Shown piece by piece: positions 1 to 64,000 of a DNA stretch of 64,000 bases. The stretch spans positions 84,488,644 through 84,552,643 of the forward strand of contig NC_088295.1 of assembly GCF_032854445.1 (NCBI RefSeq). Reading direction: 5' to 3'. The stretch comes from Liolophura sinensis (lineage: Eukaryota; Mollusca; Polyplacophora; Chitonida; Chitonidae). How positions within the stretch are numbered: position 1 is the first letter of the stretch; every line of letters begins with the position of its first letter. The notes under the pieces were generated by a model, which saw nothing but the letters and a program-made list of their open reading frames with translations, searched no databases and was not told the DNA's origin. The position numbers and the translations under genes are program-made.

Positions 1-1860
1 TTTAACACTTAAACTAACCAGTTTATTGCATCAGTATCTGTCTATCTACTATAAGAAACCACACTGACAATCGACAGGGAATAGGTTTTTTGACATGACA
101 GCCAAATATCACGTGACGCTTTCAGCACTAGTGGTTGATTAAACTCATAAGGGCTTCTCCAACATGGTTACTCGGAATGAATTGTCCGTCAGTGCCACAT
201 CCCCAATGCTTCATCTGCTCGGCTTTCAAAACTATACATAATTTTTACATATTTTTCTATAATAACTGTGTTCTATATCTTTTTTTCTTTATATATATAG
301 TAGCAGGCCTACGTCACTTTAATATGCACGTACACTGTAGAATTGTTCATATTTAGTTAGATGTTCATCTTAAAGGATATCTACCGAGCTGGCATCTTCA
401 CCAATAAAGCACATACTTATGTGGAAATTGACCTTTGTCTTTAAAAAAAAGCTTTGTTTTTCCGAGTTAATGATATTTCAATATGATCACCTTTACCCCA
501 GTGGATTTGTCACCCGATGAGGGGAAAACGATTTCCCCTATACCAAACTGTGTTCTGCATTCAGTAACCTGCAGACTATGATATTTACACTCCGGGGAAA
601 TATGCCCCCAGAAATTTAAGATCCTTCTGCACAGAATTTTTGTGAAACACTTGCCATTAGAAATGCAGACCGCCCAAGCACATGCTCTGTGCACTGTCCT
701 ATTTTCAGCACATTCATGATAACGCACGTGATAAATTACTAAGCAGTGTAACTCTCATTCTAGGATCTAATCTAATTTTACGTCCGTCATATGCATCTTT
801 CAAAGAAAAAAAAAATATTTCACTAACACGACGGCAGCCAGCATTGTGGTGGGAAGAAAACCGAACCCGAGCCCGGGGAAAACCCCCAACCATCTACAGG
901 TTGCTGACAGCTCCCCACGTACGACCAGAGAGGAAGCAAGCATGAGCTTGGCTCGAACTCACAGCGACCGCATCTGTGAGAGGCTGCTGGGTCAATGGCT
1001 ACAATTCAGATGTATTTGAGACTAATTAATATGGGTTAGATGCAGCATGATACCTAGTGTATATTTTTTTATATGGGCAACTTTATAATGACAATAATGG
1101 CATTCCATGCATGCACCAAAAATTTGTATTTTCTAAATTCATTTGGTTTTAGGTAATACCTCTTGTGACGTGTTGTTGTAGGAATCATTATTATGAGTCA
1201 AATGGAAGCTATGGTAATTAGTGGGAATTAGTACGAGCCGCCTCAGCTGAGTACAATGTACCTCTTCTACAAATAAAAGTAAGCTGAAGATGTTTAACCA
1301 GTTAAATGTTGTTGAGTTTAGGTTCCCATTTTATCTCCTCTTTGTCGTCTCTGCATGTATTCGTCTTTAAAAGTGAACATAAAGTCCGCCACCATATGTA
1401 CATGGAAAAAAAGCTTTATTGGTGAAGATGTCAGCTCGGTAGATATCCTTTAAGATGACGTCTATCTAAACATGAACAAGTCTTTACAGTGTACGTGCAT
1501 ATTAAAGTGAACATAAACTCCGCCACTATATATACATAGAAAAAATGATATAGGGCATAATTATCACAGAAAAATATGTAAAAAATTCTTTAAACTTTTG
1601 AAAGCCGAGAAGATGAAGTTCAGCGTTGTGGATGTGACACTGATGAACAATTCACTCCGAGTAGCCAAGTTGTAGAAGCCCCTATGAAATTGGCCAATCA
1701 CAAGCGATGAAAATGTCACGTGATAATTGACTGAAAACCCATTCACCCGCATTTTTGGTCAAAAAACGTATTTGCCATCGATTGTCTGTGTGGTTTCTTA
1801 TAGTGGATAGGCAGATATCGATGCAATAGACCGGATTTGGCGGTTAGTTTAAGTGTTAAA
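1..1860. mobile_element. Large fold-back (long terminal inverted repeat) element
   Basis: The left arm (about 1-430) and the right arm (about 1395-1860) are reverse complements at roughly 80% identity by eye. The outermost 19 bases (TTTAACACTTAAACTAACC at 1; its complement ending at 1860) match exactly. The middle, about 430-1395, is unrelated and carries an antisense SINE fragment. A sub-segment of the right arm (motif AAAGTGAACATAAA) occurs twice, near 1370 and 1504. No transposase ORF is visible, so this is a non-autonomous element. Its left end coincides with the window edge, so it may continue upstream and no target-site duplication can be checked. Confidence 0.75.
817..1000 (-). mobile_element. 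SINE family 1, antisense, inside the fold-back element
   Basis: Matches the recurring family-1 core read in reverse: ACGACGGC.GCCAGCATTGTGGTGGGA, then GAGAGGAAGC and CACAGCGACCGCAT. Head and tail are incomplete. It lies between the arms of the fold-back element, so it may post-date that element. Confidence 0.7.
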
Positions 1861-4390
1861 CTGATGCATTTTGGGCCACACATTTATGAACAGGGAACTG
1901 AGAACGACTGTCCGACTCACAATGCATACATATTGGGCAGGATACTGCAGTAACTTGTCAGGGTGAGCTTTCAAGAAAACCCCCTCATTACATGAAGAAA
2001 AATATTGTGACATTGCATTATACGAAAATATTTTCCCGAAATCTGCATAAAAGTGTCTCTTATAAATCAGAAGGTCCTGCTGTGTTCGGTAATTTCTCTG
2101 ATGTCGGTACAGACAGCTAGGTTTAATGCTTACACCCTTGCAGGTCGAAGACAAGGACGAGCAGGGCCACTAAAACACTTGCTCCTGCAATTATTGACCG
2201 GTGGCGACCGTTGTGGTGTAATTTCGGTTTTCATTTTGAAACTATTTCTAAGAATCAAATATCTTCGATCAACATCAGTTCTTTAATTTTCGACATCTTT
2301 TATTTTCTAGGTGCCGCACCCTCACAGATGATATTCGATTCCCAATTTGTCCGTAGACTGATGACACAGTTGTATGATCCTATACGTCTGAGTTTGATTT
2401 TATGTATGATCCATGTGATATATGGCAGGAACTAAGCATGAAGTACCATAAACAAGCGATATATGCGAGTCTGAGAAAGAGGCTTCGTTGAAGCGCTAAT
2501 ATTTGTGGCAGACAATTGGCGTCGCCATGAAAATAATCTTGTCCACACGGTTTACATCATTAAGTGTGAGTTACAACACTCACATAACAACGACAACGTC
2601 ACAAACAAGCCAAGTGATTATAAAAGACGAATCAGTTTTCTAGGTTTTAATCAGATATGAAATCAGGGGCGTAGGAAGCAATTTCAAAGATGGGGGATCC
2701 AAAAGTTCCAGCAAAAAAAGTGAGGGTCCAGCGGCCGCCAAGGTCCCGGAAGCTCTGAAGGAGCTATATCGCCTTGGAGGCGATTTGCCGTATCTTAGAT
2801 ATGCCAATTAAAGTGTTTATTTAAAGTGCTATTTAAGCCTGCCTAAAAAAATTGAAACATACGTTTATCTCAATTTCCCTGAAGAATGTATGGTCAACAA
2901 AGAACATTGTAACAATTTATCCAGAATTCAACATTAAATTTATGCATGTCGGAGAAAGGTTGGTGTAGATTGACTAATGCAAGCATTTAACTCGTATGGA
3001 GTAGAATCGCTGGGAAAAAAATCATTAATGTTTTTACTGGACCTTGGTGGTAAACTTGGCAGCCTATTCGCGCTGACTTACTTGAAATCAATGTCATTCA
3101 CATGTACACATACACTTTTTGATCAGACATTTAGCTCAGAAAAAAGTCATGCATCTGATTTGGGGGAATTCTCAGTGACGCGCCTAAGTCGGTGGTTACA
3201 ACGGTTACTTATCTTTCCTTCACTGATGAATCTTGCAACCCGTCCTAAGTAAAATGATCTTGGTATGACGATAAACTATAATGAAATAAATAACTCAACA
3301 CCGATGAGTGCATATATTGTACAAATATATTAATTATTCTGCTTTTTTGGCTGAACAGAACTTCATCGTCATCGCATTGAATCACAGTCACTAAATCAGA
3401 AAAAAAAAGATTGTGTTTGGGGACAAATGAGTCCACTTTTTTGTCAAATTACACTGTAGATGATTTGCCCTTCCATGAGAGAATTTTATATATTAATATA
3501 TGCTACTTCTATATGTGTACTGAAAGTTAAAACAAGCAAACTTACATAAACCTATGTAATTTTGGCACATTATCAGTTTGGAAAAACAGGTATATATAAC
3601 TTCGTGACACTATATCATGTGATCTGGAAAAGCAAAATCTTTGAGAAATAATCAAAATTCACAACCTTACGACAATTGCAGCCATGGTCGCATGAATGCA
3701 GAAAATACAAAACCGACGCACAAAAATCGTTGTTAAAAAAAAGACCATGATTTCAGTACATGGCATGAACATTTGTACTTCATAAACCGCCTGCGCGAAG
3801 TAACTCTCATAAAAAGAAAGAAAACAATAAAATGAACTATGTGTCAAACTCCATGTAAAATGTCCAGGTGGTTGGATTTATTCTAAGGGAGCTAACTCAT
3901 AAACATATAAATATGTAGGTCCAAGGAAGGAAAAAACATGTTTACCATGTTTAGTTTACTGAAAAAATATATTTACAGTCGTGTGATATTTTATTCGGCG
4001 AAGGGGCTTGTTTGTGTTACAAGTATATATAATTTCCTGAACCTGAAAAGTGTTGGGGGAGGGGGGAGGGGTCAAAAGATATGTTGCCCCCGCATCTTTG
4101 CTCCCCTTGGACATGGCTCCCTTGTGAAATATTGTACGTTAAAAGTAAAACAATATGGTCAATAACTGATATCACGACGAATGGCCTAAGGTAATAATCA
4201 GGCGAACTTGCGGCATCTATCATACAGAAAGGACAATGTGTATACCACTAAATAGTGCTAATGGGGCTGTGTATAGTTTCCATGTTTAAACATTGTCCAA
4301 CATGATCGGTTCCACATTTTACCTAAACAAGTAAAACACATATACTGACTTTGTACAGGGAATTTGTACACTTTGTACTGGGGTTATTTT
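1861..4390. other. Intergenic, no gene recognised
   Basis: Only short, unconvincing reading frames on both strands. A stretch near 2665-2790 (GGGGCGTAGGAAGCAA, GGGGGATCC, TCCAGCGGCCGCC) resembles, in inverted orientation, sequence near 52530-52650 and is probably a dispersed repeat fragment. The rest is AT-rich unique-looking sequence. Confidence 0.5.
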
Positions 4391-4394
4391 TATG

Positions 4395-4672
4395 GCCTTG
4401 TCCACATGCCTCACCAAAAAACAGTCAAACAAATTTTCAACCAGTCATCATTGCAATCTTCATATCCACAGTGTCAGCCATCTACCTAACTATCAACTAA
4501 CAGTCAATACAATCTTCATATCCACAGGTACCCACCGTCTGCCACAAATCAATCAATTATCAATGTATTCTTTATATTTACGGGTATCCACGGTTTGCCT
4601 AATTATCTACTAACAATCAATATAATCTTTAAGTTTCATATTTACAAATATCAAACATCTATCAATTTGTCA
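4395..4672 (+). repeat. Degenerate tandem repeat of about 75-85 bp
   Basis: A phrase of the type CAATCTTCATATCCACAG followed by a CCATCTACCTAACTATCAAC-like segment recurs with decay about four times before the SINE that starts at 4673. Short open frames here are by-products of the repeat. Confidence 0.4.
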
Positions 4673-4948
4673 AGCGGGGCCTCCGTGGCTCAGTTGGTTA
4701 GCGCGCTAGCGCAGTGTAATGACCCAGGAGTCTCTCACCAATGCAGTCACTGTGAGTTCAAGTCCAGCTCATGCTGGCTTCCTCTCCGGCCGTACGTGGG
4801 AAGGTCTTGCAGCAACCTGCGGATGGTCGTGGGTTTCCCCCGGGCTCTGCCCGGTTTCCTCCCACCATAATGCTGTCCGCCGTCGTATAAGTGTAACAAG
4901 TGTAATTCTTGAGTACTGCGTAAAACACCAATCAAATAAATTATTTAT
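4673..4948 (+). mobile_element. SINE family 1, near full length
   Basis: Best family-1 copy in the window. A tRNA-like head has an A box TGGCTCAGTTGG (4686-4697) and a B box GTTCAAGTC (4756-4764). A core (CCGTACGTGGGAAGGTC, CGTGGGTTTCCCCCGGGC, CACCATAATGCTG) follows, ending in CGTAAAACACCAATCAAATAAAT. Short ORFs on both strands here are SINE-derived. Confidence 0.9.
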
Positions 4949-5124
4949 TTCGAGAAATATCTTTTCCGAAAAAAAAAATACTAGTAACATACTAGTAACT
5001 AATTTTGTGAAAATGACCTTAGCAGTATTCTATACTAAGAAATTTTCATAATATCTCTGGTCTAGGAAGCAATATGCGGTTGACATTGTCCTCGTGTAAA
5101 GTCAAACGAACTTCGCTGGTAACC

Positions 5125-5372
5125 ACACGCCTTCAACCAATATGCCGATCCTACTGGTTAGCTTGCTCGTGCAGCACAAAGACTTCGGAGCCTCTCACCA
5201 ATGTGATCGCTGTGGGTTAAGTCCAGCTCAGCTCAATTCCTTTCTGCGGAAGATCCGCGGTCATGGGTTTCCATCGGCCCGATTTCCTCTTTCCATAATG
5301 CTGACCGCAGTCGTATAAGTGACATATTCTCAAGTATGTTGTAAACCACCAGTCAGATAAACAAACATATAC
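5125..5372 (+). mobile_element. SINE family 1, diverged copy
   Basis: Recognisable by GGAGCCTCTCACCAATGTGATCGC, a truncated core and the tail AAACCACCAGTCAGATAAACAAACA. The head is degraded. Confidence 0.65.
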
Positions 5373-5628
5373 GTATGTGACACGTTCGTCAGTAACGTGG
5401 CAAAGGTGAATGGTTTACTCCGGGTAAGCCTGTTTCTTCCAAAAATAATATAACCGCCATCACACAAGTATCAATGGCGTTGTGCATGTGCACACCACAA
5501 AGAATACACTAGTATATACATTAAAATAAGCAGATAGAACTCTGAGAAAGAGTCAGGGAGAAAAAAAGCCATAGAGAACGCAAAAAGCATAAAATGATTT
5601 TAAAAAGACACAGGTTCAAAAAGTTTCA

Positions 5629-5634
5629 TTTATT
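5629..5634 (-). terminator. Candidate polyadenylation signal for BRICHOS-like gene A
   Basis: AATAAA on the minus strand about 240 bp past the gene A stop codon. Position fits; no transcript evidence. Confidence 0.35.
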
Positions 5635-5870
5635 TCATCTGTGTGGATAGATAGTATGGAAAAAAAATCTGGAACAAGTTGGTAGACCTACAAAATCAAG
5701 AAATAAGAGTTTTGCCTATAATTCATCACGGTACTCCATGAGAGGGTACATCTTCATAACGATAGACTAGAGACATAACATCCATTTTAATTTAACCTTA
5801 GTATCAAATAATGTTATACTTAATTGTTGTTGTATTGTAGAAAACTGGAATATAATTACCCTAATGCTCC

Positions 5871-7660
5871 TCATGCAATGGCCTTAGGATGGTAGGACAA
5901 GCTGTTTTTGATCTCATCACTTAACATTCCCTTCAAGTGAAGGTGGATGAACGCTTTGGCGTGCTCGGTATGCGTCAGTAGACCCCTCTACAACAGAACA
6001 CACAAACCGCTACATCATTTCAAACAGCAGTAAGCGCATATGTTGCAGATTTTAGTGGGAAATATTACGCGATAAACCTCAACAACGAAACAGTTAGGAG
6101 ATTATTAGCTATGTACATGTATGTGGTTTGGAAGACAGGCCATATAGATAACTCTCAGAAATTTATTTGCATTAGATTCCTATTTTCATAAAACAATCAA
6201 GATAAGAAATTAGGTACATGCAGATCAATTCGTACCTTTGCCGGGACTTTGTTGTTGTTGTTAAGAATAATCATATTCGCCAATTAATTACCATACACAC
6301 AGTTTTATTTTGTTTGCTCGGTACAGAATTCGCCTACCTCTAATTTCAACAGCCCATCAGCAGTGTGTGCCTGCGTCACTTGTTCAGGGGTCATATGTTG
6401 CCCATAACAACCCGAGTCAGTCTTCATCACCAGTACATGCTGTTAATTGTAAAATGTATGTTGATGCCAGTGTAAACTATTTCCACACACGACACTTAAA
6501 ATACAATTACAGAAGTGAAAGGGACAAAGCTGGCGTTAATTTTGTACACGAAAGAAATGAAAATGAAATAATGTCCACAGAAGAAATTTTTGCACAAATA
6601 TTTCTCTGTTATCGTATTTGTCTGCAGTCTGTGTCTTCCAAACGGACAGACGTATGTAGTCTGCGTCGAATACTTCCATGTTAACCCAGTTGTCTTTAAC
6701 AGATCGGCCTTGTGAGTCAAATATTAAATATTGAGAAATATGAAACAACTATGTATTGGGCATGTGAAACTTACATGGCTGACGTCCATGAACCAAAGAG
6801 GATTGGAGCTGCTGAATGTGTGGTCTGTGATCGGGACAGGTGTAGAGTGCGGACCGTGTGTAGTGTGCGGGTGCTGGGTGTGCGGGTGTTGGGTGTGTGG
6901 GTGCTGAGTGTGTAAGCCGTGTGACGGGTGGGGGTGTTGGGTGTGCGTGGCGTGCGGGTGTTGGGTGTGCGTGGCGTGCGGGTGGTGTGTGTGACCCGCG
7001 GGGGTGGTTTTCTGGCTGTGAACCTGAAACACAAATATGATGCAGTATTCAATTGTTGCAGTAACAGGCTAACATTCTACAGGCCTCTCGCTGTTCAGTA
7101 GGCTAAAGCAAATGTTGTACAGATCCGTGAATCAGTTCGAGAGCCATTATATGACAGCTAAAACAAGTAATGAAATAAATAAATTTTTCATTTGCTAGTC
7201 TTGTTAATCTATTGTATATAATATGAATACATTATACAAAATTTTCAATGAACGCAAATATCCAGCCATGAAAATAAAATTATTTGTCTTCCATTCATAA
7301 ACATAACGCTTCCCCCCACCGCCACCTTGTCATAATATGATATATACAAGTACATGTTAGCGTAGAGTTCTAGTGGAGCACAATGATCCAGGAGCCTCTC
7401 ACCAATTGCTGTGTGTTTCAGCTCATGATGGCTTCGTCTCTTCTCTGCCGTGCGTGAGAAGGTCTGACAGCAACCTGCTGCTGGTCGTGGGTTTTACCCC
7501 GATCTCTGCTCAGTTTCATCCCATCATACTGCTAGCCACCTTCGTATAAGTGAAAAATTCTTGAGTACGACGTGAAACACCAATCAAATAAATAAACAAA
7601 CATAGATGTACATATACCTACCAGAGCCAAAGAAATACAGATCAAGGCAATAGTAAACAT
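5871..7660 (-). CDS. Secreted BRICHOS-like protein A (His-rich, frameshifted end)
   Basis: Exons on the minus strand: 7660-7622, 7023-6775, 6439-6338, 5987-5871, all phase 0 with GT-AG introns. They encode 168 aa. Exon 1 is a 13-residue signal-peptide start (MFTIALICISLAL). Exon 2 (residues 14-96) is a His/Thr/Pro low-complexity stretch with repeats of the type THTQHPHA, then DHTF..WFMD. Exon 3 (97-130) carries SGCY with Cys107, 14 residues after Asp93. Exon 4 (131-168) contains EIKN but then ends SLSYHPKAIA without the second Cys seen in B, C and E. Removing one T near 5899-5901 restores a Cys-Pro and the family ending EEH-stop (stop at 5863-5861), so the gene is probably a recent frameshift, a decaying copy or an assembly error. 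Function is unknown; BRICHOS domains in known proteins chaperone a secreted partner. Confidence 0.7.
7362..7602 (+). mobile_element. SINE family 1 in intron 1 of gene A
   Basis: Contains ATGATCCAGGAGCCTCTCACCAAT, a core with CGTGCGTGAGAAGGTCTG, and the tail CGTGAAACACCAATCAAATAAATAAACAAA. Inserted antisense to the gene, ending 20 bp downstream of exon 1. Confidence 0.85.
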
Positions 7661-8239
7661 CTTCAATCTTTGTCGCTTCAACAAATCAAAATTGGTAAAA
7701 TATGAAAACGGTTGCGGGTTTATATACTGGTATCATTCCTACGCTTTTGGATGTTATCTTTGAGAACATTACAGTCTGTGTTGGTGTGTGTTATATCTGC
7801 TTTGTCCAGAGATAGCTTTGTGATATCTTCACCGCCGCGAGTAGGCGTCCACGTAACCTAACTCACACCTGGTCTTTAATCAGGTTTCAATTTGATGTTC
7901 CAATTTCCATCTGTTTCCAAAGAAACTTTCCCTCACGTAGGATCTCTTGTACACATGTCACTTTTATCAGTAACTTTTCAATAGAGGTTGTAGGCCTCAA
8001 GACGATAAAATCTAAGGTGAACTTATGCTCTTGTGTTGTTCTGTGTGTTTCCGATTTTTTTTTTATCAATATTGCTTTTTTCACGAAATGTATGTTGACC
8101 AATCTGAGGATGTTCGTCAACTAGCCCTTCCGACGGTTTTTTATATCGTTTTTTTTTTTTATTAAATGAAGCACCATAAATAACACATGACATAAACTGT
8201 ACAGAGGTGTACCCAGTTCACATGCACTATCGACCATGT

Positions 8240-8460
8240 TGAGTGAGTGAGTGCTTGGGGTGTAACGTCGTACTTAACAATTTTTTCAATCATATGACGA
8301 CGAAGGAGTCCTTAGAGTGCATGTAAGGTGCCTCCTTGTAGCAGGACGAATTTCCACCGCTCTTTTATCTAGTGCTGGTTCGCTGAGACGCCTTACCGAA
8401 GGCAAGTAAACCGCCCCGCCCATTATACTGATATTGATACTATCCGGGACGGTCAGCCAT
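8240..8460 (-). mobile_element. SINE family 2, antisense, head truncated
   Basis: Starts with GAGTGAGTGAGTGCTTGGGG and follows the family-2 consensus (CATATGACGACGAAGGA, CACCGCTCTTTTATCTAGTG, CTTACCGAAGGCAAGTAA). It stops before the tRNA-like head that is complete in the copy at 48213. Confidence 0.85.
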
Positions 8461-8600
8461 GTTGAAGAAAAAGACTGTATTTTTGACATGATTTATTCAG
8501 CCTGTATATATGAACACACTAAGCTTATGGTTATTATGACTTGATAATACTTTGCAGTTTAAACAGCTGTTATATATAAGTGACACACACTTTTTTTTTT

Positions 8601-8700
8601 AATTGGTGTTTTATCGCGGAATTAAAGAATATTTCACTTATACCATGGCGGACACAATTATGGTGGGAGGAAACTTAGAAGAGCCCGGATGCAGCATGCT
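8601..8700 (-). mobile_element. SINE family 1 fragment, antisense
   Basis: AATTGGTGTTTTATCGCGG, AAGAATATTTCACTTATACC and ATTATGGTGGGAGGAAAC match the 3' half of family 1 in reverse. The sequence diverges after about 8690. Confidence 0.7.
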
Positions 8701-8879
8701 GCTAGCAGAAAGTTTATATCCACGGGCACTAATCAAGGGAGGTTTGTCAGGTATACCTGTTGAAGGTCTGTGGTTTACTGACGTCAGGCACCCTGGATTT
8801 CACTTCTATATAAACCTGTCTGTATGTGAAAAATTTTGTTAAACACCATTCAAAAAAATAAATAAAAAATAAATCAATA

Positions 8880-10180
8880 AATCGTAGACACACACATAGA
8901 CTAGCTGGAATCATATGCATTCCCAGAAATATTAGAAGATACTAAATTAATTTGCGATGCGCGGTATCATAGGACACATAAACTGATTCATGCCTCTGAC
9001 TAAGACTTAATATGAGGGTAAAGCATCGTTACTAGGTTAGTAATAAGAAAAAAACTATTTGTGCTTTCAAAAAACCAACACACGGAGGTGTCATTACACC
9101 AAGATATAGTACATATATGTACTATATATGCATGGCCCCAGGATCACGAAGCTGTCTTAGATCTAGGTCAGGCATAAGGGATTAAAGGATTAGTGTTCAG
9201 ATTTATCATTTATTTATAACTGGATAATCCTGTATGGATTGTCACACTGACATAATACATTTCTAAAAAGGGGCACATATAGCCGAAATATATGATACTC
9301 AAAGTCATATTATAATGAGGTTGATTTTAAGCATATTTTCCGACAACATGCAGTAATCTCCGTCAAAATATGTCATGTACCACCAGCCTATACCAGGTGA
9401 TAGGTCGAGCTTCACCGCTATCATTCAGTTGAAGAAAATCGGCCAAAGCGACAACATTAACCTGGAATTTCTCCAGGAAATGGTTTATTGCTCCGCACAC
9501 GGCTGTGATTAAATCAGATGACAACGCAGCATTCAAAGAAACTCTAACCTAAGTAACCAGTGATGTCTGATAAATTGAAACGTATATCAGTTGATCTAAT
9601 TTTCTTGAACCATAGTGATATGTGGTGTGTAAGTTGCTATTTTTAGGCATTTACATGAATTAAGTTTGACAAATTACATTATTATGTTAAAAAAATTTTG
9701 AAAAGACAGTTGCAAGCGCATGATATCCAATTAAGATCACATGTCTTTCTTTAAAAACGTTAAGTTCTTTAAAGTGGCTTCAACATCTTGGTTACCTAAT
9801 CCAGAAATAGCTCTCTCATTTGATAAGAGTGGACAATTACATAGCTTGGAAAAAAATCATCGGATATATGTGTACACGGAATCCTTTATCGATTTCCAAA
9901 TTGTTGTAACATATTAATGTTTAATGTAAGATTGATGAAACGCCTTATAATTAGCGGTCAGGTAGGACAGTTTAGCAAACAAAGCTTATAGAATGTCTAT
10001 CAGTGATTTGTACTTGCCTGTTTAGAGCAAAGCATTATTGCGATGCTTGGCCTTAACGTAGATGACCTGGCTTCTGCCATCCACTCTGTATATAGCAAAT
10101 TTTTATCTCTCCTTTCCCCTCTGTTTCAAAAACTTCAATTGTTGACTAAAGCGCAAGTTTGAACATCCACACAGATTGGA
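8880..10180. other. Intergenic between genes A and B, nothing recognised
   Basis: AT-rich, only short ORFs, no family-exon hallmarks (no SGCY or CPKLY-like coding) on either strand. Confidence 0.5.
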
Positions 10181-10182
10181 TT

Positions 10183-10265
10183 ATTCGATTGATCTTCCAC
10201 GCCGTACTCATGAAATATATTTCACTTAAACAATGGAGTTCAGCATTATGGTGAGAGGAAAAGTT
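10183..10265 (-). mobile_element. SINE family 1 fragment, antisense
   Basis: CGATTGATCTTCCACGCCGTACTCATGAAATATATTTCACTT.. then ATTATGGTGAGAGGAAAAG: a diverged 3' piece only. Confidence 0.55.
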
Positions 10266-10574
10266 TTCTGGCGAGAGAATTTGTAGGTTAACCAATATGA
10301 GCAAATGTGAAAGCGACGGAAATGGTTATGTCCTTCTTGAGTAACAGTCCATTCTAAACAGGTCGATAGTTTCTCCAAAAATTGAACAGAGCAGCACACT
10401 GACAGGAATTTATCAAAAACTCTTTAATTTCCAAATTTTAGAATTACTACTTAACAATCTGACAACAATGAGTATTTCGGTGTATGTACATATACTGTGC
10501 TTTCTTCTGCCGAAACTGAAGCATCAAACCGAAGCCACTAGACATGACACCTATCCAGTTACATTATAATGATA

Positions 10575-10712
10575 CCGGGCCAACAAGAGCGCCAAGCGAG
10601 AGAGCAACAAGTACCATTTTTAAAGTCTTTGGTATGACCTGATCCGGATTTGATCCCAGGTCTCCTAACTATGAGGCTGACGTGCCAACCATTAGGTCAA
10701 GAGCAAATACAG
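10575..10712 (-). mobile_element. tRNA-headed SINE family 3 fragment
   Basis: Shares ATTTTTAAAGTCTTTGGTATGAC, GATCC..GGTCTCC and AACCAT.AGG with the copy at 24225-24420. In reverse orientation these read as a tRNA-like A-box/B-box head, so it is a third SINE family, antisense here. Confidence 0.5.
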
Positions 10713-10749
10713 ACACCATCACACTTTAAAGAAGGGAACATTACATAGA

Positions 10750-10755
10750 TTTATT
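10750..10755 (-). terminator. Candidate polyadenylation signal for gene B
   Basis: AATAAA on the minus strand, about 80 bp after the gene B stop codon, a typical distance for a short 3' UTR. Confidence 0.45.
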
Positions 10756-10835
10756 ACATTTCCTGGACATCTCGTCCGTGTTAATTTTTATAAATTCAAA
10801 GAAAACACGAAACAAATGTCAGAGAAAGTATAAGT

Positions 10836-12691
10836 TTAGTGTTCTTTGTGATATACGTAGAGTTTGGGACAGTGGTTCTTGATTTCGGTGCTGTAATGAT
10901 CCGGATCTTGGGCCATGTGGAAATGGTGGGCATTGCGGATATGGTGAATAATGGTAGCCTGAAACATTATATTTCGTGTCGTTAATTAGTACCAAGGAAT
11001 CGAAAGAATCAGATCATCTTGTATTTAGTGTCCCATATATCAGTTAACATTTATTTTGTAAAAAAAATTCAGTCTTTTCACTTAATTAGCTGATTTAAAT
11101 GAAAGTCTAATCAGTTATTCCAACGTCGATATTTTGGAAACGACTGCAGTGTTAGCAACAGTATATCAGTGTGAGTAACTGGTTTATCTTTTACGGTATT
11201 ATACGAAAGTATTACCTCGATGTGAAGCAGCTTCTCCATGTCGCTAATCTCCTCTACCTGCTTATCGTTCAGGTGAGTGACGTAACAACCAGAAGACGAC
11301 TTAAGTATCATGGCTTTCTGAGAACAGGAAAAGTGCAAAATTGTTGACCATATATGAATATATGAATCTTGAAATTATTCCATACAGGAGCACCAGCATA
11401 CCTTACTTTAAAACCTGCTTCAGATCGGTATGTGATCTTACTCAGTGTTAAGACGCTTGTCTTTCAGTTGTTATAGGTAACAGGAAGTGTGAGTTCAATC
11501 CCGATCTGAATTGGCTCGGGAATTTGTAGATTCCGCCGGCCTCATTCTTCATGGGGCCTTTCATACAGTCGCTAGGTTAAGATTAATTGTCACCCACGAA
11601 TATCACATGCGTATATCTATATACGCCACACACTGGAACGTTAGTCAATAACTTGCTGAAGGTCAGAGGCTTTCATCATTTATAACACTGATCCAAATCG
11701 TATAAATTAAAATGTTTGTAAATATGGCGTTAAGCAATAATCAAATAAATAAATAAATAAAACCGGCTTCGTCCAGTGATATGAAACAAATAAATACAAA
11801 AATATTAACGGTTTTTTTGATCTATATTTTGATTCATTTTTTATTTTGTTTGATTGGTGTTTAACGCCGCACTCAAGAATATTTCACGTATACGACGGCG
11901 GGCAAAATTATGGTGGGGGTTAACTGGGTAAGGCAAGGGTTGAATCGTCGACCATCCACAGGCTGCTGTCAGACCCTCCCACCGGAGAGGAAGCCAGCAT
12001 GGGCTGGACTCGAACTCACCACGACTGCGTTAGTGAGAGGCTACACGATCACTGTGCTACAATACAACACTTAGCAATAGGCTACGGAGAACTTGGAAAG
12101 AGTTTCTTGATGCTGTACGGACAGTCTGCACACTTACGTTAGGAAGGTCCTTGTAGAACACAATTTTGGTGTCCTTGAACGTATGATCCACCAAAGGTAG
12201 GTCGGTGGAGTGCGCTGCGTGGATATGGTGTGCATGGGTGGTGGCATCCTGGCTCAACACCTGAGGGGAAATTCAATCGATAAAATTAATTCTTACCGTT
12301 GGCTGTTTCAAAGTCTATATTTTGATAACGTTTGACTGGAACTGCTCCACTCTTTAACCCCAAATGCAGAATAACGAAGTAAAGCGGCCCATTGTACAGG
12401 GTAACAATGGTAACTTAACAACGTAACGTTTTGTGAACGAGGCCTCGGACATTTAATTCTGCCTTCAGCATAATATTATAGGGTGAAGAGTATTGCCTTT
12501 TCTCAGATTCAATAAAAATCATTGTTTCTGCTTTGTCTTTTGATGAACCAAAATAATTTTACTCTGTAACGGTTGTTTTAGAAAACGTTCCTGCTGATTT
12601 TGATCGAAAGCCACAGAACAAAGGAGTGACATTAAAGGTTGTTATATCTTACCAGGGCAGCAAGGCTGGAGAATACCAACAGGCCGAACAT
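10836..12691 (-). CDS. Secreted BRICHOS-like protein B
   Basis: Four phase-0 exons on the minus strand: 12691-12653, 12260-12138, 11317-11216, 10958-10836, with clean GT-AG borders. They give 128 aa ending KEH-stop. Residues 1-13 (MFGLLVFSSLAAL) start a signal peptide; cleavage is likely around VLSQ. Residues 18-35 are short and His-rich. The domain follows: FYKD with Asp51, then strand-like KAMILK, SGCY with Cys65, DMEKLLHIE, a His-rich helix-like IIHHIRNAHHFH, and Cys118 in CPKLYVY. One Asp and two Cys in this order, with Asp 14 residues before Cys1 and Cys1-Cys2 spacing of 53, fit the BRICHOS pattern; family membership is inferred. Very close to C, and the cleanest gene in the cluster. Function unknown. 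Confidence 0.8.
11420..11762 (+). mobile_element. SINE of a separate family in intron 2 of gene B
   Basis: tRNA-like head with B box GTTCAATCC (11493-11501), a distinct body (GGGCCTTTCATACAGTCGCTAGG, GGTCAGAGGCTTTCATCA) and the tail ATGGCGTTAAGCAATAATCAAATAAATAAATAAATA. The body does not match families 1 or 2, though the tail resembles family 1. It lies between exons 2 and 3 of gene B. Confidence 0.65.
11846..12060 (-). mobile_element. SINE family 1, antisense, in intron 2 of gene B
   Basis: TTTGATTGGTGTTTAACGCCG, CACTCAAGAATATTTCACG, GGAGAGGAAGCCAGCATGGG, CGAACTCACCACGACTGCG, ending next to the exon 2 donor side. Nearly complete except for the A-box end. Confidence 0.85.
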
Positions 12692-13732
12692 GCTGACGTT
12701 ATACTGGAGATGTGATGAATAGAACTGCTAAATCTTTTATAGATTACGGTCTTATTTAATTGACCAATGTCGTTGGTTTTTCCACTAACAGCAACAACGC
12801 AATTAGGGCTGGACCTATCCTTATTGATATTTTTTTTTGTTTTAGTCCACATAGGTCATAGATTCGGGAAAATCTGCATATGGCCAGCATAGTGTTTGAA
12901 CGGGGCGGTATCATACCGAACACGAGGGTGGGCACGAGCAGCCGGGATTGGGAATATTATGGACATGAGGGTCTTGTATCTGTGTGATATCTTTTCATCT
13001 GTGTTTATGTGTCTGTGTCTAAGAGGTATCCTCCATCTGCATCTACAATGTCTGGTAATAATGAGACAAACTCAAAACATGATGCTGTGCGAATGGCAAG
13101 TTCGAACATAAAACAAAACCGTTTCTGTCAATCATATAATCTGTTTTGAATATCAGAGACTGTCCTCCAGCTGTTCATTTCCCATAGACATACAGATAAA
13201 ACGCGACCTTTCTTCCCCACGGATGGCATCTTCATGGACAGGACACTTGCACGTGTCCCTCTTACCACGATTTTAATGTTCGCCTTGAGCATTCCTTGCG
13301 TATTTTCAACAACACTGAAGACTGTTGACCGCTTCCCTTTGCATGATTCCCTCATAATTTCGTACTTTATTTTATACTTTTTCTTACTTCTTTGGTGCTC
13401 TGAGTTATACGTCGTTTTGGGAATTGACCGTGCGATTATAGGCTCGCAACGTTCATTTTAGTTGACGGCTGGAATACGAATGTTTGTTTCGACGCATAGA
13501 TATGAAGAGCTACCTTAGTGTCAAGATCTTGATGTCTTAAAAGCAAGGCTAAATGACAAGAATCGAGATAGTCTGAATTCCTTTCTTAGTTTGTAAAAAA
13601 ACTGAGTTATATTAAGGCTGTCGTGCAAGAACGCTTGACGTCAACCATCACTGACGTATAGTCACAAATGACGTTGTATTTTCAAACGTGCATGACGTCA
13701 TTCCTGTGTAACTGCCTCATTCTGTTAGTTAT

Positions 13733-14110
13733 ATGGTCACTCAGTGATAGGACACCCAAACATATGGTGTCATTAATCCTCATATTGGGCGAGGCGTCAG
13801 ACAAGCGCAGTATGAGGATTTATATATTTATATCCATCGTGTATTTGCGTATCCTATCACTGATTCACCATGTAACGAATTCATCCTGCAAAGACCCATC
13901 AATTGAGTGCAGAAGACCGATGTATGGGTGAATCCCTTCAGCGTTGTGACCATCGTTGGACCTCAACAAAGGGACGTATAACCTACTCAGCAAACCGATT
14001 TGACGTCGCCTGCAAGATTCGACAATATATCTGTACTCCACGTGACAGTTGCTGTCCAATGAAAGGCAGAGAATTTTTGTCTGACGAGGGAAAAGACATC
14101 ATATCTGCCT
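13733..14110 (+). mobile_element. MITE-like element, copy 1
   Basis: The first part is a hairpin (TGGTCACTCAGTGATAGGA ... TCCTATCACTGATTCACCA, about 13733-13872). The following part (CATCCTGCAAAGACCC.., GGGACGTATAACCTACTCAGCA.., GTTGCTGTCCAATGAAA) matches the reverse complement of 29868-30161. No ORF of note; the short ORFs here are incidental. Confidence 0.6.
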
Positions 14111-14639
14111 GATTCATGGTCACATAAGGAATATTGTCACGTCACATCATTAAAATTTTACGAACACGAGGATTTTGTTTTCAGGACTGTTCACTTATAG
14201 GGATTAGATACTAATATTCATCGTCATTCTTCGTTTTGCTAGCTATATTTCATACAGTATCATTTCTATCTGTTTGTTATTTCCACCTGGTCTTTCTTGG
14301 GACTGAAATAGCTCTTTAAATTATTGATCTATTCGCCACATAAGGTTTGCATGGCCCAATGTTCCTAGATTCATTGTTAATTAGTCTCAACCTATGCGTC
14401 ACACTGTGATTTCGTCTTGACTCCCAATGTTAACCTGTCGGTAGTGCCCGTTGTCCCTGTCCAAAATATTTTGATAGACCGCAATGAGAACTTTAAATGA
14501 CTTCGAATAGTATTGATACTCGATATATCACGTACTGGAATACAGCGTCAATCAGTCTATTTAAAAAAAAATCTGTTCAAAAGGATGAAAGACATTCATA
14601 GATAATATGCTCTGTGTAAGGAAGATATGCGTGGAGTTG

Positions 14640-15900
14640 GATATGGAGGTTGAGTACACTTGACGTCAAAAGTGTGACATCTCAAAGATAGTGGCGCCAT
14701 TCCTCCAGCAGACACATAGAGGGTCAGTACACAGCTGAAATACAGTGGGGTCATTCCTCCAGCAGACACATAGAGGGTCAGTACACAGCTGAAATCCAGT
14801 GGGGCCATTCCTCCAGCAGACACATAGAGGGTCAGTACACAGCTGAAATCCAGTGGCGCCATTCCTCCAGCAGACACATAGAGGGTCAGTACACAGCTGA
14901 AATACAGTGGGGTCATTCCTCCAGCAGACACATAGAGGGTCAGTACACAGCTGACATCTAGTGGGGCCATTCCTTCAGCAGACACATAGAGGGTCAGTAC
15001 ACAGCTGAAATCCAGTGAGACCATTCCTCCAGCAGACACATAGAGGGTCAGTACACAGCTGAAATCCAGTGGGGCCATTCCTTCAGCAGACACATAGAGG
15101 GTCAGTACACAGCTGAAATCCAGTGGGGCCATTCCTTCAGCAGACACATAGAGGGTCAGTGCACAGCTGAAATCCAGTGGGGCCATTCCTTCAGCAGACA
15201 CATAGAGGGTCAGTACACAGCTGAAATCCAGTGGGGCCATTCCTTCAGCAGACACATAGAGGGTCAGTATGCTGTACAGTTGACGTCAAGCTGCCACAGC
15301 TGAAAGTCAATGGGGCCATTCCTCCAGCAGAGATAAATGTTTCATGGAAGGTCAGTGTACTGAACAACTGGCGTCAAAGCTGTAACATCTCATGGCCATT
15401 AGGGTCATTCATCCAGTTGACAGCTGAATTTATTTATTTGGTTGGTGTTTTACGCCTATTCAAGAATATTTCACTTGGTCGGCATTATGGTGGGGGGAAA
15501 CCGGACAGAGGCCGGTGGATATCCACAACCATACGTTGCTGTCGGGAACTCACAGGGATCGCACTGATCAGAGACTCCTGGGTCATTGCGCTGCGCCGGC
15601 GTGCTAATCACCTCGGCCAAAGAGTCTCCCTGAAATTCAGTGGGGCCATTAGTCCAGCAGACACAAATATTCCATGGAGGGTCAGTATACTGTACAGTTG
15701 ACGTCAAGCTGTGGCAGCCGAAAACCAATGGGGCCATTCCTCCACAGACACAAATGTTCCATGGAAGGTCAGTGTACTCTACGCTTGACGTCAAAACTGT
15801 GACAGCAGAAAGCCAATGATGCCATTCCTGAAGCACATACACGTTTCAAGGAGGGTCAGTATACAGTACAGCTGACGTCAAAACTGTGACGGTTCGAGGT
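14640..15900. repeat. 54-bp minisatellite with a longer ancestral unit
   Basis: From about 14690 to 15275 there are about 11 copies of a 54-bp unit (CATTCCTCCAGCAGACACAT, AGAGGGTCAGTACACAGCTG, AAATCCAGTGGGGC). Flanking units at 14640-14690 and 15276-15900 are about 85-90 bp, with an extra TGTACAGTTGACGTCAAAACTGTGAC segment, so the 54-bp form looks like a deletion derivative that then amplified. Since 54 is a multiple of three, a 219-aa frame of 18-residue repeats stays open on the minus strand; I see no promoter, signal peptide or splice context and treat it as non-coding. Confidence 0.85.
15428..15620 (-). mobile_element. SINE family 1 inserted in the minisatellite
   Basis: TTTGGTTGGTGTTTTACGCC, AAGAATATTTCACTTGG, CATTATGGTGGGGGGAAACC, GGGTCATTGCGCTGCGCCGGCG, in reverse orientation. 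Repeat sequence continues on both sides, so the SINE arrived after the array formed. Confidence 0.85.
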
Positions 15901-16862
15901 TAGTGAATCCATTCTTATTGTTGACAAAGGTGCTTTATGGCGGACCATTTAAGGTTTTACTCTTCCATCCATGAAACTTACCGTTAAGAGAAAAATTATC
16001 TTCAGTAGGGTATTAAACAATAGTCAAATAAATAACTAAATTATTCAGATGCGTGTACTTTAACAGACAAGACGAGGATTTGCCCTGATGTAGATACCCC
16101 GGGTTTTACATGGAGGCTCACAATAGTTCACCTCAAAACCTGAAAGTCATTCTTCAAGCAAACATAAATATTACCGATTTGTAGTGTGTTTATACAAATT
16201 ATAATGGGAAGAAAAAAAAACTATAGGTGTAGAACTGAAATGTCTGAACGCCATTAACCCTATAGATACAGGATCTCAACTGGTGTGCTGAATCACAATT
16301 TGTTCGCTTAAGGTCTGTAACGTTCGTCATTTTCGAACTGTATCTAATACCGCCTAACCTGGGGCTAGGGGCCGTAAAGGCATCCATGCTCATAACATCT
16401 GCATGATGCCTTTATGAACAGTTGCAATCAAAGCACGACTGAGATACCTTGTTTAATTGTTATTTGACCTGGAACTCATTCATGGACTACGAATTTGAAC
16501 TTTGATATGGAATTCATGCCTGGAATATCCACTATCTGCCCGGCATCATTGAAAGCTGAAGATCGCCTCTCTCTTGTGTGTTACCGGCTGTATTTCCTAT
16601 TTGTATAATTTCTTACATACCTTTGTCTTTGGGAGCTAGCGTTAAACGTTGTTTTAGAAATGGATCTTGCGATTATCGACTTGGAACGCCCTTTACGGAC
16701 TACGAATGGTATACGAATATCGGATATGACGCTTATATTTGTCATTTTCTGTCTGAAGACGACAAATATTGTCTTCAAATCATTCAGTTAACTTTGTTGT
16801 CGGTGCTTACAGGACGTGAGAAAATAAAACCAAGACTACACGGGAGCCACACTGAAGTGGTT

Positions 16863-18738
16863 TTAATGTTCTTTGTGATGGGCATAGAGTTTGGGACAAC
16901 TGGTCTGGATTTCACTGCTGTATTGATCTGGGTTGTCAGCCATGTGGAAGTGGTGGGCGGTCCTGATATGGTGAATAATCTCAGCCTGGAACATGCAAAT
17001 AGTGTACAGCAATATTTCCCTTTACAATAAAACATACATACAAGAGTTTGTGGGGTTAAAAGGAATACAATGGCAAGGTAGTTAAATTTTTATTATATTC
17101 GGTTGGAAAACCACCATGCCTTGCTAATAATTTGGAGAAATACAGTTGGACATTTTACGCTTTGCAGGGAATATGCCCTACAGAGAGAAAATCTGTTCAC
17201 AACATATTATTTCATCTCGGTTTAATTTCGGGTATATCTAGCTAAATTTACACGAAATTAGAGAATGAATTTAGTGAAAACATGAAATCTCAGAATAACC
17301 GTGGGGAAGCGGTCCATAAAGAGCGGGAATTTTGATTTGGGATCACGGCATAAATATGTTTCAGTCAATACGAAAGTCCGATGCTATATACACTGCGACA
17401 AGTTACGAAAATATGTATATACCAGTGACTATAGAAGACACAGTGGTTGAGCTATGAGCTATTGAGCAATGATTAAAATGTTGCCAAAGTATTGTAAGCC
17501 CTACCTCAATGCGAAGTAGTTTCTCCGTGTCGTTAATGTCCTGAAGCTGCCTATCATCCAACTGTGTGACGTAACAGCCCGAGTCCGACTTCAGAATAAT
17601 GGCCCTCTAAGGAGAGGTTAATTGCACAAGATATATCATAAGCACCATGGTAATACACACGCACATATTTTGTCAACTGCATGTCAAACGTGTTCTGTTA
17701 AATGTTGGGTTAAAGTTTGATATAGCGATTTTGTTTGGTATCAAGAAACATTTGCCTTTTACCTGGTTAAAGAATCCAAAATACAAACTTCTGTACATGT
17801 TGCAAGCAAGAAAACGTTTAGTCGATTTGCTAAGAGGAATTAAATCACACATAGGCTTATCAAAATACATGTAAGAACACGCTTTTCTCCGAAACATGGA
17901 CTTCAGTTGTTAAGAAAAGTTAAGAATTTGTTCTCTCTGCGGTTAGAAATGTCCCTAATAATAGTTAAAATTGTGAGCACTGAATTATAATAAGTTAGAA
18001 TAGATAGAAATAGAATAGAATATTTCTAGGTCTAACCTTTTGATAATTACACTAACATGGGTACTTACGTTTGGAAGGTCTTTGTAGAATGCGATGTTAG
18101 CATCACTAAACGTGTGATCGATTTCAGGCGGGGGAGAGTGGTCATTTGGGTGAGGCGGGTGGGGTTCGGTAGGGTGTGGCGGGTGAGGGTGGTCGGTAGG
18201 ATGGGACGGAGGCGTGGGGGGAGTTTCGTGAATCTGGCATAACACCTGGAATGGAAATGATTCATGCAACATGAAACAATTTTGTCTCTGTATGTATTCT
18301 GAAGTGTTCTTGAAAGTTAGAGGGCATATATCATCTGACGTTTAGACAATAATATCTGCCACAGTGATACTCTTCAAAAGTTGTGGTCGTGTTTTCGAAT
18401 CCAGCTCTCTCTGCTTCGAGAGAGACTTTTTGCCTTTTGTCACATGTCTGACAAATGGCGATGATTAACTACAGGCAAACCGGTTTATCAGTGTATATCT
18501 ATGTTAATGCCACGAGGAAACGCTATACAGACATTACAGCACCATAGAATGTATCTTACAAACCCTGTAACCCAATATCACTATCTAACCAGAGTTATAA
18601 CTGTATATTCGGATCTCAACCTCATTCCAACAAATATCTCGTGTAGTTTGTATACCGTATATAGTGTTGATTTACAAAAGGGCGTATGTTTTTACTTACC
18701 AGGGATGCTAAACTGATAAATACAAGGAGACCAAACAT
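16863..18738 (-). CDS. Secreted BRICHOS-like protein C (His/Pro-rich linker)
   Basis: Four phase-0 exons on the minus strand: 18738-18700, 18245-18069, 17606-17505, 16985-16863; 146 aa. Residues 1-13 (MFGLLVFISLASL) nearly equal those of B. Exon 2 (14-72) replaces B's short linker with a Pro/His-rich run (HPTDHPHPPHPTEPHPPHP) before IDHTFSDANIAFYKDLPN. The domain has Asp69, Cys83 in SGCY and Cys136 in SCPKLY, and ends KEH-stop. Exons 1, 3 and 4 have exactly the same lengths as in B (39, 102, 123 nt), whereas exon 2 differs (177 versus 123 nt), so the duplicated genes diverge mainly in the linker. Residues such as IIHHIRTAHHFHMA are almost unchanged from B, suggesting selection on the domain. 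BRICHOS assignment is inferred from the Asp/Cys/Cys layout; function unknown. Confidence 0.8.
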
Positions 18739-21700
18739 CTTGAGTTGGTGATATTTATGAAATACCTGCTAAGAGGAATTAATATATCTTTTACATAGCC
18801 TATTTTAAGGTTACAGTGGTTTATACTACCGCTTGATGTTTCCACCCGTACACTTCTGTTTGTACTCATCATATCTTTGAAGTAAGCCAGTTGAAAGGTT
18901 ATGTCAATGCGTAGGATTACTTCACACGACACACAACTAACAGATGTTGACTTGCTGGTTATCATCTACATGTACCATATTAATGGTCAAATTGTACCTA
19001 TATCAACAAAAGTAATCAATAGAGACTGCTTTGAAATCCATTCCCAACACAACATTTAACACCGTTTTCGCCAATATTCAGCTAATGCCGCCATGAACAT
19101 GGGGTTGAAATGTAGCTCTCCTGAACAAAATTGACAACAGGTTGTATTTCACCGGTTACGTGTGACCATTTGTCAGATACCACACTGTCGTCGCTGCTTT
19201 GGTTGTATTCCTCCATAAACCAGGATTCTGCTGGTTTGCTAAGTATCCTCGATGCCCGATTCCTTTACATTGGTTTATTGTTATTGTATGTTAAATGTCA
19301 ACACATCATTTTGAGTATTTCTGGGTCAGTAACATCTAATAAATTGCAATTAACATAACTGCATATTTTTTAACCAAATGCTGTTTAAGCCATGGTACTA
19401 GGAGACGTGTGATTTGCTACTATTTAAGCGTTTACATGAACATTAGAATAAAACCCTAACTGAGATGTGGAGGCCATATTTCACCGGTTTCGTGTGATCA
19501 TTTGTCAGATATCACTGTGGACGTTGCTCTTGTTTTGCTCTTTGTACTGTACGTTGTTTTTATTATATTATATGACGTAAGGTTTGTCAGGATCACGGGC
19601 CCAGAGTTTAATATGCCTTGGTGCTGTGTAATATCGTCAGTAACATTGTTTATTTATAACGAATTCATGCGTAAATTTAATGTGATAAATGGTGTCTGCA
19701 GTCGCGTGTTGTGTTTTTATGGTTTTCGGCCAAGTAAAATCACATTATTTTTAACTGTTTCATGACTGAGAAATCTGTAACTTTAAGTTGGTTAGCCTTG
19801 TCGACCAACAACATACTTGGGTGTAAAACAACCCTATCACTTCTGCAGATTCCCAGGCGGTTTACACATCTCTCTCTAACTACGTCATCAAGGCGTAAAT
19901 TTACAGAGCATATTTGGATAAACTGTACAAAGTAGAAGTTAAATCACATCAGATATCCAGTAAATGAACACCTACTTCTTCTGTTAAAGAACACTCCATA
20001 GGTGTAAATCCACAGTGCATCAAGAAATGTCATAGTTTAAACCTCAAATAATCAAACACCAAGCAGAATCTGTATTCCTTGTGATATGCCTTAAACCTGC
20101 CTTTAACATTGAGATATGTTTTACGTCGTGTGCACATAAGTTCTGCAAGATAAAAACAACACAGGGAATTTATATTGATAAGAATTCATTAACAATTAAC
20201 GGAAAACACTCAAACAAAATCTGGGCATGTACATAAGAGTCACATGTACAATATCACTCATCTTGTACCTAAACACTCAAAACAGTGTGCTTTAATACGG
20301 ATTAATTTATAAACCAACAGCGACTATTCTTTCTGATAACTGAATTACGTAAACTTTGAAGCTTAATGTGTGTTAAAACGTCAAATGTTTATCACTAATA
20401 TCCAAACACGTTCACAAATGTTGGAAACCAACTACATGTACAGAACAATTAATTCTTAAAAGCATGAACAAAAAACGCATGAACACAACCTACTTTTTTC
20501 AATTATGAAGAATTGCATCGCACAATAAATGTTTTCCATTCCACTGAAATATGACAAATAAAAAATGGAATGTTCCGCAGTCAAGTTTTAATACCAAAAT
20601 TAATTAATAATGTCTATATTCTTGTGATAAGAGAACTGGAATGGCACAACACTGTCCATTTCATAAATACAATGACACCAATAAGAAAAGCCAAAGCAGT
20701 GAATGCGATTACTGCAGATTGGTCGCACTTTGCTGATCAAAGGCTACTTCTTGTTATTGGGCTTCCCCTGCCCTCCATAAAGGGAGCAATCTTGCAACTT
20801 ATAAAAGAGTAGTGCCCTCTGCTTGTATGAAATACTATACTTTTCACAATGTAGCATTCTGACGACACAGGATACATTTTCTTGCCAGCTGTGTCCTGCG
20901 CGCAAGCCTCGCAACATTGTCATTCCAGAACAATCCAAAGATATTTTAGGCAGCTAAAAGTCATAAGCTTAGTGACCATCTAATGGCTTGGTGTTTTTTT
21001 TTTTTTACACAATTTAATGGAAAGAGTGAACACACGGCACAAGATGCACAACACCTGGGCTGTTAAAAATACATGTACTGATGAGATTGCCTGAATTCAT
21101 TAACAGATGCAGAAAGTACTCCTCAAACCGTACAATTGCTATTAAAATAAATCAGTAAAGGAAATGACTTCCAAAATGAAATGATGTTAGGCAAAAGAAA
21201 GATATAATTCCTCTAGACTGAAACGGGTAATAACTTATCTGCATGTAGAAAACTGATCAATAACATCTTATTATCCCAACCCAGATTTTTCAACATTTCC
21301 TATTATGCATTTTTAACAGGAGTAAAAAGCTGTTGGTACAAAGATTAAATCGAACATACTCGAAATACAAGCATTCAGCATCTGTTATGTAGCCATAGAA
21401 TAAAATATGTAACATCTGACATTCTACATGTTCCACTCCATTTCATTAACTGAATTGGTGAAATGCAAGACCTTGGCAGGAACACTATGCCTTTTCTTGG
21501 CAGACTGTCTCTTTACGTGGATTAAGATTCACTAGTCACCTGAGAAGAGAGAGCAAAATGATTGCATTATGAATGAAATTTACAGCTTATAACTTGATAC
21601 TTCAGAAGAAATTAAATATGGAAATCTAGAAGATCTTCTAAATTTTGATTGGGTGGTCCTCACGCACAATGCATACTGGTAGTGCTGCTTCACTAAGGCA

Positions 21701-24180
21701 CCATGCCATAAATTAAGTCAGCAGACATGATCCGGTCACATTATCCAGACTCCACACCAACCTGTACATTATATATCTTTAATCTACCAATCCAAAAAGC
21801 ATCAAGTACCAAATTTTTGTATGCCTAGTGTGATCATGTACTTACTACAGGGTCACTTGGAGCACTCGGCCATCACAGCAATAACACAGAAACTGGGTAC
21901 AAGTTACAATAATCTACCAATGAAAGCTCACTGCTCATTGATTGTTCTCTAGTACATCTGATACTGTAGCTATACGAGAGGGAAACCAGTGATCGCTGGG
22001 GAAACTACTCACTTTTAAGACAAGCAAGTGACAGGAAAACTTTCTCACATGTGTCTTCAACTTCCAAGGGAGACAGCCACATTGGTTATTGGCAAGTGGG
22101 AAAATAGAGCAAGCGACGTACAAAGGTCACTAGCATCCTTGTAAATTGCATTCTCTCAGCGGTCAATAGGTCTGCAATGTAAACAACGTCGATTTGACGT
22201 CTTCACTTATACTAGGCGTTTTGTCACTGAAAACCTCTTTACAAATGATTTCTGTTTCTTTCTTTCGACAACGTACGTGGTTATCTGTTATAATTTATTT
22301 TTGTGAAAACCAATTTAAAATTTTACCATTCATTATTGTTTTTTATAACAATGAAAAATAATTCCTTCAACGGGCATTAACTGAGCATTGTAATCTTGAA
22401 AACAACATCAAAATAACAAATAAAATGTTGAGAGTTTTTTCACCGTCATTTAGGTCTGGTAAATGGTGAACGCCAAGTGGTCAGTCCAGGAAAAAAAAAA
22501 TTGTTCATGTACGTGTACACGGTGGTAATATATCATTAAATGCAATGGGTAGCTTATAACAGTAATGAGTTTTAATTAGTATATTAATTCACGCTGTGGT
22601 CAAATATGACTGCAGTGACCTAGTAAATAAATAATCTGATGATAGAGTACGGGCCAAGCCAGGTAAATTTACACCTACACAAAATTGTGAATTTACTATA
22701 TTTTAGAGTAATATTACACATCATAATGTAAATTAACACCTGAAGGTATTGTCAGCACAAAACAGTCCTATGTGGTGTGAATATCTACATTGTGAATATA
22801 CAGACGTAACGTAGAACTGCAAATTTTGTAAATATACATGGTCCAGTTAATATACACAAAAAGGAAATGAAACAACACCCTTAAACACTGCAAATCTTTT
22901 CACAGCAGCAACGATTGTGACAGTTAACAGTATTATTTACTGTACTTCAACAGACTTTTTTCACAGTGTAGGGTACCGCAAACACTCGGGCATGTAGAGC
23001 GTTGCTCCCTCGGGCTCCAATTGTGCTTCCGAAAATATATCTAAATTGTATGAATAAAATAAACAATACTGTTACGTAAATCTCGCCAAACAAAAGTTCT
23101 TCTTCGGTTTTACCAACCATATAAATCATTAATCTTGGTCACAGTGAATTGTGGATTCTGTACATAATCTACAACCGGTAAAACTTGCAAAGAAAACGCG
23201 TGCCGAAACCTCAAACGGGGGGTGGGGGGGGGGGGAGATCTGACCGTATAGCACGTAAATCGGCAATGGAAGTCCGCTAACGTTTCCAGGATAAGAGTGG
23301 AAGAGTGGAAAATCTGTTCGTCGAATAGCTCAGTTTTAGTCATAATTGTGGAAGATAGATGCAGATATGCCTATTCTTGCGTCGTGCCTTACAAAAAGAC
23401 ACATGGCGAGAGCCTCAGCGTTGACATATCGATCTTCCATATATAACCGACCTGGCGCAAAATGCACGTAGTACACTTAATTATATTCACGATTTACCAG
23501 CAATTAGAAAACCTCAGTGGGAAGCCAATATTCCCTCCATATCAAAAGTATGAGATAACGCGCAATACAATGACCAATCAAAACCCGTAGGAACGAAAAA
23601 ATTTAATGTCGCAAGAAGTCATCTACCATAGAATCCATGCTAACAGCACCAAAATTGTCAGCATGTGGTTTTCTTCACACAGGATGACTTTCGATAAAAA
23701 AAAAGACCTCTAAAAGGTTTCCAGATGGCCGATTGCTTTTGGCAAACAGCCTAAATTGAAAATATCTATCGGCCACCCACCCAATCCCTCTTCTAGTTAA
23801 GTAATTATGTCAAGGCTACTTCCATGATATGTATGTATGTCAGCTATATATCCCAGTATGCCTCTGAAGAATACCCATACAAGCCCACCGACTCAAATCT
23901 TAGCCAAACATAATCCTTACATGTGACAGATGTATACTAAAATAACTGTAACACTGCTTATACCTTAAAGTTAAACTACATTTACAGTACAAAAAGCTAG
24001 CTTGATGCGACCAATGCCAGTCACATGTCTTCTATGTGAAAAGTTAAAACATTTCTCTGGCTATTCCTTTTGAAGGTTCTTCGGCTCACGTCTCAGATGC
24101 AATGTTGAAATGTTTTCACTCTTTTCCATCTTACAAACCTCGACAAATACTCGTTGCCAAATTGTTTAGGTCCTTGTCTT
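18739..24180. other. Long gene-free interval between genes C and D
   Basis: No exon with family hallmarks and no other coding pattern recognised on either strand. Similar motifs recur near 19140 and 19478 (TTTCACCGGTT.CGTGTGA.CATTTGTCAGATA), suggesting a duplicated segment of about 350 bp. The part near 22650-22970 (AAATTTACACC, TAAATTAACACC, CACAGTGTAG) has the look of a degraded MITE. A G-homopolymer run lies at 23217-23235. Confidence 0.45.
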
Positions 24181-24224
24181 TCAATTATGCCGTATCGGTC
24201 AAATGGCTATAACCTGGTTCTAAT

Positions 24225-24420
24225 ACCAGCCTTGGACAAGGAACATTCGAATGATTTTTCTCGGTGCCTGAGTGACAAGAAAGGGTCAATGAATGAATTC
24301 TTGGGATTTTAGTGAGATCAACAAGCAACATTTTTAAAGTCTTAGGTATGACTAGATCCCGGGTCTCCCGACTTTGAATCAGACGCTCTAACCATGAGGC
24401 CAACGAAGCGGCCCGAAGAC
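24225..24420 (-). mobile_element. tRNA-headed SINE family 3, antisense
   Basis: Read in reverse it starts with GGCCTCATGGTTAGAGCGTC, a tRNA-like A-box region, then GGGAGACCCGGGATCTAGTC and CCTAAGACTTTAAAAATG. Related to the fragment at 10575-10712. Confidence 0.55.
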
Positions 24421-24559
24421 ATTGCTATTCTCTAGTGTAGTCTTACTTGACCTTTGTGGGCCATCTCTTACTCTCCATCAATATAACATATGTGTCACGT
24501 GGAAATGTTCGGCAGTATAAACCGCAAAAAGTCGGTTGCTTACCCCGAACACTCTGGTT

Positions 24560-24640
24560 TCTTTTATCTTTACACTACATGCCGTCGTATAAGTGAAAAT
24601 TCTTGACTACGGCGTTAAACGTTAAAAACGAAAGTAAATA
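24560..24640 (+). mobile_element. SINE family 1 tail fragment
   Basis: GCCGTCGTATAAGTGAAAATTCTTGACTACGGCGTTAAACG is the family-1 3' end; the head is lost. Confidence 0.55.
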
Positions 24641-25178
24641 AAAACAACAAACCTATGTTATATATGTTTTATGGCTGAAGAGTCTTGACACCACCAAGGG
24701 CCTCTGAAAAACCCGCTGATCAGCATAGAATGATCCTATTCATTTCATTACAGCTGACTGAACTGACCTGATCAACGAACCGAATATCCAAATTGCTTTC
24801 GTATAACCGCAGACGAGTTATTAATTCAAACAGAATGACCAGAATCACCACTGTCTCGCTATAAATGCTTTAACTCGCCAGTATCGAATCTGACTAAACT
24901 GTCAGGTGTACAAGACAAATAGGGGCAAAATTACATGCAACCTTAATTTAATGGGAAAAGTTACCACAAACATTCACCTGGCGCCAATAACACAATTTAA
25001 TGTCACCATGCAAAAATGAACAGATAATTATCGAATTATCAAACGATGCACAGAGGATTATAACATGGATTACTACTTGACACAGACACAAACACTGAGC
25101 ATATAAATGTCTAGTTATTTTAATACTCTTTGTTATAGTTTAAGACAATTTGTCGCTGTTAGCACCACCAAGAGGCTT

Positions 25179-25268
25179 TGTTTTATTTATTTGTTTGATT
25201 GGTGTTTTACGCCATCCTCAAGAATACCTCACTTCTGCGACGGGGGTCAGCTTATTGTAGGAGGAACC
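25179..25268 (-). mobile_element. SINE family 1 fragment just after orphan exon D
   Basis: TTTATTTATTTGTTTGATTGGTGTTTTACGCC and AAGAATACCTCACTTC in reverse orientation. It begins 12 bp past the stop codon of orphan exon D. On the minus strand its tail supplies AATAAA, so it could act as that exon's polyadenylation signal. Confidence 0.7.
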
Positions 25269-25279
25269 AAGGCCTTGGT

Positions 25280-25402
25280 TTAATGCTCTTTCTGATAAGA
25301 GTACAGTTTTGGACAGCTGGTCGTTATCTCATTGCTATCCTGGTCTGGATCAGGAGCCATGTGCACGTGGCGCAACTGACGTAAAGGATGGATTATACCG
25401 CT
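25280..25402 (-). pseudogene. Orphan last exon of a BRICHOS-like gene (D)
   Basis: A 123-nt open segment with an acceptor (TTTTTTCAG) at its start and a stop at its end. It encodes 40 residues aligned end to end with exon 4 of B and C: GIIHPLR, VHMAPDPDQDS, SCPKLYSYQKEH. The second family Cys is intact. No matching exons 1-3 lie between it and gene E (25403-26974). It is therefore either the survivor of a deleted paralogue or an alternative last exon for gene E, whose exon 3 ends in the same phase 0. Its sequence resembles B and C much more than E's own last exon. The frame is undamaged, so the pseudogene label is tentative. Confidence 0.6.
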
Positions 25403-25894
25403 CTGAAAAAATGAGAAAAACAGGAACATATCTTTTATATCTCAATCAAACAATTTGAATGTAATCGCATTTTAAATCAGTGCCATATGAAGATGCTTTC
25501 GGGTAATTCACGCTACATTTCACGTCATTTAAGGGTGGCAGGGCCCACTTCTATAAGTCATATTAGAGGAATGCGGTAATATCAGCCCATGTTGACAGGA
25601 CTCCAATTCGTCTTACTCACTATTCTTCTGTCAGGGCTACGTGTAACCTCTCTGGACCAGTGCTTCTTATTCATATATAACATGACAATGAAAAAACCAT
25701 CACCCTGCGGGCTCATTATGAGCACAGTTGACTAGACTAGACTAGACGGTGGCTGCGTGTCTTAAGCTGTTGTACATCTAGAGCTACATTATATGGCTAA
25801 CTGAGTTGTAATATGTTTCTCATAAACTTCTGATGTGTACATCTGGGAGTATACACTCAGTACAGGTACATAGCTCCTGATCTCGAGGATTGGC

Positions 25895-25980
25895 GCGTAA
25901 TTTGATTGTTTTAACGCCAGATTCAAGAATGTTCCGCTTACACGATGGGGGTCAGTTCCATGGGTGGAGAATGTGGAGTG
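25895..25980 (-). mobile_element. SINE family 1 fragment, antisense
   Basis: TTTGATTGTTTTAACGCCAG, TTCAAGAATGTTCCGCTTACACGATGG: a diverged 3' end of family 1. Confidence 0.5.
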
Positions 25981-26291
25981 TAAATAACTGATCCATAGCA
26001 AGGTATACTAACGTACTTTTCACGCAAGTGTGATTTAAATGCTTGTACGCTTTATTTGTGGAAGACAAGATAATGAACGTAAGAGTACGCAAACAGCCGT
26101 CGACCGTTTATGGTCAGCAATCCCCCAAGTACAATGAAAGCATTGTTATCTAGAATTTCCCTGTCACAGCTTGGGATTGAACCCACATCTCGTGCGCCTC
26201 GTGATGGGATTTATTTATTTATTATAGGGAAACCTATGCGAAACTGAAAGTGTATCCACATCCGATTGCCGAGAAGCATATACAGATATGT

Positions 26292-26503
26292 ATTTATTTA
26301 TTTGATTGGTGTTTTAGGTCGTGCTAAAGAAAACATCACTTCTACGACGTCTGTCAGCATTATGGTGGGGAGAAACCGGGCGGAGCCCGAGGGATACTCG
26401 CGAACATCAGCAGGTTGCTTCCAGGCTTGCCCATGGTCTAGTGGGAGGCCCATGGATCACTATGCTTCACTGTCACCCTAACCATTAAGCCACGGAGGCC
26501 TCC
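26292..26503 (-). mobile_element. SINE family 1, antisense
   Basis: TATTTATTTGATTGGTGTTTTAGG, CAGCATTATGGTGGGGAGAAACCGGGC and AACCATTAAGCCACGGAGGCCTCC. Both ends are preserved; the middle is partly deleted. Confidence 0.8.
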
Positions 26504-26544
26504 TTCCTCGTAACTGGAGTCACACACCTTACCAGTGGGTTAAA

Positions 26545-26785
26545 GGGCGAGGGGGCTAGCACACAATGACCCTGGAGCCTCCCACCAATGTGGTGGCTGT
26601 GAGTTCAAGTCCACCTCATTCTGGCTTCCTATCCGTACGTGGGAAGGTCTTTCAACAACCTGCGGATAGTCGTGGGAGTCCCCCTCCCCCCCCCCCCCCC
26701 CCCCACCATAATGCTGGCCACCGTCGTATAAATAAAATATTCTTCAGTACGGCGCTAAACACCATTCCAATAAATAAATAAATAC
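26545..26785 (+). mobile_element. SINE family 1 with internal poly-C run
   Basis: CACAATGACCCTGGAGCCTCCCACCAATGTGGTGGCTGTGAGTTCAAGTCC, then a C-rich run at 26683-26704, CACCATAATGCTGGCCACCGTCGTATAA and the tail CACCATTCCAATAAATAAATAAATA. It faces the copy at 26292-26503. Confidence 0.8.
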
Positions 26786-26974
26786 CAGTACACTAGGCCT
26801 CATAATGCTTTCGAAGGGCAGAACAATCCCTGAAGATTTTTTAACCATCTACACCTAGTTATGGTGCATGTATGGTTTTCAACATATTAAGACGACGCTT
26901 GAGACGACCAGTCAACAAACCTGTACCGAGGAATACACAAATTCACGATGAAACCATTTTAAAGGAGGTACACT

Positions 26975-29255
26975 TTATTCCCAGTGATACAAATGCGTGT
27001 GTCTACAAGCCGACTGGATATGGGAGCTGAAGTGAGATAGGGCATTCAGGGCAACGACCTGGAGGAAAGTGGTAGCTGTGCGCACGGCTCGTATCTGCTG
27101 AAGCTGAAACCAGAACAAAAATTCACTGGCAGATAAAACCCACAATAACTTAGTGCAGGGTGACATGACGTGGTTCATCGCAAAATCTAAAACACAAGGA
27201 ATAAATATGACTTGACGTAGACCTACATGTGTGCATACTTAGCTCCGAAACGACCAGGAATTGAACCTCGTTTTCTAGCTCAAGCTGTTACAACATTATG
27301 CGATGAGTCGAAGGCTTAGCAAAGTTTATGAGCAAAATATACAATTAATATAGTACCTTTTCCTAAAAAATGGCGACGCGGGTTCAAGCTGGATAGGCCG
27401 GTGTTCTCTTGAAATACATGAGTACTACGTTATGCGAGTCCGAGCATAAATCGTCAACGTAAAGGCAGGAAATAGACTACACAGCTGGGTTCCGATTAGA
27501 CACCAAACGATATACAGCCAAACTCGTCACGGAGATTTATACCTACCTCTAAATTTTTGAGAACCTCGCCCTCAGCTGTGGACAAGTCCTGCTTCACGTG
27601 CTCAATGTAACAGCCCGACGAAGTCTTCATGACCAGAGCGTGCTATAAAAATACATTAAGTCCAGGTATATTGAATCCCATGACAAAATGAATATATATT
27701 ATAACTGTACAGGTATACATAGCTGTCGAAGTTCAAAAACTCTTAGTTGAAGGACGAACACATTAATCTGACACTAATGATTTAGCTAAAACATGCAAAG
27801 CGATCATAGGCGCGCATTTTACAATCTGTTTCATATGGTACTTCGGTATTTTTGAACAGCTACGGTAGAAACTTGACAATATTCAATGGACAGTCAAAAA
27901 TAAATAATAAATATCCAACCGGGACAACGGCATCAGTATGCAAGGTCTACTGCCGTTCGCCAGCGTAAAGACGATATGTTTGTTGAAACGTTTTGCTTGA
28001 AAATGTTTCGAAATCAGAGGGAATCTTTCCCCTGTCGTACATATAGCATGTTTTTACTGTACCACTGTGAAACATTATTGAGTTTTGAAGAAAAGTACAC
28101 TGTATACACGTAGTCGGATTTAAACCTTGGACTTTTTTACTTTTGAATGTGACCAATTTGAGAAAGAAATCAATAATATGACATGTTTGTTAAAAGAATC
28201 AAATATGGCCTCTTCCCACTTGCCCAATGGATTCTGTTAAGACGCCAGTCCACGCTCTACGCGACACGAGCACTATTCGTTTCTCACAGATCCGGTATAT
28301 TTAATAAACTGACAACTGTAACAAACGGTCCCAAGTGTTGTATCTCACATGTCGTCACATACGTTTCACATACATGAAACTGCAATTAAAAACATTAAGC
28401 ATATTGCAAAAATTAAACGTCATTTCTTTAAGTTGCATGGAATTCCACATGACTGACTGATTAACTGATACTTAAGGCCTAAAGTACAAGTACCATGTGG
28501 GCATCGGTGAAGAAGACTGGAAACGCGACAAGCCCCCTGATGAAGTGGCCTGTCCCCATTTGAGCATCCGTGAAGAAGATGGGTAAAGTCCCCCTCTCCC
28601 TGACTTACCATATTAACAGCCGTGAAGATGGTCGGTTAAGTCTCCCACTCCCTGAAGAAGATGGATTAGGTGTTCAGCCCGGCCTCTGAGTTACCATGAG
28701 CATTCATAACGAATGCGGGTGAAGTTAGACGCTCCCGGACCTACTGTAAGCATCGGTGAAGAACAGGGATGCAGTCAGCCGTTCCCCGACTTACCATATG
28801 GGCATCCGTGAAGAAGATGGGTGAAGTGAGGTCTGGGGTGTGAGCCACAACCTTCGTGTGCCCGGGTAAATGACCATGACCCGTCCCTCCTCCGGTACCT
28901 TCTTGACCCTGTATAGTCGAAATAAACATCAAGAGAAAGGGTTGAAGCAACTTGCAGCCGTTTTAGAGCCGCAGCGGTAGCTATTGACGTATAGATTATT
29001 AAACAACACTGGCACTGAGAAACACAATTTTAAAATGCGTTTATCAGCAGATGCGCAAGACATACCTAAACTCCAGAGAATTTAACATTTTTAGAAACTT
29101 TTGGAAAATTATGAGCAGCGTAGTTATCAACTACACGATTAATCACCAGCGGTCTATAAGTAGTTGATTATTACATGTACATACAGGTACTTGTTCACAG
29201 CAAAACTCACCAAAACAACCGCACTCAGCAGACAAATGAACACAGCGACCTTCAT
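26975..29255 (-). CDS. Secreted BRICHOS-like protein E (diverged member)
   Basis: Four phase-0 exons on the minus strand: 29255-29211, 28908-28795, 27642-27547, 27103-26975; 127 aa. An upstream in-frame ATG at 29270 would add five residues. Residues 1-15 (MKVAVFICLLSAVVL) form a signal peptide. Exon 2 (16-53) is Gly/His-rich (GTGGGTGHGHLPGH) and ends SPIFFTDAHM with Asp50. Exon 3 (54-85, two codons shorter than in A-C) has SGCY with Cys64, again 14 residues after the Asp. Exon 4 (86-127) has Cys118 (Cys-Cys spacing 54) and ends ACRHTHLYHWE. The B/C motif CPKLY is absent, so E is the most diverged member. Minus-strand AATAAA overlaps the stop codon (26979-26974). The 3' end of exon 2 is duplicated several times in intron 2. 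Function unknown. Confidence 0.7.
28490..28840 (-). repeat. Degenerate tandem copies of the exon 2 end and splice donor
   Basis: The end of gene E exon 2 (TTCTTCACGGATGCCCATATG plus donor GTAAGT at about 28790-28815) recurs, decayed, near 28743-28770, 28690-28725, 28610-28640, 28560-28585 and 28495-28525. Spacing is irregular, about 45-80 bp. Several copies keep a donor-like GTAAG or GTAA; the copy near 28500 still encodes VFFTDAHM followed by GTAC. Confidence 0.6.
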
Positions 29256-29867
29256 GACGAGTAACTGCATGACGCGGATACGAGGCCGTGGACTATTAAT
29301 AATATGCCTATTTTTTACAGTATAGGAGTGACCAACAGGGCTGGTATAGGGCCTATATATGTATATCTCTATCTTTGGGTAGAGATTGCAAACTGACAAC
29401 TATCATGATAAGAAAGTGCTGTGTAACACGGGGGTCAACGTGAAACGAAGAATTGTCACAATGAAATCAGATTGTATATCGAAAGTATAGCACGGTAGAC
29501 ATGCATTCAAGGTGTACAAAGTCAACTGGTACAATTCCGTTGACGCAAAGCCGCAAGCAGCATCGTTGCGTTCCTTAAGGTACAGCATGTAGCCTACATA
29601 TACGTAATTTACCCTATGAAACGGGTTATGGACAAAACTATAGGCAATCCTCAGCATACCTGTTGCCTCACTGGTTTGTTGAATAAGCGTTCAATTCTGG
29701 CTGTACACACTGAATGTGCACGACGCTAGCTCAAGTAATGTTTCCATCAGATTTAGATCGCCAATGCCCTTGATGCGGAAAAGATGGACATTATAAAGAT
29801 AGACACTTCCCCCAATCTGTACTACATGTACCAGTATATTATATTGTGGTGTGTTTGTACATACCTT

Positions 29868-30161
29868 TATCCCGCATCAGACAAAGTACTCAGCTTTTCA
29901 TTGGACAGCAACGGACACATGCAAATCTTACAGACGACGTCAAATGTGTCTGCTGAGTAGGTTACGTCCCTTTGTTGGGATGTTAATACAATGGCCTCAT
30001 CCCTGAAGCGATTCACCTATACCTCGGTCTTCTGGGTCTTTGCAGGATAAATTCGTTACATGGTTACTTAGTGATAGAACACGGAAATATATGGTGTCAG
30101 TAGCCTTCATATTGAATGAGGATTACTGACACTATCCGCATCCCATCACTGAGTAACCATG
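29868..30161 (-). mobile_element. MITE-like element, copy 2 (inverted relative to copy 1)
   Basis: Contains a hairpin CATGGTTACTTAGTGATAG ... CCATCACTGAGTAACCATG (30059-30161). It is preceded by sequence complementary to the second half of copy 1 (TTCATTGGACAGCAAC, TGCTGAGTAGGTTACGTCCC, CTTTGCAGGATAAATTCGTTACATG). Confidence 0.6.
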
Positions 30162-30253
30162 TGACTAATATTATCTGCTTCTCGGCAATCGCATATGGAT
30201 ACACTTCCAGTTTCATAAATAAGTCTCCCTATCCCATGCAGCGGGGATACATT

Positions 30254-30445
30254 AATTTATTTGATTTGTGTTTTACGACTTACTTAAGAATATTTCACTT
30301 AGAGGACAGTGGCCAGCATTGTGGTGGGAGGAAACTGGGCAGACACCGGAGAGGAAGTCAACTGGACGAATTCTGACAGCGAGAGTGATGCTGAGAGGGT
30401 CCTGGGCCACTGCGCTCAGCTGGAACGCTAACCACGTCGGCCCCA
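30254..30445 (-). mobile_element. SINE family 1, antisense
   Basis: TTTATTTGATTTGTGTTTTACGAC, AAGAATATTTCACTTAGAGG, CAGCATTGTGGTGGGAGGAAAC, GGGCCACTGCGCTCAGCTGGAACGCTAACCA. The core is shortened. Overlapping ORFs on both strands derive from it. Confidence 0.8.
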
Positions 30446-33085
30446 CCCTAATGGGAATATTCCCCACTAAACGATTAGAAGTTCATACTAGTGTCCTTGG
30501 GCATACAGGTTTTTGATTCGTATTTACCCCTTTTTCTCACCACAGCCGATCGACCTCGGTATGAATGCACCGCTCGCCGTATTCCTGTGGCTTTGCGTCA
30601 AGGAAAGCGTACCTCGGTTTCGTCCAGCTTAAACCTGACCGTATGCATGTAAGTGAGGACCTCTCAAGTATACGGCATTAATACCAATGAAATAAATCGA
30701 GTCCATATATATGCTGTTCCTGTCTATGACACTTCGTCAATTTGGCTGACAACACAACTTGCTACGTTCAGTCACCAAATACCATACAGATGCCGTAGAC
30801 TCATGTAGGTCTCTATGCTGAACCCCTGCTAACATATCATTACAGGTACATATACGTGATATTGGCCTACCAATACATCGGTGTCATGTGGCTCTGTCCG
30901 GTCAACCTTGAAATGAGAGACATCACCGAACGTGATAATCAATCGAGGTCTTAAGGCGTGATCTGCATTAAATGTCAGTCACCATAAACAAGTGTCTAAT
31001 TTACACTTAAACCAGTCGGGGTTAAATCCAATTGCCGATCCATGACTTCCCAAATTACCATCGCACCATCCTGTACCCACAACGGTTTCGACAGGTAGCT
31101 GAGACTGGGCAATATTCGATGCTTGTATATATCTACAAAGATACCATGACTCAGGAATGTTATTCTTTGATCTTTGTTTTAGTGGAGGAAGCGACAGGAG
31201 ACCGAAAGTGTCGGGGGAGTACCTAGTTTGAACAGCAGTGCCGCCAAAGGTTGTTAACCAAATTATAGGCCGAGTGCAAACAAGTCCTGTTTAAACCTGG
31301 CTGCAAAAAAAAAAAAAAAAAAAGAGATATCTGAAAACACAAAGCCCATTGCGTAAACGAATATGATAACTTTCTACTTAGAACCAATAACAGAACATAC
31401 AACACTTAATCCTAGTCAGTTTTTGCAAGGCTGGGTGGAAGTTGTCTCCCTTGTGTTTTTGACAGACAAAATGTAGACTGCCCAAAGCAAGGTTATCCAA
31501 GAATTGCACTGTCTCGAGCACGTTTGTTCATTCTCGGCATCATGAGCGTAGCAACAACATGTTAAGTGTAAAATTTGTGACAGCTTAAAATTCTAAAACT
31601 AAGTCTAAAAACTAAAATTACTAAGCCAATTTCCCAAACGTAAAGTGTTGAAGTGTTTTATTCGGCAATTCCTTTGATTGCACTAGTGTGCTAGATCCAC
31701 GGGCAACAAGGGGCAGCAATTTAACAGCAAAACACTAACGAAGACAGCATAGAAGCCCACAAATTACAGGAACAAAAACTGTATGAATGAGGACCAATTT
31801 GATCCCCATTCTTCATAAAGGCCGTGATGGACCATACACTGTTACGTAAATTACGAAAACAATTAAAACTCACTTTTACTTCATTGGTGCAAAGTGGACC
31901 TCTTTATATTTCAGACGAATTCACAGAATAACTGTTAATAACTGATCAAACGAAACAGAATCAAAAGATACAAACAGACCGTCACATGAAATAGCTGTAA
32001 ACAATAGCACATAGGGAATGCTGTAAGCACGTTGTTTTGGGATATTTTGCTCTTTTACTCATTTCCATAAACATGTTACCCAGGGACTAACTAGGTGAGG
32101 AATAAGCCAAAAATAACAATGCATCACCAGTAACAAATGTTCATTTTAACTCGGAAAACAGAACTCGGCTTTCATAACCCACACAATTACTCCCACTTGC
32201 ACTAGACTACACGTATACCATAAACAGATCATCCCCAAACGATGAGGCTTTTTTTGCAGAAGGTACAAAGCTACATCATTACGTACAAGCTTCAACGAGG
32301 AGAGTAAAAATATCTCTGGACACACAGCTGTACAGTTTTTCCAACACAAATGTGTTGTCCTTGGCTATTTACAGTTTAGCATATTCTTACGGTATGAACA
32401 GCCTTATATACACCAATGATGAAACTAATATATAAAAGTGAAGGGCTGAGGAAAATGCTAGACACTGCGTATACTATCAAGGGGAACAGATCCAAATAGC
32501 CAACCTTTAAATGCATGTGTATTTATATACAAACTATTTACAAGTGTACGAACCACAAAGAAGAGCTACCTAGTATACCTAGCGGTCCCAAAATTCAAGG
32601 AGAATATTACACTTCTATACAGCTCCAAGAAATCAATACAATAACGGCCTTGTGGCATGCCTAGTTCCTCACATATATTCATGATGTTAAACACATTAAT
32701 CATTGCTGCTGTAAGGATGTTTCCTATGTTGTAAAGTGTTCAGTTACGATGATCAAACCCCACTTACATTTGATGTAATTCCTTTAAAATTGTAATAAAC
32801 ACATTCTGAAAAATTCTTCCACCCAAGATATAATGCAGTCAATATAAGCACTTCAGGAAATTCATCACACATCTTTCCTTTCCCTACAAGTATATCAATC
32901 AGATGTATACATCAGGTAAACATTAAAAGCATTACTTACCGGCAATTAAGCCAAATTACATGTACAACATGCCTAGATATCTCGAATCATACATATGGTG
33001 TGCAAAAACATGCAACTGATGAACAAATCAAATGATAACCATAAGCAAGTCCTTGAAAGCGGCCAGAATGCTTGTGTATTGTCGT
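30446..33085 (-). other. Intergenic, then presumed KANSL1 3' UTR
   Basis: No coding region recognised. The part from about 31650 to 33085 directly follows the KANSL1 stop and is AT-rich without SINEs, as expected for a long 3' UTR. A minus-strand AATAAA near 31660 is a possible end signal, though others cannot be excluded. A poly-A run lies at 31302-31323. Confidence 0.4.
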
Positions 33086-36000
33086 CTAACTCAGGCCTGT
33101 AGGGCCTTGCTGGGTCTGGCACTGAACTGTCCACTCAGGGTCATTGGGATCTTCCTCAGACAGGGAGGTGGAGGTACTGGGGGCAGGGGAGCTGGACCTG
33201 CTCACAGACACCATACCACCTGTTAGTGGAGCTGCCATCAGTGTCTTAGCCGTTTCTTCCACCACCTGTTTCTTCAGCTCTTCCACACTGGGTTGCTCAG
33301 CTAACATGGCCTCATATTCACTCTCCTCCAATGGGAATGATCGCAGTGGCCATGGATCAGCCACATTCCAGTCCATCTCCTCATATAAGCCCAGGTTCAA
33401 ACTGTCCTCAAGACAAATAGATCTTCGGCTCATTGAGCCACTTCGTTTACGGAATCCATTGTCTTTACTCTCACGCCCTTCCCGCACGGGGATGGGTGTG
33501 AACAGTTTAGAGCTTGGTGTGGGTGTGGCAGAACTTGACGTGGGTGTGTTAGAGCTAACTCCTTCCACAGATTGCACACTTGGACCACTCATGCTAGTTG
33601 TCCCCATAAAATTCCCTCCTTCACTCTGGCTTGCATCAGGAGACAATGGATCTGGCGTGTTGGCACCACTCTCGGTCCGTGACCCTCTCACTCGTCGGCC
33701 ATACTGGACAAATGTCATAAACCGTTTTTTCTCCTGCCCTTCACACTTCATATGCCGCTGACTGAATGATTCATCTGAGCAATCCTCCACCTGGAAGTGC
33801 CAAACAAAGACCATAAGTAAATCAAGCTTATTAAATACTGCAGACCATTACCTACTCAAAAACTTAACTACAAAACCACCATTACCATAAATGGAAAATG
33901 CAAAGTAGAAACAATTCGTACTTTCTGCTGGATTATTATATTTTTAATATTTAGCAGGTTAACTCACAGATTAATACAGCCACATTTTAAAGAAACACCG
34001 TAGTACTAGAAATTCATTCCACTGAGATACTGAAGTTGGTGGAACAACATGCAGATGCAATTTAAAAAGGTTTTCCAAGTTTCTCACCTCCTCATCCTCT
34101 TCCTCTTCTGGACCTGTGGCTACAGGACGAAGCCCTAAGGGGGGCCCATCACCTGCGGGAGTTGGCTGATGTTCCTCTCCCGTCATATCATGCCCACTCT
34201 CCTGATCTGGCTCCTCACTGTTTGGGTCAGTAATGTCACGCCACCTGCAAGGTGCACCATGCATCATATTAAATATGAAGGCTCTACGTCTTGTAATACC
34301 ACCAAAATACTGTTACTTATCCATTGATTGTCTGCATATTTGGGGAATGGTAGTTCAACACTTCTCTTTTTTAACCTTGAAGTAAAACTCTGTTAATGCA
34401 AAATCGCTGGATTGATTCATTTCAGAGTTATAACTGTAACAAATATGCAGACACACAGACTTACAAAACATGACCTATAACATTTCAGATTAGACTGATC
34501 ATAGGCTCATACACATCTTAACACATCTGACAAAAGGGCAACAATCTGGTGATGAAGGACTTACTTTGGCGTGACAATCTCTTTGTACTTGAGCCGGGTT
34601 ACTCGCGTAGATGCTGCCATGCTATAAGGAATGACTATATTGTTAATGTCATAGGCACTCTCTACCCGCTTCTTTCTTAACGCAGCTTCCTTCATCTCGC
34701 GGAATGTGGCAGACATGTGGCTAGAGTTGAGCACTCCGTCCTTGGTCTGAGGAGATGGTGTGGGGGTCCTGCTGCCACTGCCGCTGCTGGCTTGACTACT
34801 GGCGACAGACATCGAGTTGGACCTGTATGGCCTCTTCATTGCAGCTGGTGGAACACAAAATTATAACTGACGATACCAGACTTGAACATCAACTGGAACA
34901 TCTTAAGTGACATTTACACTTTTCTTCAACCACGCTCAAGTCAGAATGTCACACTAACGAAAATTTTCTCAAAAGATCTCAGGTCATTTAACAGAATGAA
35001 AATGGACAAATCTTGACATCTGCATTGAAACTTTCAAATAAGAGCACCAAATTTGACAATTTTCCAATCTGTGACAGTACCTATGGCAAGTTTGGCCGCT
35101 CTCCTGCGTTTGACAGCTGTGCATGCTTTCCTGCCATCTACAGAGGTCTTTCTTGGAGTGGTTGGTAAAGATGCCGCCCTCTTCCTTGGTCGAGAAATAT
35201 TGTCCAGCTTCCTTCGGTATTCTTAGGAAGAGAAACAAATGCCAGGTATGTCAACAACACTCCAGACTTGCAAAGATGATATTAATTTTCTGTGTTTGAA
35301 AGGAACATTTTGTAAAGCTATATGTTTCACCAGGTTGAAGGGAAACAACTTTTGACTTTGAATACTCAAGGGTTCAAGAGTGGCCTCCCTTCATGTGCAA
35401 GACGAGGTCATGGTAACAAACTGCATGTACAACAGAAATGTACTCTTCCATTGAATTATCTTCCTTGTTCAATGTTATCTAAAAAACATTAAAACTGTGC
35501 AATAGCAAAATTCAATTTCATATACTTCAAGGAGTGGTAATCAAATTATTTGTCTCGTTCTACCAGAATAAGGAACTGAAGTACCAAGTTTTTCAGCTGT
35601 ATTCTTCTGTAATATAAGATTTCAATTGATTCTGACACTTACTAGATGTTGTGAGCAATTGAACACCACGGACATAGCGCTTTGTTTTCCTTGAGTGGTC
35701 ATTCAACTGAGATCCCATCTTACTCCTTCTGTGAACAAAGAGAAATGAGTGAGGGTTACCATATAATTAATAGGACCAACATCCATTTCTTTTTAAAATT
35801 CAAATTTTTTTTATAAATTATGTATGCAATATACCCATTTAATTCTATCTTTCAATCTTCTCATCCCTTTGCCCATGTTTTTGAACTCTTAAATCATAAC
35901 AAAATCCCTGTTTGCATTAGTCATGTCCAGCTACACTCGACACCAATACTGAGGCAATATTACTCGAGGAATAAGCCATTGAGATTCTAATGTTTTCTTG

Positions 36001-39000
36001 AAGCTTAACGTTAAAATCTCATGCCTGAGAAAATATTTTTTTAGAGATAGTTGGAAATGAGATTAAATTCCTTTCCTGGTAAATTTTATGCATGCAAATA
36101 ATGAGGGTCAATGGTTCTTACCTACATATAACATACAGTTATTCTCACTGGCACTTAAGAACAGAGAAAATAGTCTGAAAGCCTACTAAAATTGTATATG
36201 TCTTATGTAAACTGTTCTTATCAAATGCAAACTGTGAGTTGAGCAATGAACCATATATCTGAATGACAATTCCCAACATTCCACAAATTAAGAAATTAAA
36301 ACACCATGTACTGCCCTAAATACATACTACCCTAAATACCCTTTGGTCACACGGTAAAGAAAAAAAATTTTCTACATGATTCATGATGAAAATTACTAGG
36401 AGAGTTTATGAGATATTGTGTATCTTTACTTTGCCCAAAGGCTGGTAAAGAAATATAATGTTCTTCTTTCAACACTACTAATATCTGTCCAAAAATTAGA
36501 AGAATTAAGGTGATTCTTTCCAAAGCCCAGTGTACATGTGGTGTAAGTTTGGTGAATCTGGCTTTATATGTTCAAAGGTAGTTCTCACCAGGAAATGGAG
36601 GCACAGTACCAATGACCTTATGACGAAGTCATGGAAAATTGATAGCGTTCTTCTACATAACTGAAAATGTGCATGTAATTCAAGTTTGATGGCAACTACC
36701 TTCAGAGATTTAAGAGGTATCAAGTTTTCCAGCCTGTCACAAAATACATCTATGGCTAAAATGACCCAAATGACCGTGAACAAAAATAGGACAAGGTCAC
36801 CAAAAATAAATAGGGTTCTCTCCCAATGCTACAACTGTAGCCTGTAAAATATGGTAAACCCATAGCAAAAATTTTGGCTCAAAAGTAAAAAAGGTTTAAG
36901 AGCCGCTGAAAATCTGGAAATCAAAAAATACAGTAATTACAAAACCTAGTTAAACCAAAAAATATCCTGAATTCTAAACAAATCATGCAACTTTCAATTC
37001 TGATTAAGTCAAAGGTCAATTTCCAAAATAAACAAACAGCATAAGGAAAACACACCCATCTGTTTTACTCTACAATATGGACATTATCCTTGTAGTTTGG
37101 AGTAAAAATTTTGCCACAAAATATGGTAAGAAAAAATAAGTGATCAATACTAGTAGAACAGCCACAGGATTTCATCTGACTTCTAGATAATTTAAAAACA
37201 TCTACACTCCCAATATTAAGCTCATTTCCAAATGGGAATTTATAAACACTGACTACAAATTAAGTACCTTCTCTCAGTTAACTTTGACTTGTTGGAAATA
37301 TTATTTTGCCATTCCCCAGCAGTCAACAAAGCTTCTAGTCGAATGGGTAAGGGAGTATCTGCAAGAAATAAGAAGTTAAATACATGCAACATTTTTCAAT
37401 AAATAAAGTTCTGATAATAATACAATACAGGTAGGCCGTACTGAGTACGTCTGTCAGCTTTACATGTACCTGAAAAGGAGGTCTTTGAAACAAGTTTTAA
37501 ATATATCATTCAGAGGATTGCACACAACAGAGTTAACTTGTATAGGCTTATTAGACGGCATTGTATTTCGTACTGGATTGGGTTTTAAGGCCGTGCTTGA
37601 GGACATAACATACCCCTAAACAAAATCCTACTATTGCTCGGTTACTATCTATATTATGTGTCTTAAGTTTCACTATTCCCCATACTAAATTCCTGAAAAC
37701 ACAACTGTGGCAAGATCCCGTCTTCATCGGTTCTGTATACAAAAACCAGGTTATGACGTCATTTTACACAAGAAAAATACTTACTTAAAAAAATTTGCAT
37801 GCAAATAAAGGTCAATATATGCTGTGCTTTTTGAGATTCCGCCCCTTACATTTGGTTAACTTTGACTCTAATACACAATACCCTTAGTCAGGAAGTTGGT
37901 AACTTATGGTATTTAATATGCACACACACATTGTATCAATGATGGCATATCTCCCCCCACGCTTATGTGCTCTACACACGTGCAAACCTTGAGCTCAATA
38001 AATGCAGAACTTTCTAAGATTATAATATCACCCCTAACATTCTGTTTAACACTGATTTTGGTACACAATACGCTTAGTCAGAAATTCGGTAATTTTTGGT
38101 ATTTACTATGTTCACACTAAATCAATGATGGAATATCTCCCTTGTGTGATCGTGCTCAACATATGTGCAAACCCTGAGCTCAATACCTACAGTACTTTTT
38201 AAGATACCACCCGTAATACTTTGTTTAACATTGCTTTCCCCGTTACTCGATGCCGACGTTCAGGTACAACATAAGCTACATCTATACTTGTATATGTATA
38301 TAACATGTAACAACATCTTGCATCTATTTCCACCTGACAAGTTTGTTCCTGGTCATTTTCCACATACAAATGACACGAAGTAGAATCATCTAGACCAGAC
38401 CACATTGACGGATTTCAAATTTTGATGGATTTCAAATTATGCAAACAGAGGCCCTGAATATATACATGTATATGAATATCTGCTTTTTTTATTATAACAG
38501 AAAGGTAACACTCACGCCAGTAAATGAGTATATTAATTCCTCAATGGTTTCACCTCTGAAAGAGCAACTGTCAGTGCAATTTAAGCACATTTTTAATTTA
38601 ATTTGGAGACAAAACTACACCGTTCTGATTTCAGGGCTTCACAAAGAGTATTATTTTGTCAGTAAACACAACATAATGCCTTCAGAATGTGCTTGAATAA
38701 ACGCCTTGCAAACATGCAAAAAGACTGAAGAATTGCAGTATCCTGATATTGTTTGAAATTATCTTTCACAGAACTAGGAAACATCTGTACTGATCACTGT
38801 AGTTTATTATTACACCTGCACCTTTTGGTGCACTTGTATCTTCACAATGTATTTCACGGACAGTTTAATATGAAAAAAGGCACATTCACACACTCATAAA
38901 GGCTTTCAAAGGCTTTTTCTGATGAGAAATTAAACTTATGACATGTTTACAAAATGATCACTTTTATTGGTCCAGTGGCATGTGTAACCATGAGGAACAT

Positions 39001-42000
39001 AAGCAGCAGCTTATTGAATCACTGAAGTGTTAATAATTTTGTTCAAAACAAAATTAAATAAAGGGAGACGACCTCATTCCTATTGTGTTTCAAAATTGTT
39101 TACTCTGGAAAAAGTTGGAGGTGGTATAAACATTGTATAGATCCCTCAAGTAAAATGAAGTGGGAAATGAACCAAAAAAGCTCATTGGCTAGACAAAAGA
39201 ATTCAAAACTTCAGCTCCCATAAAGAAGTACTACAACATGTATTCTGTACACAAGAGAGACACCAAGGGTCAGGAATTTAAGGTACTGTAATTAACACAC
39301 GTGGGGCATCAAAGACGGAAGATGTGTATTATGCTTCACGTCACAAACCTTGAGCTCAATACATGTAGTACTTTTTATAGACATCACCCTCAACATTTAC
39401 TAAAGAATTTATTCCAATAAAGAGGTTAAGTATTTTGTAATTAATGGCAATTAATATGTGCATTGGGCCCTGCATAATCAATAGGATATTAGTTTTCATT
39501 GGGTAGGATACACAAATACAGCATTATCACTTGGATAGAATGTTTCAAAAGGTTAGGTCCAAAACGTTAAGGTTTTCAATAATTTGATGAAAGAAGTGTC
39601 CATAACAGATGTGCAGACACCCATAATCTGTGTATTGGCAACTTTTCTTTTCTAAGTTAACAAGTTTTAGAGCACAAGTTAAGCCTAAGTCGACTGTAAC
39701 TACCATGGCAACATGTCTTTAACATGTTACCATGCAGGTAGTTACAACTGCTTTGTGCTGCCCCAGGATCACATATTCTAACTTAAAATGTGTCCCATGC
39801 AACATCTCAACTGTAGCCTTCAGGTTGGAATATTTACAAGGCCATGGTTTGAAAACAATCAGTTCCCTCCATAAAAGAATAATAACTGGAGGGTGATCAT
39901 CATGGTTACATGTCATGTGCGCACACGAACTGATGCACCCTGTCATGCAAAGCTTGTCTATTGTGTTCACAACTGTTTGATCCTCATGATCCGCAGGCGT
40001 AAGATCTTTTCCCAGAAATAATGTGTTGTCATTATTATTTGCTGTTGTTTGAAAACTGGTGTGCTATGAATTTGTGCTCGGTTCAATGTTATTCATTTAT
40101 TTATTTATTTGATGGATGTTTTACGCCGTACTCAAGAATATTTCACCTATACGACGGCGGCCAGCATTATGGTGGGGGAAACCCACGACATCCGCAGGTT
40201 GCTGACAGAACTTCCACGTACGTCTGGAGAGGAAGCCAGCATGAGCTGGACTTGTACTCACAGCCACCGCATTGGTGAGACATTTATTTATTTGATTGGA
40301 GTATTATCAAGTACAAGAATATTGAAGGTACTTCAGTGAAATTTAATTCTGTTTGTTTCCTTGTTTCCATCGATCAGCACGAATGCAACATGATTACTAA
40401 TACCCACGTTTGGTCTACCCTTTTGAGAGAGTAAAGACTATCTGACCAAGGACAATACTGAATTACTGAACTCAACTGTGCAGCATGACAAGTCCTTTAA
40501 GACTTAGCAAGACTAATAAAATGATGCTGGCACATGTATTATGATCTATCATTGTTTGTCATGACCCTGAAAGGTAGTATATATACGTAAATTTATAACT
40601 AGATTGCTTCACTGAAGACAGGTTATGCGAATCTAAAAATTCATTTATAAGAAAAGTTTTCAAATTTTTTGCAAGTGTAAAATTGATACATACAAAAAAG
40701 ATAACTATATATTTATATAATATCTGTTAAAAATCTACTATCTGAGCTGCAGAAAATGACAAAAGGACAAAAAGCACAATTAAAGACTGATAGTGGGCAA
40801 CAACATGTAGAGCTTTGTTGGGTCTGGTCTATATGCATTCAGAATGTGAAGGTCAGGTCACTCAACCATAACAAAATGTCAACATGTCCTCATCAGGCCA
40901 ACAGAGCCCTAAGAGCCATGACCTTTGCCTTGCCTTGGGACCAGAAAACCAAAATTGTACATCTACATGTTATATATTAGCACATTATTACATATATAAA
41001 CTCATTTGCAGCAGGGAGCTCCAATTCAATGGCTCTTTTTCCTTCTGTTATTTCAAAACATTCATGGCAGACATATTTAGTTACATTCCTAGCTACATGT
41101 ACATGTAGGTGGGTGTAAACACTGGACTCTGCAATAACCAAATAAATGTTAATCTGTGAAATTTCTCAAAAAACACAGCGGTTAACCATATGAAAAATTG
41201 TATATACCTGTCACTAAAAACATAAACAGGGTGCTTCGATCTCACATTTAACAAATGCCACCCATGAACCTTACCATCCCCATACATGTGTAAGATCTGT
41301 GTCCCCTCTGACCCTCTCCAATATTTCACAAAGCAATCAACTTTCACTTTCATTTACGAATGTGTGCCAACTTTAAGCCTACACAGTTAGTACATCATAA
41401 ATACTCAAATAGCAACTACAGCACATAATAATCACTGTCATCAAAATATAAAGGAATGCATGCCTTTATGTCTATCTTACGACTTTCTTCATAACTGTTC
41501 ATCCCATCAACTTCACACTTGCCTAGTGCATCACTGTTTTGTATCAAAACTTGCATATGCAAATTCTGTAATGATGTCACAACTTCTATACCACCATTCC
41601 CCACACACACACTGCCAACTTTTCACCCCGTTGACTTGCCAGGTGAATCATCAAATGCCAATCTATGTAGTATAGAAAAATTGCATGTACAAATTTCAAA
41701 ATGACGTCAAAACTCTGTTAACAGGCATTGCCTTTTACATGCTAGGACTGTACACAACCCATGTTCCGGGTACCTGCATTTCTCATATCTCCAAAAGTGC
41801 TCAGCCTTACCTGTTGAACACCATACTGAATGGCAGCATACATGTATCATTTCCATCGTATGACAGACAGAAATATATTCAACAGGAACTGCACTTGTCA
41901 CTTATACATGTATTCATTCACAAAACCACATAAAACTTCCATTCACACTCAGACCGTAAAAAAACTTACCTTGAGGGAGAGATAATATTGGATGAGTTGA

Positions 42001-45000
42001 GGTATCAAGTAAAGAGATTTTCTCCTGGGTGTGCATTGTATGAGGGTTCAGCTTTCGCATAGCATTATATCTTCCTCCACACATAGCACATGCAGTTATG
42101 GGTGGGTAGCACTGACATTTCACACTAGAAAGACGAGCAGCTTTTCGGTTCGTCTGAAGCCCTGCTGTTCTTAGTAACTTCCGCTTGCGGTAACTTTGAA
42201 CCGGTCGACATCTGGCTGCCTGGCAAGATGAATCCACGGCAGGTGACACTGTCAATTCAAATGGTTCTTTGTGTCGTAAACGGTCATGAGTTCTTTGAAC
42301 ACTGCTGTCTGGACTATCTACATCACTTCCATCAGAAGCTGAACTTTTTGTTGTATCTACATAACCATTGATCGATCTGGTAGGAGATCCAGATGGCTTG
42401 GCTTTCCCATTTATTGACAATGGACTATTTACAGGTGACGGTGAAAGACAATTTCCTAGGGACTGGACCAGTTTTGAAGACTGTTTGTCTACATTACAGA
42501 GGAGAGTGGAAATATTGCATGGGGACATTTCATTTTTCTTCTCAATACTAGCTATCTTTGCCTCAATGGGAGACAACCTTCTTCCAGGTCTCCCATTCAT
42601 TCTTGATTTAGCCATGAGGTCTTCTGGAGAGGGTGGATCTCCTAAAATCACCATTCCTTTATTTGCACGGATTTGTCGGTAGATGTCATTTTGTTGACGG
42701 ATACGATACTCCAGGTCTGACACTTGTGCCTGAAGCCACGTCCAGCGGCTGGCAACACCCGCCCTATCTACTGCCCATTTCCATTCCGGTCTTCTGTGAC
42801 TACAAAACAAATAGACTATCAAACATGTATTTATCACAAAAAAAGCAAAACAAATAACATAAACCAAGAAAAAGTATCATAGAAAGTCAATAATGTTAAA
42901 TATTTGGTCTCTAAATTTGTAGGGCCCCTACACTAATTATGTTGTATTACCACTTGCAAGTAATTTAAATGAAAATATAACCGATTACTGATAAACACTT
43001 ATGTTTTCATACAAAATGAAAATTCTCTCATTCACAAGCCTAAAGCCCTTAGAGAGCATAATTCTGATTTGCATTTTATGAAAAAACTCTCTACACACAC
43101 TAAGAACCCTTAAGTGGTCCCTATGGCATCATTCATGTAGGAAAAAACAAGAAAATGTTTGTGAGGTCTTGTAACTGTCAGTCAAATGAGCCAGAACTCT
43201 GTTAACATTAAAACATTCCAAAATCCAAGGCAACAAACCACAGTATTTTAATAAATTGAAAAATCCCAGATTACCACAGCGTATATGCCAATAAACATGG
43301 CCATGTAGCAGTCCAGATGGTAGTCAACACTTAGTCAAGGATCTTGGCTGTGATTTCTTAATATGGGGTTAGGAGTAGATCACAACTGCTGAGTCTTCAA
43401 GGTCAAAATAGTGGTGTTTTAAAACAGCTTCGCTCGTGGAAACTCAGCGTCACAAAAATCTGTGCAAAATGTACCATTACATGCATTTTAAATGGCAAAA
43501 TTCAGCAAGAAATTCTGTTCCTCTGTCAATTTTTGTCACATTCTGTAGCCTTTAAGGCTGGTAAATCCAAATAATTCACAGTGGTGACTTTCACTCACAT
43601 GCCATGTCGACACTGTGACCTAATAAATTGGGTTGTTGCTAGAAGCGCATGGGTGGTTGACCTTTCACCACGTCTCTATGTAAGGATGTTAAGTGTAAAT
43701 TTCAAACCTTTGATAAAATTAAAATGAAAGCATGAATAAAGAGAATGCTTCCCACTGGTTTCAGAACTGTTGTTTACATGCTCTTTACCTTGTCTAAAAC
43801 ACAACAAATGAGACAAATGTAGAAAGTGGCAGTCGCAATATAGTCTTGTAACCAGAACGGTTGTGGCTTACTCTTTTTCATTCAACATTGGAATGTTTTT
43901 GTTTTAGTGTTTTATAAACTATTTTTTAGTCTTATCTCTACACTGCAGCCCATTTTGGAGGTGTCAATGAAAAGTGACCACAGTCAGGCGAATCTGCTTG
44001 CAGGTAGGCATGCTTACTTTGTGTCTTGATCAGCTGGCTGTCAGTTCTGACTAACAGAAAGTCATGTTCCAGTAGAGGCACAAATTTGCCATTGTCTGAA
44101 GACTATGCAGCAGAATGACAGACCCAACATTTTGTGCAAAATGTCAAATTAAGTTTGCAATTGAAAAACAAGAGGGGGTCTTTGGCAACCGTTCCATTCT
44201 AAATTTCGTGGAAAGGTCAACCGCTGCTGTGCATGCATGCCTCAGATTTTAAGAACATGGCAGCATGCGGCGACCTGCTAACTTCGAGCCTATTTTCAGC
44301 TCTGGCTAACATTTACAGGAGAATGGTGATGTACAGCAAGTAGCAAATGTGGTAAAATGTGCATATATATTTTAGCTTTCAAAATTGCCATGCTATACCT
44401 ATATTCAGGACGAATCTAACGTGCATGCATCGGAAATGAACAAGAAGGTAGCTCTTTGTAAGCATTATACCGGAATGGGGGCCACATATCTCTTCGGCTA
44501 GGGGTGGCCAGCAATCCCCGCGTTTCAGTATATGTAAGCCACCCTTAAACCGACGTCTAGGGCTAAGATACACTGTATAGGTAAGGTAATCCTTAAAAAA
44601 TGTGTAACCCAACCCAACCCTGTCTGACATTGTCTCCTCTGATGTTAGGTTTCTTTAAAACTATTCTTGCCAATGGCAAAACTAGGAAGTGTAAATCAAA
44701 TAAGACTGACAGAAAAGAAAATTACAAAAAATTCTTTCAAAATCCCAGTAATAACTTTGTATAGTTACCCCTTTCTAGAAATCTGGTTTAGGTTACGTTC
44801 CAAAAAACCTAGTTTTAATGACAGCCTGAGCGATTAAGGAACCTGTACAAATGGCAAGTACAGTTATATATAATGAACAAGAGTTATCTCCCATATGGCT
44901 ACAAATACAACTGGACAAACAATGTTGGGAAATCATCATTTCTTTTAACCATTGTGTGAAGCAATGTGACAAGCTGGAATACTAGAAACTATGCATTTTT

Positions 45001-46927
45001 GTTGTAGGAGCAGTCCTGTGTTCAAAATTGCACATGCGAGCCAACAAAGAAAACTACTAAAGACGGTGTTTCACAAATACTAACAGTACGCTTATTGGAT
45101 TACTGTAGTCATGCAGGTTTGAATTTAACATGACTTGCAAAAAAATCCCAAACGTCGACAGAAAATATGCATTTATCATATGCCTGAACAAAAAAGGGAG
45201 TTTTCTTCCCTTTATCTGCCCTATTATCACCTTGAATAATTTATGGATTTGTTATGTTCAAGTTGCTCTTCACAGGATGAGGCAGAGCAAACAAGCAGTT
45301 GACTGAAGAATCAGCTATTCACGATTATTTGAAAAGTGGATGAGCAACCTGGGCTTACAACACCCAAATGAACATTTACAATCATCAGTTGAAAGACAGT
45401 TTTCACGAATCTGTGTACACAAAGACATGAACACAATGGGTGCCTGTAGAGAAAGAAATTCCTTGGTACATACATATACCATATTCAATGGTGCATGTTC
45501 ATGAAGCCCTGAAGTACTTGCAAGACCTGCCAAACCTAAAGGTGTGCATGCATAATGTATGGTGTGATGACAATATCAAAATAAAAATAACACTCATTCA
45601 TACTTTGAGACTAAAGTCTCACGACTTACATGGGTGTACACGGAACTCTACTTTTCTTCTCTTTCTCAGGAAGAAGATTCTGTTCGTCTGCACTTTCCCC
45701 TCCTGAGCTACTCTCTGTTGCATCAGAATCCACAGCACCATGAACATGTCTAATATAGGACTCCAGCTGGCTTGCAGTCTGTTCACTTTCTATACAAATT
45801 TCTTTTTCAAGATGTAACACATTCACAGGTTCTGGCTTTGGTACACTAGGTGGTGGTTTCATTTGTGATGTCTGTAGTTTTTTCACTAAACTGACAAGGG
45901 CAACCGTAGACAGATTCTTCACATCTTCAGCCTGCCAGACATCTGCCTTGGTCTCCTCAAACTGGGCCACATCAGCATGATCTCCACCTGATTTCACTAA
46001 CTCCTGTACATTAGCATTCTGATAGGCGGTAAAACCACTCATCTGCTGACGAACATGAATTTGGACTTGCTTGCTTTGCAGACGGCGTAACCTACGCATC
46101 AAATATTCCACTCTGCGCTCAAGTTGAACCTGTGTCTTCCCACGCTCCAAAACAGAGCGACCAACAGACATGTTATGTGCGTGCACCATATCAGGTTGTA
46201 CTGACCCAATGTGGCCATTACCTTGCACTGATGCAACACTGTGATCACTTAACGTTTTTAAACCATCTTCAGAAGGCAACTCAGAAGTTCCTCTGAAATC
46301 ATCAATGCTGGTATTATCGGATTCACACCTACCATTATGTGATCCACGTAGATTGCTTAAAGATGAACGATGTTCAACACCTTGCAAACCATTTGATCTG
46401 CCTTCTGTAGAAATCAAGTGAGAATGTGCTTGAGGGATCGAAGTAGATGAATTTGAGGTGTCACAGTCTGAACAAGTAAGTGGTACTTTGTTTACATTTG
46501 ATACAGTATTCTGTTGGTTCATGGTACCAACAAGACTATCACCGTGGTGACACTTGCCGTTCTTCTTAGTAAATGCCAAGAGCCCGTCTGGTTTATAAAT
46601 GTTCGGGAGATTGGAAATAACACCAAGATTGGCTAAGTTCACTTTGGATTTTGTCCCAAACTGTGTGAAATGGGATTTCAAGCTTACACCTCCGTTCTGA
46701 AGATGAGTTTTAGATAGACCAATGTAGTTTTTTGTGCCCAAGGAGACGTCACCTTTGCCCCCACTTCCTTGTGCCCTATTTGATCGACAATCACTGATGC
46801 TTGGTGTCAGATCGATGCCCTCCCTCCCGTTCACAGCAGTATTTGTGGGGGATGCTGTAGGGGACGAGGGCAGTCTAATGCGTGCTTGAGTGGCTGCTTC
46901 CGTAAGGGCGGGAGCCATGGCAGCCAT
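33086..46927 (-). CDS. KANSL1: KAT8 regulatory NSL complex subunit 1
   Basis: Scaffold of the nuclear NSL complex, which carries the MOF/KAT8 acetyltransferase that acetylates histone H4. Eight coding exons, minus strand: 46927-45630, 42799-41970, 37358-37268, 35728-35643, 35221-35081, 34844-34565, 34244-34088, 33790-33086; phases join exactly to 1195 aa (human about 1105). The start MAAMAPALT matches the vertebrate N-terminus; a nearer-5' in-frame ATG lies at 46960. Residues 260-300 form a basic coiled coil ([19 protein letters not shown]); 400-416 is acidic ([12 protein letters not shown]). Residues 437-481 hold the strongly conserved [20 protein letters not shown] and [20 protein letters not shown]; 661-673 is Cys-rich (CQCYPP..CAMC). 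The PEHE region begins near 873 ([30 protein letters not shown]) and runs into exon 8; PEHE binds the MOF catalytic domain. The last exon ends in a long Ser-rich tail. Very confident identification. Confidence 0.95.
37800..38220. repeat. Tandem repeat of about 190 bp in KANSL1 intron 2
   Basis: ACACAATAC.CTTAGTCAG occurs at 37873 and 38063, followed in both by GGTATTTA.TATG, ATCAATGATGG.ATATCTCCC and GAGCTCAATA. A partial third unit leads in near 37830. A dispersed copy appears at about 39345-39450 (CAAACCTTGAGCTCAATACATG). Confidence 0.65.
40098..40320 (-). mobile_element. SINE family 1, antisense, in KANSL1 intron 2
   Basis: TTATTTATTTGATGGATGTTTTACGCCGTACTCAAGAATATTTC, CGACGGCGGCCAGCATTATGGTGGG, GGAGAGGAAGCCAGCATGAGCTGGAC. 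It stops at GCATTGGTGAGA and is followed by a second SINE tail (TTTATTTGATTGGAGTATTA), indicating two nested or abutting copies. It is in the same orientation as KANSL1's antisense, i.e. plus-strand tail first. Confidence 0.8.
43300..44620. other. KANSL1 intron 1, possible decayed transposon
   Basis: TGGTTGACCTTTCACCACG near 43650 and CGTGGAAAGGTCAACCGC near 44207 are near-complementary, hinting at an inverted-repeat element inside intron 1 (42800-45629). Ends are not clear. No coding exon recognised in this intron. Confidence 0.3.
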
Positions 46928-47049
46928 ACAGCATAGCCTCAATGGCAGTGGGCTAGACATATAAGCCCGGAGTTGATCATTTAAACAGATGTCCACTGGT
47001 GTTCGATGTATGTGGACGAAGTTGATCGCCACTAACAGGACCTCCAGTG

Positions 47050-47650
47050 TCACGTCCTGTTCTTATCGCGTTTGTCGTCAAGAAATCTGCATCTGAAATT
47101 GAAACACATCCCACGTGACTGGTCAAATAGTATATAGGCCATCAGAATACAACACATACCGTGTACATTCACGATTCGCGCTCAATGTTTACAAATCCAC
47201 TGATTACTGATTACAAGCACTCTAATGAACCATCAAGCAAACATTGAGACCAACAACGAAGTCAAAATTTATTCCAATACAGGCGAAAAAGACTTGAATG
47301 TTCTTCTTATAAGCGAGAAAACAATCATGACCGCACATACCACGTGATATCCCTCAGTGCCTTCCGTGCCTAGAACAGGGCACAAACAACACTGATCTTG
47401 CCAGACAACCTTCTCTTCACTGCCTCCTCAGCTATTCACTGAACGCTCTGTCTCAAAAAAATGTCCCTGACAGTGTAGATCAGACACAATCCCCGAGCCC
47501 AATGCAGTTCCATCCATGTTTAAGAAGAAATACTACCATCGTTGCTCAAATTGTTTAATAGAATGGCTCGGTAGTCTCATCGTAATGGCGACCACCCTAC
47601 ATTTGTTAGAGTAAAACCACACACACTAATAATGCGGGCGCCAAATGCCT
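47050..47650 (-). promoter_or_regulatory. KANSL1 5' region with likely non-coding first exon
   Basis: On the minus strand an acceptor-like TTTCAATTTCAG lies about 170 bp upstream of the KANSL1 start (junction near 47091), so the start codon exon probably has an upstream untranslated partner in this interval. I cannot fix that exon's borders. Confidence 0.35.
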
Positions 47651-47695
47651 GGGTGAAATGGCAATACTCGCACCCCCCTCTAGGCGGCATTGCTG

Positions 47696-47700
47696 ATTGG
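47696..47700 (-). promoter_or_regulatory. CCAAT box upstream of KANSL1
   Basis: The minus strand reads CTCAGCCAATCAGCA, a good NF-Y-type CCAAT context (CAGCCAATCAG), about 770 bp upstream of the start codon. Suited to a promoter if a non-coding first exon lies between. Confidence 0.4.
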
Positions 47701-48212
47701 CTGAGGGAGTACTCCAGCTCTTCTATGAGTTGGACGTGTGGCCTCATTTACAGAAGTTTACTGTTCACAATATCAGTATATTTTTGCGCGGGAATTTACT
47801 TGCCTGTTGAAAACAATGCTGGCATTAGGAAAATTCTTGTATTATTATCTCAAACGTTTTGTAAAACGCATGTTTTAACATCACATCGGGTTTCGAACTC
47901 ATAACTTTTCAGGGGAGTCGTCGCAAAGCCTACAAGATCACGAGCATGTAAATACTGTGCATACGCACTGAAGTTCATAGGAAAGAGACCCGATGTTATT
48001 TCGAAAGACCAGAGTACATGTGTCGTTGTTACGTCATTCTCTTAATATAGTGCAATTTTCCATTGCGATGTCGGGATTTCTTATCTGTGTTCCATAAAAA
48101 AAAACATCATATTTTTTATTATTATTTTGTAAATAAAAGTGCAACAATATTGTATTAAAAACTCCTATTCTCAACTTTTTAGTGACTCGATAGGCGCAAG
48201 TTCAAGTCTTAA

Positions 48213-48585
48213 AACCGGCCCGGATAGCACAGTTGGTAGAGCGTCCGCTTCGGGACCGGTAGATCCAGGATCAATCCTTGGTCGAGTCACACCTAAGACT
48301 TTAAAAGAGGAAGTTGTAACTTCCTCGTTTGGCGTTCAGCATGAAGGGGATAGTGCAACGACTGGTTGACCCGTATCAGTATAATGGCTCGGGCGGGACG
48401 GCTTACTTGCCTTCGGTAAGTCGTCTCAGTGATGCAGCACTAAATAAAAGAGCGGTGGAAATCCGTCCTGCAACAAGGAGGCACATTACACGTGCATGCA
48501 CCCTAATGATTCCTTCGTCGTCATATGACTGAAAAATTGTTGAGTACGACGTTAAACCCCAAGCACTCACTCACTCACTCAAGTC
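48213..48585 (+). mobile_element. SINE family 2, full length
   Basis: tRNA-like head with A box TAGCACAGTTGG (48225-48236) and B box GATCAATCC (48269-48277). The body runs AAAGAGGAAGTTGTAACTTCC, AAAAGAGCGGTGGAAATCC, CGTCGTCATATGACTGAAAA, and the 3' end is TACGACGTTAAACCCCAAGC plus ACTC repeats. Reference copy for this family in the window. Confidence 0.92.
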
Positions 48586-49654
48586 TTAAAATTCATAAAG
48601 CGGGTCACATTATAGCTTTTCAAACTTTAGCATCATTTTAACACCACAGCCATGTAAATGCATAAATAGTGCAGATAGGATTCAAATATATACAGAAAGG
48701 TAAAGGTAAAGTTAAGGTAAAGTCAGTAAGGTAATCAAGTAACCCACATAGGCCTACCGACAGTTAATTTTTAGCTTCCCAAAAAAGGTTTAAACTCAAA
48801 AATGTGATCATAAAATTAGGTTTAACTACATGTTTTAACTTACGTTAACTTATTTAGGCTGGTTAATTTATTAGTTTTATCAGTTTTTTTTTCTGAACAT
48901 AGAAAATTGGGTATGAGTATGTAGAAATGTGTTTATTTTGTTAGATTATTGATTTTACTTATTTACTTGTAAGGGGCAACTTAACGTCGCCAAAGTCCAT
49001 GATATAGCCCAGGGATAATGGACGTGATAGGCCTATCTCACAGAAATTTCAAGCGCCCATACGAGTGAAACTTCTCATATTAGTATAGGCTTACATATAC
49101 AGTATATATAAAAAAGCATTTTATAAGATCAGTTTGTGTATTATAGGTCTAAAAAATGATATATATGGCTGGATGATTTCATGTGTTCAAGCATAGGTTC
49201 TATATCTGAGAAAAACCCAAGGTATATTGGAGCAATATGAAAGGCTGCAAATATAATAATGTAATATAGATGTATGAAAATGACATATATTCATGTCTCC
49301 CTGTCTCTCCTTTTTTTTTTTGTTAGTAAAAAAAAATCCACAATGATAGTTTGTATATACTTTACTGATGAAAATGACGTCCTAAGGTTTCAAACTTCCA
49401 ATGTAGATGATTACTGATATATGGCAGATGCACCTGTACCTAGAACTCATTAATTGAAATCAACATCCCATGTGGTTCATCGTCATGTACCTGTATATAT
49501 TTGTCAGATGACAGATTATCGGCCATGCCATGTTGAATTTGAGGCTCATCCCAATATATGATTTAACATGCACGCAATGTTCAGGCATTTTGATTGCTAT
49601 TTAATGTACGCCAAACCCAATTATTTTTCGTCAGGGGCCTCGAAAGCAAATGTA

Positions 49655-49700
49655 AGTGTGTGTGTGTGTGTGTGGTGGTGGAGGCGGGGGGGGGGGGGGG
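49655..49700 (+). repeat. (GT)n followed by G homopolymer
   Basis: About ten GT units, GGTGGTGGAGGC, then a run of about 17 G. Ordinary microsatellite. Confidence 0.9.
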
Positions 49701-49854
49701 GTGTATCTACCTCAACAGATGAGGCGAAGGTCCAGGGGACGCGAAGGTCACGGAAGTTCATGGATCCTATGTATAGCCGTGCAAAAGTCCGAGTCTGTTT
49801 AAAGAAGGAAAAATAAATAAAATAAATACATATAGGCCCCCCTATATATTTTCA

Positions 49855-49975
49855 TCATGCTATACCACCGTTTCATCGCTTCGTGCCATCTTGTCATCAC
49901 TTCGTGTCATCATGCCATCGCTTCGTGTCATCGTTTCATCGCTTCGCATCACCGTACCATCACCGGGCGATTGCA
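49855..49975 (+). repeat. Short-period minisatellite (about 15-16 bp)
   Basis: Variants of CATCGCTTCGTGTCAT repeat about seven times with substitutions (CCGTTTCATCGCTTCGTGCC, CATCATGCCATCGCTTCG). It ends in CACCGGGCGATTGCATGG. Confidence 0.7.
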
Positions 49976-50964
49976 TGGGACGATAGTGCGATGGTACGAA
50001 GGTGGCCTTCTACGTCTTCCATACATGGCTGTGGTCGGGGTTTTGCATGTGCATTACACGGTATTATATACAGACCTATTAGCTAATTTTATCTGTGGGC
50101 TTTGAAAGTGTCACTGATTGCTTCCGCTAAAACATGCAAAGAATTTTGTGGATTACTCGGCTGTCACTGATCGTGAAGCGTTGGAGAGAATGTTTAGAGT
50201 CGGGTTTTAGTTGAAAACCACGTGTAGGCCTATATGTGTCTTCCACCAGCATATTGCGCATAATATATATAGCTTACGTCACATGTCATAAAGTTTGGTG
50301 CGTTTCAAGCCATGGCATATCAGTGAAAATTCTTGAGAATGGTGTTAAACATCAAATAAGATATACAGATGTAGATAAAATCCAACTGCACACACAGCTG
50401 TTTGGAAAAATTTCAGGTTTGGGTTCAAGCAACTGCATGAGTCGGCCTAGACTAATGGGAAAGGCCCACCAGCACGTGTAGGTTATAGACTTACAGCGTG
50501 TAAACTTGCGACCAACCATACACACTCTTATTTCGAATTAGAAATACGTAAAAAAATTTAGTAAAGGGCTGATTTTGCTTTTTGACCTAGAGAAAAGACA
50601 TACTTTGTTATCTTTCACAACACTGGGCCAACGATGCAATGGCTAAATCTCTGACAAGGCAATCCGGGCTGTTTTAAGTACTACCTGGCCTACATTTTTT
50701 CTTCAACTGTGCGTAAATAAAGGTCAACAACCGAAGAGAAACCGACAAAAAATGGATTATCTTGTGAGTTCCTACTTTGTTAGCCAAAGCTACTGCAGAT
50801 TGTGCATCACAAAGAACTCTAAAGGGCAAACTCGAATTTTTAAGACACCTGTCGGGAAGATTAAAATCTCCAACTTTTCATAGTTAAATTTATTTATTCA
50901 TTTACATATGGATGCTTACGGTAAAGATGGTATAGACACCACGCATGATACCATGTAGGCTATT

Positions 50965-51187
50965 CGGAGCCTCCGTGGATCAGTTGGTTAGCGCGCTAGC
51001 GCTGCGTAATCACCTATCAGCCTCTCACCAATGCGGTCGCCGTGAGCTCAACTACAGCTCATGCCGGCTTCCTCTCCGACCATACGTAGGAAGGTCGTGG
51101 GTTTCCCCTCGTTTTCATCCTGCTGTCTTATAAGGGGAAATATTCTTGAGTATGGCGGAAAACATCAATCAAATAAATGAATAAATA
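50965..51187 (+). mobile_element. SINE family 1
   Basis: GCCTCCGTGGATCAGTTGGTTAGCGCGCTAGCGC head, CACCAATGCGGTCGCCGTGAG, core shortened after CGTAGGAAGG, tail AAAACATCAATCAAATAAATGAATAAATA. Confidence 0.9.
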
Positions 51188-52284
51188 CTAGTAAATAAAT
51201 AACCAGGCTAACCTCAGGAAGTAAAACCTGGACAAGTTCTTTTATACATATGTAGAAATCTTTTGTACAAAAGTGGAAATTTTTTTATACATATATCTTA
51301 TGTGGAAATAAAAAGTTATTTTACATATGTAGGCTACAAAAGATTTATTCACGCGTATACATATAATAAGCCATGTTTAAATGAATTGAAGCATTTTGGT
51401 CTCTGTATAAAATAACTGTACGTACGAACAAAACAACTGGAATCTGTAGAATTCTTTGTAGCACTAGAGAATGTGTTTATGAATAACACACTCTAAAGAT
51501 ATCCCTGATTTCCATAACTCATGCAGTCATGTTGTTCAGTCTTTTAATCATCTTTAGAAAAGTGTTCAGTGCTTTCCCTCAGTGTTTTGAATCTGTTAAA
51601 ACCTTAGTTTTAACTTGTCCCAACAGATTAACGCGCTGTAATTTTTGTCGCTAAGATATGAGGAAAAGCTATCATTTCGTTATTGAAAAATTCTTGCGAA
51701 AGATGCAAAACTGGGCAATGAACCTCAAACACAGTGCAAACATGTACATCTATATTACCTCCACAAAGCATGTCTGCCAGCAAAACTCGGTGCAATGTTT
51801 GCCCTATATATTTTATGGCATATATTTTCAGCAAGGCGATAATATATACTTAAACACTATGCTAGTTTTTTATGCATGAATCGATGCCAGCATGTTTTTT
51901 TTTTTTTTGTTTTGTTTTTTATTTTTTTCATAATAAAGAAGGTACAGTACTTGGAGCATCGAGTTTACCAAGGTTTTGATCATAATGCTGGATAGAAATT
52001 CCCTTTTTGCGACTTTGAGAATACCCCTTCCCCGTTTAAATGAACTCCATCTTAGAACAAAAATTTTCAATTTTTTTCATGTTAAAGGCTTCGTAACCTG
52101 TTTGCATCTTTGTCGAAAAAGCGTTTAGAACCTGTCTACGAATGTTTGGCATTTCCAGGCTTCCGGGATTTGGGCGGCCACTCCAGGACACTCTCCAATA
52201 ATTCCGCTTGTCTTTGTACGATCCCATCACCTCTCCACCCGCTGGCTGTAGGGGCATGTATGAATTAATACTCGGGTCAATGTA

Positions 52285-52446
52285 TAATTAACATTGTTCA
52301 TATCTAGTTTAAAAAATATTTTACAACTGATATAACGCGCATTTCGACAGTAAGTACAGTATCCTTAATTAACATTGTTCATATCTAGTTTAAAAAATAT
52401 TTTACAACTGATATAACACGCATTTCGACAGTAAGTACAGTATCCT
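52285..52446 (+). repeat. 81-bp tandem duplication
   Basis: Two adjacent 81-bp units (TAATTAACATTGTTCATATC ... TAAGTACAGTATCCT), the second from 52366. They differ at one position I can see (TAACGCGC versus TAACACGC), so the duplication is recent. Confidence 0.9.
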
Positions 52447-53177
52447 TAATAACTACCTTCATGGTGGATATTTTTTCTCTTAAAACACGCTCAAACACCC
52501 GTACGACTATAGGCCCTATAGGATCCAAAAGCTTTCGCGGCCTTTTCGGCCCCTAGACCCCCACCTCGTTAAGATTGCAGCCCCTGGACCCCCACCTCGT
52601 TGGGATTGTGCCCTTCCCATTTGCTTTGCTTCCTATACGCTCCTACGTGCTCAGGAATGACTCACAAGAAACAAGTTCATATATAATTCTATTATATTAT
52701 ATTTCACATCTATGAAATATCAACGTCCTTGACGTACAAAACGCGGCGGAGACGACACCAGCGTGTGTAAGACTCGACAAAAGGCTGTAAGCCTCGGGGA
52801 CACCTTTAAATAAAGAATAAATGCCAAAACGGATTACCATCCTCCCCCCCCCCCTGCTTTTTTTTGGACAAATTTTAATCAATCCTGGGCTTGACAAAAG
52901 ATTTTGTATATCAACATACAGTTATGGCTTTCGCCATGAGAATAATCGCAACATTCAAAAATCCAAACAAAAGACAAAAAAAAATAATAAATAAATAAAT
53001 AAAAACCAAAAATAAAAATATGTTAAAAATACCGTTCCTTTTCAGCAACATGTGGCGGTTATGAACTTTTTATATCATGTGCATATGTGATATACCCATA
53101 TGTATATTGCTGTGGGACAAGCGGTCTTCATCGATCAAAGTCTGCACTGAACGCAGCGCCGAGCGCTTACATTAAAA

Positions 53178-53406
53178 AGTAATGTTAATTTTAACAGAAT
53201 GCCTGTTCTCTGAGTGATGCTAGAATACATTCTGCTATGATTATTCTATTAAATATAACATATTCTATGAATTCAACATACAGACTGTATTAGACTAACA
53301 GAATATTATGTTGAGTATGACACACTACAATCTGTTGTGTTATAACAGTGTACATTCTAACATCACTCATACAACACATTTTCTGTTAAAATTAACAGAT
53401 TAATTT
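53178..53406. mobile_element. MITE-like inverted-repeat element
   Basis: Left end TAATGTTAATTTTAACAGAA ... GAGTGATGCTAGAAT; right end ATTCTAACATCACTC ... TTCTGTTAAAATTAACAGATTA. The ends are imperfect reverse complements over about 50 bp. No ORF; the interior is full of ACAGAATA-type motifs. Confidence 0.65.
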
Positions 53407-53504
53407 TTTGAGTGTACTGCTACAAATTTAGGCCCCAAGAACATATGATCATTTAATCGGGGGATTCTTCAAGGTTCATACACATCCAAGACTGGTGTCT
53501 TTGG

Positions 53505-53600
53505 TGTCTAGTTTCCTCCCATGATAATGCTGGTCGCCGTCGAATAAGTCAAATGTTTTTGAGTACGGCGTAAAACACCAATCAAGTATAAATAAATCCA
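53505..53600 (+). mobile_element. SINE family 1 tail fragment
   Basis: TTTCCTCCCATGATAATGCTGGTCGCCGTCGAATAAG, then GAGTACGGCGTAAAACACCAATCAAGTATAAATAAA. Confidence 0.75.
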
Positions 53601-53626
53601 AGACCGATGAACCTGCATCTCAAAGT

Positions 53627-53910
53627 TAGTGGGGACCCGCTCTGACAGCACAGTTGTATAGCGTTCGCTTCGGGAGCGATGGATCCTGGGTCAATCATGT
53701 GTCGAGCCACACCTTAAAAGAGGAAGTTGTAACTTCCTCGCTTGACGTGCAGCATGAAGGGGATAGTGCAACGACTGGTTGATCCGTATAGCGGTGGAAA
53801 TCCGCTGGCAACAGGGAGGCACATTACATGCACCCTAAGGATTCCATCGTCGTCATATGGCTGAAAAATTGTTCAGTATGACGTTAAAACCCCAAGCACT
53901 CACTCAAGGT
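53627..53910 (+). mobile_element. SINE family 2 with internal deletion
   Basis: Matches the 48213 copy from the head (GACAGCACAGTTGTATAGCG) to GTTGATCCGTATA, then jumps directly to GCGGTGGAAATCCG. About 75 bp is missing, including the GGCTTACTTGCCTTCGGTAAG segment. It ends in CCCAAGCACTCACTC. Confidence 0.88.
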
Positions 53911-54477
53911 TAGTGGTCATCCCAATAACATTTCCTTATATTGTAGCGCTCATCTAGCCATTCAGCTATTATTCCTATCATATGACAATGTGTTCTACTG
54001 TTATGTATTGTGTACTACTGTCGTGGATGTTTTTATTTACAAGTTATAACGGCGCAATTATGTATGGTACATCGTCCTGTCCTTGACACCGACCAGCCAC
54101 TGAAGTATACAGTATATTTTTACACGCTATAGAATGGCTAGATTTACAATTGACGGTGGGATATAAGGGGCAAGCGTCCTAATCGCGTATTATCCATATG
54201 CTATACTGGCGATAGAGGGTCTAAGACCTATGGTAATTTCAATCACGACCTAACGTTGTCTACAGACGTACAATATGGCAATTTACTGTATGTATATTGT
54301 TTAAGAAACGTGCTTTCTCTTTTAACATTCACTGCGTAACAGTATTGTGTAGATCCGTGCATACATCAAGACAGAGGCCTACAAACAACGAAGGCTCGAA
54401 CCGCATTTCACCATGCAAAGTTTATCCATCCTTATTCGTTCATGCATGTGGCTAATCTAATTCACCGTCATTTAAAC

Positions 54478-54665
54478 AAGAATTTTTCACATATACGACG
54501 GCGGCCAACATTATGGTTTGTGGAAACCGGGAAGAGGCCCAGGGAAACCCACAAGGTTGCTGCAAACCTTCCAACATATGGCCGGAGAGGACTTGAACTC
54601 ACAGCAACCGCATTGGTGAAAGGCTCATGGGTTATTGTGCCACGCTGGCGAGCTAACGACCTCAC
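54478..54665 (-). mobile_element. SINE family 1, antisense
   Basis: AAGAATTTTTCACATATACGACGGCGGCC, GGAAACCGGGAAGAGGCCC, GGCCGGAGAGGACTTGAACTCACAGC, GTGCCACGCTGGCGAGCTAACGACC. The 3' tail is missing. Confidence 0.82.
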
Positions 54666-55005
54666 GATCACCGTAACAGATATTCCTTAAATTAGATATT
54701 CCGCGTTTGTCCTCTCATGTTATTTCAGTTTTTTGAATGAACGCTTCAATACAACCATTACCAGCTTGTTTATTCTAAGTGACAGGGCCCTTTATACATG
54801 CACCATGCTTACCAGTATCGGAGTAAGCTCTAGTGCTTAGAATCTAATAACCGTCGTGCAACAAGTAACACACGTTCGCTCTTTTCTTTTTCTTTTCCAG
54901 CCTACAAGGCACTGACAACCTCTAAGTAACAGGACACGACATGCATATTCATGTCCTGATGATGAAACTCTGAAAGAGCAAGATAACCCATCTGAGGATT
55001 ATAGC

Positions 55006-55155
55006 TTCCCAGCTTATAGCTTCCCCACTGATCACCCCAGCCTAGATCTGAGATCCAGGCTGAAATACAGAAAAACAAGAAAGCTAAGCTGGCAAGAATG
55101 AAACAGATCTCAGATCTAGGCTGGGGTGATCAGTGGGGAAGCTATAAGCTGGGAA
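55006..55155. repeat. Perfect 50-bp inverted repeat with 50-bp loop
   Basis: 55006-55055 (TTCCCAGCTTATAGCTTCCC ... CTAGATCTGAGATC) and 55106-55155 are exact reverse complements over 50 bases. The segment just before the left arm (ATAGCTTCCC at 55001) repeats part of it. A transcript through here would form a long perfect stem. Confidence 0.95.
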
Positions 55156-55735
55156 CATGACCAACCGATCTCAGAGTTAACCCCAGCCCAAAGTGATGAG
55201 TCATGGTACATGTCCACGTTGGCAGGTCAGATCAACATTCTCATAAGAGTGGTCTCCCCTGATTTCCAGTGAAATTTAGGATAACCTGTATCTGATTGCA
55301 CCTTTCTCAAGCCATCCAAGATATCTTTCCCTGTCCATATTTGAGGCATAACAGCCAGTGACTCTCCCCTAAGGCCGTTTTCACACTATGCGAATTAGGG
55401 TGTGAAAATAGTACAAGCTCTGTTGTATAGGATTTGCACCTGATTTGGTTGAATTCCACAAGTTGGTACTGTTTAACAAATTGTATTGCTTGTCGGGATA
55501 CCCATGCTAATTTTCAACATACAAGTTTGTGTTATGAGAACTGTAATGCACAAACTAAATGAAATGACTAATTACACTTGAAAAGTACAAACCAGGTTTA
55601 CATTTTAGAAAGTACATGTACAGATAACTGAGTGAAATAAAATCCATGTGAAATATGGTCAAATATCCAGCAGTCAAGTGGATAATTTCTGAGTATATGT
55701 GACTCAGAGTTCAAACATTTTTAGTCCACACAGTA

Positions 55736-55741
55736 TTTATT
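55736..55741 (-). terminator. Candidate polyadenylation signal for ACADL
   Basis: AATAAA on the minus strand, 275 bp past the ACADL stop codon, in AT-rich sequence free of SINEs. Confidence 0.4.
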
Positions 55742-56015
55742 CAGTTTTTGACCTATTATGTATATATAAATAAATGGGCAAGATAACAGCCATTCAAAGA
55801 TTCCATTGTTTCCATGTATGAATAAATGGGTATCCAATGGACACACACTTTACAAGGGAAAGGATTATTATTTACAACATTTTATAATATCTCATGTACA
55901 AGATAGTTTTGATGCAATTACAGCTGTGATAGAAGGAATGGTAATTGGGCTACAAATTCCAAATAATATGGTGTTTTAGGTAAACCACCGTACTCGCAAC
56001 ACAGCAGTTTAAAAT

Positions 56016-59000
56016 CTATTTGTCTGAGACAATTGGCCTGGCAATAAGTTCTTTCATGATTTCATTGCTACCTCCATATATTGGTTGTACTCTGGAGTCA
56101 ACATAGGCTCGGGCAATGGGGTATTCCCACATGTAACCCCACCCACCATGCATCTGGAGGCACTGGTTGGCTACACGGTTCTGCAAGTCAGTCACCCTGA
56201 AGGAGGAAAACACAAGCACATTTAACCATTTTATTTATTTATTTACTTATTTAATTGGTGTTTTACGATGTACTTAAGAATTATTTCACTTACATAACGG
56301 CAAGTGGCCAGCATTATGGTGGGAGGAAACCAGACAGAGCCTGGGGGAAACCCATTACCATCCTCAGGGCTTACACTCATAGTGACTGCATTGGTGAGAG
56401 GCTCCTGGGTCATTGACTCATGCTGGAACACTAACCACCAAAACACGCAGCCACTGAGGCCCCTCCGATTTAGCAATACCATAAATGAAATAGTAACAAC
56501 CAAATGAAACTTGTTTCTACCCTTGAAACATTTTTGCATTTGAAAGTGTCAATGTTTATTTTTTTTCCTTTCTTTTCTACAAGACTGGGACTTACCAATA
56601 CTTAGCCATGGAAGCAGTGAAGGAGTCGAGGCCACGATTGTTGTGAATTTCTAAACACTGATCCACGAAGGCTCGTGATACACACACGTCGGTTTTGATT
56701 TCAGCCAATTTATGTTGGATCGTCTGCAAACAAAAAACAGTGAAAAAAAGGAAGTGAAAAAGTATATTTAATAACTTAATAACTTCAGGTTGCAGCAGAT
56801 TCAAGGGAAGGGGCTTCCTCCCATCATAATGTTGGCCGTTATCGTATAAGTTAAAAATTATTGACAATTAGCATATACAACGTCAATGTGATCTACTCAA
56901 GGCTCAAGAAATCTGCTCACACTGTTGGGTAAGTTCCACTCAAATACAAATGTTTAGATTTTAACAAAATCTAAAACAACAATCATTCAGTCCAAAAAAA
57001 TACTTGTACTCATGGAAGTCTTTACCTGTAACTTTGATATTGTTTTACCGAATGCTTTCCTCTGTTTAACATAGCCCCTGGTCTCCTCAAACATCCACTC
57101 ATTCGCAGCCTGTCCCATAGCAGCAATCAGCAGCCTCTCTTGAGGAAGCTCCTGCATCAGGTAATAAAACCCTTTGTTTTCCTCCCCCAGCAGGGCCTCC
57201 TTTGGTAACCTGACATCCTCAAAAAACAGCTCTGCAGTGTCCTTTCAAAGCACAAGAAGTACGAAAAATTGGTCAAAGACTGCAGTACTTGAACATTTTG
57301 ACTATGAAGGTAATATCACTTAAACTGGGACGTGTCTCTTAGTGGTGCTTTGATATTTTCATGATATTCTACTATACTATATCCAGCCCTGTAATATTGT
57401 CAATTAAATTTGGCTATTTCTCAAAAGAGAATTAATCTGTTGATAATGGCATAATTTACACTGTAAAGAAAGTTCTAGATAAATACAGATCTGAAAGCTG
57501 TCTGGATAAAGTTCTAAATACATCATCAATTTATGATAACACTTTCCTCAATTCCCTGTTTGAAGGAATTCAAGTGGCGCGATAATAGATAAATAAAATG
57601 GTACAGGTTTCAAGAAACACTATGAAATATTTCATACAGGATACATTACTACAACACAGTCTGACAAATGTATAATTTGCCTTATTTCACTTCATCTATT
57701 AAAACATTTCTAACAACATTATTTTTCATTTCCACATTCTTTGTTATCAATGTTAAAGTGATGTAGTGAGAAAAGTTGGGAAAAATATTATTTTCCCTCA
57801 GTTGTTTTGAAAGGTTTGTTTGGATCTTTTCTACTGCTCTTTCCTTATGTTGTCACAGTTTAGAGATCTGGTTGTTAATACTAGTATTAACAGAGTCAGA
57901 ACACGTTTGTCCTTCATGAGCGATTGTCAATGTGTCTTGATGATGGAATTTCCCAATCGCCTGAACTTTCAGGATTGGGGGAAGCCTATAACCTGTCGCT
58001 CACGAGAGCTATCTGCTGAGCTGAAAGTCCAATTTTAACATGTTTTAGATCCCAGCGATAGATTATGAGATAATCTTATTGCCCGTTTACAAATTTTTTT
58101 CGGTTAGAAGTAATTATCAGTCAAAAGTAACATAAGGCATTCAACTTAACTGGGAGTAATTTTTTCTTTGCGTGCGCAGGAAAAACTTTGGGGCCTACTT
58201 GACAATTTCAATTTTAGGTGCATCTTATCTTTTCTTCTCTTTTATCAATACATCCTTTTCTTAATCTCAGCTTATCTCTCTCTCTACAGACATTTTCTCT
58301 TCTTCTTTCTCGCTGACTCACTCGTATTTTCTCTCCTATAGCCTTTCTTGTCTACCAGTACTTTGAATGACAGCTACTGCATCACATGACCACAATGCTA
58401 CAATTCCCAATGGACCCAAATCTATCACTGACAGCGATCAGGGACAGGTTGTTTGTAAACAAACATGCTGTGGCCTGGAAAATTCGGCCCCAAAATTGAA
58501 AGCTTACTTTTGTGAACCTTACTTCACAAATATGGAACATAGCTGAAAGCTGTAATTGTGCACATAAGCTTTATTCAACTAACTCTATCATAGTGTGGAG
58601 TTTCAGTTTTCAAACTTTGATACGACTACCTCTCTTTAATTGCACAAATTTATACCCATTTTCAAAACAGTAAAAGTACATGTGCTTACTTGAGCTTTGA
58701 GACCGAGTTTTTCTAGCTTTCTGCCTTTGATAAACCCAGGCATTCCTTCTTCCACCAAAAACAGACTGATGCCATGAGCAGTAGATTTGACCTCCGTGTT
58801 TGTAATGGCGACCACGATCACCAGATCACTCATGTAACCATTAGTGATGAACACCTTACTGCCATTCAGAATATAGTCAGATCCGTCTTTCTTTGCATTG
58901 GTCCGAATGCCTTGAAGGTCACTGTGAGGTCAAGTAAAACAAAACAATACAAAAGGTACCTATATGAGGCTATCCACTTTGTTCCCAAATAGCAGTTTAT

Positions 59001-62000
59001 GTCAGCATTGCAGGTAACTTGTCACTTCCCCTGAATCTGAACCTGCAACCTGAAACCATGTTGTCATTTATTTGGGTTGTTGTTTAACACCATACTCTCA
59101 AATCATTTACATTTAGTTTGTTTATTTGGCTGGTGACTCTCTCAAGAATGCCTCACTTATTTGGCTACAGTTATGTTTATGGGTAGAAGATATAAATCAC
59201 AGAAAAGTACCCCCATTCACTTCACTAGGTACCTGACAAACCTTCTGGCTTAAAGCTGTAAGCTTGATTCAGGCAAAACACCTTGATGGTCAAGTGCTGT
59301 TCCGCTGTGACAAGAACAATGCGTTAATACTGGGCCCCAAGCTCATTCTGACCTCTACTTGTCTTTCATTCATTTTCATATACCAGGTTATATGACCTAA
59401 AACTTCGACCACGAATAACATGCATATCATGCCAGATTCTGACAGCTCTATTAATAGCAGAAAGGCCTTCTGAGGATTGTTTGGGAGGTAAGATGATATC
59501 CTGCAGTAAAATGTAAGTTTCAGCACCGAACGTAATTTTATGACATTTTTTTGAATTGAAAACTTTTGGGGTGAAATTTGAGGACATTTACCATACTTTG
59601 ATGATGGCTCTGAAAAGCCATCTCTCCATTACCCAGTTCTGCATGATACAGCAATGGATTATGTCAGCCGAGAAGGGGAGATATATGTGCAATCCTGTCT
59701 TAATGCCCTTTCACACTGTCAGTTTAACACATTAGCTTTTGAGCTAGCAATTATGAATGGCAAACAAACATACTTTTCAATATTCCTACCTGCCAGCTCC
59801 TGGCTCAGTCATGGCTATAGCTCCTATACAGGTACCAGCTGTTAAACGAGGGATAAACCTCTCAATCTGTTCTTTCGTTCCATAATGAGAAATGTAAGGC
59901 ATCACAATGTCAGAGTGGAGAGCAAAGCCAGGACCCGTGCAATTCACATACATTCTGTGAACATAAGAAAAACTTCAGTGGAAGGGAGACTTGTGCAAAT
60001 CAGCTGGTACTTCTTCTGCTTAGCCAAACTGTTATCTCACCTAAACAACCCCTTCCCCATTTCTGGTAGCATTCAAGAGCTACTTTCAAGGAAAGAAAAT
60101 TTATGTGACTACACAGACCTAGCCATAACACTTTCTTTTTGGAGAAAAATTGAACATATAAAACATGGATAGAAAGTTAGAATAGACATTTAACAACCTA
60201 AGGGAAATATTCTTACTGTTCCTCCATGACAATGGACGCAGACAGGAAGTCTCCCCCAACGCCCCCTAGATCATCTGGTGTGTTTACTCCCAGAAGGCCC
60301 TGTGTCCCAGCTTTCTCCCACACCTGAATACAGACAATGTACGTCAGTAATCTAGTCCCATGTTAGCCGGTCCTCAATTTATTTGTACATTAATAGAGAT
60401 CTGCTGTCTTTTAGAAGAAGCCAGCACAGGTTTAACTGTAAGAAGGCTTGTCTTTTTTGTTGTGTAGCAGGGTAGAATATACTGGCTGTGGATTTATACC
60501 ATTTTCTGACCCTACAATTCACAGGGCTCCACAGCCATTTTAGGGTTTGAACCAACCATCTTAAAGACCGTACCATCCTGAGTGTTTCAGTTAGTCTTTA
60601 CGCACATGATACGATATCCTATTGATAATTACATGTACATAGCACATGAAGGCTAGATATCAATAATGGCATGAATGGGAGACGCTAGGATGAGCTACAC
60701 AGAAAGATGTAATCGCTGTAAAACATGTTGTTTTCTTCTGTGACATTGCAGTGCTGGTGTACTTCATATATGTTCTATGAGCACACATACACTGAATGAC
60801 GAAATAAAAGAAAGGACAAAGAGTTCACAACTTGGGACGATTTTGTTACTCCAGTAGGGAGTTTTATAAGCTCCTCAATGAAGCTTTCACAGCTTCAAAG
60901 CTACAACATTTTAACTGAAAACACAACCTGTTTCCATGGCATGAGAAAACAATGAGAATGCCACAACAGGAAATACATACTTCTCTGCTGACTTGTCCAT
61001 CTTTCTCCCATCTGTTAACAAATCATAAGAAATGTTTAATGGGCATTGGATTTCTTAACAAACAGAAAATATGAATGGTATTCATGAAATAAAAAGTCTA
61101 AATTTACCAGTACATCTGCAGTAATATTTCACAGTAGATATACAAGGACAACATAACATCAGGTGTAATATGAAATATACAAGTCCAGTCTCCCTCATGT
61201 CCATCCAAAACACATTCTTTCTGCCTTCCTCTTTTATTTATCCAACTCATGCAAACATTTCTGACAAGTCATGTTGACATGGAATAGATGATGAATATTT
61301 GGTTTATCAGATGGATGAGCCAATGCTAACACAAGTTAGCATTAGTTGTTACAAACTTATTTAGCTGTCTCCAACTTTGATAATTCTTTAGATCTATGGC
61401 ATCATCTAGCACACACTTTGTGATCAGGCCATGCTGTCACTTACTGAGAGTGATATGGCAGAACTTCCTCTTGGAAGAATCGCCTTGCACTTTGTCTGAA
61501 CATATCATGCTCTTCAGAGAAAATGCGGCGTGTTCCAATGTCCATCAGTGATGAGGCCTGGGCAATCTCTGGGCGAACAGGACTGCAAAATGAGTGCAAA
61601 CAAAACATATTACTTATTTATTTATCTATTTCACTGTTACTTAACACTATAGTCAAAAATTTTTCACTTATAATGGTGGCCAGTTACTCCAAGAGCCCAA
61701 GAGAAACTATAAGTGCCTTTGTCAAGTTACTGACCAACTGGCCAATGTGTGATGTACTGATAAGCCCACCATATTGTGGAAGACAACAGTTGCACTAGCA
61801 TCATCAAGCGCATCGAGTCAAAATGGCCTCTTGAACACTCAACATGGATAGTCGATAACCACTCCATCGCAGATCAGTACTCCTATATATTTATTTAGAC
61901 TCTTCAGGTACACATAAAACAAAATATTTCTTTGTGACGTCATGGCGTTGGGGTGTGTAATAACAAAAGTGATATCTACCTTTAGTCAGTGAGATATCAC

Positions 62001-62031
62001 TTTTATTAGTGATGGAAATCCTGACCTTTGA

Positions 62032-62084
<53 letters not shown>

Positions 62085-62690
62085 TTAAAAATTTGTGCCG
62101 TTCTATTTATTGATCTCAGTCATGTACTGATGCTTTCATTGTTGGACTTTGAGATCATGCTAGAGATAAATCTGTCACAATTAATTAATCATAATATTTT
62201 ATTTAACCACAATTTACAGTTGTAAGAAGTCATTGTTTACCAATACCACAGCTAAGTCAATGTAATTTATATTGCCAAAAACATTTCAAGAAGAAAATCA
62301 ATGCAATCGGCTCGCTTCTTCATTCTTTAAACAAGATGTTAACCGTCCTCCTCTTTTCAGGCAAAGAAACCAGTAGGCCTAAAACCTTTTTCTGATAACC
62401 AAGGTAAAATCTGACATGCAATATACATTGGCCCACGCTTGTCCCACGCGGATCAGGCTAAAAAAAACTAATTGTAACTACAAACGTAGAGATCAAAGTT
62501 TCAAAGTCCACGTCCTAACTACGCTACCCAGGCTACACGCAACTAAAATGACAATTACATTCCAACAGGAAATACCACCAGACCTTTCAGACGCATCTTG
62601 ATTCAAGTTCGATACTGTACTTTTAAAGCGTTTTGGCAACATAAGCCTGGAAAGCCGCCCAAGTCGTCCACACTCTCTCCGCAGTGCCAT
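56016..62690 (-). CDS. ACADL: Long-chain specific acyl-CoA dehydrogenase, mitochondrial
   Basis: FAD enzyme of mitochondrial fatty-acid beta-oxidation; forms the trans-2,3 double bond in long-chain acyl-CoA and passes electrons to ETF. Nine exons, minus strand: 62690-62584, 61582-61445, 61011-60981, 60323-60217, 59954-59790, 58921-58690, 57241-57026, 56723-56596, 56196-56016; phases close to 434 aa (human 430). The first donor (AAAG/GTCTGG) is the weakest call, chosen because exon 2 needs phase 2. The N-terminus is Arg-rich (MALRRECGRLGRLSRL), a mitochondrial targeting signal, and the ATG has A at -3 and G at +4. Diagnostic stretches: IGTRRIFSEEHDMFR, VNCTGPGFALHSDIVMPYIS, AMTEPGAGSDLQG, LNGSKVFITNG, FIKGRKLEKLGLKAQ, QRKAFGKT, CLEIHNNRGLDS, LQMHGGWGYMWEYPIA, YGGSNEIMKELIAR. 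The Glu in LPQERL is where LCAD and IVD carry their catalytic base. The gene looks intact. Confidence 0.96.
56229..56463 (-). mobile_element. SINE family 1 in the last intron of ACADL
   Basis: Tail TTTATTTATTTACTTATTTAATTGGTGTTTTACG, core CAGCATTATGGTGGGAGGAAACC, head ..CAGCCACTGAGGCCCC. It starts 33 bp upstream of exon 9 (56196) and is inserted with the same polarity as the gene. Confidence 0.85.
56812..56868 (+). mobile_element. SINE family 1 tail fragment in ACADL intron 7
   Basis: GGCTTCCTCCCATCATAATGTTGGCCGTTATCGTATAAGTTAAAAATTATTGA. Confidence 0.55.
59060..59180 (-). mobile_element. Degenerate SINE family 1 tails in ACADL intron 5
   Basis: TTTATTTGGGTTGTTGTTTAACACCATACTC and, adjacent, TTTGTTTATTTGGCTGGTGACTCTCTCAAGAATGCCTCACTT: two decayed 3' ends. 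Confidence 0.45.
61609..61700 (-). mobile_element. Degenerate SINE family 1 fragment in ACADL intron 1
   Basis: TTACTTATTTATTTATCTATTTCACTGTTACTTAACACTATAGTCAAAAATTTTTCACTTATAATGGTGGCCAG resembles a mutated family-1 3' end. Confidence 0.45.
62033..62082 (+). repeat. (TA)n microsatellite in ACADL intron 1
   Basis: About 24 TA units without interruption. An ORF of alternating Ile-Tyr across it is meaningless. Confidence 0.95.
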
Positions 62691-64000
62691 GATGCTTGTT
62701 GGTTCACTGATGTACCTATCATTATCGGAACAGATTTGTCGTTAATGATATGTACGTCAAAACGAGGCTCATGAATGTCTCTTTATATTATCCAATGAAA
62801 ATACACAGCGCGGGGAAGCTAAGAACTCTGACCATACACGCGTTTGTTGTTGGTGTACAGCAAATATTTTCGTTGTGTTTTCAACTACCTTTAGCATAAT
62901 ACCTGTAAAAAAACAATTAAATTATTACTGCATCACTTTTTAGTTATTTTTAAATTACTGATTCGAGATCCAACAGACGTGGAGTTATCTGACTGCTTCC
63001 ATAACATAAACAGGCGAAATAACATACGAACATGGCATAGCATAAAACATGCTATTTTCTGTTGTCGCATCTTTTACATGCTATACTCAGTACACATGTG
63101 GTTGAGTATATAAATGTGTTATGTGTTATCTCACACCACTTGCCAAGGAGTAGGCCTATATGTATTAGATACGTGTAAGGGAGGATATGGCGTCTTGTGT
63201 ATGCACGTTTGCTCGAATCAATGTGTTGAGGGACAGCGGAGCGGAACACGTGGATTAAGGTGATTAATGTGTGATCTACATATATATAGAGTATGGAAAG
63301 AGAAACGACTAGTGATGTAAATATGTTTTCTTCATTAAATACATATATACCTGTATCATTTTTATGTTGCAAAAAAATCTGAAACAATGAAAAAGAAATC
63401 TACACGCTGAGTATGTATTAAGGGAGCGGAACGCGCGGGTTAAGAACTTTTCGCTTTTTCACACATAAACTGTATACACTGATAAATTAGACAAGTGTAG
63501 CCGGCTATAAAATCTGGGACTTATTTTATTTCTAGATATAGCAAAACCGGTTTTAGTACAACGACCTCAACATGTGAACAGAGACATTGTCTTTTGTAAG
63601 GAAGTTCTTGATATCAGTTAACTCCCTGAAACATGAGAAAAATGGCGTTGGGCAGTCCTTTTATGGGCAAGCCAACTTTGTAAAGGAAAAGACCTCTAAA
63701 ATTGAAGTAGCCATCACTAAGTAGATCACTTAAAACTATGCATAAATATACTTTCATTCATTTTTTTAGACTTTTGTGAAAAGAGATAAAGTCGCTCAAA
63801 CATTTGAATTGTATGGTGGGCAGTATGGACCATACTGTCAGTGGTTATAGGAACTCTGACGTCACAGGAAATTTATCCAACTTTATCACGACACTGAATG
63901 TTGAAATAACTCTTTTAAACTATGAGTAAAGAATTACTGAAAGAAAAAGACATCTAAAAATCGAAGTAGGCATCACTATATAGGCCATGTAAAACTATGC
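62691..64000. other. ACADL upstream region and non-coding flank
   Basis: No gene recognised. The motif GAGCGGAACACG / GGAGCGGAACGCGCGGGTTAAG occurs at about 63238 and 63423. A direct repeat about 256 bp apart (63686-63741 and 63943-64000: AAAGACCTCTAAAATTGAAG.. AAAACTATGC) reaches the window end, so a longer-period tandem repeat probably continues outside. Confidence 0.5.

Follow-up and report, generated by a model that had tools for sequence, protein, structure and literature searches.

A tandem row of about six related genes in the genome of Liolophura sinensis, a chiton (chitons are marine molluscs that live by grazing), codes for small secreted proteins. Their membership in the BRICHOS family, proposed in a sequence-only reading of this DNA, is well supported by a weak Pfam match, the predicted fold and the positions of introns. 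The product would consist of a putative signal peptide, a variable His/Pro/Gly-rich tail and a compact BRICHOS domain that ends the chain. The best explanation we can offer, to which we give slightly less than an even chance, is that these are secreted stand-alone BRICHOS proteins that act in trans as chaperones, with the tail serving as a metal-binding or pH-sensitive tether. BRICHOS domains have been studied as anti-amyloid chaperones. According to the standing view, each of them guards a segment of its own precursor, and only in proSP-C is this client not C-terminal.

The analyzed window (the whole stretch of 64,000 nucleotides, NC_088295.1, 84,488,644-84,552,643) contains genes A, B, C and E and an orphan last exon, D, all on the minus strand (Table 1). 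The four genes and the orphan exon had been placed on a common four-exon plan, and every exon was located accordingly, with GT-AG ends and introns exclusively in phase 0. The cluster runs on leftward past the edge of the window, where there is a complete fifth gene, F (C1:84486365-84487948), in the order F, A, B, C, D, E. Re-measured exon lengths match those noted before (39 and 123 nt for exons 1 and 4 in B and C; 102 nt for exon 3 in A, B and C), while exon 3 of E has 96 nt. Genome-wide searches showed the family to be confined to this cluster in L. sinensis; weak matches to the cluster proteins elsewhere (C13:20.56 Mb and others) were dismissed as repeats or chance. Judged by dN/dS over the domain (~0.13 for B-C and ~0.24 for A-F), the domain is under purifying selection in both pairs. 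Because of these ratios and the occurrence of the family at this locus only, we consider the pattern of the cluster to exceed chance. A, B and F each have a TATA-like box 50-73 nt 5' of the start codon; that of C is weaker.

Table 1. Exons of the BRICHOS-like gene cluster (positions within the window).
Feature	Position	Strand	Remarks
Gene A exon 1, putative signal peptide, MFTIALICISLAL	7622..7660	-	GT donor, phase 0; TATATAAA 66 nt upstream
Gene A exon 2, His/Pro/Thr repeat tail and BRICHOS start, conserved Asp	6775..7023	-	tandem repeats of 15 and 24 nt
Gene A exon 3, Cys1 exon, TDSGCY	6338..6439	-	102 nt
Gene A exon 4, one-base frameshift before Cys2 codon relative to gene F	5871..5987	-	DNA alignment with F
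Gene B exon 1, putative signal peptide	12653..12691	-	TATAAAAG at -50
Gene B exon 2, His-rich tail, DHTF...FYKDLPN	12138..12260	-	
Gene B exon 3, Cys1 exon, SSSGCYV	11216..11317	-	Pfam BRICHOS 6.3e-4 (joined protein)
Gene B exon 4, helices and Cys2, NHCPKLYVYHKEH stop	10836..10958	-	
Gene C exon 1, putative signal peptide	18700..18738	-	
Gene C exon 2, Pro/His-rich tail, DHTF...FYKDLPN	18069..18245	-	
Gene C exon 3, Cys1 exon, SDSGCYV	17505..17606	-	structure modelled
Gene C exon 4, Cys2, TSCPKLYAHHKEH stop	16863..16985	-	structure modelled
Orphan exon 4 'D', TSCPKLYSYQKEH stop	25280..25402	-	AG acceptor; B/C-type exon 4
Gene E exon 1, putative signal peptide	29211..29255	-	
Gene E exon 2, Gly/His tail, IFFTDAHM	28795..28908	-	
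Gene E exon 3, Cys1 exon, TSSGCYI	27547..27642	-	
Gene E exon 4, Cys2, QSACRHTHLYHWE stop	26975..27103	-	structure modelled

Gene A lacks Cys2 because of a +1 nt shift, revealed by DNA alignment with F, within a stretch of A's directly 5' of the Cys codon. As the alternative frame still matches F, we rejected the loss as new biology; the shift may represent an allele, decay or a homopolymer assembly error. For orphan D no further exon was found nearby, and exon 4 alone aligns to B and C.

In all five cluster genes (A, B, C, E and F) the conserved Asp precedes Cys1 by exactly 14 residues. Cys2, which B, C, D, E and F possess, follows Cys1 at a distance of 53 residues in B and C and 54 in E. For the genes in which these spacings had been reported (A, B, C and E for Asp to the SGCY cysteine; B, C and E for the two cysteines) the recount gave identical values. 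Four other L. sinensis BRICHOS genes (C8, C12 and two on C13), all above the Pfam cut-off, have an Asp-Cys1 spacing of 16, two residues longer than in the cluster. The spacing in proSP-C is likewise 16, and its Cys1-Cys2 distance is longer than the 53-54 of the cluster proteins. In these four genes, of the ITM2/Bri and other types (the donor of both C13 genes being a choice between two options), and in all five cluster genes the Cys1 exon begins at Asp+3, following a phase-0 intron. Unlike the cluster genes, those on C8 and C13 code for an apparent membrane-anchor segment upstream.

In the Pfam search BRICHOS (PF04089) came out as the best match for B (6.3e-4, 20.3 bits), C (0.013, 16.1 bits) and E (0.17, 12.5 bits), all below the cut-off of 25; the A and F proteins had no match at all. 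The cut-off is a threshold of recognition and describes no structural trait; since the fold and the gene structure agree, we read the sub-threshold scores as a sensitivity limit for a short divergent domain. The Clavanin and ApaLI matches of B were put down to chance. A PDB sequence search, either with C alone or with a four-protein profile, matched nothing. Profile-profile alignment by hhalign to the BRICHOS genes on C8, C12 and C13 gave a weak match (P 0.034, probability 1.5%), restricted to the CY region.

The AlphaFold model of C (pLDDT ~85-94 over residues 61-140) has its predicted elements in BRICHOS order: strands 1-4 form a sheet and are followed by helix 1, by helix 2, which carries Cys2, and by the last strand, 5. 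The Asp ends the strand 65-69, in agreement with the BRICHOS Asp site at the end of strand 2, and Cys1 (strand 82-87) and Cys2 (helix 130-135) are placed as in BRICHOS domains, where a disulphide links strand 4 to helix 2. When the model was compared with solved structures by VIA-align, proSP-C (2yad) ranked first (Z 5.9, rmsd 2.7, 67 residues) and 8ovi second (Z 4.5) ahead of a next row at 3.0, although a Z below 8 on its own may reflect merely a common arrangement. These two are the sole BRICHOS entries among the 641 rows listed. If the alignment is ungapped near the aligned ends (61-97 and 142-197), Asp69 of C would fall on D105 of proSP-C and Cys134 on C189. The model of E, of low confidence (pLDDT 55), has the same order of elements except for strand 5. 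For this model, too, 2yad came out on top (Z 4.8), with 8ovi next (3.5, a score it shares with an unrelated row). Because the alignment is common to both models, that of E is only partly independent of that of C. Foldseek by itself gave nothing significant, and the bacterial B-subunits that headed its list, with a probability of ~0.2, were taken as chance.

At the N-terminus, a 16-residue hydrophobic start with V at -3 and S, C or G at -1 precedes an invariant Gln, which points to a signal peptide. The tails that follow are hydrophilic, comprise 20 to 63 residues of which 15-32% are His, and differ from copy to copy. The mature chains lack a transmembrane segment by hydropathy (no 19-residue stretch has a mean above 1.07) and are not cationic (net charge -1 to -11). 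No dibasic or convertase site was found between tail and domain. The predicted chains of B, C, D, E and F stop 9-11 residues after Cys2, with nothing left after strand 5 and no aggregation-prone region C-terminal to the domain; this conserved stop supports the claim that these proteins have no C-terminal client. The suggestion that the low-complexity linker might be the client fares worse: it is hydrophilic, His/Pro/Gly-rich, variable and without a dibasic site before the domain, and its composition does not support a classic hydrophobic client. A separate protein is a possible client.

Such a layout is not unprecedented. In proSP-C, the closest solved fold to the C model, BRICHOS also occupies the extreme C-terminus; the chain ends at about the same point (~8 residues after Cys2) and the client is N-terminal (PMC10182729, PMC9714404). 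It has been published as the sole BRICHOS protein without a C-terminal client. However, proSP-C sits in the membrane and has its own aggregation-prone transmembrane helix for a client, whereas the cluster proteins have a short putative signal peptide and no such helix. The gastrokines GKN1 and GKN2 are secreted BRICHOS proteins as well but, judged by description (PMC9714404), carry a C-terminal segment past the domain and no His-rich tail. Our literature search did not find BRICHOS and chitons mentioned together.

As to function, client and tissue, what we infer is the following. The protein would be released whole, and its BRICHOS domain would act in trans, outside the cell or in the secretory pathway, on another beta-prone secreted protein. 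The Asp may make the protein sensitive to pH, as it does elsewhere in the BRICHOS family (PMC9627735), and the His-rich tail may bind metal, mineral or matrix or act as a second pH switch. Because the loop between helices 1 and 2 is short and, like that of proSP-C (PMC10167226), polar, anti-amyloid activity of the proSP-C type would be expected rather than a heat-shock-like one. The broader proposal, that this is a naturally client-less BRICHOS family of tandem-duplicated secreted stand-alone chaperones which the variable His/Pro-rich tail aims or regulates, is tentative, and we would sooner expect it to fail than to hold. If true, it would add a second exception, besides proSP-C, to the stated BRICHOS plan, with the domain having evolved as a trans-acting extracellular chaperone. 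Such a family without an internal client would permit a direct test of whether a BRICHOS domain can naturally work outside the cell as a free chaperone, and the cluster would offer small natural client-free domains for structural work.

An unlikely alternative is that the genes code for defence precursors of inverted order, in which BRICHOS chaperones or carries the His-rich tail as an antimicrobial or metal-sequestering peptide. In marine worms, to which a 2019 review limits the BRICHOS-AMP family, the domain serves C-terminal antimicrobial peptides (PMC5431198, PMC6780910). The precursors of arenicin, alvinellacin and nicomicin are secreted and, like the cluster proteins, combine a signal peptide, a linker and BRICHOS; those of alvinellacin form a multigene family, tandem in part (PMC5431198, PMC6780910). 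Tandem copies that join a conserved domain to a fast-changing segment resemble this pattern, and the His content and varying length of the tails are compatible with it. Nevertheless, the annelid peptides are C-terminal Cys-containing beta hairpins, which the cluster proteins lack, and both the missing dibasic site and the non-cationic mature chains argue against this reading.

A role in matrix or mineral handling is likewise improbable. In teeth, girdle or mucus the tail would then be a binder of iron, zinc or copper, with BRICHOS keeping matrix proteins soluble until deposition. The strongly His-rich tails would suit this role, but many secreted proteins have His-rich stretches, and a Cryptochiton radula study makes no mention of BRICHOS.

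We see little chance that an exon was missed and that some transcripts splice past exon 4 to add a C-terminal client. In annelid BRICHOS precursors the last exon does encode the peptide (PMC5431198), yet in the chiton cluster B, C, D and F have a conserved stop and a terminal EH in common, an AATAAA lies 80-88 nt past the stop in B and D, and the B, C and D DNA outside exons is not conserved save for interspersed repeats (with ~150 nt past exon 4 as query). Slightly less probable still is an unrelated small secreted fold that shares the SGCY motif and two cysteines with BRICHOS by coincidence: it would agree with the sub-threshold Pfam scores and the weak hhalign and Foldseek results, but the C and E models both rank BRICHOS structures first, and four true BRICHOS genes have the intron at the identical distance from Asp and in the identical phase.

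Rebuilding genes A, B, C and E from the minus strand gave four exons per gene with GT-AG ends and exclusively phase-0 introns. They bear out the sequence-only reading in their exon lengths, in the 14 residues from Asp to Cys1 and in the Cys1-Cys2 spacing (53 in B and C, 54 in E); the cluster is real. The genome examined comprises 609,464,459 bases in 632 contigs (longest scaffold 96,433,062 bases), with the window on contig C1; the species name of the chiton assembly of PMC11068029 has since been corrected to Liolophura sinensis (PMC12441733). Exon HMMs revealed one more complete gene, F, to the left of the window, and whole-genome searches found no family members outside the cluster. Weak matches elsewhere were rejected as repeats or chance. 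The alignment of F with A extends over introns and flanks, whereas that of B with C is confined to exons, indicating that the duplications differ in age.

BRICHOS membership had been proposed earlier. In Pfam, BRICHOS was the top match for three proteins, B at 6.3e-4, C at 0.013 and E at 0.17, each below the cut-off; neither A nor F matched. A PDB sequence search with the cluster proteins found nothing, and profile-profile comparison with other chiton BRICHOS genes was weak, the profiles holding few sequences. The AlphaFold2 model of C, for which the four window proteins alone formed the input alignment, has a confident domain (pLDDT about 85-94) with its elements in BRICHOS order. Of the entries listed in the structural comparison, only 2yad (proSP-C BRICHOS) and 8ovi are BRICHOS structures, and they ranked first (Z 5.9; 67 residues at rmsd 2.7) and second (Z 4.5, the following match having 3.0). 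With the E model, whose confidence is lower, 2yad also came first (Z 4.8), with 8ovi second, tied with an unrelated structure.

Since these Z values are moderate, we used intron position as an independent test. In four undoubted BRICHOS genes elsewhere in the chiton genome, which score 30.9 to 57.5 bits in Pfam, the conserved Asp is followed exactly three residues later by a phase-0 intron, and with a second one after helix 1 this bounds a Cys1 exon of 33-37 residues; donor sites are clear in the C8 and C12 genes, while for the C13 pair the better of two options was chosen. Both introns recur in A, B, C, E and F (Cys1 exon, 32-34 residues). The four genes, undescribed in the papers found, lie at C12:15.77 Mb, C13:27.48 and 27.52 Mb (near each other) and C8:17.25 Mb; one is ITM2-like. 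Taken together, the Pfam ranking, the models and the shared introns make membership well supported and, in our judgement, very likely.

The architecture is a new variant. BRICHOS proproteins bear a C-terminal beta-prone domain, proSP-C, whose client is its own transmembrane helix, being so far the sole exception (2023 review, PMC10182729). The chiton chains end 9-11 residues past Cys2, where strand 5 ends, which supports the reported lack of a C-terminal client. This is much the same point as in proSP-C, a parallel that the earlier reading did not draw. Unlike proSP-C, however, they have a signal peptide (16 residues, with V at position -3 and S, C or G at position -1, followed by an invariant Gln) and no transmembrane stretch.

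The genes appear constrained, with dN/dS across the domain of ~0.13 (B-C) and ~0.24 (A-F). In A, B and F, TATA-like boxes lie 50-73 nt upstream of the ATG; among 40-nt stretches drawn at random from the region, 5.7% contain such a box. The loss of the second Cys in gene A traces to a single additional base, in a run of A's just ahead of the Cys codon, that puts the gene out of frame; read in the original frame, the sequence still resembles F. The frameshift may be a variant allele, a sign of decay or an error in the assembly.

The variable tail between signal peptide and domain (20-63 residues, 15-32% His, with short tandem repeats in A and C) had been suggested as client. Being hydrophilic and devoid of dibasic sites, it is a poor one, and is probably not cut free by a convertase. 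Most likely, the whole protein would be secreted and act in trans as chaperone of another beta-prone protein. Other BRICHOS domains work on foreign clients, with a pH dependence that the conserved Asp determines (PMC9627735), and to counter amorphous aggregation the helix 1-helix 2 loop must contain hydrophobic motifs (PMC10167226). This loop is short and polar in the chiton proteins, from which we predict anti-amyloid activity of the proSP-C kind. Metal, mineral or matrix may be what the tail tethers the protein to. The chief alternative readings are a defence precursor carrying an N-terminal peptide and a mineral-matrix protein.

Other features are tabulated. Copies of the interspersed element adjoin exon 4 of orphan D, and others lie within introns of A and B. 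The PEHE exon indicates a KANSL1 or MSL1-type gene to the right.

Features in and beside the window (window positions unless a contig is named)
Feature	Position	Strand	Remarks
Gene F	C1:84486365-84487948		complete
~220 bp interspersed element	e.g. 4718-4943, 7379-7600, 11836-12071, 26562-26783	both	many places; probably a SINE
54-bp tandem repeat	14690-15269		between B and C; 10.7 copies, 95% match
87-bp array	15644-15890		accompanies 54-bp repeat
Orphan exon D	25280-25402	minus	exon 4 of B/C type
Exon 2-end copies, gene E intron 2	28480-28830	minus	several, degenerate, tandem, with donor site (TTCTTCACGGATGCCCATATG GTAAGTC); could be mini-exons or decayed duplicates
Exon-2 HMM match, gene E intron 2	28482-28604		1.5e-6
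PEHE domain exon	33086-33847	minus	Pfam 1.2e-9
Long exons	41914-47062		perhaps part of the KANSL1 or MSL1-type gene
Acyl-CoA dehydrogenase exons	56016-60600	minus	N-terminal, middle and C-terminal domains (Pfam)
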